Program-made: the position numbers and the translations under genes
Source: Struthio camelus
Taxonomy: Eukaryota; Chordata; Aves; Struthioniformes; Struthionidae
Direction of reading: 5' to 3'
Length of the DNA: 64,000 nucleotides
Assembly (NCBI RefSeq): GCF_040807025.1
Contig: NC_090954.1
Coordinates: 22,510,501-22,574,500, forward strand
Notes under the pieces: generated by a model
What the model saw: only the letters and a program-made list of their open reading frames with translations
Database searches by the model: none
Told to the model about the DNA's origin: nothing
Shown here: piece after piece, positions 1-64,000 of the stretch
Layout: every line of letters starts with the position of its first letter
How positions within the stretch are numbered: the first letter of the stretch is position 1

Positions 1-914
1 TTACAACTTAGGCAACACCAAATATTCATGTTTTGACTTTAGTAAGACTTCAGCATTTCTTTGCTCAATACAGAAGTTGTGACTGAGTAGGTCAAAGTGG
101 TTGACGTAATGAAATAGCCTTGTGAAAGCTAGACCATATCTGGTGCTTAGCACTAGATAATATTACAGTATTAATGCAGATTTGCCTTATGCATTTGCAA
201 ACTAATTCTTCTGTGCTGAGGGAAACCCCGTATCATATGCATCTGTTCCTGTAACAGCAGGCAATGATTTTCTGATGCTGGATATCCTGCCTGGTCCTCA
301 TCTGCTCTTCCAGAAGGGCATAGATCTCCCACAGGTCCTGTGGCATACTTGCCAACCTTACAGGGGTCAGGAGCCCTGACAGACCTCAAATGACACTAGA
401 TATCTCACTTTAAACAATTGAACTGAATTCAGTGTATTTCTTCCATCCTTGAACAGAGATACCAAAGTAGGGCATGTGAGACTCAGAGTATTAAGAAGAG
501 ATAATGATATCAAATGTAACCAGTAAATTCAACTCCCCATCCTGGTACTAGTCAAAACATTGTTCTTAACAACCAGACACACTTGAAATGTCTCAGTATG
601 ATTCTTCTTCTCATCTAATGTTTTTTGAACTGTCCTAATTTGAAGATAGATTTCAGGAATAAGCATTTGGAATACAAACTAATACTGGCCACATGGTTAG
701 GAAAAATGTTGTAACTTCAGGATTTACTGGAAACAATGTCCAGCAGGAGCACCAGTACCCCCTTTCGGTTTTCTGTAACACACTGAACAGTGGTAGAAGG
801 CATAGAGCTTAGATGCCATCAAGTCTATTCCACTGAGAAGAAGGCCACATTCCCCAATTGTTATCAGGGAGATCAGCAGAGCCAGTCTCCAGCCAACAAA
901 TTCTACTCATGAGA

Positions 915-1003
915 TCAGAAATGCAGCCTGGCTTTGTGCCCTGGTAAGGGCACATAGGTAGGAGCAGGAGACCCTGAGTTTGATCCCTCCCCTACAGTTT
1001 TGT
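915..1003 (+). repeat. tRNA-derived SINE-like relic
   Basis: The stretch has the layout of a tRNA-derived SINE head. A box-A-like portion with a short inverted run (TGCCCTGGTAAGGGCA) is followed by GGAGACCCTGAGTTTGATCC, which resembles a box B (GGTTCGAATCC type). Similar tRNA-SINE heads are known in sauropsid genomes. The copy is old and decayed and the tail is not clear. This is pattern recognition only; an unrelated chance match is possible. Confidence 0.4.
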
Positions 1004-3017
1004 ACATTTTAAAACAAATAGTTAAGAGGTAAAATATGTAAACACTTCCAGTAGCAGAAACTAGATCTGAACAAACAGTAAGGTGAGAGGTACAAGAGCT
1101 GGGAAGGACAAGATGAAATGAGACGGAGCCAAAGAGAAGCCTGGAAAACAGGGAGGGACAACTAGAGACAATCCAATATGCATTTCTACCTTTTAGGTAC
1201 TTAACTCTTCAACCATACCACCATTTTATCTTCATGCTGTACATGTACTAGGAGTAATCTTAACATGGCATCTTCACCAAAGACTAGCAGTTCTATTTCA
1301 GTCATTCGTTCAAGAATTCTGGCACATAAAACCATCCACATTGGGCATGATGCCAAAGGTTAATACTGCTAAGTTTTTTTTTATATATACTGCTACAAAG
1401 CAAAAGCCTTTACATGTTTCAGTCTTGCTAGAATCTCTCTACAATACCGTTTTCACTCCAGATGCAAATATTCCTTTCATGTTTCTAATTATTGGGTATT
1501 TGTTTAGCAATTATCCTAAAATTCAAGATTAAGACTTTATAACCCAAACATGTATTTCTAACATACTTTTGTACCTTGCAAAAATATCCCATTGGAAAAG
1601 GATACAGCAAAAGAGGCTTTCAAGGTAACAATGCCAAGCTCTCCAATAATGTACAACAGAATGAGGGTTCAACATGATTGGACCCATGGATTTTGTTCAG
1701 CACGAGCTCACTTCTCTTCTGGATGTGATAAGAATAAGAAACTGGAGGGAGCTTTTCAGCCTTTCAGTCCTATCTCCTGAAATACTAGGAATGACTTTGT
1801 ACGACCCCTTTCCTATTGAACTCACCTTTAAGAGCTGGTAGTTTCTGAACCCCAATGGAAGGTTCGAGTTATTAGGATCTTTCTTCTCTATCCATTCTAT
1901 ATGTATCACGGCCATTTTATGCCCATTTCTGAGAAGCACTGGCCTTAAGCTTAAGTAGCTAAAGGAGTTGCTCCTAGAGAATAAAATAATACTTGCTAAA
2001 TAGCTCCAGTCCCTCTAATGCAAATTCATATGACACATTATTCTTTCCTCAGTCACTCACATGACCCTTCTCAGCATCTCTAACAATTCAGCCCATCCTT
2101 TCTGAACACTGGTGACAACATTAGATCTTGCCATTCCTTGTACAATGTTGTCAATACTCCCCAAGGTCCATTAAAGTTATCTTGCTTGATGTATCTTCTT
2201 GCTGGTGGAGGCATCTTCCTGACCAGCTCATGAGCAATGTTGCAACCAAAATATAATTTCATGTGTTTTCCTCCCCAGCTCATGATGTTATGTCCACTCA
2301 TGAGCTCCCACTTATAGAAGATTTTTTTTTTTTAATTCTGCCCCGTCATTATATTACTTTTCACCTGAGTCCTCAAAGCTGTGTATTTCTTCCTGCAGGA
2401 CATGCCAGCCTTTCATGTGTAGCACCTGCACTTTTAAACTCTGTATTAAACAAAACACACACTTACTGTTTCTGCCATAACCTTTTATAAGTGTCTGGTT
2501 TTGAAACATCCCTCTGGATAAAAAGTTTCCCCTCCGGCACCAACCACAGCAATTTAAAGTAAATTCTTTATGCACTTCAATTTCTCTATTAATCACCATA
2601 ATCTATAGTTTTTTTAATAGTTTCCCATGTGGTACTTTATAAAGTTATTTGCTGATGCCCACATAAATTGTCTTTCTTCTAAAGTTCTGCACACCATTGT
2701 TGTTAGACAATTAAGTCTTCGTAAAAATCTCCCTTCTTCCACTTCAAAAAGAGATATATGTAACAGCTTTCCAAATATACATACTGCTCTTGAATTGATG
2801 GCGCTCTTAGCATAACTCGCTGTTGGTTTTGGATTTTCATGTGCCAATTTTTTTTTTGCCACCTGTTTCCTACTCCATATCTTTATATCCCTCTTTCATC
2901 AGTTTCTTTGTTAAACTCTCCAAGTCCAGCCCCTCAGTCACCTCCCAGCTTCCTCTCTTCTTCCTGCCAGTCCTCATCCAACTTTCTTCACTGAGGAGCC
3001 CAATATTCACTAACACC

Positions 3018-3078
3018 TCACTCATATTCGGCGCTTCACTTTGGGACATCTCAAAGCACTTCAGAAAGGAATGGTCAA
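3018..3078 (+). repeat. Ancient MIR/CORE-like relic (weak)
   Basis: A short segment reads like the 'size-limited cell table' type repeat, with GGCGCTTCACTTTGGGACAT followed by CTCAAAGCACTTCAGAAAGG. A similar but diverged version appears near 5.25 kb. Both resemble the body of ancient amniote SINEs. Family assignment is uncertain. Confidence 0.3.
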
Positions 3079-4618
3079 CATCACTGATATCAGTTTACAA
3101 TGACATGTCAAGACCATGCAGAAGAACCAAGAAGAGATCCTGTCTCCCAGGAGCCTGTTCAGTGCCCTGCATGTGAAGTCACTTGGGCTCCATCTATCCA
3201 ACGTTTATACCTTCTGCATTTCAATTAGGGAGGCTCCCCTTGCCTGCAGCCTGATCCTGGGCTGGGCATTGACTTTTCTTTGTTCCCATTCTGTTTGCCC
3301 TCAGTTTCCACCCTCCGCTCCCCCCCTAGTTCTGGTCTGGATCACAATCATATACAACTGCAATTGCAGGAAAGTCCTGCCAGCTCTTGGCTGAAACAAG
3401 CCTCTTTGCTGACAGGGCTCAGAGGGAAGCAGGCTTTTCAGCTCTTGCAAATATCTACCAAGTAGAATGAATAAGAATTCTCAAAAGTTTATAACTCAGC
3501 CAACTTGAGCAGATCTTAATGGTGATCAAACATGACATAGAGGCCACTTCATAACAAATACCAAGCCCCTTTTCCAAAATATGGCTTGGCAAGGCTTTTT
3601 AAGGTAAGAGATCAGCCTCATTTTTATTGTAGCAAAACAAATTTTTCACTACTCTCAGTCTGAGAAATCACCAAACTATGCAGTTGAACTCGTCTCACAG
3701 GCAATCTATGGCTCACATCCATCACATGCAACATCACCCCAATTGGCTAGAGGGTCTTATACTGAACAGCATCAGACAACCTTAATAGCAAGCAGTAGTA
3801 TGAATACAATAGAAACACTGAAAGGGTTTTCATTCATTCAGTAATGGATAGAGCTGGAAACAGAAGAGTTCACAGCTTCCAGTTAACAACATGTAATTTC
3901 TTTCATTAAACAGAAAAGAGTAATTGGGAAGTTGCTCACATTTCTGAAACTCCTTCCATCTGTTACTCCATTCCATATGAGAAGACAGAGTTCCAGGATG
4001 GAACATTGGTTTATCCTCTGCTTAGAGTAAAATATCATCCATATAAACAATATAAGTTTGCTATTAGAAGAAAATTCAGGTCAAATACAAGATGCTATTA
4101 TATACAGTAATTACTACTGTCCAGTTTCTCTCTGTGGAAGTGTTTTGGAAAATGTGCCTTTCTAAAGAATTAAAATTACATTAAAATGTGCTGTATTAAG
4201 TGATCAGATACTATTTATAATAGTAAGTACCATCTTTCAGGTAGAACATTTTTATATATAAAATTCTCCCAGCTTTATTGGAACGCTGATTTTAAGTAGA
4301 TAAGTAAGCAGTCATAAGGGCATTACAAGGGAAATGTATACTTTATGTATTTCAAATTAGATATTTATGAATTATTTCAAAAACATCCTTGCTATCTGGT
4401 AGAAGCGAAAAGGATTTAAAAAACTCCTTAATAAGTTCAGTTTGGAAGGACGGATGTAATTAACACCACCACAAATAAAGCTACTTCCCAGCGGGTATCA
4501 ATGATATAATGCAGGCTTAGCTCTAGGTAGATAAAAGTTCATTTTGGAGTATTAGTAATTCTTTCTAGTAAACTGAATTTTACATTACATCAGAATGACA
4601 TAATCTAAATGCACAAAT

Positions 4619-4661
4619 AAAAAAAAAAACCACACACACATACACACATACACACACTCTC
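4619..4661 (+). repeat. A-run plus CA-rich microsatellite
   Basis: A run of A is followed by imperfect (CA)n interrupted by T. It is a simple repeat with no sign of function. Confidence 0.85.
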
Positions 4662-5247
4662 CTTTGTTCTTTTATCTTACTAGTATTTATAATCTGGCAG
4701 AAATCTCTGTCCCATTAATTTGTCTACCTCCTGAGGTAGACACAAAATGTCATCCAGTAGAAGTAAAAACCATTAACACAATGTATTCCTTCAAATCAGG
4801 CCATATCTAGAAGATGAAATTATTCAGCATATATTATGCATGAAAACAGACATTTTCTTTAATCAACTTCCTGATGAGATTCATCATTGCTTTTTCAGAC
4901 AGTGCATGTAAAGAGCTACCATGTTACAATGGTTGCTTCTAACCCTTTTGTATTGACTTTGCTTGGGTGTCAGTGTTAACAATTAGCTTAAGCTAGAGTA
5001 ATAGAACCTATGAGTTAGCAGGCAGAAAACATAACTGAAGGGTGAACTAAAATTTCCTTGTAAAAGGTAGCATATGAGCTAAAGATTCTTATATCTTGAA
5101 CCACAAATCAGTAGCTGGAGTAAGGCCATTTCCACAACTTCTCATCAAATTAGGACACTAGACCATGGAGTACCTCTCTTTTCCTCTTTTCAGTTATCGC
5201 AGAGCCCCAAGCAGACATGGCCAACAGCTTTTTCAACTATGCAAATA

Positions 5248-5312
5248 GGGTCAACACTTATATAGTGCTGTTTCATCCAAGGAGCTCTCACATTACAAAG
5301 AAAGATGGAAGG
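5248..5312 (+). repeat. Ancient MIR/CORE-like relic (weak), related to the one near 3.05 kb
   Basis: The segment contains CACTTATATAGTGCTGTTTC and then ATCCAAGGAGCTCTCACATT. It lines up loosely with the relic at about 3.02-3.08 kb in the same orientation, suggesting two old copies of one dispersed element. The similarity is low and was judged by eye. Confidence 0.3.
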
Positions 5313-5883
5313 AAATTAAGATCTTCTCAATATATCTCAGTTACATATAACTGAAGATAAAGATTAAAAAAAATACAGGCTTGTGGGGGCTGAGTTATCA
5401 GAATAAAAGCCTTTAGCAAAGGAAAACGTCTATGTTATTGCAGGAATTTTTTTTCAATAAAGAACTCAAGATTACAGCCAAAAGTACAAAGCTGGTTGAT
5501 ATACCAAAACTTCAGCTGAATCTGGATATGTATGGTTTGGATCATATGCTTGTGTGGCAAAGCAGGGCTTCCTAAACTTGCATTACTTGAGTAAGGTCAT
5601 CACTGTAGCCACACTTGGAGACAGCTGGGTGCAACCCAGTGTTAGGATTCATAACAGCAGAAGCCACTGGTTATGCATCTGACAGGTGAGGAGTCCATAT
5701 GTTTAGCATGATTTTCATATCTTTTGCAGTGAGATTTAAGCATCTATAGGTATATATACTGCAGAAATATACCCATACTATAGGAAATACACTATATTTT
5801 GGGAGCCACTGTAACCATCTCAATTGAATTTTTAAGAATGGACTAATGCACCATTTTCATCTAAATGTTTATATTTTGTCACA

Positions 5884-6300
5884 ATTCACAGAATCACAAA
5901 AATATTCAGGTTGGAAAGGACCTCAAGCGGTCTCTGGTTTAACCTCTTACTCAAGGCAGGGCTAACTTGATGGGTAGATCAAGCTGCTTAGGGCCTTGTT
6001 CAGTCAAGTTTTGAGTATCTTCAAGGATGGAGAGGCCACCACCTCTCTGGATCCTCTCTATGGGCTGCACCACTCTCATAGGGAAGAATTTCTTCCTTAT
6101 GGCCAGTAAGAATTTCCCTTTTTGCACTTTGTGACCATTTCCTCTCATTCTTTTACTGTGCACCTCTACAAAGACCCTGGCTCTGTCTTCTCTGCAATAC
6201 CTTTTAGGTGATGGAAGATTGCTGTTAGATCTCCCCCATGTGTTTTTTATCAAGTTTGACTCTGCTACTGGGTATCTTCTGAGTTTTCCCAAGAGTATAA
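5884..6300 (-). mobile_element. CR1 LINE 3' fragment (avian type)
   Basis: Read on the minus strand this is the last roughly 400 bp of a CR1 retrotransposon. It begins on the plus strand with the reverse complement of the CR1 terminus (CACAGAATCACA, then GGTTGGAAAGGACCTC). It continues through segments typical of the end of ORF2 and the 3' region (TTCAAGGATGGAGAGGCCAC, AAGAATTTCTTCCTTATGGC, GTGCACCTCTACAAAGACCC). CR1 copies are usually 5'-truncated, and this one is too. It is moderately diverged with no intact frame. Its presence is the best single marker that the DNA is avian or at least sauropsid. Confidence 0.9.
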
Positions 6301-9300
6301 ATTACCTAGATTAAAGAACATTGGCCCATTTCCTAGATGATAATACATAAAACACAGAAAAGAACTACCTGGTGATAAACTACTCATTCATATAGTGGGG
6401 GTTTGCAGTTCCAGTGCCACATGCTTCAATTCAGATTTTATCCAAAAACATCTGGTTCCTCTCTCAGCACCTCATATTTTCCCTGAAATATATGGTTGCA
6501 ATAGAAAAGGGCATCACCAAGAACTTCAAAATGATAATATTCTTCAGTGCTGGCCTGTATTCTTCAGCTCCTTTCTGACTCTGATTAAGCTCCACGTTCT
6601 GTATTAGCTTAAGTTAATTTTTCTTGTAGTTTTTCAGATAAGGTGGGATGCATTAAAGAGATTGAATGCTCTATAGAGAAGTGTGGTGTTGTTAAAGAGG
6701 AGACAGGAATTCACTAATTCTAATCCCTAGACAAATACATAATGAAATTAAAACAAACAAAGATGAAAGTACAAATAGCAATCCTAAATCAATAACCCCA
6801 GATCCTTTGAAGGAATTCCAATTGGCAAGTCCAATTAGATGAATCTTTTACTAGGATAATTCTACCTCACCAGCCCCTAAAAGGTAAGACAGGAAGGCAG
6901 CCATATCTTCTCTGATTTGAGGGAGGAAAATGTTTCTTTTTACAAATCTCCTTCCCAACAGCATTACATTGCAAACAATATCTTTAGAGTTGTATTATCT
7001 TTAGGGTATGCATAGTTGTTCAATGCCCTTCCATGCTGTTCTCAAAAACGCCTTTAAAGGATTTACTTGAAGGAATGTAGAGATGAAAGAATTGGTATAG
7101 GTCATGCTCCATGAGACTAGGATTTTACAAAGGAAAAAACTGAGTCAACAGACGGAAATGTTTACAACATTGCATTTTAATAAATGATTCCTGAAATATG
7201 ATCAGTTTTCTCATTATGTAAACCTCTTTGGAGATAGACAGCAGGCTGACCTATAGAGCAGAAATAAGATTATTTGAACAAATTTAGCAAGCCTTTTTTT
7301 CCCCCATTTTTGGTGGGAGGGTGGGTAATGACAGCCAATGGGATTCTGGCTACTAAATCTGAAAACTTCCAACAAAAAAAACTCAGTCTGCATTGTTCAA
7401 GGAATCATGCAGGCTTACAGTATAAAATGGTAAAAAGCACTGTTTCACCATATAGCATCCTAGTGCTCTTTCCAAGATCCATGCCCTTTCACAAGATTTG
7501 GTCACCAAACAGTTAACTCATCAATTACTTTGAGCAGCACCTTTACTGGTACTTATTAGTAGGCATAGGTTTCTGATGTTCTACTAAACAAAGTTCATTA
7601 AATTCTGTAGTCCTAGGTTTAACCGTATGCCAGATACTATGCGTTCTTACTATCAATCTTAAGTCATGCAACAACAGAACATACAGAAAAGTTTACCTTA
7701 GAAAACAGTTAATCAAACTTTACACCTGTTTTCTTTTCTCCTCCAAAAAGACTCCCCAGAGTACATATAAACATAAATTGACTCTGGTAGAAATCTATGG
7801 TGTGTAGAATTTCAAATAGAAATTCCTTGACCCAACAGGCCCTACAGATAAATCACACTCTCACAGTATCCAGTGGCTAAAAACTTCTCTTACGTTAACC
7901 CATTTTTCCAACCTCATTTATTTTTAAACCTCTAGGACACTAACTTTGTTTGAACAACAATTACCAGGAATATTGTTTTGTATAGACCAGCACACCTGGC
8001 CCATGGTTTAGGCACAAATATGAAAGTCATTGGTTTTGCTAAAATCCATAACTTTAAAATATTTATCTGTTTTACAGTTATTGTTCTCTTGATTAAGGTA
8101 AATGACAGGCTTAAACTTGTCAAGTCTCAACAAAATAAAAGTTTATAAAATTTTAACTCCCTTTCTGCAATCCTCAAGCGTTTGCCCACGTTTCAGCACC
8201 GCATCTCTCACTTCTGCAGCCCAGCACTGCACTCTCTCCCACTTGTACAATGCTGTCAGTCAGTCAGCAGGCCTCAAGACAGTGGGATCAGCAAGCACAG
8301 ATAGACCTTAAGTACTGAGGGACTGCCCAAGATTATTTTACCCAGCAGGAATCCTAGATGGAACAATTTCTCCTTCATCACACAGCTCTGCAGAGTGGGG
8401 TGCACCCAGTACACTCCTCTATTAAGGGAATGAATGTGTGGGGTCACATAAAGTGAAAAATCTGAAATGTGGCTTATATTGAAATGCTACCATGCCTTAA
8501 TTATATAGGTTTGATCACATTCCTGTGAATTTAAGTGTGTAGTGAAAACAGCTATATCCTTAAGGATATTGCACCAATTGCCATATAGCTGTTTGGTAGA
8601 AAGCAGAGTATAATAACTATCTCAAATACCTTCCTAAGGCATATAGGAAACAGCTGTACAGTCCAAAAGATGAAGAGCCTACTCAGCTGTGAAGCTACCT
8701 TGCTCAGGTTCTGTCCGCTACCAAGGAACTGGCAAAGGAGGAGCAACAGCAAAGAACCTCTTGGAAGCAACAGCCTCAAGGTTCTTAAATGACCATTATA
8801 AACCTTGATTTTGCAGAACAATCATGCAAAGGTGTTTGATTTCTAGAAGACAGATTTGGTAGAATAAGAAAGAAGATGAAAAGCCACTAAACAGGGTGCC
8901 ACGGAGAAAATAACCATCAGGCTGAGCCAAGCCCAGGGAAGGATGGAAGAGGTGACACATCAAAATAGAAAATCAGTCCTTTGGAAAAGAACTGTAAGGA
9001 AAAGAATGCATGAGAGTGCCTTAGAGAGACTGCTCAAAGACTGGAGAGTAAAAACTTCTTATTTCTTAATGCACCTTCTTTCTCAGATATTTATTTTCCA
9101 TTGGCTACATTTTTCAGATCTACTTTTATTTTCCAAATACCTCTGACGGTATAAAACCTTTCTGCTGTTCTGCTGCCCTTTTCTTTGTCTTACCAGTCTC
9201 AACTGAATCTCTTAATTCCTATGGGTCTTCCTCCCTCCCTTTTCAGTTCTGGTGTTGGATTTCATTGCTATTCTTTTGATTAACCTCAGATTTCAGAGAG

Positions 9301-10391
9301 TCCTCAACCAATCACAGTCTTAGTAGTATTTCTTTCATTACATTGGGCCTGCATAGGTTTATGAATCAGGAATAATTTATCCAAAGTGAAAAGCATGAAT
9401 CTGCTATAAAGATAATGCACTGAATAGGGGTATCTTCTAGAATTCTCTCAGCTATCTGAATCACAGTGGACTTTTTCCTCCTCCTCAGATTTTCTTAGAT
9501 CTCAAGGAATTATAAGTCTAGTATCTTTGTGATAATTCTCTTAAAGATTAATCCATTGTGTCAAAACTAAATGCCCAGTCTTTACCAGTAGACATCCTCA
9601 TGTACTAGAATACTTCCAGTGTATACATGGAATATACTATACATCCATACAACTGTACTTGTTTTAGATTGCCTGCTTCAAAGACAGCTCTAGCAGAAGT
9701 GTAACTATTTCTGAAAAGTAGCAGATGGAAACAATTATAAACACAGAGGCGCTTCAATTATGAGAAGATATTAATATGTACATAGCATTCTATTCACATA
9801 TTAGGAGGCAAGTATCTTAGTTTACATAAATTGATATCATTCACTGAAATCAGTTGACATAACTAACTACCTTCTGCAAAGGATTTTCCCTGTGATAAAA
9901 GAAGATGTTTTAGAAGCATGCATGTTAATGAGGAGCATCAAGGAAGCAGAGCAAGTTCTTCAATATAGCCTTCACAAAGCAGTCTTCTTTATGAACACGC
10001 GCTTTATTGATCTGGAAGTGAACTGCGTCACTCGTGTGGAAACCAGGCTCGAGCTTGCACAGAGAAGGTTTGGTCCAGCAGGATTCACTGGCTCAGATAA
10101 AATTACATACAGGTAGCTCTGGACTAGGATGGCTTCTGAAGACTAGAGTACTAGCAAGCTCAGAGCAGAGATTTCAGACCTGCCTCAGCTCACGCTCTAC
10201 AAAAACCCTGTCAATCTGCTGTGCTGGCTGAGGATATAAGTGCCTTTATTCCTTTATACTGCACAGCCCAAGATGTGCTATGATACTTATATTACCTAGG
10301 TATATGGGAAGTCCCACCTCCTCAACACTGGAGAGCTGACTGTACAAACCAGAGGTGCTCAAATAAAACTGACAGACTTTAAATGCTTTAA

Positions 10392-10420
10392 ATGCTTTAT
10401 TTATTTATTTATTTATTTAA
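10392..10420 (+). repeat. (TTTA)n microsatellite
   Basis: About seven copies of TTTA, preceded by a duplicated CTTTAAATG. It is a simple repeat. Confidence 0.9.
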
Positions 10421-12135
10421 CTCAAAGCATAATTAACTGCCACAGAGGTTAATAAGTTATTATCATTTGGTAGAAAGATGAGACAACTGGATTCTTATTC
10501 TGCTTTTGGGATAGAAATCTTGCAGCAAAGCTGAATTTAAGCTATAAAAGACTGGAAAGTGTATTGCCTACAAAAAGCAGCTAAGCCCTCTGTAGTAACA
10601 AGGCAAGTTTAACCTCACACATGATCTAGATTAAACTTTTACCAGGTTCAGCAGAACTGTACCAAGGGCAGAATTAGAGTCATGAAGAGGGACTTCAATT
10701 CATAGAAGGGTTTGAGCCCAGTAGCCATAGGGGAAAACGAAGCTCTACAGACTAGCAGGCCCAGAAGCTGTCTGTGAAGAGGATGCAGGAGAAGGGCACC
10801 CAGGGGCTCCAAAGATCTTGCTAAGGCTATTTGCATATAATGCAATATTTCTACTATTAGCTACAAAGTGTCTTTTCCAACACAGTATGAAACATTCTTG
10901 CCGGGCAGTGAACGCTACTCAGATTATCAACTCAGTCAGTCCCGAGGAAAAAAACCAAGGGATTTTTGAAGCTCTGGGATATGAATTGACTTGATCCTTC
11001 TCTACAAGATTTCTTTTCAATTTTCATTCCCAGTGAAATATATACAGTAAACTTAACACTTCTCTTTTGTGACTTCTCTGTGAACATGCTTATGTATTAA
11101 TTTGCTAGCTACTTAGAAATGCAGGTTTCAAATTTGTGTGAGTAAATTTCAGCCTTGGGGTTGCTCACAAATCTCTTCTGTAACTGCCTCCTTGAAATAC
11201 CACATTAAAGCTGTGTAATTGGCTATGAAAGTCAAATGATCTTCATATAGCTGCTCCCTCTCAAGTATGGCAATAAATATTTCATAATTACTATTTCTCA
11301 GTGTCCTCTAAAATAATTTTGACATGAATTTTTGGAGATGTGTTATATAAGATAAGTGAAATTAACCTTTAGTTTTAAGGCAAACTTTGGAAGCAAATTA
11401 AGAGTTTATAGAACTGCTGATGTAGAAAGAGGAAGTTCGAAATGTTCTAAAGGAAGATAATATTGGTCAGCTTAGAGTAAATCGAATATTCTAAAAAGAG
11501 GAGATGTGATAAATTAAGAAAAAAACAAACTACGCAGCTCAGAACAAACAGAACTGACTGTTACTAAGGAAAAGAAACATCTGTTACTAAGTAGTCTACT
11601 GTAGTCAGCAACTGCAAAATTAGCATCATGTGTTAACCACTAGATTCACTTAATCAATGTATTAACCAACAGGTTTGTTTAATTAACAGCACTGTAATGT
11701 TAGCAAACATATAAAAGAAGGAAATACAAAATCAGTGGGGGTCCTTCTTTGGAGGCAACCAGCTCAAGCTGCTTTTCACTGTGAATCTGATCCTCTATTC
11801 CCAAGATCCCCAAATTTTTTATTACATGTTAAAAAAAATATTCTTCCAAGAACTTTTTGTATTCTGCCACATCAACTTGCCCTACTGACACATTCACATA
11901 GACCTCTATTGGAAAATAAGATACATGTTCACATTGCTGTTAACTCCTCCCGTCTCCAAGTGAGCTAACAATATCTCCAACACAGGTACTTTTTGACTTG
12001 CACCACGCTGGTAGGAACTGAATATTGCTGAATATGGAGTCTACTCCATGGAGGGGAAAAAAATCTCATCTGTTGACTTTATTTTCCTTTTAAAATTCCT
12101 GCACTGATTACTATTTTAGCACCATTTACCCACTG

Positions 12136-12153
12136 TTAGGTTAGATAACCTAA
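12136..12153. other. Perfect short inverted repeat
   Basis: TTAGGTTA, two bases, then TAACCTAA form a perfect 8-bp stem. There is no adjacent coding sequence and no U-tract, so a terminator reading has no support in a vertebrate intron. It may be chance. Confidence 0.6.
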
Positions 12154-12559
12154 CCAATGGCAGTCCCATTGGCCAGACGACCCCCTCCACTCCTCACACA
12201 ATATAGAGTCCTGTGAATTTCCACCTCTCAGATTCAGTCAGAAGAATCCTCCCTTCTCCAAGGGCATGTCCCTCCCAGGCTGTATCTAAATCAGAACTCT
12301 GGCTGTCTGCTGCAATTTATCACGCCACACTTCACTACAGTTATACTGACACAGCAGATGGAGCTGGATCAAACGCAGACTATTAGTTACAGCAAGCTCC
12401 AAGTGAAAGTTGTACAGGAATCTCTCACTTCTGAAGTTTTCAGAGATTCGAGTTTTGTTCTGCCTGATGGACTGGAATTGTGTTAACTATCACCTAGAAA
12501 CCTTCACTGCAGAAATGAAAGGATCTGCTATAAGACTTACTCAACCACATCAGTGAATT

Positions 12560-12650
12560 TATTCTCACGGTAATTTTCTGGAATATTATTACCTCCATTT
12601 TACAGAGGAGAAACTGAGGCATAGAGCTATTAAGGTCAATAATCTTTACA
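12560..12650 (+). repeat. MIR SINE relic
   Basis: The segment TTACCTCCATTTTACAGAGG followed by AGAAACTGAGGCATAGAG matches the best-conserved part of the MIR consensus (CCATTTTACAGATGAGGAAACTGAGGC...). MIR relics are known across amniotes, including birds. The copy is truncated and old. Confidence 0.65.
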
Positions 12651-14159
12651 AAACTTTATCTACATTTGTAATGTCTATCTTCTTCAAATGAATTAATTTT
12701 ATAATGTATTTTATGCATTCAAAATGTAATGCCAGTTGAAGTTAGATGTCATTGTCAGTGTTCAATATGTCTGCAGGGCAGATTTCAAGGCCTCAGACTT
12801 GGAATCTAGAATACAGTCACAATTTGGAGCTACCTTAACTTACTCATCAATGTACTGGAACTGAATGTCAGCATGAGATCAGTAATCTAGCTCTCTAGAG
12901 CAGACTTCAGCTGTTTTCACCCCAAGTAAGACCTTCCCTTCCCTCCTGCAGTCTTCCAGTTCATTTACTGCACAAGTTCAACTTCTGCAATAATGGAACA
13001 AGTTGTACTTTGAATGAAAGGTTCCTTCACCATATAAGCCCACTTTCTCATTGGATCACAAAGTATCTTAGTACTGAACAGGGTAGTGATACCACATTAG
13101 GGAAAAATAAAAAAGAAAAAAAGTATTTAAAGATCATACAACATACATGAAAGGAGGAGGGAAGGAACAAATATGGTCACAGAAAACAAATCTTAGGTCA
13201 AATGAAGAAGGGGTTAATTCAATTTAAATTAAGCAAAAGAATAAATAAAAGGAAAGCCACTTATTAGTGAAAAAAGGAAGGGAAAGGTTTAAGGACATAA
13301 ACATGGAGAAAGTTTGTTATCTCAATAACAATGCAAAACGGTCAACGGTGCAAAAATTCTAGAGTTTTTATTGCAAAGCAAAAATCTTTGTAAAGAATAT
13401 TGCTGAAAATAGGATGTACTGCTTCTGCAATAGTTGCAGCAGAAATAAGCAAAGAGGCCACAAGAACTAGGGAAAAAAAAATCACCAGTAAAGAAAACTA
13501 TAGTTGAAAGTCCAGGAAGCATTGTGGGTTGGGGGGAGGGAAGAAAAAAAGAACTGAAAAATTAATTCAAGTCAAAATTTACAAAGAAAATTTGTAGCAA
13601 AGCTTTCTCCACTACATAAAAAAGAAGAGAAAAAGAAAAGAAATGACACAACTCTGCAATTCTTCTGTGTTAGAGAACAACAAGCTAAGTGCAATCCCCA
13701 AGATACATAGTATAAGAACTGTTATACTGGACCACAGTAAAAGTGCAGCAGACTTTCTCCAATAGGAGACAAAGGATGCATATGAGAATAGTACAAAAAA
13801 ATGGCACATATAGACCAATCTTTGCCTTGAGACACCATCCTGACTTATGATAATGTATCTGCATTTTCCTCCATTTTCAATATGTTGAGTGTGATAGAGA
13901 CTATATGGCAAAGTAGCTATAAATGATGACTCTCAGGGAACAGAAATTGCTATCATCAAGGCAGAAGTAAAATGCTGAGACTTCAGCATCCTGAAATCCC
14001 CACTACCTGATCTTCATCTGAGATTTCAAAAAGAACTGCCAAATGAAACCATGGGATTGAGGGGTTGGGTTTTTTTAAAAAATAAAACTGTTGAGTCTGG
14101 AGCAGAATAATCAGATTGGAAAGAAACAACTACAGTGCCTATAATTAAGAAATTAAGAA

Positions 14160-15478
14160 TGTGACTACAAGTCCACTAGCCTGCCTGTTCAGAACAAATT
14201 TTGGAGAAAGGATCAAATGAGAGATGTAAGTAGCATGAAAAGGAACTAAAATTCACATAGATTTGAAACAAGTTTTGAAAGAAAGAATAAATAAGATAAG
14301 AAAGTACACTGAAAAGGAACTAAAATCTCATAGATTTATCAAAGACAAATATTTGCTAGACTAGTCTTAGATTCTCTTCAGTGAAAACAAAAAAATAAAT
14401 CTCATCTATTCTGATATCAGTAAATCATTTAATACAATGCTACATCGAAAACCCTAATGATGGCACAATAAGTTGTTCTAATAACATTTGCTGAAGACAC
14501 GAGTTGGATGGCAACATTCAGTGTAGGAACAACTTGAGGCCTGTCACAGAAATGGATGACACCTAACAATCCAAAGTTCAAAGTCCTGCAGAGTGCTACT
14601 CATATCACCTAACTTTTTAGAAGTTAGGCATCTAATCTGAGTGCTTTCTGTGAACTATCTTGAAACTCTATAAAAAGAGACCATTTATTTTATGTCTAAG
14701 ATCAATAGATGAGTTGCTCTCAGCAAGGTGGCAATGATTTTCTAGTATCTAAGGTTCAATCAACAAATATTTAGATGACTGAAGGTAGGTAGAAGAACCA
14801 CTATCTTAGGAACCACTGCCCTGCCTTCTCTCCCCCCCCTCCCCCCAAAAAAAAAAGTTTTGCAATAATCCTCATATGACTGAGCAATCAATGTGTTACA
14901 GCTATGGAGAAGATAACTGCCTTCCCGAGGAGAATCAGTTGATGTATTTCTAGCAGAGATAGACAAGTACTCCTATGACTTTGTAAAAGGCACTCGGTTT
15001 GAAATATTATGTACAATTCTGGTCCTATATTTGCAAGAAATATGTATCTGCAAAGGAAGAACAGATGCAAAGAAGGGCTATTTGCATAATTAGACAAGTG
15101 CAGAGATGATCTTAGAAAAAAAGACTAAAAGAAATCGATTTGTTTAGCTTAGTCAAACAAAGCCTGAAAAAAAGAATGTGGTTGCTTTCTAAACTACATG
15201 AAGAAAGCAAGCACCAAAGAGGGTCATCAAATATAAACAGCAAATAAAGACGCCAGAAGAAGAAAGGATATTAGAAGAGCTCTTCAAAGCCTTACAGGAA
15301 CAGCTTTCCAATAGGAACAGTGGGCACAAAACTGTTAGTGAATTTTACAGTTAAAAGGAGTTTAAGATTAAAAATTTAAGAATTTAAATTTAAAGATCTA
15401 AGATCAAATGGTGCCCACTATAGGAAAAGCCTGGACTTGATGATCCAAACAGCATTTTCCTGTCCTATGCTTTAATGT
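14160..15478 (+). mobile_element. Old CR1/L3-type LINE relic, decayed
   Basis: Several blocks in the same orientation and expected order resemble the 3' half of an older CR1-like LINE. One is a 'sis-K-F-dta'-like coding trace (TATCAGTAAATCATTTAATA near 14.42 kb). Next is a 'gadD' trace (TTGCTGAAGACACGAG near 14.49 kb). A block near 15.0 kb is equivalent to TGTACAATTCTGGTC. The last is a terminus-like GGACTTGATGATCCAAACAG near 15.44 kb. The stretch between about 14.6 and 14.95 kb shows no such similarity and may be an insertion or too decayed to read. It is far more diverged than the CR1 at 5.9 kb. Confidence 0.55.
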
Positions 15479-18400
15479 AAAAAGAATTACTACTCACACA
15501 TCCACTTAGTGTGGGCTCCTCCTACATGGCTTTTAACAAAACCCCAGTCTGATTGCCTAGTCTCATCCCTTGCCTTAGCCCAGCTCCTCATCCAAACCTC
15601 AGCCTTTCCTGCCCATGATTTACCTTTGCCTTTATGCATCTCCAAATACAGTCATGTTACTCTCCACATTCCCTCAAGCCCTTTGTCTCAAGCTGCTACT
15701 CCTGTCACTTTCCTTTCCACTACCTCTAAAAACAGTACTCTGAGGCAAACGTCAGACATGCGAGGTTTTAACTTAGGCCTTTGAAACCTTTCCTGGACAC
15801 ACTGTTCACTCAGTGAACACTGAAGCAGGACCTTTATTTGCAAAAGGTAATTGGAATGGTCAGGAAGAAGGAAATCTACAACATTTTCCCTTGTTGAATT
15901 TTCTTTGACCATCGCTCTTTCTAGGATTTTCTTGGCAGCAGTCCGAGAGTAACTTCAGTAGCCAGGAAATCTGCTTACACAACTGAATTCTTATGAAACT
16001 ATAGCCTTAGGAAAGGTCCTTATTAGTGCAGACAAAAACAGGTGGGAAGGTGCTCTACCATTACATTTAGCTATGTTATGAAACACAGTCTCATCAGAAC
16101 CAGATGCATGGAGACTGTACCCACATATCTGGCCTTTACTTGTGTGAGTAAGCCACTGATGCTTGGCCTACAGTAGTTCAGCCTAGATTGCTTGCCACTG
16201 TCAAAATGAAAGTGCATCCATTTTTGTCTTGACATGCAATGCCACATTGAATAAAACAACTCCATTCCTATTACAGTTTAGCAAGAAATATTCTCTGTTG
16301 CTAGGTTTGTGTCTATTTTTGGATGTAACCTAAATATTGCATGTAAAAGCACAGAGAGGTCACTACACTCTGAATGTGCAAATATCTTATAAGCCTTTTA
16401 TGTAGCAGAATGGACAAAAATGAGCAAAAAAAAAAAAAGGCTGTAAAAAGCCATGGTCACCTCACGAACCTGGAAACATTTACTCAGTGAACTTATCCGT
16501 ACTTTACTGTGTAATCCCACTAATGGCTTTGTCTGTAACACAGCATAGTAGCACTACAGTGTAACATGCTTTTCACTTAGCTGTCACATATGCTACATCA
16601 CACAAAAATACAGCAAGACACTGAAAGATTTACAGTTACAATTCACTATACTGCTAATATGGCCATACATAGTTCTATTTTTAGCTCTAACCTAAATAGA
16701 AGACATAGAAGCACAGAAGGGTCTTATTTTTTGTATGAGCAAAAAGCATTCAAGCTTATCATTTAATTCAGCAGCAAAAGAGAACTAACAATAAAGATAT
16801 CATTTTGAATCTTAAAAATACATTTAATTTTCATTTCTGGAACTTCAATTAACTCCTATATAAGTACATATTTTTATATTTACTGGGTACTAAAAACTGT
16901 AATACTAAATATATCAAAAAAGTCAGGGATTTAAGTTCTGCTGAAATTGTAACTACAGAGTTACTCCCAGTGCCTTTTAAATACTTGATACTTTTTTTTG
17001 TTGTAAGTATATTCTTAGGGAGCAATATAATGAGCCCCATCAGAAGTTCAGAGGGTTATATACATTTATATTTGTAATACCAAATGAGTCAATGTGAAAG
17101 CACTTAAGGTATAAATTTAGTTTATAATCAAATATAAGTATTTTATTTTTTACTGAAATGTCTATTGGTAAATACTGAAAAATGATAATCCTCCCATTTT
17201 AATATAAAATGAGTAAAAATCTCCTCACTAACGAAATCATTGATCTTTCTGCATACAAATCACATTTAAGTCCACAGGAATTTGAACTGAGGAATATTTT
17301 TCAGGAATGAGTGACAGTTTTCTTTCCCACCTCAGATCACAGGAAACAACTCTCCAACGTGTCTTTAACACGATTCTACCTTATTTTATGATAAATATTA
17401 GCAAATCTAAAGCATGTATAGAAATGAAAGTACACAAACTACTGCTTCTGTCCTCTTCTGATTATTCTACTATGAGCATCTTTTTAATAATTTACAAATT
17501 TTAGAAACATGTAAATTATAACACAGCTAGTTGATTCTTCAGTGAACTAACCCTTGGGATAATCAGCATCAAATTAATGATAACTGACATCACTTTGTTT
17601 CTGAGGGTAGATACAGCTTCACAGTCTCTGCTCCCCTACCCTTGCACTCCTCTGCTTAGCTAATGCATGGCCTCTGGACGTTCTATGAAGGTTACACCTA
17701 CAGTTACCTACCTCTGTTTATAGGGTCTGAGTAGAGAGAATTGCCAAAGGTGGTACCTGGGATTTGTTTCCCCCACTATCAAAAGCTCCTGCAAATGTGT
17801 ACCACATTTCATGTTTGCAGCTTAAAAAATCATCTGAATGACAGAAATAAAACTATATTCTTTGGGACACATTTTGGTTGTTCCAGTTATAGGGATCAGG
17901 GATAATCTTCCATTTTTGTTATTGTTTAATCCAATAATATACTGCACCTGAGTTTCAAGGTCTTTATTACAGGAATATAAAAATTAGTTGTGCCAGTTTT
18001 TTATATTACCTGGGTTATCATACAACTTTTCCAACTATGTAGTGCTCTCCAGCCAAGGAAACGTCTCTAAGACATTACTAACGTTGTTTGCGCAATCAGC
18101 CTCCAAGTTAAGAGCGCTAAAAAGGCTTTTAACTCCCCACAATGAAGGTTCAGAGTTGGACATTTTTTTCAGGTCCTTAAAGTAAATAAACAATGACATT
18201 GCCAGAGAGCACCAATGCATTAGATCCAAATTCTTCTTCTGATACTGCCAAATGTCATTTTCTTGGAGTCTACAATTTCTGACTAAGAGGCAGTGAAAAT
18301 TCTGCTTTTTCAAGACTGAGCTATTGCATACCCCATTTGCATAGTGAGAGACCCATGACATGCAACCCTCTGCCACTGCAGAACTTAAGACTGATTACGA

Positions 18401-18480
18401 CTTTGATTAAATGCTAGATAGACTATAATGAGCAAATCAAATTGCAAATATCTGAGCAAGGAACTTTTCCTGTCGCTACG
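15479..18480. other. AT-rich non-coding stretch
   Basis: No exon or RNA gene is recognised. It contains an old local direct repeat: a segment at about 16.31-16.40 kb (TCTATTTTTGG..AACCTAAAT..AAGCACAGAGAGGTC) is echoed at about 16.67-16.74 kb. The rest is unremarkable intron-like DNA. Confidence 0.5.
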
Positions 18481-18484
18481 ATTT

Positions 18485-18790
18485 ATCTGCAGAATTGGAA
18501 GGGGTTCAGAAGAGAGTAAAAAGAGAGATCAAAAAGCCAACTTCACCTGGCCATGAGATAAGTAAGAGAAATCATGACAAAATAATTGTGTAGTTGAGAG
18601 TGAATCAAGAATCTTTTCAAGAAGAAGGGCAAAATTTAGTGAAATTACTACCTGGAAATTCATAAATTAAAAGGAGATACTTTTTCAGATATTGCATAGT
18701 TGAATACGTATTTGATTACCCAAATAAGTCACTGAAGTTACCCCTATATCAAAGCTCAAAAAGGAACTAGGCATTTCCATGTATTAAAAG
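18485..18790 (+). mobile_element. Old CR1-like LINE relic
   Basis: The order of GAATTGGAAGGGGTTCAGAA, AATTAAAAGGAGATACTTTT and TCAAAGCTCAAAAAGGAACT follows the 3' part of older CR1-type elements in reptiles and birds. It is decayed, with no frame, and its 5' limit is uncertain. Confidence 0.45.
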
Positions 18791-19404
18791 ACCTCAGCTA
18801 CAAAAAATAATAATAATGATCTCAAAAATAAAAATAAATCTCAAGATTACAGGCTCAGGACAACCTTTAATGATTAGAAATTAGAATAAGAACAACAGTG
18901 GGGAACAGATTATACTACGTTTGTCTACTATGGGTTCTTACACTTGCCTTGGAAACATCCGGTATAGCCATTACTACAGAGTACTGGCCTCGACAAAGCC
19001 TGTGCTGGTCACAATTCTGTAGTCCTAAAAGTGTCAGCATCCAATTATCCCTAATGTGGGATATTGGAACTTGATACATGCCGAAGCATCTACTTTCAGA
19101 AGTTGTTCCCTAATTATCAGGATCCTCCAAATTGCTTGAACTGGGGCATCCAAAGCTAATGTAACTGAGAAAACCATCCTCTTTAGAAATGGCACAAAAT
19201 CTTCTGATATACGCCAAATCAAAGGCATGGCACTACCTGAGTAATATATCTGTCTCACATTCACAGTGGTGTTTTTCCAGCCCATAACTGCTGACTACAC
19301 AAGCTAATCACTTTCGTGCACTTGAGAATTTGGATAATCCTCAGGCAAAGCATCTAAAATGTTACAAAAATATAAATAAGACTCATAGCAGTTATTAAAA
19401 AGTA

Positions 19405-19495
19405 TCATCAATGTTATTTTGCATATAGGAAAACTGAATTTTGGACAAATGACCCAGTGACACCCAGTAGATCAGAGCTACCTACATATCCCATC
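19405..19495 (+). repeat. MIR-like relic (weak)
   Basis: TTATTTTGCATATAGGAAAA followed by GACCCAGTGACACCCAGTAG has the spacing of the MIR core and 3' part (…TTTTACAGATGAGGAAACTGA…AAGGTCACACAGCTAG…). It is more diverged than the copy at 12.6 kb. Confidence 0.4.
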
Positions 19496-20160
19496 TTGTA
19501 GCCCTACATTATGATCACCCTGCGACATTTCTTCCTCCAGAGTCACCCATCACACTATTGGGACTAAACCAGCTTGGTCAGAAGAGCAGAGCAGATGTTT
19601 CTTTTAGTTTCACAAAGCCTGCAGGTTGCTTTGAAAGAGAGAGATGAGAATTTCAAGTAACATTTTCCATACAGGTGCTGGATATTGAATTCCTGTTATT
19701 CTACCACAAGGCCTAGCCTGGGCACTGTGGACAAACATCTTGGCTTAGCACACTACTCACCCCTCATTGCAAAAATCTCAGGAAGTAGAAAATCACGTAG
19801 AAAAACTAGTAGAAACTAGACTGGACTCATATGCCACCTCTCCTTAGCTATCTGAATAGGATGGATGAACTTGCAGGGTATTTAACGTTCACTTGCACCT
19901 TGTTTACCTCCCACTATGTCTCCCATATCCTACTTGCTGGAGAAAGAAATTTTCTTTTGCCAACCCATGATCACACTCCACCCACATAGAGTCAGTTCTT
20001 GGCCCTAGAAAAGTTATTAAAAGGTCCTGAAGTTTCTTTCAGGTGCCATGAAATGACGCCTACTCTCCTGCAGACAAATAGTGTCAGTATCTTCTTCCAC
20101 ACTGATGCCAGCCCAGTGTAGACATGGGGTCATGTGCCAGGGAGCAAAAAGGCAATAAGT

Positions 20161-20166
20161 ACTTAC
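20161..20166 (-). promoter_or_regulatory. 5' splice donor of the PCDHAC1 variable exon
   Basis: On the minus strand the coding sequence reaches CTTGTG and then GTAAGT, a full-consensus donor. The exon from the chosen ATG is 2430 nt, exactly 810 codons, so the splice is in phase 0. The frame continues 49 codons past this point to a stop, but those residues look unlike any protocadherin tail. They are best read as intron. Confidence 0.85.
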
Positions 20167-22596
20167 CACAAGAACAGCACTCAAGTGATCACTTTGGACC
20201 TGCTGCACTTGGATGCAAGGTCCTGACATTTGTAACCCTGAGTTACTGGGAAGGTTCCCAGCATCACCATTTGGGATGCTGCCATTACCAGGCCCAAGGC
20301 CTACAGACGCCCTGTACAAGTAGGTATGAGTCAGTTTGCCCACACCAGCAACTTCCAGCATATCTGGTGTGAAGTGGGAGCTGGGAAGCATGTGCACATT
20401 GTAGCAATACTTCTCATACTCATCCACTGGACAGCAGCGGCAGCAGTTGCAGCAGCCATGGTGGTGGGAAGCCTGGCAGCGGCACAGCCGTGCAAGGGTA
20501 AGGAAGAGAAGGAACGCTGCAAAGACACAGGAGAGACAGGCAAGGGAAACAATCAGGTAGAGGTTTGTGGTGTTGAGCAGTGGTGGTGGCTCCCCACTGT
20601 CATCAAAGTCGGGCAGTGCCTGGGGCAGGGAGTCAGCCAGCAGGATGCCCACAGTCACAGTAGAGGAGAGTGGTGGGTCCCCATGGTCTCGCACCACCAC
20701 GACCACCTTGTGCTTGAGAAAGTCAGTGGAGCGCATGGAGCGTGTGGTGCGCAGCTCACCGGAATGCGGTACCAAGTGAAACAGTGTGGAGTCAGAGGAG
20801 TGGGCAAGGTGATAAGAGAGCCAGGCATTCTGTGCATTGTCATCATCATCTGCCACCACTTTGGTCACCAGGTAACCCTCATCGGCCAGGCGGGGCACAA
20901 TTTCCACGGCCACAGAGCCATTCTGGCTTGTGGGATACAGGATGGCTGGGGCATTGTCATTCTGGTCTGAGATGTAAACATTCACAGTTATGGCAGTGCT
21001 CAAGGCTGGTGACCCATTGTCCTTGGCTTCCACTTGGAAGTGGAAGCTCCTAAGCTGCTCAAAGTCAAAGGCTCGCTTTGCATAGATGCTCCCATTGGCC
21101 AAGCTCACAGATAAAAAACTGGCCAGGGCACTGCCTGCAACCGTGGAGTTCCTGAGTGCGTAAGAGACCTGTCCATTTTCCCCCACATCAGGGTCAGATG
21201 CTGAAACCTGGTAGAGAAAAGCACCAAGTGGATTGTTCTCCTCCACAGAAACGTCACATGTGTCAGCGGTGAAGACAGGGGGGTTGTCGTTCACATCAGA
21301 AATCTGCACCCAAAGGGTCTTCTGAGTGGTAATAGGAGGGGAGCCCAGGTCTGTGGCAGTAATGGTGATGTTGTACTCACTAATCAGCTCTCTGTCCAGA
21401 TGCCCACTAGTGACCAGACTGTAGTAGTTTTCAAGGGAGGGTTTTAGCTGGAAGGGAAGGTTATCAAGGATCTGGCAGGTTATCTTCCCATTCTCCCCAG
21501 GATCTTTATCCATAATACTCAGCAGAGCTATCACAGTGCCAGGCACAGCATCTTCAGGGATGGGACTGGAAAGGGATGTAATTGTTATCTCTGGGGCATG
21601 ATTGTTCACATCAGTGATTTCCACCAGCAGCTTAGCTGTGCTGGACATGCCAAATGCCCCTTTATCCCTTGCCTCAATAAGCATCTCAAGAAGAGGTCTC
21701 TTAACAGCTAATATGCCATTGACTGTCACCTCTCCAGTGTGAGGGTGAATTAAGAACATTTGCTGTAGACCAGCAGCAGTGCTATTGCTAAATGAATACC
21801 TGACTTCTCCATTTGGACCTTCATCCAAGTCTGTGGCATGCACTTGGACTACCAAAGTGCCACTGGGGGAGTTTTCCAAGATACTTGCCCTGTAGACTGA
21901 CTGCTCAAATTCCGGTGCGTTGTCATTGGTATCCAGCACAGTCACAATGACCTCAGTGTCACCAGACTTTGGGGGATTACCACCATCTTTGGCTGAAAGG
22001 ACAAGTCTGTGAGTAGCTTGCTGCTCCCTGTCTAAGGCTTTCTCCAGCACCAACTCAGGATACTTACTCCCATCCCCGCGTGTCTGCATTTCCAATCGGA
22101 AATGTTCATCAGAGTTCAGAGTATAATTCTGGACACTGTTGGAACCTTCATCAGAATCCTGGGCAGTGGGGAGTGAAAACCGTGCCCCAGGTGACAGGAA
22201 CTCAGCCACATTTATGTGATATTCACTTAAGGGAAAGCTGGGAGAGTTGTCATTTATGTCCAGGACTTTAAATTCCATTCTGTAAAGCTCTAGAGGGTTT
22301 TCTAGCACAAGTTCGTAATTCAGAAAACAGGCAGATTTTAATTTGCAAACCTGCTCTCTGTCTATGGGCTCATTAACAGATAAAGCCCCCGTGCTTACAT
22401 CTATATTAAAATATTGCTTACTTGAGCCGGTGATCATGCGAAATTTCCGGGATGAAAGTGTAGCCACATCTATTCCTAAGTCTTTTGCTATGTTTCCAAC
22501 AGACACTCCACGCTCCGTTTCCTCAGTGATGGAATATGCTATTTGCCCGTTCACGGTGCAGGAAATAAGGCAGAAGACCATTAAATAGACCCGCAT
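20167..22596 (-). CDS. PCDHAC1: Protocadherin alpha subfamily C1, variable exon
   Basis: This single-exon ectodomain gene encodes a calcium-dependent homophilic neuronal adhesion protein, a C-type isoform of the alpha cluster. Visible parts are a signal peptide (1-17), six cadherin repeats delimited by DINDNSP (113-119), DTNDNAP (222-228), DVNNHAP (329-335), DVNDNPP (434-440) and DQNDNAP (544-550), a membrane segment (about 677-701), and a cytoplasmic part with a cysteine cluster (GCCNCCRCC, 714-722). EC1 has the protocadherin CX5C pair (84 and 90). The C1 assignment rests on ETERGVSVGN, EFLSPGARF, KYPELVLEKALDREQ, FDFEQLRSFHFQVE and TYLYRASVGLG, which fit my memory of mammalian AC1 better than AC2. 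The start ATG begins the signal peptide. Constant exons are not in the window. One oddity is the EC3 calcium motif, which reads DVNNHAP where DVNDHAP is usual. GC content is ordinary, unlike the alpha exons to the right. Confidence 0.9.
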
Positions 22597-22735
22597 TCTT
22601 CCTCCTCTGGCTCAGCTCCCTGCAGACCCTCTCAGCAGTAACATAATCCAATATTTCAGCAAAGACCTGAAGTTCCCAATGAGAAGCGAACTGGCGCGAG
22701 GGCGCACCGACGGAAAGGTGAAAAGTTTGCTGCAG

Positions 22736-22760
22736 GCGAAGGGAGCGCCCCTGCGCCCGC
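22736..22760 (-). promoter_or_regulatory. Candidate CSE/CTCF element of PCDHAC1
   Basis: On the minus strand the sequence reads GCGGGCGCAGGGGCGCTCCC. It contains the CGCT box expected in the conserved sequence element of protocadherin promoters, and a near match to the CTCF core (AGGGGGCGCT, here one G shorter). The CGCT lies 148 bp upstream of the ATG, in the usual range for this element. The family is known to bind CTCF here; binding in this copy is inference. Confidence 0.4.
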
Positions 22761-22987
22761 TGCGGCTCCCCCGCGCCGCCGGCAGCCGAGCGCCGAGAGC
22801 CGGCAGCTCCGCTGCGCCCGCCGCCGCCGCTCGCTGTGCCGGCCCGGCGGCAGAGGCGCCGGCTACACTCCGCGGCGGCCGGCGGCGGCGGCGCCACCCA
22901 GAGGCCGCGCTGCGACCTGCACTGCCGCCGCACGGCCGAGGGGAAGGGGCCGCCGACCCCCATGTGCCTGAAAAACCCGCCGGCCGG

Positions 22988-23025
22988 CTTCTTCTTTCTT
23001 TCTTTCTTTCTTTCTTTCTCTCCTC
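22988..23025 (+). repeat. (TTTC)n microsatellite
   Basis: About eight copies of TTTC at the outer edge of the PCDHAC1 CpG-rich region. Confidence 0.85.
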
Positions 23026-23060
23026 CTTTCTCTTTCAGGCCCCTAGGGAGCTGCGAGGGG

Positions 23061-26000
23061 CCTTTGGGCCCCCGAGTCTGCAGCATGAAATGCATTCCCG
23101 TGAGAGAGAGGTGCAGAGAAGACGCGCTCCCTCCCTCTCGCTAGTCCTTGCATATTCGCAGAAGAGCCAGCGAGAGGATGCGCCCGTCTCACGCTGTCGG
23201 AGTACCGGGGTGGAAGGGAAACGCGTATGAGAAGTGACAGGCATCGGCTAAACACGGGTCAGCACAGTCCCGGCACGCTCTGGCTGAGCACAACATCTCC
23301 CAGAGGGGTTTTAAGAGCGCGATTAAAGCAGGCAGTCGTCTCTGCCTTTCTAAGCTTGCTTAAAATAATAACAATAATAAAAATAGCAAAAATAATAAAA
23401 ATATAATAAAACTCTTGCCTAATTCTCTTTCTGGGCAAGATAAATTAACTCCGATTATTGGAGAAAAAAGTCGCTCGTCTGACTCCCCCAGTGTGATCAC
23501 CTGCAGGCACAGAAGAGCTCCCATCCAACCTGCCAGAGCAGTGTCGGGACAGCTCGCATAGGCAGGGAGAAACTGGGAAGCTGCAGCAGTCGAGTTACTT
23601 GCACAGAGTACCGATGCTAGGGAGGTCTGGAATTTAGGACACGCTCAGGAACGCTGGTGAAAGACAAGCCGACCACAGAGAAATAACAGACCACGCATGG
23701 AGATCAAAGCTCTCTGCTTCCCCGACTTCCTGCTCCGAGGGTATAGGTAGCCACTGCTCGCTAAGGGGGTGGGAGAAGGCGGAGTGCGTTTCAAAATATC
23801 TTCCCTAAAACCACGGGTCACTGCCTTTCCGCAGCAATTTTTGTAGTCTGCTTTCAGCCCATTAAAACTCCCCCATCCCCTCCGTTTCCTGCTTTCTTCT
23901 ATGAGAGCTTATCATCATGAGATACTGAACAATCAAAAGCAAGAAGCTATAAATATGCTGCAAGGGCAGATTTTAACCATTCTTGCGCTGGCTCTATTTC
24001 TATTTATTTTATGCAGCTGAGAATTTCCAGGCCAGTGAAAACGCATTTCAATTATACAAACTATCATCGCCTCTAAAAATAGGAGAAAACCGGGAGCACA
24101 GCCAGAAATGATTCATTAAATAAAAATTCGATACATCTTTCCATACCCTCAACTCAGCAAAACCTCCAAGTGAGGTTCCTATCCTATTGGCACTAGAGCA
24201 AGTCTTGGTCTGCCTCAGCACTCGTATCTGTGATCATTAAGATTCTCAATTGTCCTGGCAGTGTCTGAATATTGCATTTTCCATTTATTGCATTGATGCT
24301 ACAGGACCTGTAAGAGCGGCGGGGGTGGTTTGGATTTATTTTAACTCATAGACCTTGTAAATTTGGCCAACGGGCCATGGTATACAGCATATAACATCAA
24401 TATAATATTTACAGCATGCTATGTACCCGATCCCTCCCCATTAACTGTGGAAATCCTTAATTCCCACTTAGTCACCATAAAATTACTATCTAGCCCCCAC
24501 CCCAAATTCCACTAGGCTTCCCATCTACTACAGTGTGATGTCCTCTATAATATGGAAAAATACACTTTTCTTCCTGCTCTATAATAATGTGCAGTTACTA
24601 TAAACACCCTGGACCAATGTAATACCATCTACTGAAGTCAAAGAAAAGACACCAGAAGTTTTTCCTTAGCCTTGACCAATGGTAAAAATAAATATATCGT
24701 TCTGGGAAAGCTGGAGCAATTTTGTTATACCCAGATGCATATACGGCTACAACACACGGGCTCTACTCACCCAGGAATCTTGGACCCAAGTTCCTCCCGT
24801 TGAACAGACAGACCCACTTCAAAGGTAGATTTTTTTTAGTCCTAATATTTGAATTAAAAAGTTGTGGTTATGCACACTGGTGCCTGAAACACTGGCAGTG
24901 CTGGAAGAAACTGATTAGTGAACAATGGCCACGGTTAAAGTGACTGTACATTTGCAAGATTTACTGCTCTTTAGAAGTATCCGGCAACCTTCACCGATAA
25001 ATTATTTCCTAATTCGCTCATTTGCTACTCATTTACCATTTGAGATCATTTCTTCAGCTTTCTGCTACATCTCTTCCTTTGTTCTGTAGCGTTGCCTAAC
25101 GCTTGTCTATAAGGCTCTAAGGGGTCCTGCCTACAATTCTCTTTTTCATAATCATACAGCCCTGCTTTAATGTTTTGGCATCTCTTGCCCTGCTGACTCC
25201 TTCCACCCTCTGCTGTGGAAAGAGACGTCCCTGGAAGTCATGCAGTATTGATCACCGGAACATAAGTATTGTCGGCAATGTATTAATATCCAGCCACTCC
25301 TCTCATTCCTGTCACACTTCCTTTCCGGTCCAGACCAAACGAGTGTCTGACACGGGTTGATTGCACGATTAATGCACTGCTCGGGTGAAAAGCTCTGGGT
25401 CATAGCCAAAAATAAAACGCTTAGCAATATTAATATCCATGGTCAATTACGACGTAGCTGCTCCGGCCATGCAGAGTAACATAGCTATGCCATGGAGGCA
25501 GACGAGCGGAGACCTCAGCCTTGCCCAGTGCGTGAAGTGAGTGTTCTCCTCGAGAGACTTCCAGGCCTGTTCGTGCACCACAGAGCAACCACCGCTAAAC
25601 ATACGCACAGGCACACACACACACACACACACAAATTTTGCACTCAGCCTCCCGCATCCAGCTGCCTGGTGTCTTCGCTTCTCGCTCCCAGATGCCCAAT
25701 GTCTCAAAGATGTCATAAAATTTAGCCTCTCGACTCTCACTGTTGTTCAGCCATTCGCAAGTGTCACCACTTATCATTTCAGGATCTGTAACCTTAAGGG
25801 TCTCACCACCTCCACTCCCTTTCCCTAATTATGTTATTTGCACGAAACAATTTGCCGTCTCTGAAGCGTTTCCTACTCCCTTCCCTCCAGTTTATCCACC
25901 CACCAAGCTATTTTGGCCCGAATCGCCAAGGAATCAAACTTTTTGTGACCTTGAGGACACGTCCCGGGACCTCCGCGGTCTCGCCCACCACTATGCAAGC

Positions 26001-26370
26001 CCTTCATCATCTTCCCCTCCCCGACGTGCTCACAGAGCGCTTCTTCCATGCCCTCTCGCCCAACAGGCTGTTGCATTGGTGCATTTACACCGCCTCAGAA
26101 CCCTGAGCATCGCTTATGGCCTCTTTCTCCCGCCCTGTTTCATATTCTCAGCCAATCATCTCTGTTTTCAGTAGTAAGACGTCATTCCTCCAGCCGTGCA
26201 TACTGTGCTTGAAACAATGGTAGCGGCCAGAAGAAGCTGGTAAGCGATCAAAAGCAAAAAAACAAAGAAGAATAGTAAAATCGGACTGTCTTGGGGTTCT
26301 TCGGGAGCAAATGGCTGCACCACAACAAACGCCACGCGTGTCTGAACACCATCCTTTACGTCGGCGATTA
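23061..26370. other. Non-coding spacer upstream of PCDHAC1
   Basis: No gene is recognised. A (CA)n run lies at about 25.61-25.63 kb. A short segment at about 25.09-25.17 kb (CTTGTCTATAAGGCTCTAAG, then GTCCTGCCTACA) faintly resembles the end of an L2/CR1-clade reverse-transcriptase frame, but it is too short to call. Moderate GC. Confidence 0.5.
25607..25634 (+). repeat. (CA)n microsatellite
   Basis: About a dozen CA dinucleotides in a row. It is a simple repeat. Confidence 0.9.
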
Positions 26371-27780
26371 TTTTAACGCCCCATTATCCTCAGACACTGC
26401 ATCAAATGCCGTGGAGACGCGGACCGGCATCTCTGGAAGTCTGCAGATCACAGACACCTCTAGATTGCTACTGAGGTTAGGGAAAATGCGAAGAGCAGAA
26501 CTTGCCCCGTGTCTCCGAGGGCTCCCCACCAGAACCGAGGGCTCCCGCTGATGCTGGACCAGAATACGGTGCTTCCGCGGCAGCGGAGTCTCTGCCGGGA
26601 GAAATGAGACCTCAGAAGGGGCAGAATCCGTCCGGGAGAGCAGATGGAGCGACAGCCCTCCAATTTCTCCTCCGAGGTGAACGGATAAGCACTCCGTGGC
26701 GGCATGGGCAGCTGTCCCCGGGCAGGCAGGCAGCCCCAGGGTTGATCTCCATCCGGAAAGGTTCATGAAAAAAGTTCGGACCGGATCTGCCTCCGGTCTG
26801 AAGAAGACCGGAGCCAGTGCAGGGGCTCCTCCTGGGACCGAAACCGAAATGCCGGCGCGGAGCTGGGATGTCGACGGAGGTACAAGGACCCCGCTATCGC
26901 CTTCCCCTTGTGGGTTCCCCCGGGCAGAGATGAACGCAAAGAAGGTGACAGCCCGAGCGCCCCGGACCGCCGGGTTCCTTCGCTCGGGACTCGGCGTGGC
27001 CATAGCACCCGCCGCTGTCCCCGGGACTGCGTCTACGCTCCCCCATGTAATGCCCAGCCTTGCCGCCCCGCGCTTCCCTCGGTGTTGGCTGCAGGGTCGG
27101 GGCTTATCCGCTGCTGTTATCGCAGCTCCGAGCCCGCCTTCCCCTTCCGCGGCGGCAGGCTGTGGCTGCTGGAGGAGTGCATATCGGTATCAGGATGCCC
27201 TTCAGCAAATCACGGAAGCTCGCAGCTGCGACGTGGGGACAGGGAGAACTGCGATTACTAAAAGGAGTCCAGGAGAATAAGTATCGTATGCAGAGGATTT
27301 CTAGATTTCAGCGACCCCCCACTAAAACCCTCATGACCCACATCAAGCAATAGAAACATCCGTACTGTGCCATTCGCTACACCGCAGGCAAAAACAGGCG
27401 TCTATTCTATCCAAGGTCTGCGACTAGTCTGTTTACCCCTGTCAGAGACCACTGAGCTTTGCGGGAGACGCCGGGGGACACCGGCGACAGCGGGTACCAG
27501 TGACAGCTACCGCGTGCGCAAAACCGCGGCTCCGTGCCGAGCAGCCGGTGCTGATGTCTCCCGCAGTGGCACTCAGCATTCCTCTGCAATACTCCCTGTC
27601 CTGAGGCTGCGAAACAGCCTCCCGCCCGCGAGTCAGTGCGGAGCGCTGCAGCCGCCGCTCTGCCGCTCGCTGCCGCCCCTTCCGCTCCCACCTTCCAGCT
27701 CGCGGAGCCGCCTACTGATGAACGGCTACAGCACGAACAGCTCCACCCGCAGCTCTAGCTCTAAGCCTCTACATTAGCTA
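26371..27780. other. CpG-dense island without recognised coding sequence
   Basis: GC and CpG content rise clearly over this stretch between PCDHAC1 and the alpha-exon array. Overlapping frames of up to about 210 codons occur on both strands. None shows a signal peptide, membrane segment, cadherin motif or any family I recognise, so they are probably by-products of composition. It could be an unassigned promoter or enhancer island, or the residue of a lost exon's promoter. A non-coding transcript start is possible but unsupported. Confidence 0.4.
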
Positions 27781-29860
27781 CCCCTGTCATACACGCTCCC
27801 AACCACTGTGATTGCACCGTGCCTCGTAACACCGTCATTAGTGAGAAATTATTTTCCAAAACCACACGCGGCGACGGTCGTAGCCTTTGAGATGAAGAAA
27901 GCCTGGTCTGGCCGAGACTGACAACCTTGTGCCAATCTCTATCTATTATCCAAGACACTGACTGTATCTTCCGGTACCTCCTATAAACGACCTCTTCCCA
28001 GAGTATGCTACGAAGTAAAAGTATTCTCGAGATTTCTTTCTGAAGTTAATGCTTCAGTATTTCTTCTAGAACCATGTATTTCCTATCACTGTAGGGCTAT
28101 TGTAAATTCCTTCAGATCCTCAATTCATGAGAGCAGTCAGAGTGAAACTAAGGAAATATCTGGAATTACGGAGTCTTCCGACAACACAAATCCTCTCTTA
28201 CTCCCAGATGATCAGCATTAAGAGACTCCATATCATCACTTTTAGTCTTAGCCTAGGGAAACAAGCCGATTTCCCACCACCTCCGTGGTGGCGAATTGCT
28301 TTATCTTCACTTCCGCACTCGCTAGGAGGATCTCTCGGACTGGAGAGACATGTTGGTTTTGCATCCTTTTCGAGATCGCCTTTTCCAGATTAGTTAAACC
28401 TTATAAACTTAAATCAGGGAGGGAAAAAAAAACTCTACTAAATTTTCCTTCAGGAAATCTCAATTTGTTTTTCCTGTCTTCTGTCAGATCCTTGTGAATT
28501 AAGGAAAACCAACTTAACACTTCTACAGCACTGTGATAACCTTTGCTGCTCACAGACAAATGAAGGCAATTCACACCTACTCAAGAAATGATCATCCTCT
28601 CTCCACATACGCTCCATAGCTACCTTTCCTGGTCAGATGTGGTCAACAAATATACAAAGAACTCGAACTTGAAGTCTTTTCTAAGTGATGGAAAAGAAAT
28701 GCAGGAAGGAAAAATAAATTCATGGGGCGTGCTCACATTTCCTATGGATCCGAGGGAGAGGTCGGTCCCCCAAGAATTTATGCAAAACAGACATGAACAT
28801 ATCCACTTTTTTTTACCCGGATTTTGGTTTACCCAAAAGCAACATTCCTGTCAACTTGGAAGAATCGATCTGTAATTTCGATTTTTAAGCTATGTTCTTT
28901 GCTTAAATTAGGTGTATTGTTGTAAGAACCAACAAAACAAATGTTCTGAAGAGAAAAATACTATGTTGACAGGACTATGTTGACTATGTTGACCTTTCCG
29001 GAAAACTATGGTAGTTATCCAAACGCATGTCTTTTGCGACTTGAACGCGTGACTCGCAAATTGGTCGTATAAAAATACTGACTGTTCTAACTTTCCCGGT
29101 AGCCATACGAACCGCGTTTTTAATGGTGCAACGAGAATTACATCAGCTATACAAGATTTTTCCAGGGGCATTCCACCATTAACGACCTCCACCAACACTT
29201 CTTCCCCTCATTCCAACCCAAGATAGTTTTTTAATGTATTCGAGCTTCATGGGATTAGAGAGGCAAAGCACCCAGTGAGTTCTTGAACGAGTAAGACAAG
29301 AGTAAACAACGACGCATATGGACACTTTCTTCATTAAAAGCATCACAATAGCAGTTGGATTCGAAGATAATAAATACCTTATCTGCAATCAGTCTCAGAA
29401 GGTAACGAGCTTGCGAGCACCGCCCAACCAAGTACATTTGAAAAGACGCTAACACAGCAAAATAAAAAACTGGCTAACCTCACACGATCGGCAGTCAATA
29501 CCATGTCCTCGATAAAAACCTTACAATGCTAAATATACATTTCATCAAATATACGATCGCAAACAAGACCTAGAAACAGAGATGCTTCCCGAAACGCATT
29601 GCACAAAAAGATCATATTTTGTGAATGATTCAATAATAAGGTAAAAATGTTAAAACACGAGAAACTGGCAAATATGGACAATTCAAAGACCAAACACAGA
29701 CGTCGAACTTCGGACTACTCCGGCTAAAAGCAAAAGGAAAATCAGGGTCTGACTCTCTTTTTACAAATATTACCTTATATAAAAGGTATCTATCCAACCA
29801 TCAAGCAAAAATGAAAACTGGCAGGAAATAAATTACCCAAACCAGAAAAAGATCCCAAAG
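27781..29860. other. Non-coding spacer
   Basis: AT-rich, intron-like DNA with short frames only. A small local repeat of CTATGTTGAC occurs at about 28.97-29.00 kb. I see nothing else. Confidence 0.5.
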
Positions 29861-29871
29861 AACACACTTAC

Positions 29872-29968
29872 CACGGCAGAAGAAAACGGGGCAGCGACTA
29901 CTCCTACCCAGAAAACCCATTCTCTGCCGCAGGCGGGAAGTTGGGGCTGAAAACCATGAGGTTTTAGA
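29872..29968 (-). pseudogene. Broken 3' tail of a protocadherin-alpha variable exon at the array's left junction
   Basis: On the minus strand this fragment reads NLMVFSPNFPPAAENGFSG and then a stop. The first ten residues match DLMVFSPNLPPPAG of the intact alpha exons at their C-terminal end. A consensus donor (GTAAGT, 29866-29871) follows 86 nt after the shared ATG. In the intact exons the donor follows 84 nt after it, so the fragment ends where a real exon should. The in-frame stop and the out-of-phase length show it is dead. Immediately on its 5' side the sequence switches to the middle of the tandem-unit spacer, so the rest of this exon was removed or replaced. A chance match is unlikely given position, order and donor. 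Confidence 0.7.
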
Positions 29969-31437
29969 ACGATGTAGATCGTTCCTTCTAGAAGGGCCTC
30001 CAAGGGAAGTCGCCAGTGAGCAACGCGAAGGATTCCCATGGAAGAGGGGTTTGAAACAGCTACGCAAGCCTTGTCAGACCTCTGAAATCGCTCCATTCCT
30101 GACAGTGCTCCTACAGGCGCTGCTGTGAAACGGGAAGCAGAAGGGCAAGCTGAAAGCTGATGACATTCTCCCAACGTCCAATGCCCCTCAGCACAGCAGG
30201 AAACAACTGCCCACACTCATGGCAAGCGGCCCCAGCTCGGGAAACCTCTCACACAGCAAACTCCACCTTGCCCTCGATTCCTGACGTGTCTCCTGAGTCA
30301 GGCTGGCGACAGGGAGACAGGCTGCTGTTGCTGGTGGCGCAGAATGGTGCCCCGGCTCGTACCCACATGCTCACCATCACGCCCCACGACATTACCACAA
30401 CACGTTTATCCGCACTCGCAGAAAACAAGCAAGGCCTACCACCGCGGGACACGTGCAAGGGGCACAGTCAGGAACCGTGAGTGACGAGCTTCCACCACCG
30501 TTCCCGGGGCCTGAGTGCATCTCCTCCACCAGCACACCCTGGCTAAGGCAGCGACATGCTTCCCCGTGTCTTACAGCGACCGCGCGATTTCCTCTTCTGC
30601 CTGTGCCCTTTAAGCTGCTGAGAATGCTAACAACGTACGTGGATCGAGGCTTTCCTCACGACAAGCTTCACCTCCCAAGACGCAGGTCACGCTCTCGCTC
30701 CTTCCGTAGGCCCAGGAGTGGCTTCTCGCGCCCGCACAGTCGAAGTAAGGCAGCATGTAGCAGCACGAAACTGCTTTTTCTCTGCCTTGTGCCCAGACAG
30801 AGGCATTCGAAAACAGCACACGCCGACACACTGTGCAAGCCTCCTGCAACACTGAACCACAGCTGAATACGACCGCCACCTCCAGGAGACCTACACTTCC
30901 GAACGCAGCTCAGCACCAGTATTGTTACACAGCAACACGGAACCGCCGAGGGCGAAACGGACACTTGTTTTGTGCAGTCGCACAAACGGCGCGCAGGGAA
31001 ACGCACGCAAGGACTCAGATCTTCCGGAGAGCAACCAAGGATGCAGAGTGAACGGCAACGATGTCTGGTGGACAAAGAGACTACGCAGGCAACGACGGAG
31101 CTCCTCTCCGCTTCTCGCGGGCGCGGACGAGGAAGTGGGGAACATAAATGCAGAAGCAATAGCGAGCAAAGGCAAAGAGGAAAGCAAACCCGGGCGAGAG
31201 CAGTCGCCCGCCTCCTTCCCTCTGCCGGGAACTCTCGGATCGGCCGCTGCGACCATCAAAGGCGGAGCCATCAGCGCTAATGACAGGGCACCCGCTCCCT
31301 GCCATTGTCCATTCACACCTCATGAAGGGTAAGCTCCTTAGGCACTAACTGCATTCAGCGTATAGAGGTGATGTCGGTTAATGAGGGCAATTTCTTTCTT
31401 TTCTTTTCCACCGTGCCTTGCCTTGCCTTGCTCTGCG

Positions 31438-31522
31438 TTCCCTCCCCTCCCCTCCCCTCCCCTTCCCTCCCCTCCCTTCCTCTTCCCTTCCCTTCCCTTC
31501 CCTTCCCTTCCCTTCTCTTCCT
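31438..31522 (+). repeat. (TTCCC)n tract, unit A (short allele)
   Basis: This is a pyrimidine tract of CCCTCC and TTCCC pentamers, about 85 bp. It is the shortest of the four unit copies and lies on the intron side of alpha exon A. In the leftward transcript it reads as GGGAA repeats. Confidence 0.95.
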
Positions 31523-32671
31523 CGCTTTAGACAAAACTTCCCGTCCCATTCCGAGCCCTTCACCAGTCCTCTTCTCTTTTCCTCCTCTTTTGTTCCCTCC
31601 TTTTCCAAAGTGCTTTCCGCATGTCCACTCCACTCTCGCAGGACCTACGGGCAGCACTTTAGGCAAGAGCTCTCACGCCTCTTCCTCCTCGAGTGCCATC
31701 GAGCCTTAGGAAAGACCGAGGCTTCCACTACCCATAGGTCGGCATGGGAAGCTCATGCTTCACCGACAGCAACAGGCGCAGACTGTTCCCTTTTGCAGCG
31801 CTCCGTTACGCACGCTGATGTAGCTCAGCGGTTTCAGGCACTCTCCCTGGCTACCAGAGAACGTATGATAGAGCAAGGAAACCGTATTACAAACAACACC
31901 TCGGCTACGCCATAACACAGTCGAAGCCTGCCGATGTACAAGACCAGCCTAAGTATGCCGTCAGTGTGGACAGACTCCCAAGAGACCGGACAACTCCAGG
32001 GACTCTCTGTTTTGGAAGCCCCACTCAACGTAGCCCAGCAAGCGAATGCTCAGAGAAGGGTCAACCACAAGCGCCGCTCACCACCCGCGCCGCTCTTTTT
32101 CAGTCCGTGAGACGACAGCCCGACTCGGGAAGAGCAAACCACAGCTCCCAGGCAGCACGTTTGGCCTGGTGCTTAGGCGCACCCTCCTCCTCAGGGCTCT
32201 CTGGAAATCATGTCTGAGAAGGGTAAGGCTCCAGCAGCACAACCCCAACAGCTGCAGAACCGCCTGCAAGCTCCCACTGCCACACGTGACGAGAAGACCC
32301 TCCCGCAACTCCGCTCCCAGAAACGGAAGGCGACACGCTCCCGAGAAAGCGTTCCGGGGAGATCGCTAGGGAAGACCTTCACACAAGGGATCCTGCCCAA
32401 CCCCCAGGCTCCAGAAGTCAGACTACGTCTCGAAGCGCACGCAGCACCTCGGACGTCTGAGAGCAGCGGCCAGCGAAGGCGGGCACCAAGGAGAGCGCTG
32501 TCAACAGCCAGAGAGCAAAGACCTGACGAGTACCGGCCACCCGCAGGCGCCGAGGCCCGAGGCCCGAGGCCCGAGGCCGGCTCCGAGAGGCGCTGCCGAA
32601 AGGCACAGGCAAGAAGGGAGAAAGAGGTGTCGGGAGACCCGGAGGGGAGAAGGGGTAGAAAAGGAAGTGCC

Positions 32672-32677
32672 ACTGAC
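32672..32677 (-). promoter_or_regulatory. Putative 5' splice donor of alpha exon A
   Basis: The coding sequence reads GACACG and then GTCAGT. It follows the conserved DLMVFSPNLP tail segment by 20 codons, close to the length in mammalian alpha exons, and leaves phase 0 as in PCDHAC1. The +3 base is C rather than the usual A or G, so the donor is weaker than consensus. I see no GTAAGT or GTGAGT close by in its place. Confidence 0.65.
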
Positions 32678-35140
32678 CGTGTCCAGGAGGGCGGGCGGAT
32701 CCGGCGGCGTCTCCTTCGGCGCGGGGCCGGCGGGCGGCGGCAAGTTGGGGCTGAAAACCATGAGGTCGCTCTTGCCCGCGCCGTCCGCCACGCACAGGCT
32801 CCGGCTCTGGCGCTGCGAGTACGACCAGCTGCCCACTTCGCTGGCGCACACCAGCGTCGCCGGCCCGGGCCCCGACAGCACGGCCGCCCGCGGCGCCCAC
32901 CGCGACGCCCCGTACAGCACCACCGCCAGCAGGAACAGGCTCGACACCGCGCAGATGGCCACCACCAGCCACACGTTCGTCGTCGCCGCCACCGCCACCG
33001 CCGCTTCCGCGCCGCCCTCGCCGCCCGCCGCCCGCCGCGGCCCCGGCACCGACGAGCCCGCGCCCACCGCCCCCGCCCCCGCCCCCGCCGCGCCCTCGCC
33101 CAGCGACACGCTCAGCGTGGCCGTGGTCGAGCGCGCCGGCTCGCCGTGGTCGCGCACCACGATGACCAGCGTCTGCCGCGCGCCGTCCGCCTCCTCCAGC
33201 GCCCGCGCCGTGCTCACCTCGCCGCTGTACAGCCCCACGCGGAACGGGCCCTTGCCCCGCGGCTCGCGCAGCTCGTAGCGCAGCCACGCGTTGTAGCCCG
33301 AGTCCGCGTCCACCGCACGGATCTTCGCCACCACCTGCCCCGCCGGCGCCCCCCACGCCGCCCACGCCCACAGCGACGCCGGCGACGCCGGCCCCGGCCG
33401 CGACCCCGCCGCGCCGCCAGCCCACGGCCCCGCGCCGCCGCCCGCAGGCGGCAGCAGCGCCGGCGCGTTGTCGTTCTCGTCCACCACGAAGAGCTGCACC
33501 GTGGCGTTGCCGCACAGCGCCGGCTCCCCCGCGTCCACCGCCCGCACCTCGAACTGCAGCACCTGCACCTCCTCGTAGTCGAAGGGCTGCAGCGCCCACA
33601 GCCGCCCGCTCTCCGCCTCCACCGACACGTACCGCGACGCCGAGCGCCACGACGCGCCCCCCGCGCCCTCCGCCACCGAGTACCTCACGCGCCCGTTGCC
33701 CGCCTCGTCCGGGTCCCGCGCCCACAGCCGCGCCAGCTCCGCGCCCGCCGCGTTGTTCTCCCGCGCCAGCACCGTGTACACGGCCTGCGCGAACGCCGGC
33801 GCGTTGTCGTTCACGTCCGACACCGGCACCCGCAGCCCGCGGCTGCCGCGCAGCGCCGGCGCCCCGCCGTCCTCCGCCCGCACCTCCACCTCGTACTCCG
33901 CCACCCGCTCCCGGTCCAGCGCCTCCCGCAGCACCAGCGAGTACGAGCCCTCGAACGTCGCCACCAGCCCGAACGGCGCCGCCGGCCACACCGCGCACCG
34001 CACCCGCCCGTTCGCCCCCGAGTCCCGGTCCGACACGCTCAGCAGCGCCACCACCGTCCCCACCGCCGCGTCCTCCGGCACCGGCACCGACAGCGACGTC
34101 ACCCACACCTCCGGCGCGTTGTCGTTCACGTCCACCACCTCCAACAACACGCTGCAGTGCCCCGATAACGGAGGCGTACCCCTGTCTTTCGCTTCCACTT
34201 GTATCTCGTATAGGCGAACGTCTTCATAGTCCAGGGGGGCTGTTAGCCTGATCTCCCCCGTGCTCGGATTCACGGTAAATACGTCTTTGACAGTAGAAGG
34301 AACCAAACTGATGATGTCGTAGCAAACCTCCTCATTGGGTCCCTCGTCCCGATCCGTGGCGCTCACGCGCACCACCAGCGTCCCCTCTGCAGCGCTCTCC
34401 GACAGCTGCACTTTATACACCGACTGGTTGAACTCGGGCGCGTTGTCGTTCACATCCAGCACCGAGATCACCAGCTCCATCGTCCCCGACAGTGACGGTC
34501 TGCCCCCGTCTCTTGCCGTCACCAGCAAGTGGTGCACAGCCATCGACTCCCGGTCCAGCGCTTTCGACAGCACCAGGAATAACGATTTCCTGTTTTCATT
34601 CGCGGATTTAACGTCGAGAGCGAAATGCTCGCTGGGGCTGAGGGTGTAGGAGAGCTGCGCGTTGGCGCCGACATCGGCATCCGACGCGCCCTCCAGCGGA
34701 AAGCGGGAGCCCGGCAGCGTTGTTAATTCCGCGACGCTGAGTTTTCTGCGGGCGGCGGGGAAGAGCGGGGCGTTGTCGTTGATGTCGGTGACCTCCAGCT
34801 CCACGTGAAAGACGCGCAGCGGCCGCTCCACCAGCACCTCCAGGCGCAGGGCGCACGGCGCGCTCTTCCCGCACAGCTCCTCCCGGTCCAGCCGCGAGCT
34901 CACCACCAGCGCCCCGCTCGCCCCGCTCACCTCCACGCTCGCCCGCCGGCCCTTCGCCACCAGCCGCAGCCGGCGCGCCTCCAGCTCGCCCGCCTCCAGG
35001 CCCAGGTCCTGCGCCAGCCGACCCACCACCGTGCCGCCCTTCGCCTCCTCCGGCACCGAGTAGCGCACCGGACCGCCGCCCAGCGCCCAGGCCGCCTGCA
35101 GCACCAGCAGCCGCAGCACCGCCCGCACCCACACGCCCAT
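32678..35140 (-). CDS. PCDHA: Protocadherin alpha variable exon A
   Basis: This exon of 821 codons encodes an alpha-type clustered protocadherin, a single-pass neuronal surface protein that mediates homophilic recognition. Parts: signal peptide (1-22), EC1 with CX5C (90 and 96) ending at DINDNAP, EC2 to about 236, EC3 to about 343, EC4, EC5, EC6, membrane segment (about 722-744), and a tail with GSWSYSQ and DLMVFSPNLP, hallmarks of the alpha family. The ATG has a strong Kozak context (GCCATGG) and starts the signal peptide; the upstream frame is leader. EC1 and EC4-tail are the same as in copies B-D. EC2-EC3 (34193-34753) is distinct: EC2 has one extra residue (VAELTTLPG), and EC3 starts SESAAEGTLVV as in D but continues with its own middle (PNEEVCYDIISLVP). 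I cannot assign an alpha number. Confidence 0.9.
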
Positions 35141-35323
35141 GGCCAGCGCCGGCACCCGCACGCGCCCCGCACGCCTCCCCGACACCGCCGCCGCCGCCGC
35201 CGCCGCCCGCGCCCCGCCGCTCCCCCCGCGCTCACAGCCGGGCTTTCCGCCGCACCGGGGCGGAGCCGCCGCCGCCGCCGCCGCCGTTCCTGAGCCTGCA
35301 GCGACACCGTGTGCCCGCCGCCT
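35141..35323 (-). promoter_or_regulatory. Leader/promoter of alpha exon A with two GCC tracts and candidate CSE
   Basis: The leader holds two short GCC tracts (about 35185-35207 and 35266-35287). It also holds a CGCT box at 35300-35303 inside GGTGTCGCTGCAGGCTCAGG, 160 bp upstream of the ATG. This position fits the conserved sequence element of protocadherin promoters. All four units share this block, and unit A loses similarity to the others directly beyond it. Confidence 0.5.
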
Positions 35324-36370
35324 CGCACACGCCGCCCACTCCGCTCCGGCCAAGCCGCCTTTCGCCCGCGGTAGGGCCAGCACCCGCCGCGCCTCACCCC
35401 GACGCCCACGGCCTCGCCTGCTGCCCCGCTGCCAGCTCCCTGTCGCAGCGTCGCCCGCATGGCCTCAGCTCAGATGCGGCGGCTTTCCCTGCCCGACGCT
35501 TCACACGGCTTCCCAGGCACCAAAATACCACCACCCCGCCATGACCTCTTCGCGGGCTAAGCCACCCTCCCGCGGAACAAGGCTTTTTTCACCCCCAGCT
35601 TCACCTCCCGTGACGCAGTCCAGCCGGCTGCTACTTCCGTAGACAGAGCCGCGCCTTGTTACACCCACACCGTCGATCCATGGCTAGCAGCATATAATTA
35701 ATGTTGTATCGCCTGGAGCCCAGGCAGAAGCTTATGACATGGGCAACCACAAGCTCCCCACTTTTGGCACCATAGCTAAGCATTCGTATATGGATCTGCT
35801 GGAACCGGAAGAACGTTCTGCTCTTGAACAATACGACACACTGTGCAGGGAACGGATGAGCTGCCCCCGCTTCCTTTGGTGAGGAGGGGGCATAAGCCGA
35901 AAACCAGAAGGGCTAAAGGAGGAAAAGAGAGCACGCGAGAAATCGCACCCTTCGGTCTCGCCTTCCCGCCTCGGGGATCTCTCGGGTCGCCTCCACCTCG
36001 GCGGCTGGGACCAGCAGGGACAGCGCCATCAGCTCTCTGGGGCCGTACCCCCACACCTAAGGAAGGCTAAGCTCGCATTCAGCAGAGAGAAAGAACATGT
36101 TTGTTGGTGGTGGTGACTTCTTTTCATTTTTCCTTCCCTTGTCCTGCCTCTCCCTCTCTTTCCTACTCCACCCCCTCGAACATCTTCCAATCGCTTCCCA
36201 CCCCGTCCCTTCTCTGCTTCTATTTCGCTTCTCATTTCTTTCTTCCTTTCCCCAAAGCATTCTCTAAATGTTCACGCCACTCTGGACATTGAGGACGGGC
36301 ACGATTTTAGGCAAAACCTCCCCTGTCTCTTCCTTCCTCTTTTCCACCATGCTTTTCACAAAGTCCCAGA
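35324..36370. other. Unit-A-specific upstream segment
   Basis: This segment is not shared with the matching place in units B-D. The first 300 bp is GC-rich, then AT content rises. The last part (about 36.06-36.37 kb) is a diverged relative of the spacer block that carries the (TTCCC)n tract elsewhere in the unit. It has GGTGGTGACTTCTTTTC, a pyrimidine stretch, CCAAAGCATTCTCTAAATG and CACGATTTTAGGCAAAACC in the same order. It therefore preserves an older version of the array. No gene is recognised. Confidence 0.6.
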
Positions 36371-38457
36371 GCACTCCCGAGTACGGCCCCTACTCGGCCG
36401 CAACAGCAGAACGTTCCACCCTTTCCAGTACAAGGCCAGCCTGAGACACGGCCAGTGTGCTCAGCCTCCAAAGAGACCTAACAACGCCAGACACTCCTCA
36501 CTTCAGGAAGGCAGCATGGACCTAGCTCCTCCTCATCTTTCCCGCCAGGCATGCACTCACAGAACAACACAGCCACCACTTCGCTACCCGCCGGATTTAC
36601 TCCCCACACACTGCCTCACGCTCATCAACATCATCCACCTGTCACAAGAACAAACAGAAGCCATGAAGGTGGCCCGACCGCGTTTTCACTGAGGACATCC
36701 CCAATCACTCCCAACACAGCCACAGAGGCAAACACAGGAGAGACCTTCCCACACTCACACACACGTGCTTGCTCTCACGCTGTGCCAGGAAGCAACGTGC
36801 AAAGCCAGCGAGCGATCCCTCGGAAGTCCTGCCGCCTGGGCCAAGCCTGCACGCAACGTTAGATCCACCCAAATTACTGTCTCGTGACTACACGGCAACA
36901 CAGAGACATCTGCCTGTCACACGCACCCTCTTCTGGTGGAGTCTGAGGCACCGGGAAGTTCGGCCAGTGGCTGCTTCTGCAGAAAAACAATGTAGATCGC
37001 TCCTTCTAGAAGGGCCTCCAAGGGAAGTCGCCAGTGAGCAACGCGAAGGATTCCCATGGAAGAGGGGTTTGAAACAGCTACGCAAGCCTTGTCAGACCTC
37101 TGAAATCGCTCCATTCCTGACAGTGCTCCTACAGGCGCTGCTGTGAAACGGGAAGCAGAAGGGCAAGCTGAAAGCTGATGACATTCTCCCAACGTCCAAT
37201 GCCCCTCAGCACAGCAGGAAACAATCGCCCACACTCATGGCAAGCGGCCCCAGCTCGGGAAACCTCTCACACAGCAAACTCCACCTTGCCCACAATTCCT
37301 GACGTGTCTCCTGAGTCAGGCTGGCGACAGGGAGACAGGCTGCTGTTGCTGGTGGCGCAGAATGGTGCCCCGGCTCGTACCCACATGCTCACCATCACGC
37401 CCCACGACATTACCACAACACGTTTATCCGCACTCGCAGAAAACAAGCAAGGCCTACCACCGCGGGACACGTGCAAGGGGCACAGTCAGGAACCGTGAGT
37501 GACGAGCTTCCACCACCGTTCCCGGGGCCTGAGTGCACCTCCTCCACCAGCACACCCTGGCTAAGGCAGCGACATGCTTCCCCGTGTCTTACAGCGACCG
37601 CGCGATTTCCTCTTCTGCCTGTGCCCTTTAAGCTGCTGAGAATGCTAACAACGTACGTGGATCGAGGCTTTCCTCACGACAAGCTTCACCTCCCAAGACG
37701 CAGGTCACGCTCTCGCTCCTTCCGTAGGCCCAGGAGTGGCTTCTCGCGCCCGCACAGTCGAAGTAAGGCAGCATGTAGCAGCACGAAACTGCTTTTTCTC
37801 TGCCTTGTGCCCAGACAGAGGCATTCGAAAACAGCACACGCCGACACACTGTGCAAGCCTCCTGCAACACTGAACCACAGCTGAACACGACCGCCACCTC
37901 CAGGAGACCTACACTTCCGAACGCAGCTCAGCACCAGTATTGTTACACAGCAACACGGAACCGCCGAGGGCGAAACGGACACTTGTTTTGTGCAGTCGCA
38001 CAAACGGCGCGCAGGGAAACGCACGCAAGGACTCAGATCTTCCGGAGAGCAACCAAGGATGCAGAGTGAACGGCAACGATGTCTGGTGGACAAAGAGACT
38101 ACGCAGGCAACGACGGAGCTCCTCTCCGCTTCTCGCGGGCGCGGACGAGGAAGTGGGGAACACAAATGCAGAAGCAATAGCGAGCAAAGGCAAAGAGGAA
38201 AGCAAACCCGGGCGAGAGCAGTCGCCCGCCTCCTTCCCTCTGCCGGGAACTCTCGGATCGGCCGCTGCGACCATCAAAGGCGGAGCCATCAGCGCTAATG
38301 ACAGGGCACCCGCTCCCTGCCATTGTCCATTCACACCTCATGAAGGGTAAGCTCCTTAGGCACTAACTGCATTCAGCGTATAGAGGTGATGTCGGTTAAT
38401 GAGGGCAATTTCTTTCTTTTCTTTTCCACCGTGCCTTGCCTTGCCTTGCTTTACGTT

Positions 38458-38648
38458 CCCTCCCCTCCCCTCCCCTCCCCTCCCCTTCCTTCCCCTTCCT
38501 TTCCCTCCCCTCCCCTCCCCTCCCCTCCCCTTCCCTTCCCTTCCCTTCCCTTCCCTTCCCTTCCCTTCCCTTCCCTTCCCTTCCCTTCCCTTCCCTTCCC
38601 TTCCCTTCCCTTCCCTTCCCTTCCCTTCCCTTCCCTTCCCTTCCCCTC
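38458..38648 (+). repeat. (TTCCC)n tract, unit B
   Basis: About 190 bp of CCCTCC followed by a long uninterrupted TTCCC pentamer run. It reads GGGAA in the leftward transcript, a spacing that can form stacked G-quadruplexes. Confidence 0.95.
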
Positions 38649-39794
38649 TTTAGACAAAACTTCCCGTCCCATTCCGAGCCCTTCACCAGTCCTCTTCTCT
38701 TTTCCTCCTCTTTTGTTCCCTCCTTTTCCAAAGTGCTTTCCACATGTCCACTCCACTCTCGCAGGACCTACGGGCAGCACTTTAGGCAAGAGCTCTCACG
38801 CCTCTTCCTCCTCGAGTGCCATCGAGCCTTAGGAAAGACCGAGGCTTCCACTACCCATAGGTCGGCATGGGAAGCTCATGCTTCACCGACAGCAACAGGC
38901 GCAGACTGTTCCCTTTTGCAGCGCTCCGTTACGCACGCTGATGTAGCTCAGCGGTTTCAGGCACTCTCCCTGGCTACCAGAGAACGTATGATAGAGCAAG
39001 GAAACCGTATTACAAACAACACCTCGGCTACGCCATAACACAGTCGAAGCCTGCCGATGTACAAGACCAGCCTAAGTATGCCGTCAGTGTGGACAGACTC
39101 CCAAGAGACGGGACAACTCCAGGGACTCTCTGTTTTGGAAGCCCCACTCAACGTAGCCCAGCAAGCGAATGCTCAGAGAAGGGTCAACCACAAGCGCCGC
39201 TCACCACCCGCGCCGCTCTTTTTCAGTCCGTGAGACGACAGCCCGACTCGGGAAGAGCAAACCACAGCTCCCAGGCAGCACGTTTGGCCTGGTGCTTAGG
39301 CGCACCCTCCTCCTCAGGGCTCTCTGGAAATCATGTCTGAGAAGGGTAAGGCTCCAGCAGCACAACCCCAACAGCTGCAGAACCGCCTGCAAGCTCCCAC
39401 TGCCACACGTGACGAGAAGACCCTCCCGCAACTCCGCTCCCAGAAACGGAAGGCGACACGCTCCCGAGAAAGCGTTCCGGGGAGATCGCTAGGGAAGACC
39501 TTCACACAAGGGATCCTGCCCAACCCCCAGGCTCCAGAAGTCAGACTACGTCTCGAAGCGCACGCAGCACCTCGGACGTCTGAGAGCAGCGGCCAGCGAA
39601 GGCGGGCACCAAGGAGAGCGCTGTCAACAGCCAGAGAGCAAAGACCTGACGAGTACCGGCCACCCGCAGGTGCCGAGGCCCGAGGCCCGAGGCCCGAGGC
39701 CGGCTGCGAGAGGCGCTGCCGAAAGGCACAGGCAAGAAGGGAGAAAGAGGTGTCGGGAGACCCGGAGGGGAGAAGGGGTAGAAAAGGAAGTGCC

Positions 39795-39800
39795 ACTGAC
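39795..39800 (-). promoter_or_regulatory. Putative 5' splice donor of alpha exon B
   Basis: Same context as in copy A: GACACG then GTCAGT, phase 0, C at +3. Confidence 0.65.
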
Positions 39801-42260
39801 CGTGTCCAGGAGGGCGGGCGGATCCGGCGGCGTCTCCTTCGGCGCGGGGCCGGCGGGCGGCGGCAAGTTGGGGCTGAAAACCATGAGGTCGCTCTTGCCC
39901 GCGCCGTCCGCCACGCACAGGCTCCGGCTCTGGCGCTGCGAGTACGACCAGCTGCCCACTTCGCTGGCGCACACCAGCGTCGCCGGCCCGGGCCCCGACA
40001 GCACGGCCGCCCGCGGCGCCCACCGCGACGCCCCGTACAGCACCACCGCCAGCAGGAACAGGCTCGACACCGCGCAGATGGCCACCACCAGCCACACGTT
40101 CGTCGTCGCCGCCACCGCCACCGCCGCTTCCGCGCCGCCCTCGCCGCCCGCCGCCCGCCGCGGCCCCGGCACCGACGAGCCCGCGCCCACCGCCCCCGCC
40201 CCCGCCCCCGCCGCGCCCTCGCCCAGCGACACGCTCAGCGTGGCCGTGGTCGAGCGCGCCGGCTCGCCGTGGTCGCGCACCACGATGACCAGCGTCTGCC
40301 GCGCGCCGTCCGCCTCCTCCAGCGCCCGCGCCGTGCTCACCTCGCCGCTGTACAGCCCCACGCGGAACGGGCCCTTGCCCCGCGGCTCGCGCAGCTCGTA
40401 GCGCAGCCACGCGTTGTAGCCCGAGTCCGCGTCCACCGCACGGATCTTCGCCACCACCTGCCCCGCCGGCGCCCCCCACGCCGCCCACGCCCACAGCGAC
40501 GCCGGCGACGCCGGCCCCGGCCGCGACCCCGCCGCGCCGCCAGCCCACGGCCCCGCGCCGCCGCCCGCAGGCGGCAGCAGCGCCGGCGCGTTGTCGTTCT
40601 CGTCCACCACGAAGAGCTGCACCGTGGCGTTGCCGCACAGCGCCGGCTCCCCCGCGTCCACCGCCCGCACCTCGAACTGCAGCACCTGCACCTCCTCGTA
40701 GTCGAAGGGCTGCAGCGCCCACAGCCGCCCGCTCTCCGCCTCCACCGACACGTACCGCGACGCCGAGCGCCACGACGCGCCCCCCGCGCCCTCCGCCACC
40801 GAGTACCTCACGCGCCCGTTGCCCGCCTCGTCCGGGTCCCGCGCCCACAGCCGCGCCAGCTCCGCGCCCGCCGCGTTGTTCTCCCGCGCCAGCACCGTGT
40901 ACACGGCCTGCGCGAACGCCGGCGCGTTGTCGTTCACGTCCGACACCGGCACCCGCAGCCCGCGGCTGCCGCGCAGCGCCGGCGCCCCGCCGTCCTCCGC
41001 CCGCACCTCCACCTCGTACTCCGCCACCCGCTCCCGGTCCAGCGCCTCCCGCAGCACCAGCGAGTACGAGCCCTCGAACGTCGCCACCAGCCCGAACGGC
41101 GCCGCCGGCCACACCGCGCACCGCACCCGCCCGTTCGCCCCCGAGTCCCGGTCCGACACGCTCAGCAGCGCCACCACCGTCCCCACCGCCGCGTCCTCCG
41201 GCACCGGCACCGACAGCGACGTCACCCACACCTCCGGCGCGTTGTCGTTCACGTCCACCACCTCCAACAACACGCTGCAGTGCCCCGATAACGGAGGCGT
41301 ACCCCTGTCTTTCGCTTCGATCTCCAGGTCATACGAGTCAACGTCCTCAAAGTCTACCTTCCCTACGGTAGTCAGTTCCCCTGATTTCGCGTCTATCCGA
41401 AACAAATCCTTCACTTTGGCAGAAGTGGTGTCGCTAAAGGCGTAAGATATTTCCTGATTAGTTCCTTCGTCCTTGTCTGTCGCCGTTAGCTGCAGAATCA
41501 CCGTTGCCGGGGGCGAATTCTCGGGCAACTGCACTTTATACACCGACTGGTTGAACTCGGGCGCGTTGTCGTTCGCATCCAGCACCGAGATCACCAGCTC
41601 CATCGTCCCCGACAGCGACGGTCTGCCCCCGTCACTCGCCGTCACCAGCAAGCGGTGCACAGCCATCGACTCCCGGTCCAGCGCTTTCTTTAAAACGAGC
41701 GCTACGGATGTTTTCTTTTCGTCTTTGGTTTTCACTTCTAAGGTGAAATGCTCGCTCGGGCTGAGGGTGTAGGAGAGCTGCGCGTTGGCGCCGACATCGG
41801 CATCCGACGCGCCCTCCAGCGGAAAGCGGGAGCCCGGCAGCGCTGATTCCGCGACGCTGAGGTTTTTGCGGGCGGCGGGGAAGAGCGGGGCGTTGTCGTT
41901 GATGTCGGTGACCTCCAGCTCCACGTGAAAGACGCGCAGCGGCCGCTCCACCAGCACCTCCAGGCGCAGGGCGCACGGCGCGCTCTTCCCGCACAGCTCC
42001 TCCCGGTCCAGCCGCGAGCTCACCACCAGCGCCCCGCTCGCCCCGCTCACCTCCACGCTCGCCCGCCGGCCCTTCGCCACCAGCCGCAGCCGGCGCGCCT
42101 CCAGCTCGCCCGCCTCCAGGCCCAGGTCCTGCGCCAGCCGACCCACCACCGTGCCGCCCTTCGCCTCCTCCGGCACCGAGTAGCGCACCGGACCGCCGCC
42201 CAGCGCCCAGGCCGCCTGCAGCACCAGCAGCCGCAGCACCGCCCGCACCCACACGCCCAT
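39801..42260 (-). CDS. PCDHA: Protocadherin alpha variable exon B
   Basis: An intact exon of 820 codons with the same architecture as copy A. Signal peptide 1-22, EC1 23-127, EC2 128-235, EC3 236-342, EC4 343-447, EC5 448-560, EC6 about 590-685, a Gly/Ala-rich stem 680-720, membrane segment about 721-743, and alpha-type tail 744-820. The EC5-EC6 junction carries a Gly/Pro/Trp-rich insertion (565-600) that I do not know from mammalian alphas. The variable window is 41316-41873 (residues 130-315). EC2 has SVAESALPG (as D) and HFTLEVKTKDEKKTSVALVL (nearly as C). EC3 has PENSPPATVILQL through DSYDLEIEAK, the same as C. The linker at 229 is Ala as in D. Outside the window it agrees with the other copies almost base for base. 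Confidence 0.92.
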
Positions 42261-42299
42261 GGCCAGCGCCGGCACCCGCACGCGCCCCGCACGCCTCCC

Positions 42300-42348
<49 letters not shown>

Positions 42349-42399
42349 CCGCCGCTCCCCCCGCGCTCACAGCCGGGCTTTCCGCCGCACCGGGGCGGA

Positions 42400-42437
<38 letters not shown>

Positions 42438-42473
42438 TCCTGAGCCTGCAGCGACACCGTGTGCCCGCCGCCT
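42261..42473 (-). promoter_or_regulatory. Leader/promoter of alpha exon B with two long GCC tracts and candidate CSE
   Basis: This has the same block as unit A, but both GCC tracts are longer (about 42305-42341 and 42401-42436). That moves the CGCT box (42450-42453) to 190 bp upstream of the ATG. The box sits in the same conserved context as in the other units. Confidence 0.5.
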
Positions 42474-43060
42474 ACTACAAACAACGCCTCGCTTACGCCG
42501 TAGCCAAGTCTAGACCTGTCGCTGCACAAGACCAGCCTAAGGCACGGCCAGTGTGCACAGACTCCCAAGAGAGCACACAGCTCCAGGGACTCGCTGTTTC
42601 GGAAGCCCCACGGAACACAGCCCAGCAAGCGACAGCTCAGAGAAGGGTGACGTAAAATAGGGGAGGCACAGCTCTGCAGCGCTCTTTCTCCCCGCCGCTC
42701 CCCGCGCCGCCGCCTGCGCCAGCCCTGCCCGCCGCACCCGGGCTCCGCCGTCTCCCGGCCGCTGACGGGCAGCCGTGGCAGCCGCTCGGGGAGGAGCTGC
42801 CTCCTTCCTCCCCGATCACGCCGCCTTCGCGGGCGACAGCGGCACCGTGTGTCCCACAGCGGCTCCTTCTCCTGCAAGCGCGCTCCTCTCCTCCCGCCGG
42901 CCTCCCGCGCCCCCGCTGCCGAGCCCCGCCGCGGGAAGGAAGGATGGCGCGGGGCCGGGCCCGCGCGGGCGACGAAGCTCCGCCGCCGCCGCCCTGCGGA
43001 ACATTTCTCTCTGCCGAACACGACTCGGCACGCTCCAGGTCTTTTTCTAACTCGGCTCCT

Positions 43061-43250
43061 CCTCTCTTCCCTTCCCTTCCCTTCTCTTCCCTTCTCTTCT
43101 CTTCTCTTCCCTTCTCTTCTCTTCTCTTCTCTTCTCTTCTCTTCTCTTCTCTTCGCTTCGCTTCGCTTCGCTTCGCTTCGCTTCGCTTCGCTTCGCTTCG
43201 CTTCCCGTCGCTTCCCGTCGCTTCCCGTCGCTTCGCTTCGCTTCGCTTCT
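43061..43250 (+). repeat. Compound pentamer array CTTCC/CTTCT/CTTCG, unit B
   Basis: Runs of CTTCC, CTTCT and CTTCG follow one another, then three CTTCCCGTCG decamers, then CTTCG again. The CTTCG part places a CpG every five bases. It lies about 0.8 kb upstream of the alpha exon B start. Unit A has no counterpart. Confidence 0.93.
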
Positions 43251-43777
43251 TTTCCCTCCTCTTCCCTCCCCTTTCCTCCCCTCCCCTCCCCTTCTCTATT
43301 CCCCTCTCCTCTCCCCCCACCCCCGCCCCGCTCTTCTCCATGTGCCTGGGGACTCAGAGCTACCGCACCAGGGATCACACCTGAGGAGGCCTTCAGCAGA
43401 AAAAAACTGCTCTACTTCGCCTCCCCTTGACTTTGTCTTCACTACACGTTGCTCAGGAGGGGTGAGAAGGCCTTGTATTTCTTTCATTCCTCCTGCAACA
43501 GCTCCTGGACCGGCTATCGCTGCACCGCCGCTTCCTTTATGGCAGAAGAACTTACCCTTGGGCCTCCATCCATGGCAAGACCGAGGCTTCCAGAAGAAGT
43601 ATATGCACATGGAAATGATTCCTGGCGTGTCCCTCACTGTTGGCAACAGGCAGAATGTGTCCGTTTCTGCGTGACTGGGTTTACAGCGCTCATGCACCTG
43701 AGCCCTGCCCTGCAAGGAACTGCTGCAGGAACTCACTTTGCTGCAAGGAACTCACTTTGCAAAAACATCTCTCTCTG

Positions 43778-43880
43778 ACCGAAACAGAATGGCCCAGCCT
43801 TTGAAATGCGGGCCTAACCTTACATACCAAAACAGAATGGCCCAGCCTTTGAATTGCGGGCCTAACCCTACATACCATTA
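43778..43880 (+). repeat. Short tandem duplication unique to unit B
   Basis: A block beginning AACAGAATGGCCCAGCCTTT and ending CATACC occurs twice in a row here and once in units C and D. In the adjacent TGCAAGGAACTCACTTTGC minisatellite, unit D has one more copy than B and C. These are small copy-number differences between otherwise matching spacers. Confidence 0.85.
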
Positions 43881-44981
43881 GGGCACAGAGACTCCAGAGA
43901 GTCCAAACTCCTCCAGCGAGTCTTTACTTTGGGATGTCAAACTGAACACAGACAAGTATGCAAACGCTCCAAGAATGGTGAAGTAACAGAGCCGAACCAC
44001 AGCTCTCTAGTAATCCTCATATACCTTACGCAAGAGCTTTCTCTTCCTCCCCAGTTTCCATTTGGAGATGCACAATTAGTGTCAAGTTCCTCATTATCTA
44101 ATCGAACATGCATGGTCACATTGTACAACAGAGCAAGAGCCCTATCTCCAGCCGAAGCTGGTCACCACAGAATGCCTCGGATACGTTACAATGACCCACG
44201 TGTCACATAACCACACAAAAGCCATGCAGCTTACGCTACTGCACGGGCAAGGAACAGTTTGTCTGAGAACACCGCTCAGAGTCCCACCACCTGTACAGTC
44301 ACAAACGCATTAAGGCCCCTCCACTACTCAGTGCAGAAGGCCACCTAATGCCACTTCACTGATACCAGGGAGCAACACGAAGGGGGCAGTTGCACAGAAT
44401 AGCGCCATCCTGCTCCAAGCACGGAACCAGCAGCCGTATAACATGCGGTCAGTCTAAAACTATCCTATCGAGAATAAATGGAAATCATGTAGGTACCACA
44501 AATATGTCTGTCTCTCTGTCAGAGATGTCAACTTTACCTACAGCGCTACCCACTTTGCAATCTTACAAGTGGTCTTGGTTTGCTTCTTTAGGAGGGGGCA
44601 GGGGGCAGACAGAAAAAAAAAAAGCGTTCTTCACATTTCTTCACATCTGAAGGGGTTTTAAGGGCCATCTTCCATGATAGGTCTTCATTAGACGCCGGGA
44701 ACTGGGCTGGAAAAAGGAAGCCGGTTTTGTCAAAGCTCTTACTTCGTTGCCTTATTGCTACAGCTCTTACATCCACCTCTGCAAGGAGGGAAGCAGGAGG
44801 CCTGTAAACGGGAAACACATGAACTGCACGGCATTGTGCAAAGGTGAACCTCACCTCCAGAAACTAGAGGAACCACAGTGACCCACAACGACAGCAAAAG
44901 GCTCAAACTCTGAAATCATCCACCCAATAATACTCGGCAGTCTGCCTCTTGCTCACAATTACGGACCCATTTCCTGGCAAA

Positions 44982-45639
44982 TACATCAATCCATTCCAGT
45001 CTTCCTGCGCCACACACTGTGGATGCCAGAAGTTTTGTACATGGGGTCAAACACATTCAGATACGGGATGCCCAGCAAAGTGGACAGTTTCCTCTTCTTG
45101 TGATGTGAAACACTCTGTGTTCTTCTCACCACCATCGCAATCTCAGACAAGTCTGTTCACGCCACAAAGCTCATCCACGCAACGGGAGAGGGCCCTCTGT
45201 GGCCCTCCTATGGCACGGTCATCGCCACAGTAGTAGGAAGCCCCTTTACCCCAACAACACGCTACGGCATTCAACGCCATGTTCACGCTCACACAGGTCT
45301 TGGCAGATCTGAATGACAGCGTATGCACCAAGCATCTGGCAGGCTCTCTGCACCACACCACTCATATTTTGCAATGCTTGAGAAAGACCGCATCAACATG
45401 CTACAGAGCTGCACAGTAGGGTTCACAAAGGTGGTGCCGTGACAGCTCTAATCACAACGCCCTCCACCATTCACCTTACCAAAGCATAGAAATATATCCC
45501 ACAACCAAGAGCAACCGTTCTCACAGACGATCTCTCCTGAACAGCATTAGCCCACTCCTCGCTAAAAAAAAAGAGCCACGGTGCTCCTCTGAAAACGCCA
45601 TACATCACAACGGGACGCACCACTACAGCCCTCGGAAAA
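44982..45639. other. Unit-B-specific 658-bp segment
   Basis: Flanked by sequence common to B, C and D (…TTTCCTGGCAAA and CACGTCCACAAC…), this segment is replaced in C (54452-54708) and D (63517-63773) by an unrelated 257-bp segment. Either the ancestor held both and each lineage lost one, or one was brought in by recombination. No gene is recognised in it. Confidence 0.8.
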
Positions 45640-47911
45640 GCACGTCCACAACTAAGGGAAGGCAAGAACACCCAACACCCTAATGGCACCCGCCTCCCCA
45701 TGCCTTCCTGGAAATCATACCTGATGAGGAGAAAGGCACCAAGACCACCAAAGGCAGCTCAAGCTGAAACAAAGCTCCCCGCACCACAAAAGGCAAGAAG
45801 AGTTGATAGGCTACCTCCCACAACACCGCACTCCCGAGTACGGCCCCTACTCGGCCGCAACAGCAGAACGTTCCACCCTTTCCAGTACAAGGCCAGCCTG
45901 AGACACGGCCAGTGTGCTCAGCCTCCAAAGAGACCTAACAACGCCAGACACTCCTCACTTCAGGAAGGCAGCATGGACCTAGCTCCTCCTCATCTTTCCC
46001 GCCAGGCATGCGCTCACAGAACAACACAGCCACCACTTCGCTACCCGCCGGATTTACTCCCCACACACTGCCTCACGCTCATCAACATCATCCACCTGTC
46101 ACAAGAACAAACAGAAGCCATGAAGGTGGCCCGACCGCGTTTTCACTGAGGACATCCCCAATCACTCCCAACACAGCCACAGAGGCAAACACAGGAGAGA
46201 CCTTCCCACACTCACACACACGTGCTTGCTCTCACGCTGTGCCAGGAAGCAACGTGCAAAGCCAGCGAGCGATCCCTCGGAAGTCCTGCCGCCTGGGCCA
46301 AGCCTGCACGCAACGTTAGATCCACCCAAATTACTGTCTCGTGACTACACGGCAACACAGAGACATCTGCCTGTCACACGCACCCTCTTCTGGTGGAGTC
46401 TGAGGCACCGGGAAGTTCGGCCAGTGGCTGCTTCTGCAGAAAAACAATGTAGATCGTTCCTTCTAGAAGGGCCTCCAAGGGAAGTCGCCAGTGAGCAACG
46501 CGAAGGATTCCCATGGAAGAGGGGTTTGAAACAGCTACGCAAGCCTTGTCAGACCTCTGAAATCGCTCCATTCCTGACAGTGCTCCTACAGGCGCTGCTG
46601 TGAAACGGGAAGCAGAAGGGCAAGCTGAAAGCTGATGACATTCTCCCAACGTCCAATGCCCCTCAGCACAGCAGGAAACAACTGCCCACACTCATGGCAA
46701 GCGGCCCCAGCTCGGGAAACCTCTCACACAGCAAACTCCACCTTGCCCTCGATTCCTGACGTGTCTCCTGAGTCAGGCTGGCGACAGGGAGACAGGCTGC
46801 TGTTGCTGGTGGCGCAGAATGGTGCCCCGGCTCGTACCCACATGCTCACCATCACGCCCCACGACATTACCACAACACGTTTATCCGCACTCGCAGAAAA
46901 CAAGCAAGGCCTACCACCGCGGGACACGTGCAAGGGGCACAGTCAGGAACCGTGAGTGACGAGCTTCCACCACCGTTCCCGGGGCCTGAGTGCACCTCCT
47001 CCACCAGCACACCCTGGCTAAGGCAGCGACATGCTTCCCCGTGTCTTACAGCGACCGCGCGATTTCCTCTTCTGCCTGTGCCCTTTAAGCTGCTGAGAAT
47101 GCTAACAACGTACGTGGATCGAGGCTTTCCTCACGACAAGCTTCACCTCCCAAGACGCAGGTCACGCTCTCGCTCCTTCCGTAGGCCCAGGAGTGGCTTC
47201 TCGCGCCCGCACAGTCGAAGTAAGGCAGCATGTAGCAGCACGAAACTGCTTTTTCTCTGCCTTGTGCCCAGACAGAGGCATTCGAAAACAGCACACGCCG
47301 ACACACTGTGCAAGCCTCCTGCAACACTGAACCACAGCTGAATACGACCGCCACCTCCAGGAGACCTACACTTCCGAACGCAGCTCAGCACCAGTATTGT
47401 TACACAGCAACACGGAACCGCCGAGGGCGAAACGGACACTTGTTTTGTGCAGTCGCACAAACGGCGCGCAGGGAAACGCACGCAAGGACTCAGATCTTCC
47501 GGAGAGCAACCAAGGATGCAGAGTGAACGGCAACGATGTCTGGTGGACAAAGAGACTACGCAGGCAACGACGGAGCTCCTCTCCGCTTCTCGCGGGCGCG
47601 GACGAGGAAGTGGGGAACACAAATGCAGAAGCAATAGCGAGCAAAGGCAAAGAGGAAAGCAAACCCGGGCGAGAGCAGTCGCCCGCCTCCTTCCCTCTGC
47701 CGGGAACTCTCGGATCGGCCGCTGCGACCATCAAAGGCGGAGCCATCAGCGCTAATGACAGGGCACCCGCTCCCTGCCATTGTCCATTCACACCTCATGA
47801 AGGGTAAGCTCCTTAGGCACTAACTGCATTCAGCGTATAGAGGTGATGTCGGTTAATGAGGGCAATTTCTTTCTTTTCTTTTCCACCGTGCCTTGCCTTG
47901 CCTTGCTTTGC

Positions 47912-48170
47912 GTTCCCTCCCCTCCCCTCCCCTCCCTCCCCTCCCCTCCCCTTCCCTTCCCTTCCCTTCCCTTCCTTTCCCTCCCCTCCCCTTCCCTTCG
48001 CTCCCCTCCCCTCCCCTTCCCTTCCCTTCCTTTCCCTTCCCTTCCCTTCCCTTCCCTTCCCTTCCCTTCCCTTCCCTTCCCTTCCCTTCCCTTCCCTTCC
48101 CTTCCCTTCCCTTCCCTTCCCTTCCCTTCCCTTCCCTTCCCTTCCCTTCCCTTCCCTTCCCTTCCCTTCC
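47912..48170 (+). repeat. (TTCCC)n tract, unit C
   Basis: About 259 bp, the longest of the four by a small margin. Its left part has interruptions (CCTTTCCC, CGCTCCCC) not seen in unit D, and its right part is a pure TTCCC run. Confidence 0.95.
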
Positions 48171-49312
48171 TCGCTTTAGACAAAACTTCCCGTCCCATTC
48201 CGAGCCCTTCACCAGTCCTCTTCTCTTTTCCTCCTCTTTTGTTCCCTCCTTTTCCAAAGTGCTTTCCACATGTCCACTCCACTCTCGCAGGACCTACGGG
48301 CAGCACTTTAGGCAAGAGCTCTCACGCCTCTTCCTCCTCGAGTGCCATCGAGCCTTAGGAAAGACCGAGGCTTCCACTACCCATAGGTCGGCATGGGAAG
48401 CTCATGCTTCACCGACAGCAACAGGCGCAGACTGTTCCCTTTTGCAGCGCTCCGTTACGCACGCTGATGTAGCTCAGCGGTTTCAGGCACTCTCCCTGGC
48501 TACCAGAGAACGTATGATAGAGCAAGGAAACCGTATTACAAACAACACCTCGCCTCGCCATAACACAGTCGAAGCCTGCCGATGTACAAGACCAGCCTAA
48601 GTATGCCGTCAGTGTGGACAGACTCCCAAGAGACCGGACAACTCCAGGGACTCTCTGTTTTGGAAGCCCCACTGAACGTAGCCCAGCAAGCGAATGCTCA
48701 GAGAAGGGTCAACCACAAGCGCCGCTCACCACCCGCGCCGCTCTTTTTCAGTCCGTGAGACGACAGCCCGACTCGGGAAGAGCAAACCACAGCTCCCAGG
48801 CAGCACGTTTGGCCTGGTGCTTAGGCGCACCCTCCTCCTCAGGGCTCTCTGGAAATCATGTCTGAGAAGGGTAAGGCTCCAGCAGCACAACCCCAACAGC
48901 TGCAGAACCGCCTGCAAGCTCCCACTGCCACACGTGACGAGAAGACCCTCCCGCAACTCCGCTCCCAGAAACGGAAGGCGACACGCTCCCGAGAAAGCGT
49001 TCCGGGGAGATCGCTAGGGAAGACCTTCACACAAGGGATCCTGCCCAACCCCCAGGCTCCAGAAGTCAGACTACGTCTCGAAGCGCACGCAGCACCTCGG
49101 ACGTCTGAGAGCAGCGGCCAGCGAAGGCAGGCACCAAGGAGAGCGCTGTCAACAGCCAGAGAGCAAAGACCTGACGAGTACCGGCCACCCGCAGGCGCCG
49201 AGGCCCGAGGCCCGAGGCCGGCTGCGAGAGGCGCTGCCGAAAGGCACAGGCAAGAAGGGAGAAAGAGGTGTCGGGAGACCCGGAGGGGAGAAGGGGTAGA
49301 AAAGGAAGTGCC

Positions 49313-49318
49313 ACTGAC
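49313..49318 (-). promoter_or_regulatory. Putative 5' splice donor of alpha exon C
   Basis: GTCAGT after GACACG, phase 0, as in the other alpha exons of the array. Confidence 0.65.
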
Positions 49319-51778
49319 CGTGTCCAGGAGGGCGGGCGGATCCGGCGGCGTCTCCTTCGGCGCGGGGCCGGCGGGCGGCGGCAAGTTGGGGCTGAAAACC
49401 ATGAGGTCGCTCTTGCCCGCGCCGTCCGCCACGCACAGGCTCCGGCTCTGGCGCTGCGAGTACGACCAGCTGCCCACTTCGCTGGCGCACACCAGCGTCG
49501 CCGGCCCGGGCCCCGACAGCACGGCCGCCCGCGGCGCCCACCGCGACGCCCCGTACAGCACCACCGCCAGCAGGAACAGGCTCGACACCGCGCAGATGGC
49601 CACCACCAGCCACACGTTCGTCGTCGCCGCCACCGCCACCGCCGCTTCCGCGCCGCCCTCGCCGCCCGCCGCCCGCCGCGGCCCCGGCACCGACGAGCCC
49701 GCGCCCACCGCCCCCGCCCCCGCCCCTGCCGCACCCTCGCCCAGCGACACGCTCAGCGTGGCCGTGGTCGAGCGCGCCGGCTCGCCGTGGTCGCGCACCA
49801 CGATGACCAGCGTCTGCCGCGCGCCGTCCGCCTCCTCCAGCGCCCGCGCCGTGCTCACCTCGCCGCTGTACAGCCCCACGCGGAACGGGCCCTTGCCCCG
49901 CGGCTCGCGCAGCTCGTAGCGCAGCCACGCGTTGTAGCCCGAGTCCGCGTCCACCGCACGGATCTTCGCCACCACCTGCCCCGCCGGCGCCCCCCACGCC
50001 GCCCACGCCCACAGCGACGCCGGCGACGCCGGCCCCGGCCGCGACCCCGCCGCGCCGCCAGCCCACGGCCCCGCGCCGCCGCCCGCAGGCGGCAGCAGCG
50101 CCGGCGCGTTGTCGTTCTCGTCCACCACGAAGAGCTGCACCGTGGCGTTGCCGCACAGCGCCGGCTCCCCCGCGTCCACCGCCCGCACCTCGAACTGCAG
50201 CACCTGCACCTCCTCGTAGTCGAAGGGCTGCAGCGCCCACAGCCGCCCGCTCTCCGCCTCCACCGACACGTACCGCGACGCCGAGCGCCACGACGCGCCC
50301 CCCGCGCCCTCCGCCACCGAGTACCTCACGCGCCCGTTGCCCGCCTCGTCCGGGTCCCGCGCCCACAGCCGCGCCAGCTCCGCGCCCGCCGCGTTGTTCT
50401 CCCGCGCCAGCACCGTGTACACGGCCTGCGCGAACGCCGGCGCGTTGTCGTTCACGTCCGACACCGGCACCCGCAGCCCGCGGCTGCCGCGCAGCGCCGG
50501 CGCCCCGCCGTCCTCCGCCCGCACCTCCACCTCGTACTCCGCCACCCGCTCCCGGTCCAGCGCCTCCCGCAGCACCAGCGAGTACGAGCCCTCGAACGTC
50601 GCCACCAGCCCGAACGGCGCCGCCGGCCACACCGCGCACCGCACCCGCCCGTTCGCCCCCGAGTCCCGGTCCGACACGCTCAGCAGCGCCACCACCGTCC
50701 CCACCGCCGCGTCCTCCGGCACCGGCACCGACAGCGACGTCACCCACACCTCCGGCGCGTTGTCGTTCACGTCCACCACCTCCAACAACACGCTGCAGTG
50801 CCCCGATAACGGAGGCGTACCCCTGTCTTTCGCTTCGATCTCCAGGTCATACGAGTCAACGTCCTCAAAGTCTACCTTCCCTACGGTAGTCAGTTCCCCT
50901 GATTTCGCGTCTATCCGAAACAAATCCTTCACTTTGGCAGAAGTGGTGTCGCTAAAGGCGTAAGATATTTCCTGATTAGTTCCTTCGTCCTTGTCTGTCG
51001 CCGTTAGCTGCAGAATCACCGTTGCCGGGGGCGAATTCTCGGGCAACTGCACTTTATACACCGACTGGTTGAACTCGGGCGCGTTGTCGTTCACATCCAG
51101 CACCGAGATCACCAGCTCCATCGTCCCCGACAGCGACGGTCTGCCCCCGTCACTCGCCGTCACCAGCAAGCGGTGCACAGCCATCGACTCCCGGTCCAGC
51201 GCTTTCTTTAAAACGAGCGCTACGGATGTTTTCTTTTCGTCTTTGGATTTCACTTCTAAAGTGAAATGCTCGCTGGGGCTGAGGGTGTAGGAGAGCTGCG
51301 CGTTGGCGCCGACATCGGCATCCGACGCGCCCTCCAGCGGAAAGCGGGACCCGAGAGGGGAACTCTCCCATATGCTGAGGTTTTTGCGGGCGGCGGGGAA
51401 GAGCGGGGCGTTGTCGTTGATGTCGGTGACCTCCAGCTCCACGTGAAAGACGCGCAGCGGCCGCTCCACCAGCACCTCCAGGCGCAGGGCGCACGGCGCG
51501 CTCTTCCCGCACAGCTCCTCCCGGTCCAGCCGCGAGCTCACCACCAGCGCCCCGCTCGCCCCGCTCACCTCCACGCTCGCCCGCCGGCCCTTCGCCACCA
51601 GCCGCAGCCGGCGCGCCTCCAGCTCGCCCGCCTCCAGGCCCAGGTCCTGCGCCAGCCGACCCACCACCGTGCCGCCCTTCGCCTCCTCCGGCACCGAGTA
51701 GCGCACCGGACCGCCGCCCAGCGCCCAGGCCGCCTGCAGCACCAGCAGCCGCAGCACCGCCCGCACCCACACGCCCAT
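49319..51778 (-). CDS. PCDHA: Protocadherin alpha variable exon C
   Basis: An intact exon of 820 codons with the same domain order as copy B. Its variable window is 50834-51391. EC2 begins with its own SIWESSPLG, then carries HFTLEVKSKDEKKTSVALVL, one residue different from B. The linker at 229 is Val as in A, and EC3 (246-315) is identical to B. In the membrane-proximal stem I see two silent base changes relative to the others (near 49727-49733). The frame stays open well past the donor, but that part is intron. B and C are therefore nearly the same protein apart from the first strand of EC2. Whether they recognise each other is a testable question. Confidence 0.92.
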
Positions 51779-51817
51779 GGCCAGCGCCGGCACCCGCACG
51801 CGCCCCGCACGCCTCCC

Positions 51818-51854
<37 letters not shown>

Positions 51855-51967
51855 CCGCCGCTCCCCCCGCGCTCACAGCCGGGCTTTCCGCCGCACCGGG
51901 GCGGAGCCGCCGCCGCCGCCGCCGCCGCCGTTCCTGAGCCTGCAGCGACACCGTGTGCCCGCCGCCT
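51779..51967 (-). promoter_or_regulatory. Leader/promoter of alpha exon C with two GCC tracts and candidate CSE
   Basis: GCC tracts lie at about 51823-51849 and 51906-51930. The CGCT box is at 51944-51947, 166 bp upstream of the ATG, in the context shared by all units. Confidence 0.5.
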
Positions 51968-52554
51968 ACTACAAACAACGCCTCGCTTACGCCGTAGCCA
52001 AGTCTAGACCTGTCGCTGCACAAGACCAGCCTAAGGCACGGCCAGTGTGCACAGACTCCCAAGAGAGCACACAGCTCCAGGGACTCGCTGTTTCGGAAGC
52101 CCCACGGAACACAGCCCAGCAAGCGACAGCTCAGAGAAGGGTGACGTAAAATAGGGGAGGCACAGCTCTGCAGCGCTCTTTCTCCCCGCCGCTCCCCGCG
52201 CCGCCGCCTGCGCCAGCCCTGCCCGCCGCACCCGGGCTCCGCCGTCTCCCGGCCGCTGACGGGCAGCCGTGGCAGCCGCTCGGGGAGGAGCTGCCTCCTT
52301 CCTCCCCGATCACGCCGCCTTCGCGGGCGACAGCGGCACCGTGTGTCCCACAGCGGCTCCTTCTCCTGCAAGCGCGCTCCTCTCCTCCCGCCGGCCTCCC
52401 GCGCCCCCGCTGCCGAGCCCCGCCGCGGGAAGGAAGGATGGCGCGGGGCCGGGCCCGCGCGGGCGACGAAGCTCCGCCGCCGCCGCCCTGCGGAACATTT
52501 CTCTCTGCCGAACACGACTCGGCACGCTCCAGGTCTTTTTCTAACTCGGCTCCT

Positions 52555-52766
52555 CCTCTCTTCCCTTCCCTTCCCTTCTCTTCCCTTCTCTTCTCTTCTC
52601 TTCCCTTCTCTTCTCTTCTCTTCTCTTCTCTTCTCTTCTCTTCTCTTCTCTTCGCTTCGCTTCGCTTCGCTTCGCTTCGCTTCGCTTCCCGTCGCTTCCC
52701 GTCGCTTCCCGTCGCTTCCCGTCGCTTCCCGTCGCTTCCCGTCGCTTCGCTTCGCTTCGCTTCTTT
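52555..52766 (+). repeat. Compound pentamer array CTTCC/CTTCT/CTTCG, unit C
   Basis: Same organisation as in unit B, but with six CTTCCCGTCG decamers instead of three and a shorter CTTCG run. Confidence 0.93.
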
Positions 52767-54451
52767 TCCCTCCTCTTCCCTCCCCTTTCCTCCCCTCCCC
52801 TCCCCTTCTCTATTCCCCTCTCCTCTCCCCCCACCCCCGCCCCGCTCTTCTCCATGTGCCTGGGGACTCAGAGCTACCGCACCAGGGATCACACCTGAGG
52901 AGGCCTTCAGCAGAAAAAAACTGCTCTACCTCTCCTCCCCTTGACTTTGTCTTCACTACACGTTGCTCAGGAGGGGTGAGAAGGCCTTGTATTTCTTTCA
53001 TTCCTCCTGCAATAGCTCCTGGACCGGCTATCGCTGCACCGCCGCTTCCTTTATGGCAGAAGAACTTACCCTTGGGCCTCCATCCATGGCAAGACCGAGG
53101 CTTCCAGAAGAAGTATATGCACATGGAAATGATTCCTGGCGTGTCCCTCACTGTTGGCAACAGGCAGAATGTGTCCGTTTCTGCGTGACTGGGTTTACAG
53201 CGCTCATGCACCTGAGCCCTGCCCTGCAAGGAACTGCTGCAGGAACTCACTTTGCTGCAAGGAACTCACTTTGCAAAAACATCTCTGTCTGACCGAAACA
53301 GAATGGCCCAGCCTTTGAATTGCGGGCCTAACCCTACATACCATTAGGGCACAGAGACTCCAGGGAGTCCAAACTCCTCCAGCGAGTCTTTACTTTGGGA
53401 TGTCAAACTGAACACGGACAAGTATGCAAACGCTCCAAGAATGGTGAAGTAACAGAGCCGAACCACAGCTCTCTAGTAATCCTCATATACCTTACGCAAG
53501 AGCTTTCTCTTCCTCCCCAGTTTCCATTTGGAGATGCACAATTAGTGTCAAGTTCCTCATTATCTAATCGAACATGCATGGTCACATTGTACAACAGAGC
53601 AAGAGCCCTATCTCCAGCCGAAGCTGGTCACCACAGAATGCCTCGGATACGTTACAATGACCCACGTGTCACATAACCACACAAAAGCCATGCAGCTTAC
53701 GCTACTGCACGGGCAAGGAACAGTTTGTCTGAGAACACCGCTCAGAGTCCCACCACCTGTACAGTCACAAACGCATTAAGGCCCCTCCACTACTCAGTGC
53801 AGAAGGCCACCTAATGCCACTTCACTGATACCAGGGAGCAACACGAAGGGGGCAGTTGCACAGAATAGCGCCATCCTGCTCCAAGCACGGAACCAGCAGC
53901 CGTATAACATGCGGTCAGTCTAAAACTATCCTATCGAGAATAAATGGAAATCATGTAGGTACCAGAAATATGTCTGTCTCTCTGTCAGAGATGTCAACTT
54001 TACCTACAGCGCTACCCACTTTGCAATCTTACAAGTGGTCTTGGTTTGCTTCTTTAGGAGGGGGCAGGGGGCAGACAGAAAAAAAAAAAAAAAGCGTTCT
54101 TCACATTTCTTCACATCTGAAGGGGTTTTAAGGGCCATCTTCCATGATAGGTCTTCATTAGACGCCGGGAACTGGGCTGGAAAAAGGAAGCCGGTTTTGT
54201 CAAAGCTCTTACTTCGTTGCCTTATTGCTACAGCTCTTACATCCACCTCTGCAAGGAGGGAAGCAGGAGGCCTGTAAACGGGAAACACATGAACTGCACG
54301 GCATTGTGCAAAGGTGAACCTCACCTCCAGAGACTGGAGGAACCACAGTGACCCACAACGACAGCAAAAGGCTCAAACTCTGAAATCATCCACCCAATAA
54401 TACTCGGCAGTCTGCCTCTTGCTCACAATTACGGACCCATTTCCTGGCAAA

Positions 54452-54708
54452 GGCAAGCTAAACCATGCTGATTACAGGGGAAGGGAGACTTGCAGGTGTT
54501 GGGTCTGTTGCTAGCCAGATGCTCACTGTAACGCACAAGGAAATGATCCATCGCCAACTTATTTTAAAATTCTCTCAGAAAATGAAACAACCAAGGCCTA
54601 CGATTGCAGGGCATATGGCACCGCTACAGTCAGGAACCACTACCGATGTGCTCCTGCTAGCGCAGTCAGGCACCAAAGCCGAGTCCTCTAGCAACGCCTA
54701 GACACAAA
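54452..54708. other. 257-bp segment shared by units C and D, absent from B
   Basis: This lies at the same position as unit B's 658-bp segment and is unrelated to it by eye. It recurs at 63517-63773 in unit D. No gene is recognised. Confidence 0.8.
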
Positions 54709-56980
54709 CACGTCCACAACTAAGGGAAGGCAAGAACACCCAACACCCTAATGGCACCCGCCTCCCCATGCCTTCCTGGAAATCATACCTGATGAGGAGA
54801 AAGGCACCAAGACCACCAAAGGCAGCTCAAGCTGAAACAAAGCTCCCCGCACCACAAAAGGCAAGAAGAGTTGATAGGCTACCTCCCACAACACCGCACT
54901 CCCGAGTACGGCCCCTACTCGGCCGCAACAGCAGAACGTTCCACCCTTTCCAGTACAAGGCCAGCCTGAGACACGGCCAGTGTGCTCAGCCTCCAAAGAG
55001 ACCTAACAACGCCAGACACTCCTCACTTCAGGAAGGCAGCATGGACCTAGCTCCTCCTCATCTTTCCCGCCAGGCATGCGCTCACAGAACAACACAGCCA
55101 CCACTTCGCTACCCGCCGGATTTACTCCCCACACACTGCCTCACGCTCATCAACATCATCCACCTGTCACAAGAACAAACAGAAGCCATGAAGGTGGCCC
55201 GACCGCGTTTTCACTGAGGACATCCCCAATCACTCCCAACACAGCCACAGAGGCAAACACAGGAGAGACCTTCCCACACTCACACACACGTGCTTGCTCT
55301 CACGCTGTGCCAGGAAGCAACGTGCAAAGCCAGCGAGCGATCCCTCGGAAGTCCTGCCGCCTGGGCCAAGCCTGCACGCAACGTTAGATCCACCCAAATT
55401 ACTGTCTCGTGACTACACGGCAACACAGAGACATCTGCCTGTCACACGCACCCTCTTCTGGTGGAGTCTGAGGCACCGGGAAGTTCGGCCAGTGGCTGCT
55501 TCTGCAGAAAAACAATGTAGATCGTTCCTTCTAGAAGGGCCTCCAAGGGAAGTCGCCAGTGAGCAACGCGAAGGATTCCCATGGAAGAGGGGTTTGAAAC
55601 AGCTACGCAAGCCTTGTCAGACCTCTGAAATCGCTCCATTCCTGACAGTGCTCCTACAGGCGCTGCTGTGAAACGGGAAGCAGAAGGGCAAGCTGAAAGC
55701 TGATGACATTCTCCCAACGTCCAATGCCCCTCAGCACAGCAGGAAACAACTGCCCACACTCATGGCAAGCGGCCCCAGCTCGGGAAACCTCTCACACAGC
55801 AAACTCCACCTTGCCCTCGATTCCTGACGTGTCTCCTGAGTCAGGCTGGCGACAGGGAGACAGGCTGCTGTTGCTGGTGGCGCAGAATGGTGCCCCGGCT
55901 CGTACCCACATGCTCACCATCACGCCCCACGACATTACCACAACACGTTTATCCACACTCGCAGAAAACAAGCAAGGCCTACCACCGCGGGACACGTGCA
56001 AGGGGCACAGTCAGGAACCGTGAGTGACGAGCTTCCACCACCGTTCCCGGGGCCTGAGTGCACCTCCTCCACCAGCACACCCTGGCTAAGGCAGCGACAT
56101 GCTTCCCCGTGTCTTACAGCGACCGCGCGATTTCCTCTTCTGCCTGTGCCCTTTAAGCTGCTGAGAATGCTAACAACGTACGTGGATCGAGGCTTTCCTC
56201 ACGACAAGCTTCACCTCCCAAGACGCAGGTCACGCTCTCGCTCCTTCCGTAGGCCCAGGAGTGGCTTCTCGCGCCCGCACAGTCGAAGTAAGGCAGCATG
56301 TAGCAGCACGAAACTGCTTTTTCTCTGCCTTGTGCCCAGACAGAGGCATTCGAAAACAGCACACGCCGACACACTGTGCAAGCCTCCTGCAACACTGAAC
56401 CACAGCTGAATACGACCGCCACCTCCAGGAGACCTACACTTCCGAACGCAGCTCAGCACCAGTATTGTTACACAGCAACACGGAACCGCCGAGGGCGAAA
56501 CGGACACTTGTTTTGTGCAGTCGCACAAACGGCGCGCAGGGAAACGCACGCAAGGACTCAGATCTTCCGGAGAGCAACCAAGGATGCAGAGTGAACGGCA
56601 ACGATGTCTGGTGGACAAAGAGACTACGCAGGCAACGACGGAGCTCCTCTCCGCTTCTCGCGGGCGCGGACGAGGAAGTGAGGAACACAAATGCAGAAGC
56701 AATAGCGAGCAAAGGCAAAGAGGAAAGCAAACCCGGGCGAGAGCAGTCGCCCGCCTCCTTCCCTCTGCCGGGAACTCTCGGATCGGCCGCTGCGACCATC
56801 AAAGGCGGAGCCATCAGCGCTAATGACAGGGCACCCGCTCCCTGCCATTGTCCATTCACACCTCATGAAGGGTAAGCTCCTTAGGCACTAACTGCATTCA
56901 GCGTATAGAGGTGATGTCGGTTAATGAGGGCAATTTCTTTCTTTTCTTTTCCACCGTGCCTTGCCTTGCCTTGCTTTGCG

Positions 56981-57229
56981 TTCCCTCCCCTCCCCTCCCC
57001 TCCCCTCCCCTCCCCTCCCCTTCCCTTCCCTTCCCTTCCCTTCCCTTCCCTTCCCTTCCCTTCCCTTCCCTTCCCTTCCCTTCCCTTCCCTTCCCTTCCC
57101 TTCCCTTCCCTTCCCTTCCCTTCCCTTCCCTTCCCTTCCCTTCCCTTCCCTTCCCTTCCCTTCCCTTCCCTTCCCTTCCCTTCCCTTCCCTTCCCTTCCC
57201 TTCCCTTCCCTTCCCTTCCCTTCCCTTCC
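56981..57229 (+). repeat. (TTCCC)n tract, unit D
   Basis: About 249 bp, the purest of the four: CCCTCC repeats followed by an uninterrupted TTCCC run of more than 200 bp. Confidence 0.95.
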
Positions 57230-58376
57230 TCGCTTTAGACAAAACTTCCCGTCCCATTCCGTGCCCTTCACCAGTCCTCTTCTCTTTTCCTCCTCTTTTG
57301 TTCCCTCCTTTTCCAAAGTGCTTTCCACATGTCCACTCCACTCTCGCAGGACCTACGGGCAGCACTTTAGGCAAGAGCTCTCACGCCTCTTCCTCCTCGA
57401 GTGCCATCGAGCCTTAGGAAAGACCGAGGCTTCCACTACCCATAGGTCGGCATGGGAAGCTCATGCTTCACCGACAGCAACAGGCGCAGACTGTTCCCTT
57501 TTGCAGCGCTCCGTTACGCACGCTGATGTAGCTCAGCGGTTTCAGGCACTCTCCCTGGCTACCAGAGAACGTATGATAGAGCAAGGAAACCGTATTACAA
57601 ACAACACCTCGGCTACGCCATAACACAGTCGAAGCCTGCCGATGTACAAGACCAGCCTAAGTATGCCGTCAGTGTGGACAGACTCCCAAGAGACCGGACA
57701 ACTCCAGGGACTCTCTGTTTTGGAAGCCCCACTGAACGTAGCCCAGCAAGCGAATGCTCAGAGAAGGGTCAACCACAAGCGCCGCTCACCACCCGCGCCG
57801 CTCTTTTTCAGTCCGTGAGACGACAGCCCGACTCGGGAAGAGCAAACCACAGCTCCCAGGCAGCACGTTTGGCCTGGTGCTTTGCTCCCTCCTCCTCAGG
57901 GCTCTCTGGAAATCATGTCTGAGAAGGGTAAGGCTCCAGCAGCACAACCCCAACAGCTGCAGAACCGCCTGCAAGCTCCCACTGCCACACGTGACGAGAA
58001 GACCCTCCCGCAACTCCGCTCCCAGAAACGGAAGGCGACACGCTCCCGAGAAAGCGTTCCGGGGAGATCGCTAGGGAAGACCTTCACACAAGGGATCCTG
58101 CCCAACCCCCAGGCTCCAGAAGTCAGACTACGTCTCGAAGCGCACGCAGCACCTCGGACGTCTGAGAGCAGCGGCCAGCGAAGGCGGGCACCAAGGAGAG
58201 CGCTGTCAACAGCCAGAGAGCAAAGACCTGACGAGTACCGGCCACCCGCAGGCGCCGAGGCCCGAGGCCCGAGGCCCGAGGCCGGCTCCGAGAGGCGCTG
58301 CCGAAAGGCACAGGCAAGAAGGGAGAAAGAGGTGTCGGGAGACCCGGAGGGGAGAAGGGGTAGAAAAGGAAGTGCC

Positions 58377-58382
58377 ACTGAC
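58377..58382 (-). promoter_or_regulatory. Putative 5' splice donor of alpha exon D
   Basis: GTCAGT after GACACG, phase 0, as in the other alpha exons of the array. Confidence 0.65.
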
Positions 58383-60842
58383 CGTGTCCAGGAGGGCGGG
58401 CGGATCCGGCGGCGTCTCCTTCGGCGCGGGGCCGGCGGGCGGCGGCAAGTTGGGGCTGAAAACCATGAGGTCGCTCTTGCCCGCGCCGTCCGCCACGCAC
58501 AGGCTCCGGCTCTGGCGCTGCGAGTACGACCAGCTGCCCACTTCGCTGGCGCACACCAGCGTCGCCGGCCCGGGCCCCGACAGCACGGCCGCCCGCGGCG
58601 CCCACCGCGACGCCCCGTACAGCACCACCGCCAGCAGGAACAGGCTCGACACCGCGCAGATGGCCACCACCAGCCACACGTTCGTCGTCGCCGCCACCGC
58701 CACCGCCGCTTCCGCGCCGCCCTCGCCGCCCGCCGCCCGCCGCGGCCCCGGCACCGACGAGCCCGCGCCCACCGCCCCCGCCCCCGCCCCCGCCGCGCCC
58801 TCGCCCAGCGACACGCTCAGCGTGGCCGTGGTCGAGCGCGCCGGCTCGCCGTGGTCGCGCACCACGATGACCAGCGTCTGCCGCGCGCCGTCCGCCTCCT
58901 CCAGCGCCCGCGCCGTGCTCACCTCGCCGCTGTACAGACCCACGCGGAACGGGCCCTTGCCCCGCGGCTCGCGCAGCTCGTAGCGCAGCCACGCGTTGTA
59001 GCCCGAGTCCGCGTCCACCGCACGGATCTTCGCCACCACCTGCCCCGCCGGCGCCCCCCACGCCGCCCACGCCCACAGCGACGCCGGCGACGCCGGCCCC
59101 GGCCGCGACCCCGCCGCGCCGCCAGCCCACGGCCCCGCGCCGCCGCCCGCAGGCGGCAGCAGCGCCGGCGCGTTGTCGTTCTCGTCCACCACGAAGAGCT
59201 GCACCGTGGCGTTGCCGCACAGCGCCGGCTCCCCCGCGTCCACCGCCCGCACCTCGAACTGCAGCACCTGCACCTCCTCGTAGTCGAAGGGCTGCAGCGC
59301 CCACAGCCGCCCGCTCTCCGCCTCCACCGACACGTACCGCGACGCCGAGCGCCACGACGCGCCCCCCGCGCCCTCCGCCACCGAGTACCTCACGCGCCCG
59401 TTGCCCGCCTCGTCCGGGTCCCGCGCCCACAGCCGCGCCAGCTCCGCGCCCGCCGCGTTGTTCTCCCGCGCCAGCACCGTGTACACGGCCTGCGCGAACG
59501 CCGGCGCGTTGTCGTTCACGTCCGACACCGGCACCCGCAGCCCGCGGCTGCCGCGCAGCGCCGGCGCCCCGCCGTCCTCCGCCCGCACCTCCACCTCGTA
59601 CTCCGCCACCCGCTCCCGGTCCAGCGCCTCCCGCAGCACCAGCGAGTACGAGCCCTCGAACGTCGCCACCAGCCCGAACGGCGCCGCCGGCCACACCGCG
59701 CACCGCACCCGCCCGTTCGCCCCCGAGTCCCGGTCCGACACGCTCAGCAGCGCCACCACCGTCCCCACCGCCGCGTCCTCCGGCACCGGCACCGACAGCG
59801 ACGTCACCCACACCTCCGGCGCGTTGTCGTTCACGTCCACCACCTCCAACAACACGCTGCAGTGCCCCGATAACGGAGGCGTACCCCTGTCTTTCGCCTC
59901 AATGCGAAAGTCAAATGCGCTGACTTCTTCAAAGTCCAGGGGGGCTGTTAGCCTGATCTCCCCCGTGCTCGGATTCACGCTTATCAGGTCTTTTCCGAGG
60001 AGTGGAAGGAAGTGCGTGGCTGTGTACACCACTTCCCCGTTAATTCCCTCGTCCCGATCCGTGGCGCTCACGCGCACCACCAGCGTCCCCTCTGCAGCGC
60101 TCTCCGACAGCTGCACTTTATACACCGACTGGTTGAACTCGGGCGCGTTGTCGTTCGCATCCAGCACCGAGATCACCAGCTCCATCGTCCCCGACAGCGA
60201 CGGTCTGCCCCCGTCACTCGCCGTCACCAGCAAGCGGTGCACAGCCATCGACTCCCGGTCCAGCGCTTTCGTCAACACGAGTTCCGGTAACGTATTCTGG
60301 TCATTCACTTTTTGTAAATCCAACCTGAAATGCTCGCTGGGGCTGAGGGTGTAGGAGAGCTGCGCGTTGGCGCCGACATCGGCATCCGACGCGCCCTCCA
60401 GCGGAAAGCGGGAGCCCGGCAGCGCTGATTCCGCGACGCTGAGGTTTTTGCGGTCGGCGGGGAAGAGCGGGGCGTTGTCGTTGATGTCGGTGACCTCCAG
60501 CTCCACGTGAAAGACGCGCAGCGGCCGCTCCACCAGCACCTCCAGGCGCAGGGCGCACGGCGCGCTCTTCCCGCACAGCTCCTCCCGGTCCAGCCGCGAG
60601 CTCACCACCAGCGCCCCGCTCGCCCCGCTCACCTCCACGCTCGCCCGCCGGCCCTTCGCCACCAGCCGCAGCCGGCGCGCCTCCAGCTCGCCCGCCTCCA
60701 GGCCCAGGTCCTGCGCCAGCCGACCCACCACCGTGCCGCCCTTCGCCTCCTCCGGCACCGAGTAGCGCACCGGACCGCCGCCCAGCGCCCAGGCCGCCTG
60801 CAGCACCAGCAGCCGCAGCACCGCCCGCACCCACACGCCCAT
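58383..60842 (-). CDS. PCDHA: Protocadherin alpha variable exon D
   Basis: An intact exon of 820 codons with the domain order of copy B. Its variable window is 59898-60455. EC2 starts SVAESALPG as in B, but residue 130 is Asp and the next block is its own (HFRLDLQKVNDQNTLPELVL). The linker at 229 is Ala as in B. EC3 starts SESAAEGTLVV as in A, has its own middle (INGEVVYTATHFLPLLGK), then VNPSTGEIRLTAPLD as in A, then its own FEEVSAFDFRIEAK. Outside the window I see one silent change near 58938 and otherwise the common sequence. The pattern of blocks shared with A and with B in one exon argues for segmental exchange. Confidence 0.92.
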
Positions 60843-60881
60843 GGCCAGCGCCGGCACCCGCACGCGCCCCGCACGCCTCCC

Positions 60882-60918
<37 letters not shown>

Positions 60919-61031
60919 CCGCCGCTCCCCCCGCGCTCACAGCCGGGCTTTCCGCCGCACCGGGGCGGAGCCGCCGCCGCCGCCGCCGCCGCCGTTCCTG
61001 AGCCTGCAGCGACACCGTGTGCCCGCCGCCT
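60843..61031 (-). promoter_or_regulatory. Leader/promoter of alpha exon D with two GCC tracts and candidate CSE
   Basis: GCC tracts lie at about 60887-60912 and 60970-60994. The CGCT box is at 61008-61011, 166 bp upstream of the ATG, in the same context as the other units. Confidence 0.5.
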
Positions 61032-61618
61032 ACTACAAACAACGCCTCGCTTACGCCGTAGCCAAGTCTAGACCTGTCGCTGCACAAGACCAGCCTAAGG
61101 CACGGCCAGTGTGCACAGACTCCCAAGAGAGCACACAGCTCCAGGGACTCGCTGTTTCGGAAGCCCCACGGAACACAGCCCAGCAAGCGACAGCTCAGAG
61201 AAGGGTGACGTAAAATAGGGGAGGCACAGCTCTGCAGCGCTCTTTCTCCCCGCCGCTCCCCGCGCCGCCGCCTGCGCCAGCCCTGCCCGCCGCACCCGGG
61301 CTCCGCCGTCTCCCGGCCGCTGACGGGCAGCCGTGGCAGCCGCTCGGGGAGGAGCTGCCTCCTTCCTCCCCGATCACGCCGCCTTCGCGGGCGACAGCGG
61401 CACCGTGTGTCCCACAGCGGCTCCTTCTCCTGCAAGCGCGCTCCTCTCCTCCCGCCGGCCTCCCGCGCCCCCGCTGCCGAGCCCCGCCGCGGGAAGGAAG
61501 GATGGCGCGGGGCCGGGCCCGCGCGGGCGACGAAGCTCCGCCGCCGCCGCCCTGCGGAACATTTCTCTCTGCCGAACACGACTCGGCACGCTCCAGGTCT
61601 TTTTCTAACTCGGCTCCT

Positions 61619-61815
61619 CCTCTCTTCCCTTCCCTTCCCTTCTCTTCCCTTCTCTTCTCTTCTCTTCCCTTCTCTTCTCTTCTCTTCTCTTCTCTTCTCT
61701 TCTCTTCTCTTCTCTTCTCTTCTCTTCGCTTCGCTTCGCTTCGCTTCGCTTCGCTTCGCTTCGCTTCCCGTCGCTTCCCGTCGCTTCCCGTCGCTTCGCT
61801 TCGCTTCGCTTCTTT
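61619..61815 (+). repeat. Compound pentamer array CTTCC/CTTCT/CTTCG, unit D
   Basis: Organised as in unit B, with three CTTCCCGTCG decamers and a longer CTTCT run. Confidence 0.93.
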
Positions 61816-63960
61816 TCCCTCCTCTTCCCTCCCCTTTCCTCCCCTCCCCTCCCCTTCTCTATTCCCCTCTCCTCTCCCCCCACCCCCGCCCCGCTCTTCT
61901 CCATGTGCCTGGGGACTCAGAGCTACCGCACCAGGGATCACACCTGAGGAGGCCTTCAGCAGAAAAAAACTGCTCTACCTCTCCTCCCCTTGACTTTGTC
62001 TTCACTACACGTTGCTCAGGAGGGGTGAGAAGGCCTTGTATTTCTTTCATTCCTCCTGCAATAGCTCCTGGACCGGCTATCGCTGCACCGCCGCTTCCTT
62101 TATGGCAGAAGAACTTACCCTTGGGCCTCCATCCATGGCAAGACCGAGGCTTCCAGAAGAAGTATATGCACATGGAAATGATTCCTGGCGTGTCCCTCAC
62201 TGTTGGCAACAGGCAGAATGTGTCCGTTTCTGCGTGACTGGGTTTACAGCGCTCATGCACCTGAGCCCTGCCCTGCAAGGAACTGCTGCAGGAACTCACT
62301 TTGCTGCAAGGAACTCACTTTGCTGCAAGGAACTCACTTTGCAAAAACATCTCTGTCTGACCGAAACAGAATGGCCCAGCCTTTGAATTGCGGGCCTAAC
62401 CCTACATACCATTAGGGCACAGAGACTCCAGAGAGTCCAAACTCCTCCAGCGAGTCTTTACTTTGGGATGTCAAACTGAACACGGACAAGTATGCAAACG
62501 CTCCAAGAATGGTGAAGTAACAGAGCCGAACCACAGCTCTCTAGTAATCGTCATATACCTTACGCAAGAGCTTTCTCTTCCTCCCCAGTTTCCATTTGGA
62601 GATGCACAATTAGTGTCAAGTTCCTCATTATCTAATCGAACATGCATGGTCACATTGTACAACAGAGCAAGAGCCCTATCTCCAGCCGAAGCTGGTCACC
62701 ACAGAATGCCTCGGATACGTTACAATGACCCACGTGTCACATAACCACACAAAAGCCATGCAGCTTACGCTACTGCACGGGCAAGGAACAGTTTGTCTGA
62801 GAACACCGCTCAGAGTCCCACCACCTGTACAGTCACAAACGCATTAAGGCCCCTCCACTACTCAGTGCAGAAGGCCACCTAATGCCACTTCACTGATACC
62901 AGGGAGCAACACGAAGGGGGCAGTTGCACAGAATAGCGCCATCCTGCTCCAAGCACGGAACCAGCAGCCGTATAACATGCGGTCAGTCTAAAACTATCCT
63001 ATCGAGAATAAATGGAAATCATGTAGGTACCACAAATATGTCTGTCTCTCTGTCAGAGATGTCGACTTTACCTACAGCGCTACCCACTTTGCAATCTTAC
63101 AAGTGGTCTTGGTTTGCTTCTTTAGGAGGGGGCAGGGGGCAGACAGAAAAAAAAAAAAGCGTTCTTCACATTTCTTCACATCTGAAGGGGTTTTAAGGGC
63201 CATCTTCCATGATAGGTCTTCATTAGACGCCGGGAACTGGGCTGGAAAAAGGAAGCCGGTTTTGTCAAAGCTCTTACTTCGTTGCCTTATTGCTACAGCT
63301 CTTACATCCACCTCTGCAAGGAGGGAAGCAGGAGGCCTGTAAACGGGAAACACATGAACTGCATGGCATTGTGCAAAGGTGAACCTCACCTCCAGAGACT
63401 GGAGGAACCACAGTGACCCACAACGACAGCAAAAGGCTCAAACTCTGAAATCATCCACCCAATAATACTCGGCAGTCTGCCTCTTGCTCACAATTACGGA
63501 CCCATTTCCTGGCAAAGGCAAGCTAAACCATGCTGATTACAGGGGAAGGGAGACTTGCAGGTGTTGGGTCTGTTGCTAGCCAGATGCTCACTGTAACGCA
63601 CAAGGAAATGATCCATCGCCAACTTATTTTAAAATTCTCTCAGAAAATGAAACAACCAAGGCCTACGATTGCAGGGCATATGGCACCGCTACAGTCAGGA
63701 ACCACTACCGATGTGCTCCTGCTAGCGCAGTCAGGCACCAAAGCCGAGTCCTCTAGCAACGCCTAGACACAAACACGTCCACAACTAAGGGAAGGCAAGA
63801 ACACCCAACACCCTAATGGCACCCGCCTCCCCATGCCTTCCTGGAAATCATACCTGATGAGGAGAAAGGCACCAAGACCACCAAAGGCAGCTCAAGCTGA
63901 AACAAAGCTCCCCGCACCACAAAAGGCAAGAAGAGTTGATAGGCTACCTCCCACAACACC

Positions 63961-64000
63961 GCACTCCCGAGTACGGCCCCTACTCGGCCGCAACAGCAGA
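63961..64000. repeat. Start of a further tandem unit (E), cut by the window edge
   Basis: GCACTCCCGAGTACGGCCCC, the shared start of units B-D, begins again here. The array therefore continues to the right, and at least one more alpha exon can be expected. Confidence 0.85.

Follow-up and report, generated by a model that had tools for sequence, protein, structure and literature searches.

An ostrich array of alpha-type protocadherin exons with near-identical units and divergent, mosaic EC2-EC3 islands

The window, the whole 64,000-base stretch of DNA analysed here (C13:22510501-22574500 of a genome assembly of 1.45 Gb in 262 contigs), contains four minus-strand alpha-type protocadherin variable exons, A-D, arranged head-to-tail (Table 1), and a search of the same genome brought the total of the array to nine units and exons, A-I. 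Each exon is an uninterrupted ORF encoding six cadherin repeats, a membrane segment and a short tail, in which Pfam recognized Cadherin in five stretches, Cadherin_2 and, weakly, Cadherin_C_2. The closest isoform, among solved structures only, was mouse Pcdha7 (608.8 bits; runner-up, 513.5 bits). The same-orientation array is followed by a diverged exon on the same strand, for which the C-type label rests on position. A putative GT donor was present, short motifs of mammalian constant exons were not found within the window, and three simple patterns for CTCF-like sites had no match inside the exon or up to 700 bases upstream of it. Four 12-mers resembling CR1 tails, tried as a quick indicator of bird DNA, were likewise absent from the window. 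The array is the alternate-exon array of a vertebrate protocadherin-alpha cluster, each unit carrying one exon and its own upstream region, and the protocadherin-alpha anatomy and EC2-EC3 recognition logic put forward in an earlier note on this DNA were upheld.

Table 1. Positions of the exons, tandem units and divergent segments in the window (position 1 is its first base)
Feature	Position	Strand	Remarks
Alpha-type variable exon A	32678..35140	-	ATG to putative GT donor, 821 codons; donor read from the sequence
Variable exon B	39801..42260	-	820 codons; donor by homology to A
Variable exon C	49319..51778	-	820 codons; donor by homology to A
Variable exon D	58383..60842	-	820 codons; donor by homology to A
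Single downstream protocadherin exon	20017..22596	-	37 % to A; GC3 ~0.5; C-type-like by position
Tandem unit A	29968..36985	.	7,018 bases
Tandem unit B	36986..46442	.	9,457 bases
Tandem unit C	46443..55510	.	9,068 bases
Tandem unit D	55511..64000	.	Truncated by the end of the window; genomic length 9,065 bases
Divergent trough of A	34193..34753	-	Codons 130-316; MAFFT windows, codon alignment
Divergent trough of B	41316..41873	-	MAFFT windows, codon alignment
Divergent trough of C	50834..51391	-	Codon alignment
Divergent trough of D	59898..60455	-	MAFFT windows, codon alignment
Island 1	A 34709..34753, B 41832-41873, C 51350-51391, D 60414-60455	-	Codons 130-144, EC2 start
Island 2	A 34565..34636, B 41688-41759, C 51206-51277, D 60270-60341	-	Codons 169-192, EC2
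Island 3	A 34193..34405, B 41316-41528, C 50834-51046, D 59898-60110	-	Codons 246-316, EC3
Unit A segment (5' flank), unrelated to B-D	35324..36370	.	1,047 bases, unmatched elsewhere in the window; unit E, beyond the window, carries the same type
Unit B segment	44982..45637	.	656 bases, unrelated to the 255-base segment at the same place in C and D
Unit C segment	54452..54706	.	255 bases; identical D copy at 63517-63771

In a MAFFT alignment of units A-D, the exon, apart from the trough, and the 3' spacer, except in a CCTTC repeat, were 97-100 % identical in 100-column windows, and perfectly shared four-way stretches reached 959 columns. At the 3' edge of the trough, mean identity in 50-column windows dropped from 100 % to 54-73 % within one or two windows, so that the identity plot showed the sharp trough over EC2-EC3, flanked by high identity, that the earlier note had anticipated; our recomputed coordinates of the divergence in A-D equal those it had claimed. 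The trough comprises EC2 and most of EC3. Across the six A-D pairs, no substitution was found in the 387 bases 5' of the trough, against 1-4 in the 1,682-1,689 bases on its 3' side and 19-153 in the 561 bases inside it. Outside codons 125-320, the differences among A-D were confined to codons 636, 683 and 685, codon column 781, also listed as variable, being the alignment end. In all nine copies, only four of 573 codons varied over alignment codons 4-128 and 333-780, a count that excludes codons 1-3, divergent in I, and codons 321-332, variable mainly in H. Mean amino-acid identity over the 36 pairs was 100 % in EC1, EC4 and EC5, 99.9 % in the rest, 86.7 % in EC2 and 69.8 % in EC3.

The trough is thus real, but the proposal that residues 130-315 differ strongly among the four copies holds in part, because B and C differ at merely 19 of the 561 trough bases (3.4 %) and because the divergence falls into three islands with homogenised codons between them. 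Codons 145-168 are identical in A-D, including synonymous sites, and codons 193-245 are nearly identical. Within codons 1-780, B and C show about seven residue differences, all in EC2; 15 of the 27 bases in a nine-codon patch of C (codons 136-144) are unlike B, and codons 246-316 equal those of B. Similarly, the suggested near-identity of spacers and units applied to the exon and the 3' spacer, but the 5' flanks are partly unrelated, owing to the segments in A, B and C listed in Table 1.

The islands are old. Pooled island dS was 0.13 for B/C, 0.43 for A/D and 1.5-3.0 (maximum, 2.98) for the other four A-D pairs, against 0-0.006 outside the islands, and pooled island dN was lower than dS in all six pairs. 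The GC3 was 64 % (278/437) in the islands of A-D versus 98 % (2321/2372) outside them (Fisher P ~1e-94), and the same contrast was found in D alone (75/109 versus 580/593; P ~7e-20). Low dS outside the islands, high dS in EC2-EC3 and a higher GC3 across the homogenised part, as in concerted evolution with EC2-EC3 escape, were hence all observed. The sharp edges and near-zero divergence outside would also fit a recent amplification followed by accelerated amino-acid change that rewrote the recognition window in place. However, four of the six pairs are close to saturation at their island synonymous sites, dN lies below dS, and several units share the same old types, making such rewriting by new mutation, one of the two options of the earlier note, hardly credible. 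Mutational rewriting under positive selection was accordingly rejected on dS and dN and could survive only in island 1, where, taken by itself, A/B, A/D and B/D showed four, five and one nonsynonymous changes, respectively, and no synonymous ones. No positive-selection signal was seen in the pooled islands, where dS is saturated. In the sister pairs A/E, B/F and C/G, replacement and silent codon changes numbered 8/6, 4/2 and 1/2, respectively, with no replacement excess over the site ratio of ~3:1, and A/E and B/F also carry one codon indel each.

The contents of the islands have moved between units. At the 100 variable trough codons, matches were clustered in A/D, B/C and B/D, none of 20,000 shuffles giving as few runs, and run tests were weaker for A/B (44 of 20,000 shuffles), C/D (232) and A/C (1605). 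A four-gamete test on segment combinations was violated in five of 15 block pairs, the other 10 being without the full set. Unit I has a C-type island 1, an A-type island 2, an H-type EC3 start and an A-type remainder. The type of the C patch at codons 136-144 is also present in G and, slightly changed, in I, so the patch is a shared old type; a nucleotide micro-inversion or shift as its origin was rejected after base inspection and on this recurrence. The C trough is 99.5 % G-like, and C and G share block types, while the 5' flank of C is nearest D (13 differences in 3,714 versus 171 in 3,518 to G). Outside the trough, the splits B|CD, BC|D and BD|C were represented by 17, 8 and 4 sites, respectively, and inside it by 1, 135 and 17. 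Homogenisation that skips exactly the recognition window, the other option of the earlier note, is therefore inexact, since it acts between the islands too and troughs or pieces of them moved between units; the choice between a rewritten and an exactly skipped window is too sharp.

It is rather unlikely that the islands persist solely through heteroduplex rejection, their divergence being too great for strand exchange, with recognition not now under selection. Consistent with this explanation, pooled island dN is below dS, and the unrelated non-coding segments of A/E and of B versus C/D persist likewise in homogenised flanks, indicating that persistence alone needs no selection on protein. Nevertheless, island contents do shift between units, and the divergence begins and ends with EC2-EC3, the published specificity region (PMC5001838). 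Moreover, in a neighbouring protocadherin array, the older exon pairs have a trough in about the same region. That array was sampled in part, at three of at least five copies of a first exon type and four of at least six of a second, the totals being suggested by match spacing. The three first-type copies were 99.5-99.8 % identical, the lowest 40-codon window being 95 % in EC1, and lacked a trough, so a trough is not automatic. Three second-type copies were 98.4-99.3 % identical, with some windows dipping to 89-93 %, and the fourth (L022) had a deep trough relative to them.

Variation was similarly low in the 3' spacer (34 of 2,364 columns) and at exon fourfold sites (3 of 408), and the nonsignificant difference (P 0.35) does not support stronger conversion in exons than in spacers. 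One recent spread would give this similarity, as would follow if a single unit had amplified recently and had then received EC2-EC3 blocks through conversion, the donors being older alpha exons that lie elsewhere or have disappeared since. The exon-less unit copies between H and I, which imply that units spread regardless of the exon, and the resemblance of A/E and B/F to block copies also agree with such an amplification. A/E and B/F are sisters in trough and 5' flank alike, and recent copying of whole units appears to have occurred there. We nonetheless regard this amplification as unlikely, because an outside donor was not found when the A trough was searched against its own genome: the nine strong places were all array units, and the remaining matches, at least 56, were either short with identities of at most 89 % or about 65-74 % identical, some being cross-matches within the same exons. 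Furthermore, spacer splits such as BH, BE, DE, AE and AH are mutually incompatible and conflict with a single tree.

The long perfectly shared stretches could invite misjoins, and there is a 200-N gap between H and I, but an assembly artefact in the form of chimeric or falsely duplicated units is very unlikely. There is no N in the window or across A-H, the trough mosaics (the C patch and the H-type EC3 start of I) are tens of bases long, shorter than any read, and the spacer differences in all A-H pairs are of the same order (12-35 per about 2,510-2,700 columns), unlike those expected from one false duplicate.

Considering these results, we propose, with a probability of roughly 0.72, that duplication and conversion homogenise nearly all of the unit, while old EC2-EC3 islands survive and are reassorted as short cassettes. 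Whole-unit or block duplication, together with gene conversion or unequal exchange, may keep leaders, EC1, EC4-EC6, tails and most of the spacer alike. The short EC2/EC3 recognition islands may escape lasting homogenisation and survive in a small number of old sequence types, and short exchanges may reassort them, such that the units would combine old cassettes differently on a shared scaffold. The transfers between units were probably gene conversions, and selection for distinct homophilic specificity may keep the islands apart. The isoforms would then have common EC1/EC4 affinity and EC5/EC6 cis contacts and differ in EC2/EC3 specificity. More tentatively, the array could be a recombination-driven specificity generator, in which short conversion tracts reassort old EC2/EC3 cassettes (~25-110 bases) on an invariant scaffold, new homophilic codes arise by combination and not by mutation, and the parts for affinity, cis-dimer formation and regulation stay interchangeable through homogenisation.

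A chicken CNR/Pcdh-alpha cluster, which may represent the same locus, was reportedly described by Sugino in 2004, in work that may already report part of this pattern. Our literature search, which covered few subscription papers and supports no claim of absence from print, did not find a comparable bird Pcdh array. In fugu Pcdh clusters, regional conversion has made paralogues ~99 % identical along a discretely bounded part of the exon, in which GC3 is elevated, and the authors state that EC2 and EC3 are seldom homogenised in zebrafish and mammals (PMC1852091). The ostrich array likewise has a discrete homogenised part with raised GC3. However, homogenisation in fugu is restricted to the 3' part, starting at EC4 or EC5, with a GC3 reaching 54-69 %, whereas homogenisation in the ostrich array also includes the exon 5' part with the leader and EC1, the upstream 500 columns and the spacers, with a GC3 of ~98 % outside the islands, and is thus not limited to the exon 3' part as in the fish form.

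In mouse Pcdh-alpha 1-12, the amino-acid identity of EC1-EC6 is 95.9, 69.3, 58.5, 85.5, 98.0 and 84.3 %, and dS is 0.31, 2.08, 2.15, 1.71, 0.27 and 1.35, respectively (PMC4978886). The EC2-EC3 trough is the same as in the ostrich, but EC4 and EC6 have diverged too in mouse, whereas in the ostrich dS is near zero except in EC2-EC3 and non-coding DNA is homogenised. According to the same paper, zebrafish Pcdh2ab1-12 resembles the ostrich array in strong conversion and in EC3 being the most diverged domain, but is homogenised mainly in EC5-EC6 (dS 0.12 and 0.01, respectively), with a dS of 1.67 in EC1. EC2-EC3 escape with GC3-rich conversion is thus already published, and the array is an extreme case of a known family process; the new part is the whole-unit extent of homogenisation and the cassette reassortment. 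The homogenised non-coding DNA plausibly exceeds precedent, as had been suggested.

The array is a natural experiment in which nearly all of a neuronal self-recognition protein except its recognition islands is constant. That homogenisation can reach whole units while island segments reassort bears on the renewal of isoform repertoires, and B and C form a minimal pair for how small a change alters homophilic specificity. In binding assays, alpha isoforms need a carrier protocadherin (PMC5106212). C and G are one residue apart, so specificity diversity across the array is below its maximum.

The window contained four large exons with protocadherin coding sequence, all on the minus strand (A–D); exon A, for which a domain scan was run, encodes five Pfam Cadherin stretches and a Cadherin_2 stretch. 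Among the solved structures compared, mouse Pcdha7 was the best match of the exon protein (608.8 bits vs 513.5 for the next). A search of the ostrich's own genome (1.45 Gb, 262 contigs) yielded nine such exons, and units E–I were taken from the 80 kb following the window (C13:22510501-22574500). In unit I, the exon homology starts at the leader, codons 1–3 differ and the upstream sequence is its own; this sequence supplies an in-frame ATG. Downstream of the array lies a single diverged protocadherin exon (37% to A), labelled C-type from its position, and upstream another diverged protocadherin-like stretch (44% to A).

Coordinates of features in and around the array (window positions unless prefixed C13)
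Feature	Position	Strand
Unit A start	29968	
Unit B start	36986	
Unit C start	46443	
Unit D start	55511	
Start codon A	35140	minus
Start codon B	42260	minus
Start codon C	51778	minus
Start codon D	60842	minus
Unit I leader/upstream region	~120913 (C13:22631413)	
Downstream exon	20017-22596	
Upstream stretch (L020)	C13:22656417-22658489	
Unrelated segment, A	35324-36370	
Unrelated segment, B	44982-45637	
Unrelated segment, C	54452-54706	
Exon-less unit copies	100813-115654 (C13:22611313-22626154)	
47-base element, B	42526-42572	
87% copy	45888-45934	
Distal copy, A	36430-36476	
Purine/pyrimidine repeat	38434-38645	
Purine/pyrimidine repeat	43066-43294	
Purine/pyrimidine repeat	47891-48170	
Purine/pyrimidine repeat	52560-52808	
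Purine/pyrimidine repeat	56959-57229	
Purine/pyrimidine repeat	61617-61857	
L024, L026, L028 region of neighbouring array	C13:22207711-22257838	

When units A–D were aligned base by base, the EC2–EC3 trough claimed by the earlier note was present: 0/387 bases were substituted in the exon 5′ of it, 1–4 per 1,682–1,689 bases 3′ of it, and 19–153 of 561 inside it. B and C differed there at only 19 bases, so the strong divergence ascribed to all four troughs does not hold for every pair. The trough was composed of islands at codons 130–144, 169–192 and 246–316 (islands 1–3), codons 145–168 being the same in all four units, silent sites included, and codons 193–245 nearly so. The pattern was repeated in units E–I. 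Across codons 4–128 and 333–780, only four codons (637, 684, 686 and 689) varied among the nine copies, a count omitting codons 1–3, which differ in I, and 321–332, variable mainly in H. With approximate domain limits, mean amino-acid identity among the nine units was 100% in EC1, EC4 and EC5, 86.7% in EC2 and 69.8% in EC3. All nine slices of alignment columns 1–445 (leader to EC4) were distinct, C and G being one residue apart in the trough.

Pooled island dS was 0.13 for B/C, 0.43 for A/D and 1.5–3.0 for the other pairs, vs 0–0.006 outside the islands. Pooled dN was below dS in every A–D pair; in island 1 alone, three pairs had replacement changes only (4, 5 and 1). GC3 in A–D was 278/437 in the islands vs 2321/2372 outside, intermediate in the invariant codons within the trough (78/89, nine units) and near 0.5 in the downstream exon. 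By the argument made for fugu (PMC1852091), where high GC3 is a mark of long conversion, the high GC3 here would point to long conversion.

The troughs were mosaics. At the 100 variable trough codons, matches of A/D, B/C and B/D were clustered, with 0/20,000 shuffles having as few runs, and clustering was weaker for A/B, C/D and A/C (44, 232 and 1605 of 20,000 shuffles, respectively). In the nine units, six trough blocks occurred in 3–4 types apiece; the four-gamete test was violated in 5/15 block pairs, every one involving island 1, with no violation in the other 10. The EC3 start of H was present in unit I within A-type sequence, and D had two EC3 blocks in common with A, its remaining blocks being its own. 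Flanks and troughs disagree in the relationship among units: the splits B|CD, BC|D and BD|C were found at 17, 8 and 4 sites outside the trough and at 1, 135 and 17 inside it, and the trough of C was 99.5% G-like, yet its 5′ flank was D-like. An assembly effect could be the source of such kilobase-scale discordance, though mosaics spanning tens of bases are not easily produced in this way.

The neighbouring tandem array of other protocadherin exons (same contig, ~200–370 kb away, spacing about 12.5 kb), part of which was compared, served as an internal control. Three copies of one exon type (L024, L026 and L028) were 99.5–99.8% identical and without an EC2–EC3 trough. Within that exon type, a more distant pair was 92–99% identical at the start, 51–67% over codons 81–400 and 98–100% from codon 441. 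L022, an exon of a second type in this array, had a trough against its relatives. Recent copies are thus alike throughout, and older ones have homogenised ends and a diverged middle. Given the near-identity of the three troughless copies, some isoforms of this array are nearly duplicated.

EC2/EC3 are reported to set specificity and EC1/EC4 affinity, and diversification in alpha isoforms is reported to lie in two loops, β4–β5 of EC2 and Phe-X10-Phe of EC3 (PMC5001838). Codon 139, in island 1, aligns with Pcdha7 chain position 116; in gammaC5, S116R disrupts trans binding (PMC8901172), the numbering being assumed transferable between isoforms. The units are predicted to encode isoforms sharing affinity and cis parts and differing in recognition patches. 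The escape of EC2–EC3 from conversion has already been published (PMC1852091; PMC4978886), and mouse alpha likewise has an EC2–EC3 trough. As far as shown here, what is new is the extent of homogenisation, which includes EC1, EC4, EC6, upstream and spacer DNA, the island structure of the trough and the fact that islands have been reassorted among the nine units. Either selection or a recombination barrier may protect the islands.

The near-identity that the earlier note extended to non-coding DNA held in that spacers were largely alike, but it was not uniform: A carries a segment without relation to B–D, and B and C carry mutually unrelated segments. In the 3′ spacer, 34/2,364 columns varied among A–H, with mutually incompatible splits; variation at exon fourfold sites (3/408) was not significantly below this, so homogenisation or recency spans the whole unit, not the exon particularly. 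The sister pairs A/E (trough 97.9%; 5′ flank differing at 10/1,845) and B/F (98.9%; 11/4,123), their members separated by ~34.65 kb, look like block copies. Three exon-less unit copies lie between H and I. They are about 4.8–5.1 kb each and match unit C minus its exon and proximal upstream part; the third contains a 200-N gap. A 47-base element lies ~270 bases upstream of the B start codon, with an 87% copy ~3.6 kb upstream, and unit A has the distal copy only. Long purine/pyrimidine repeats (CCTTC, CTTCG) occur in every spacer and explain part of the unit length differences.
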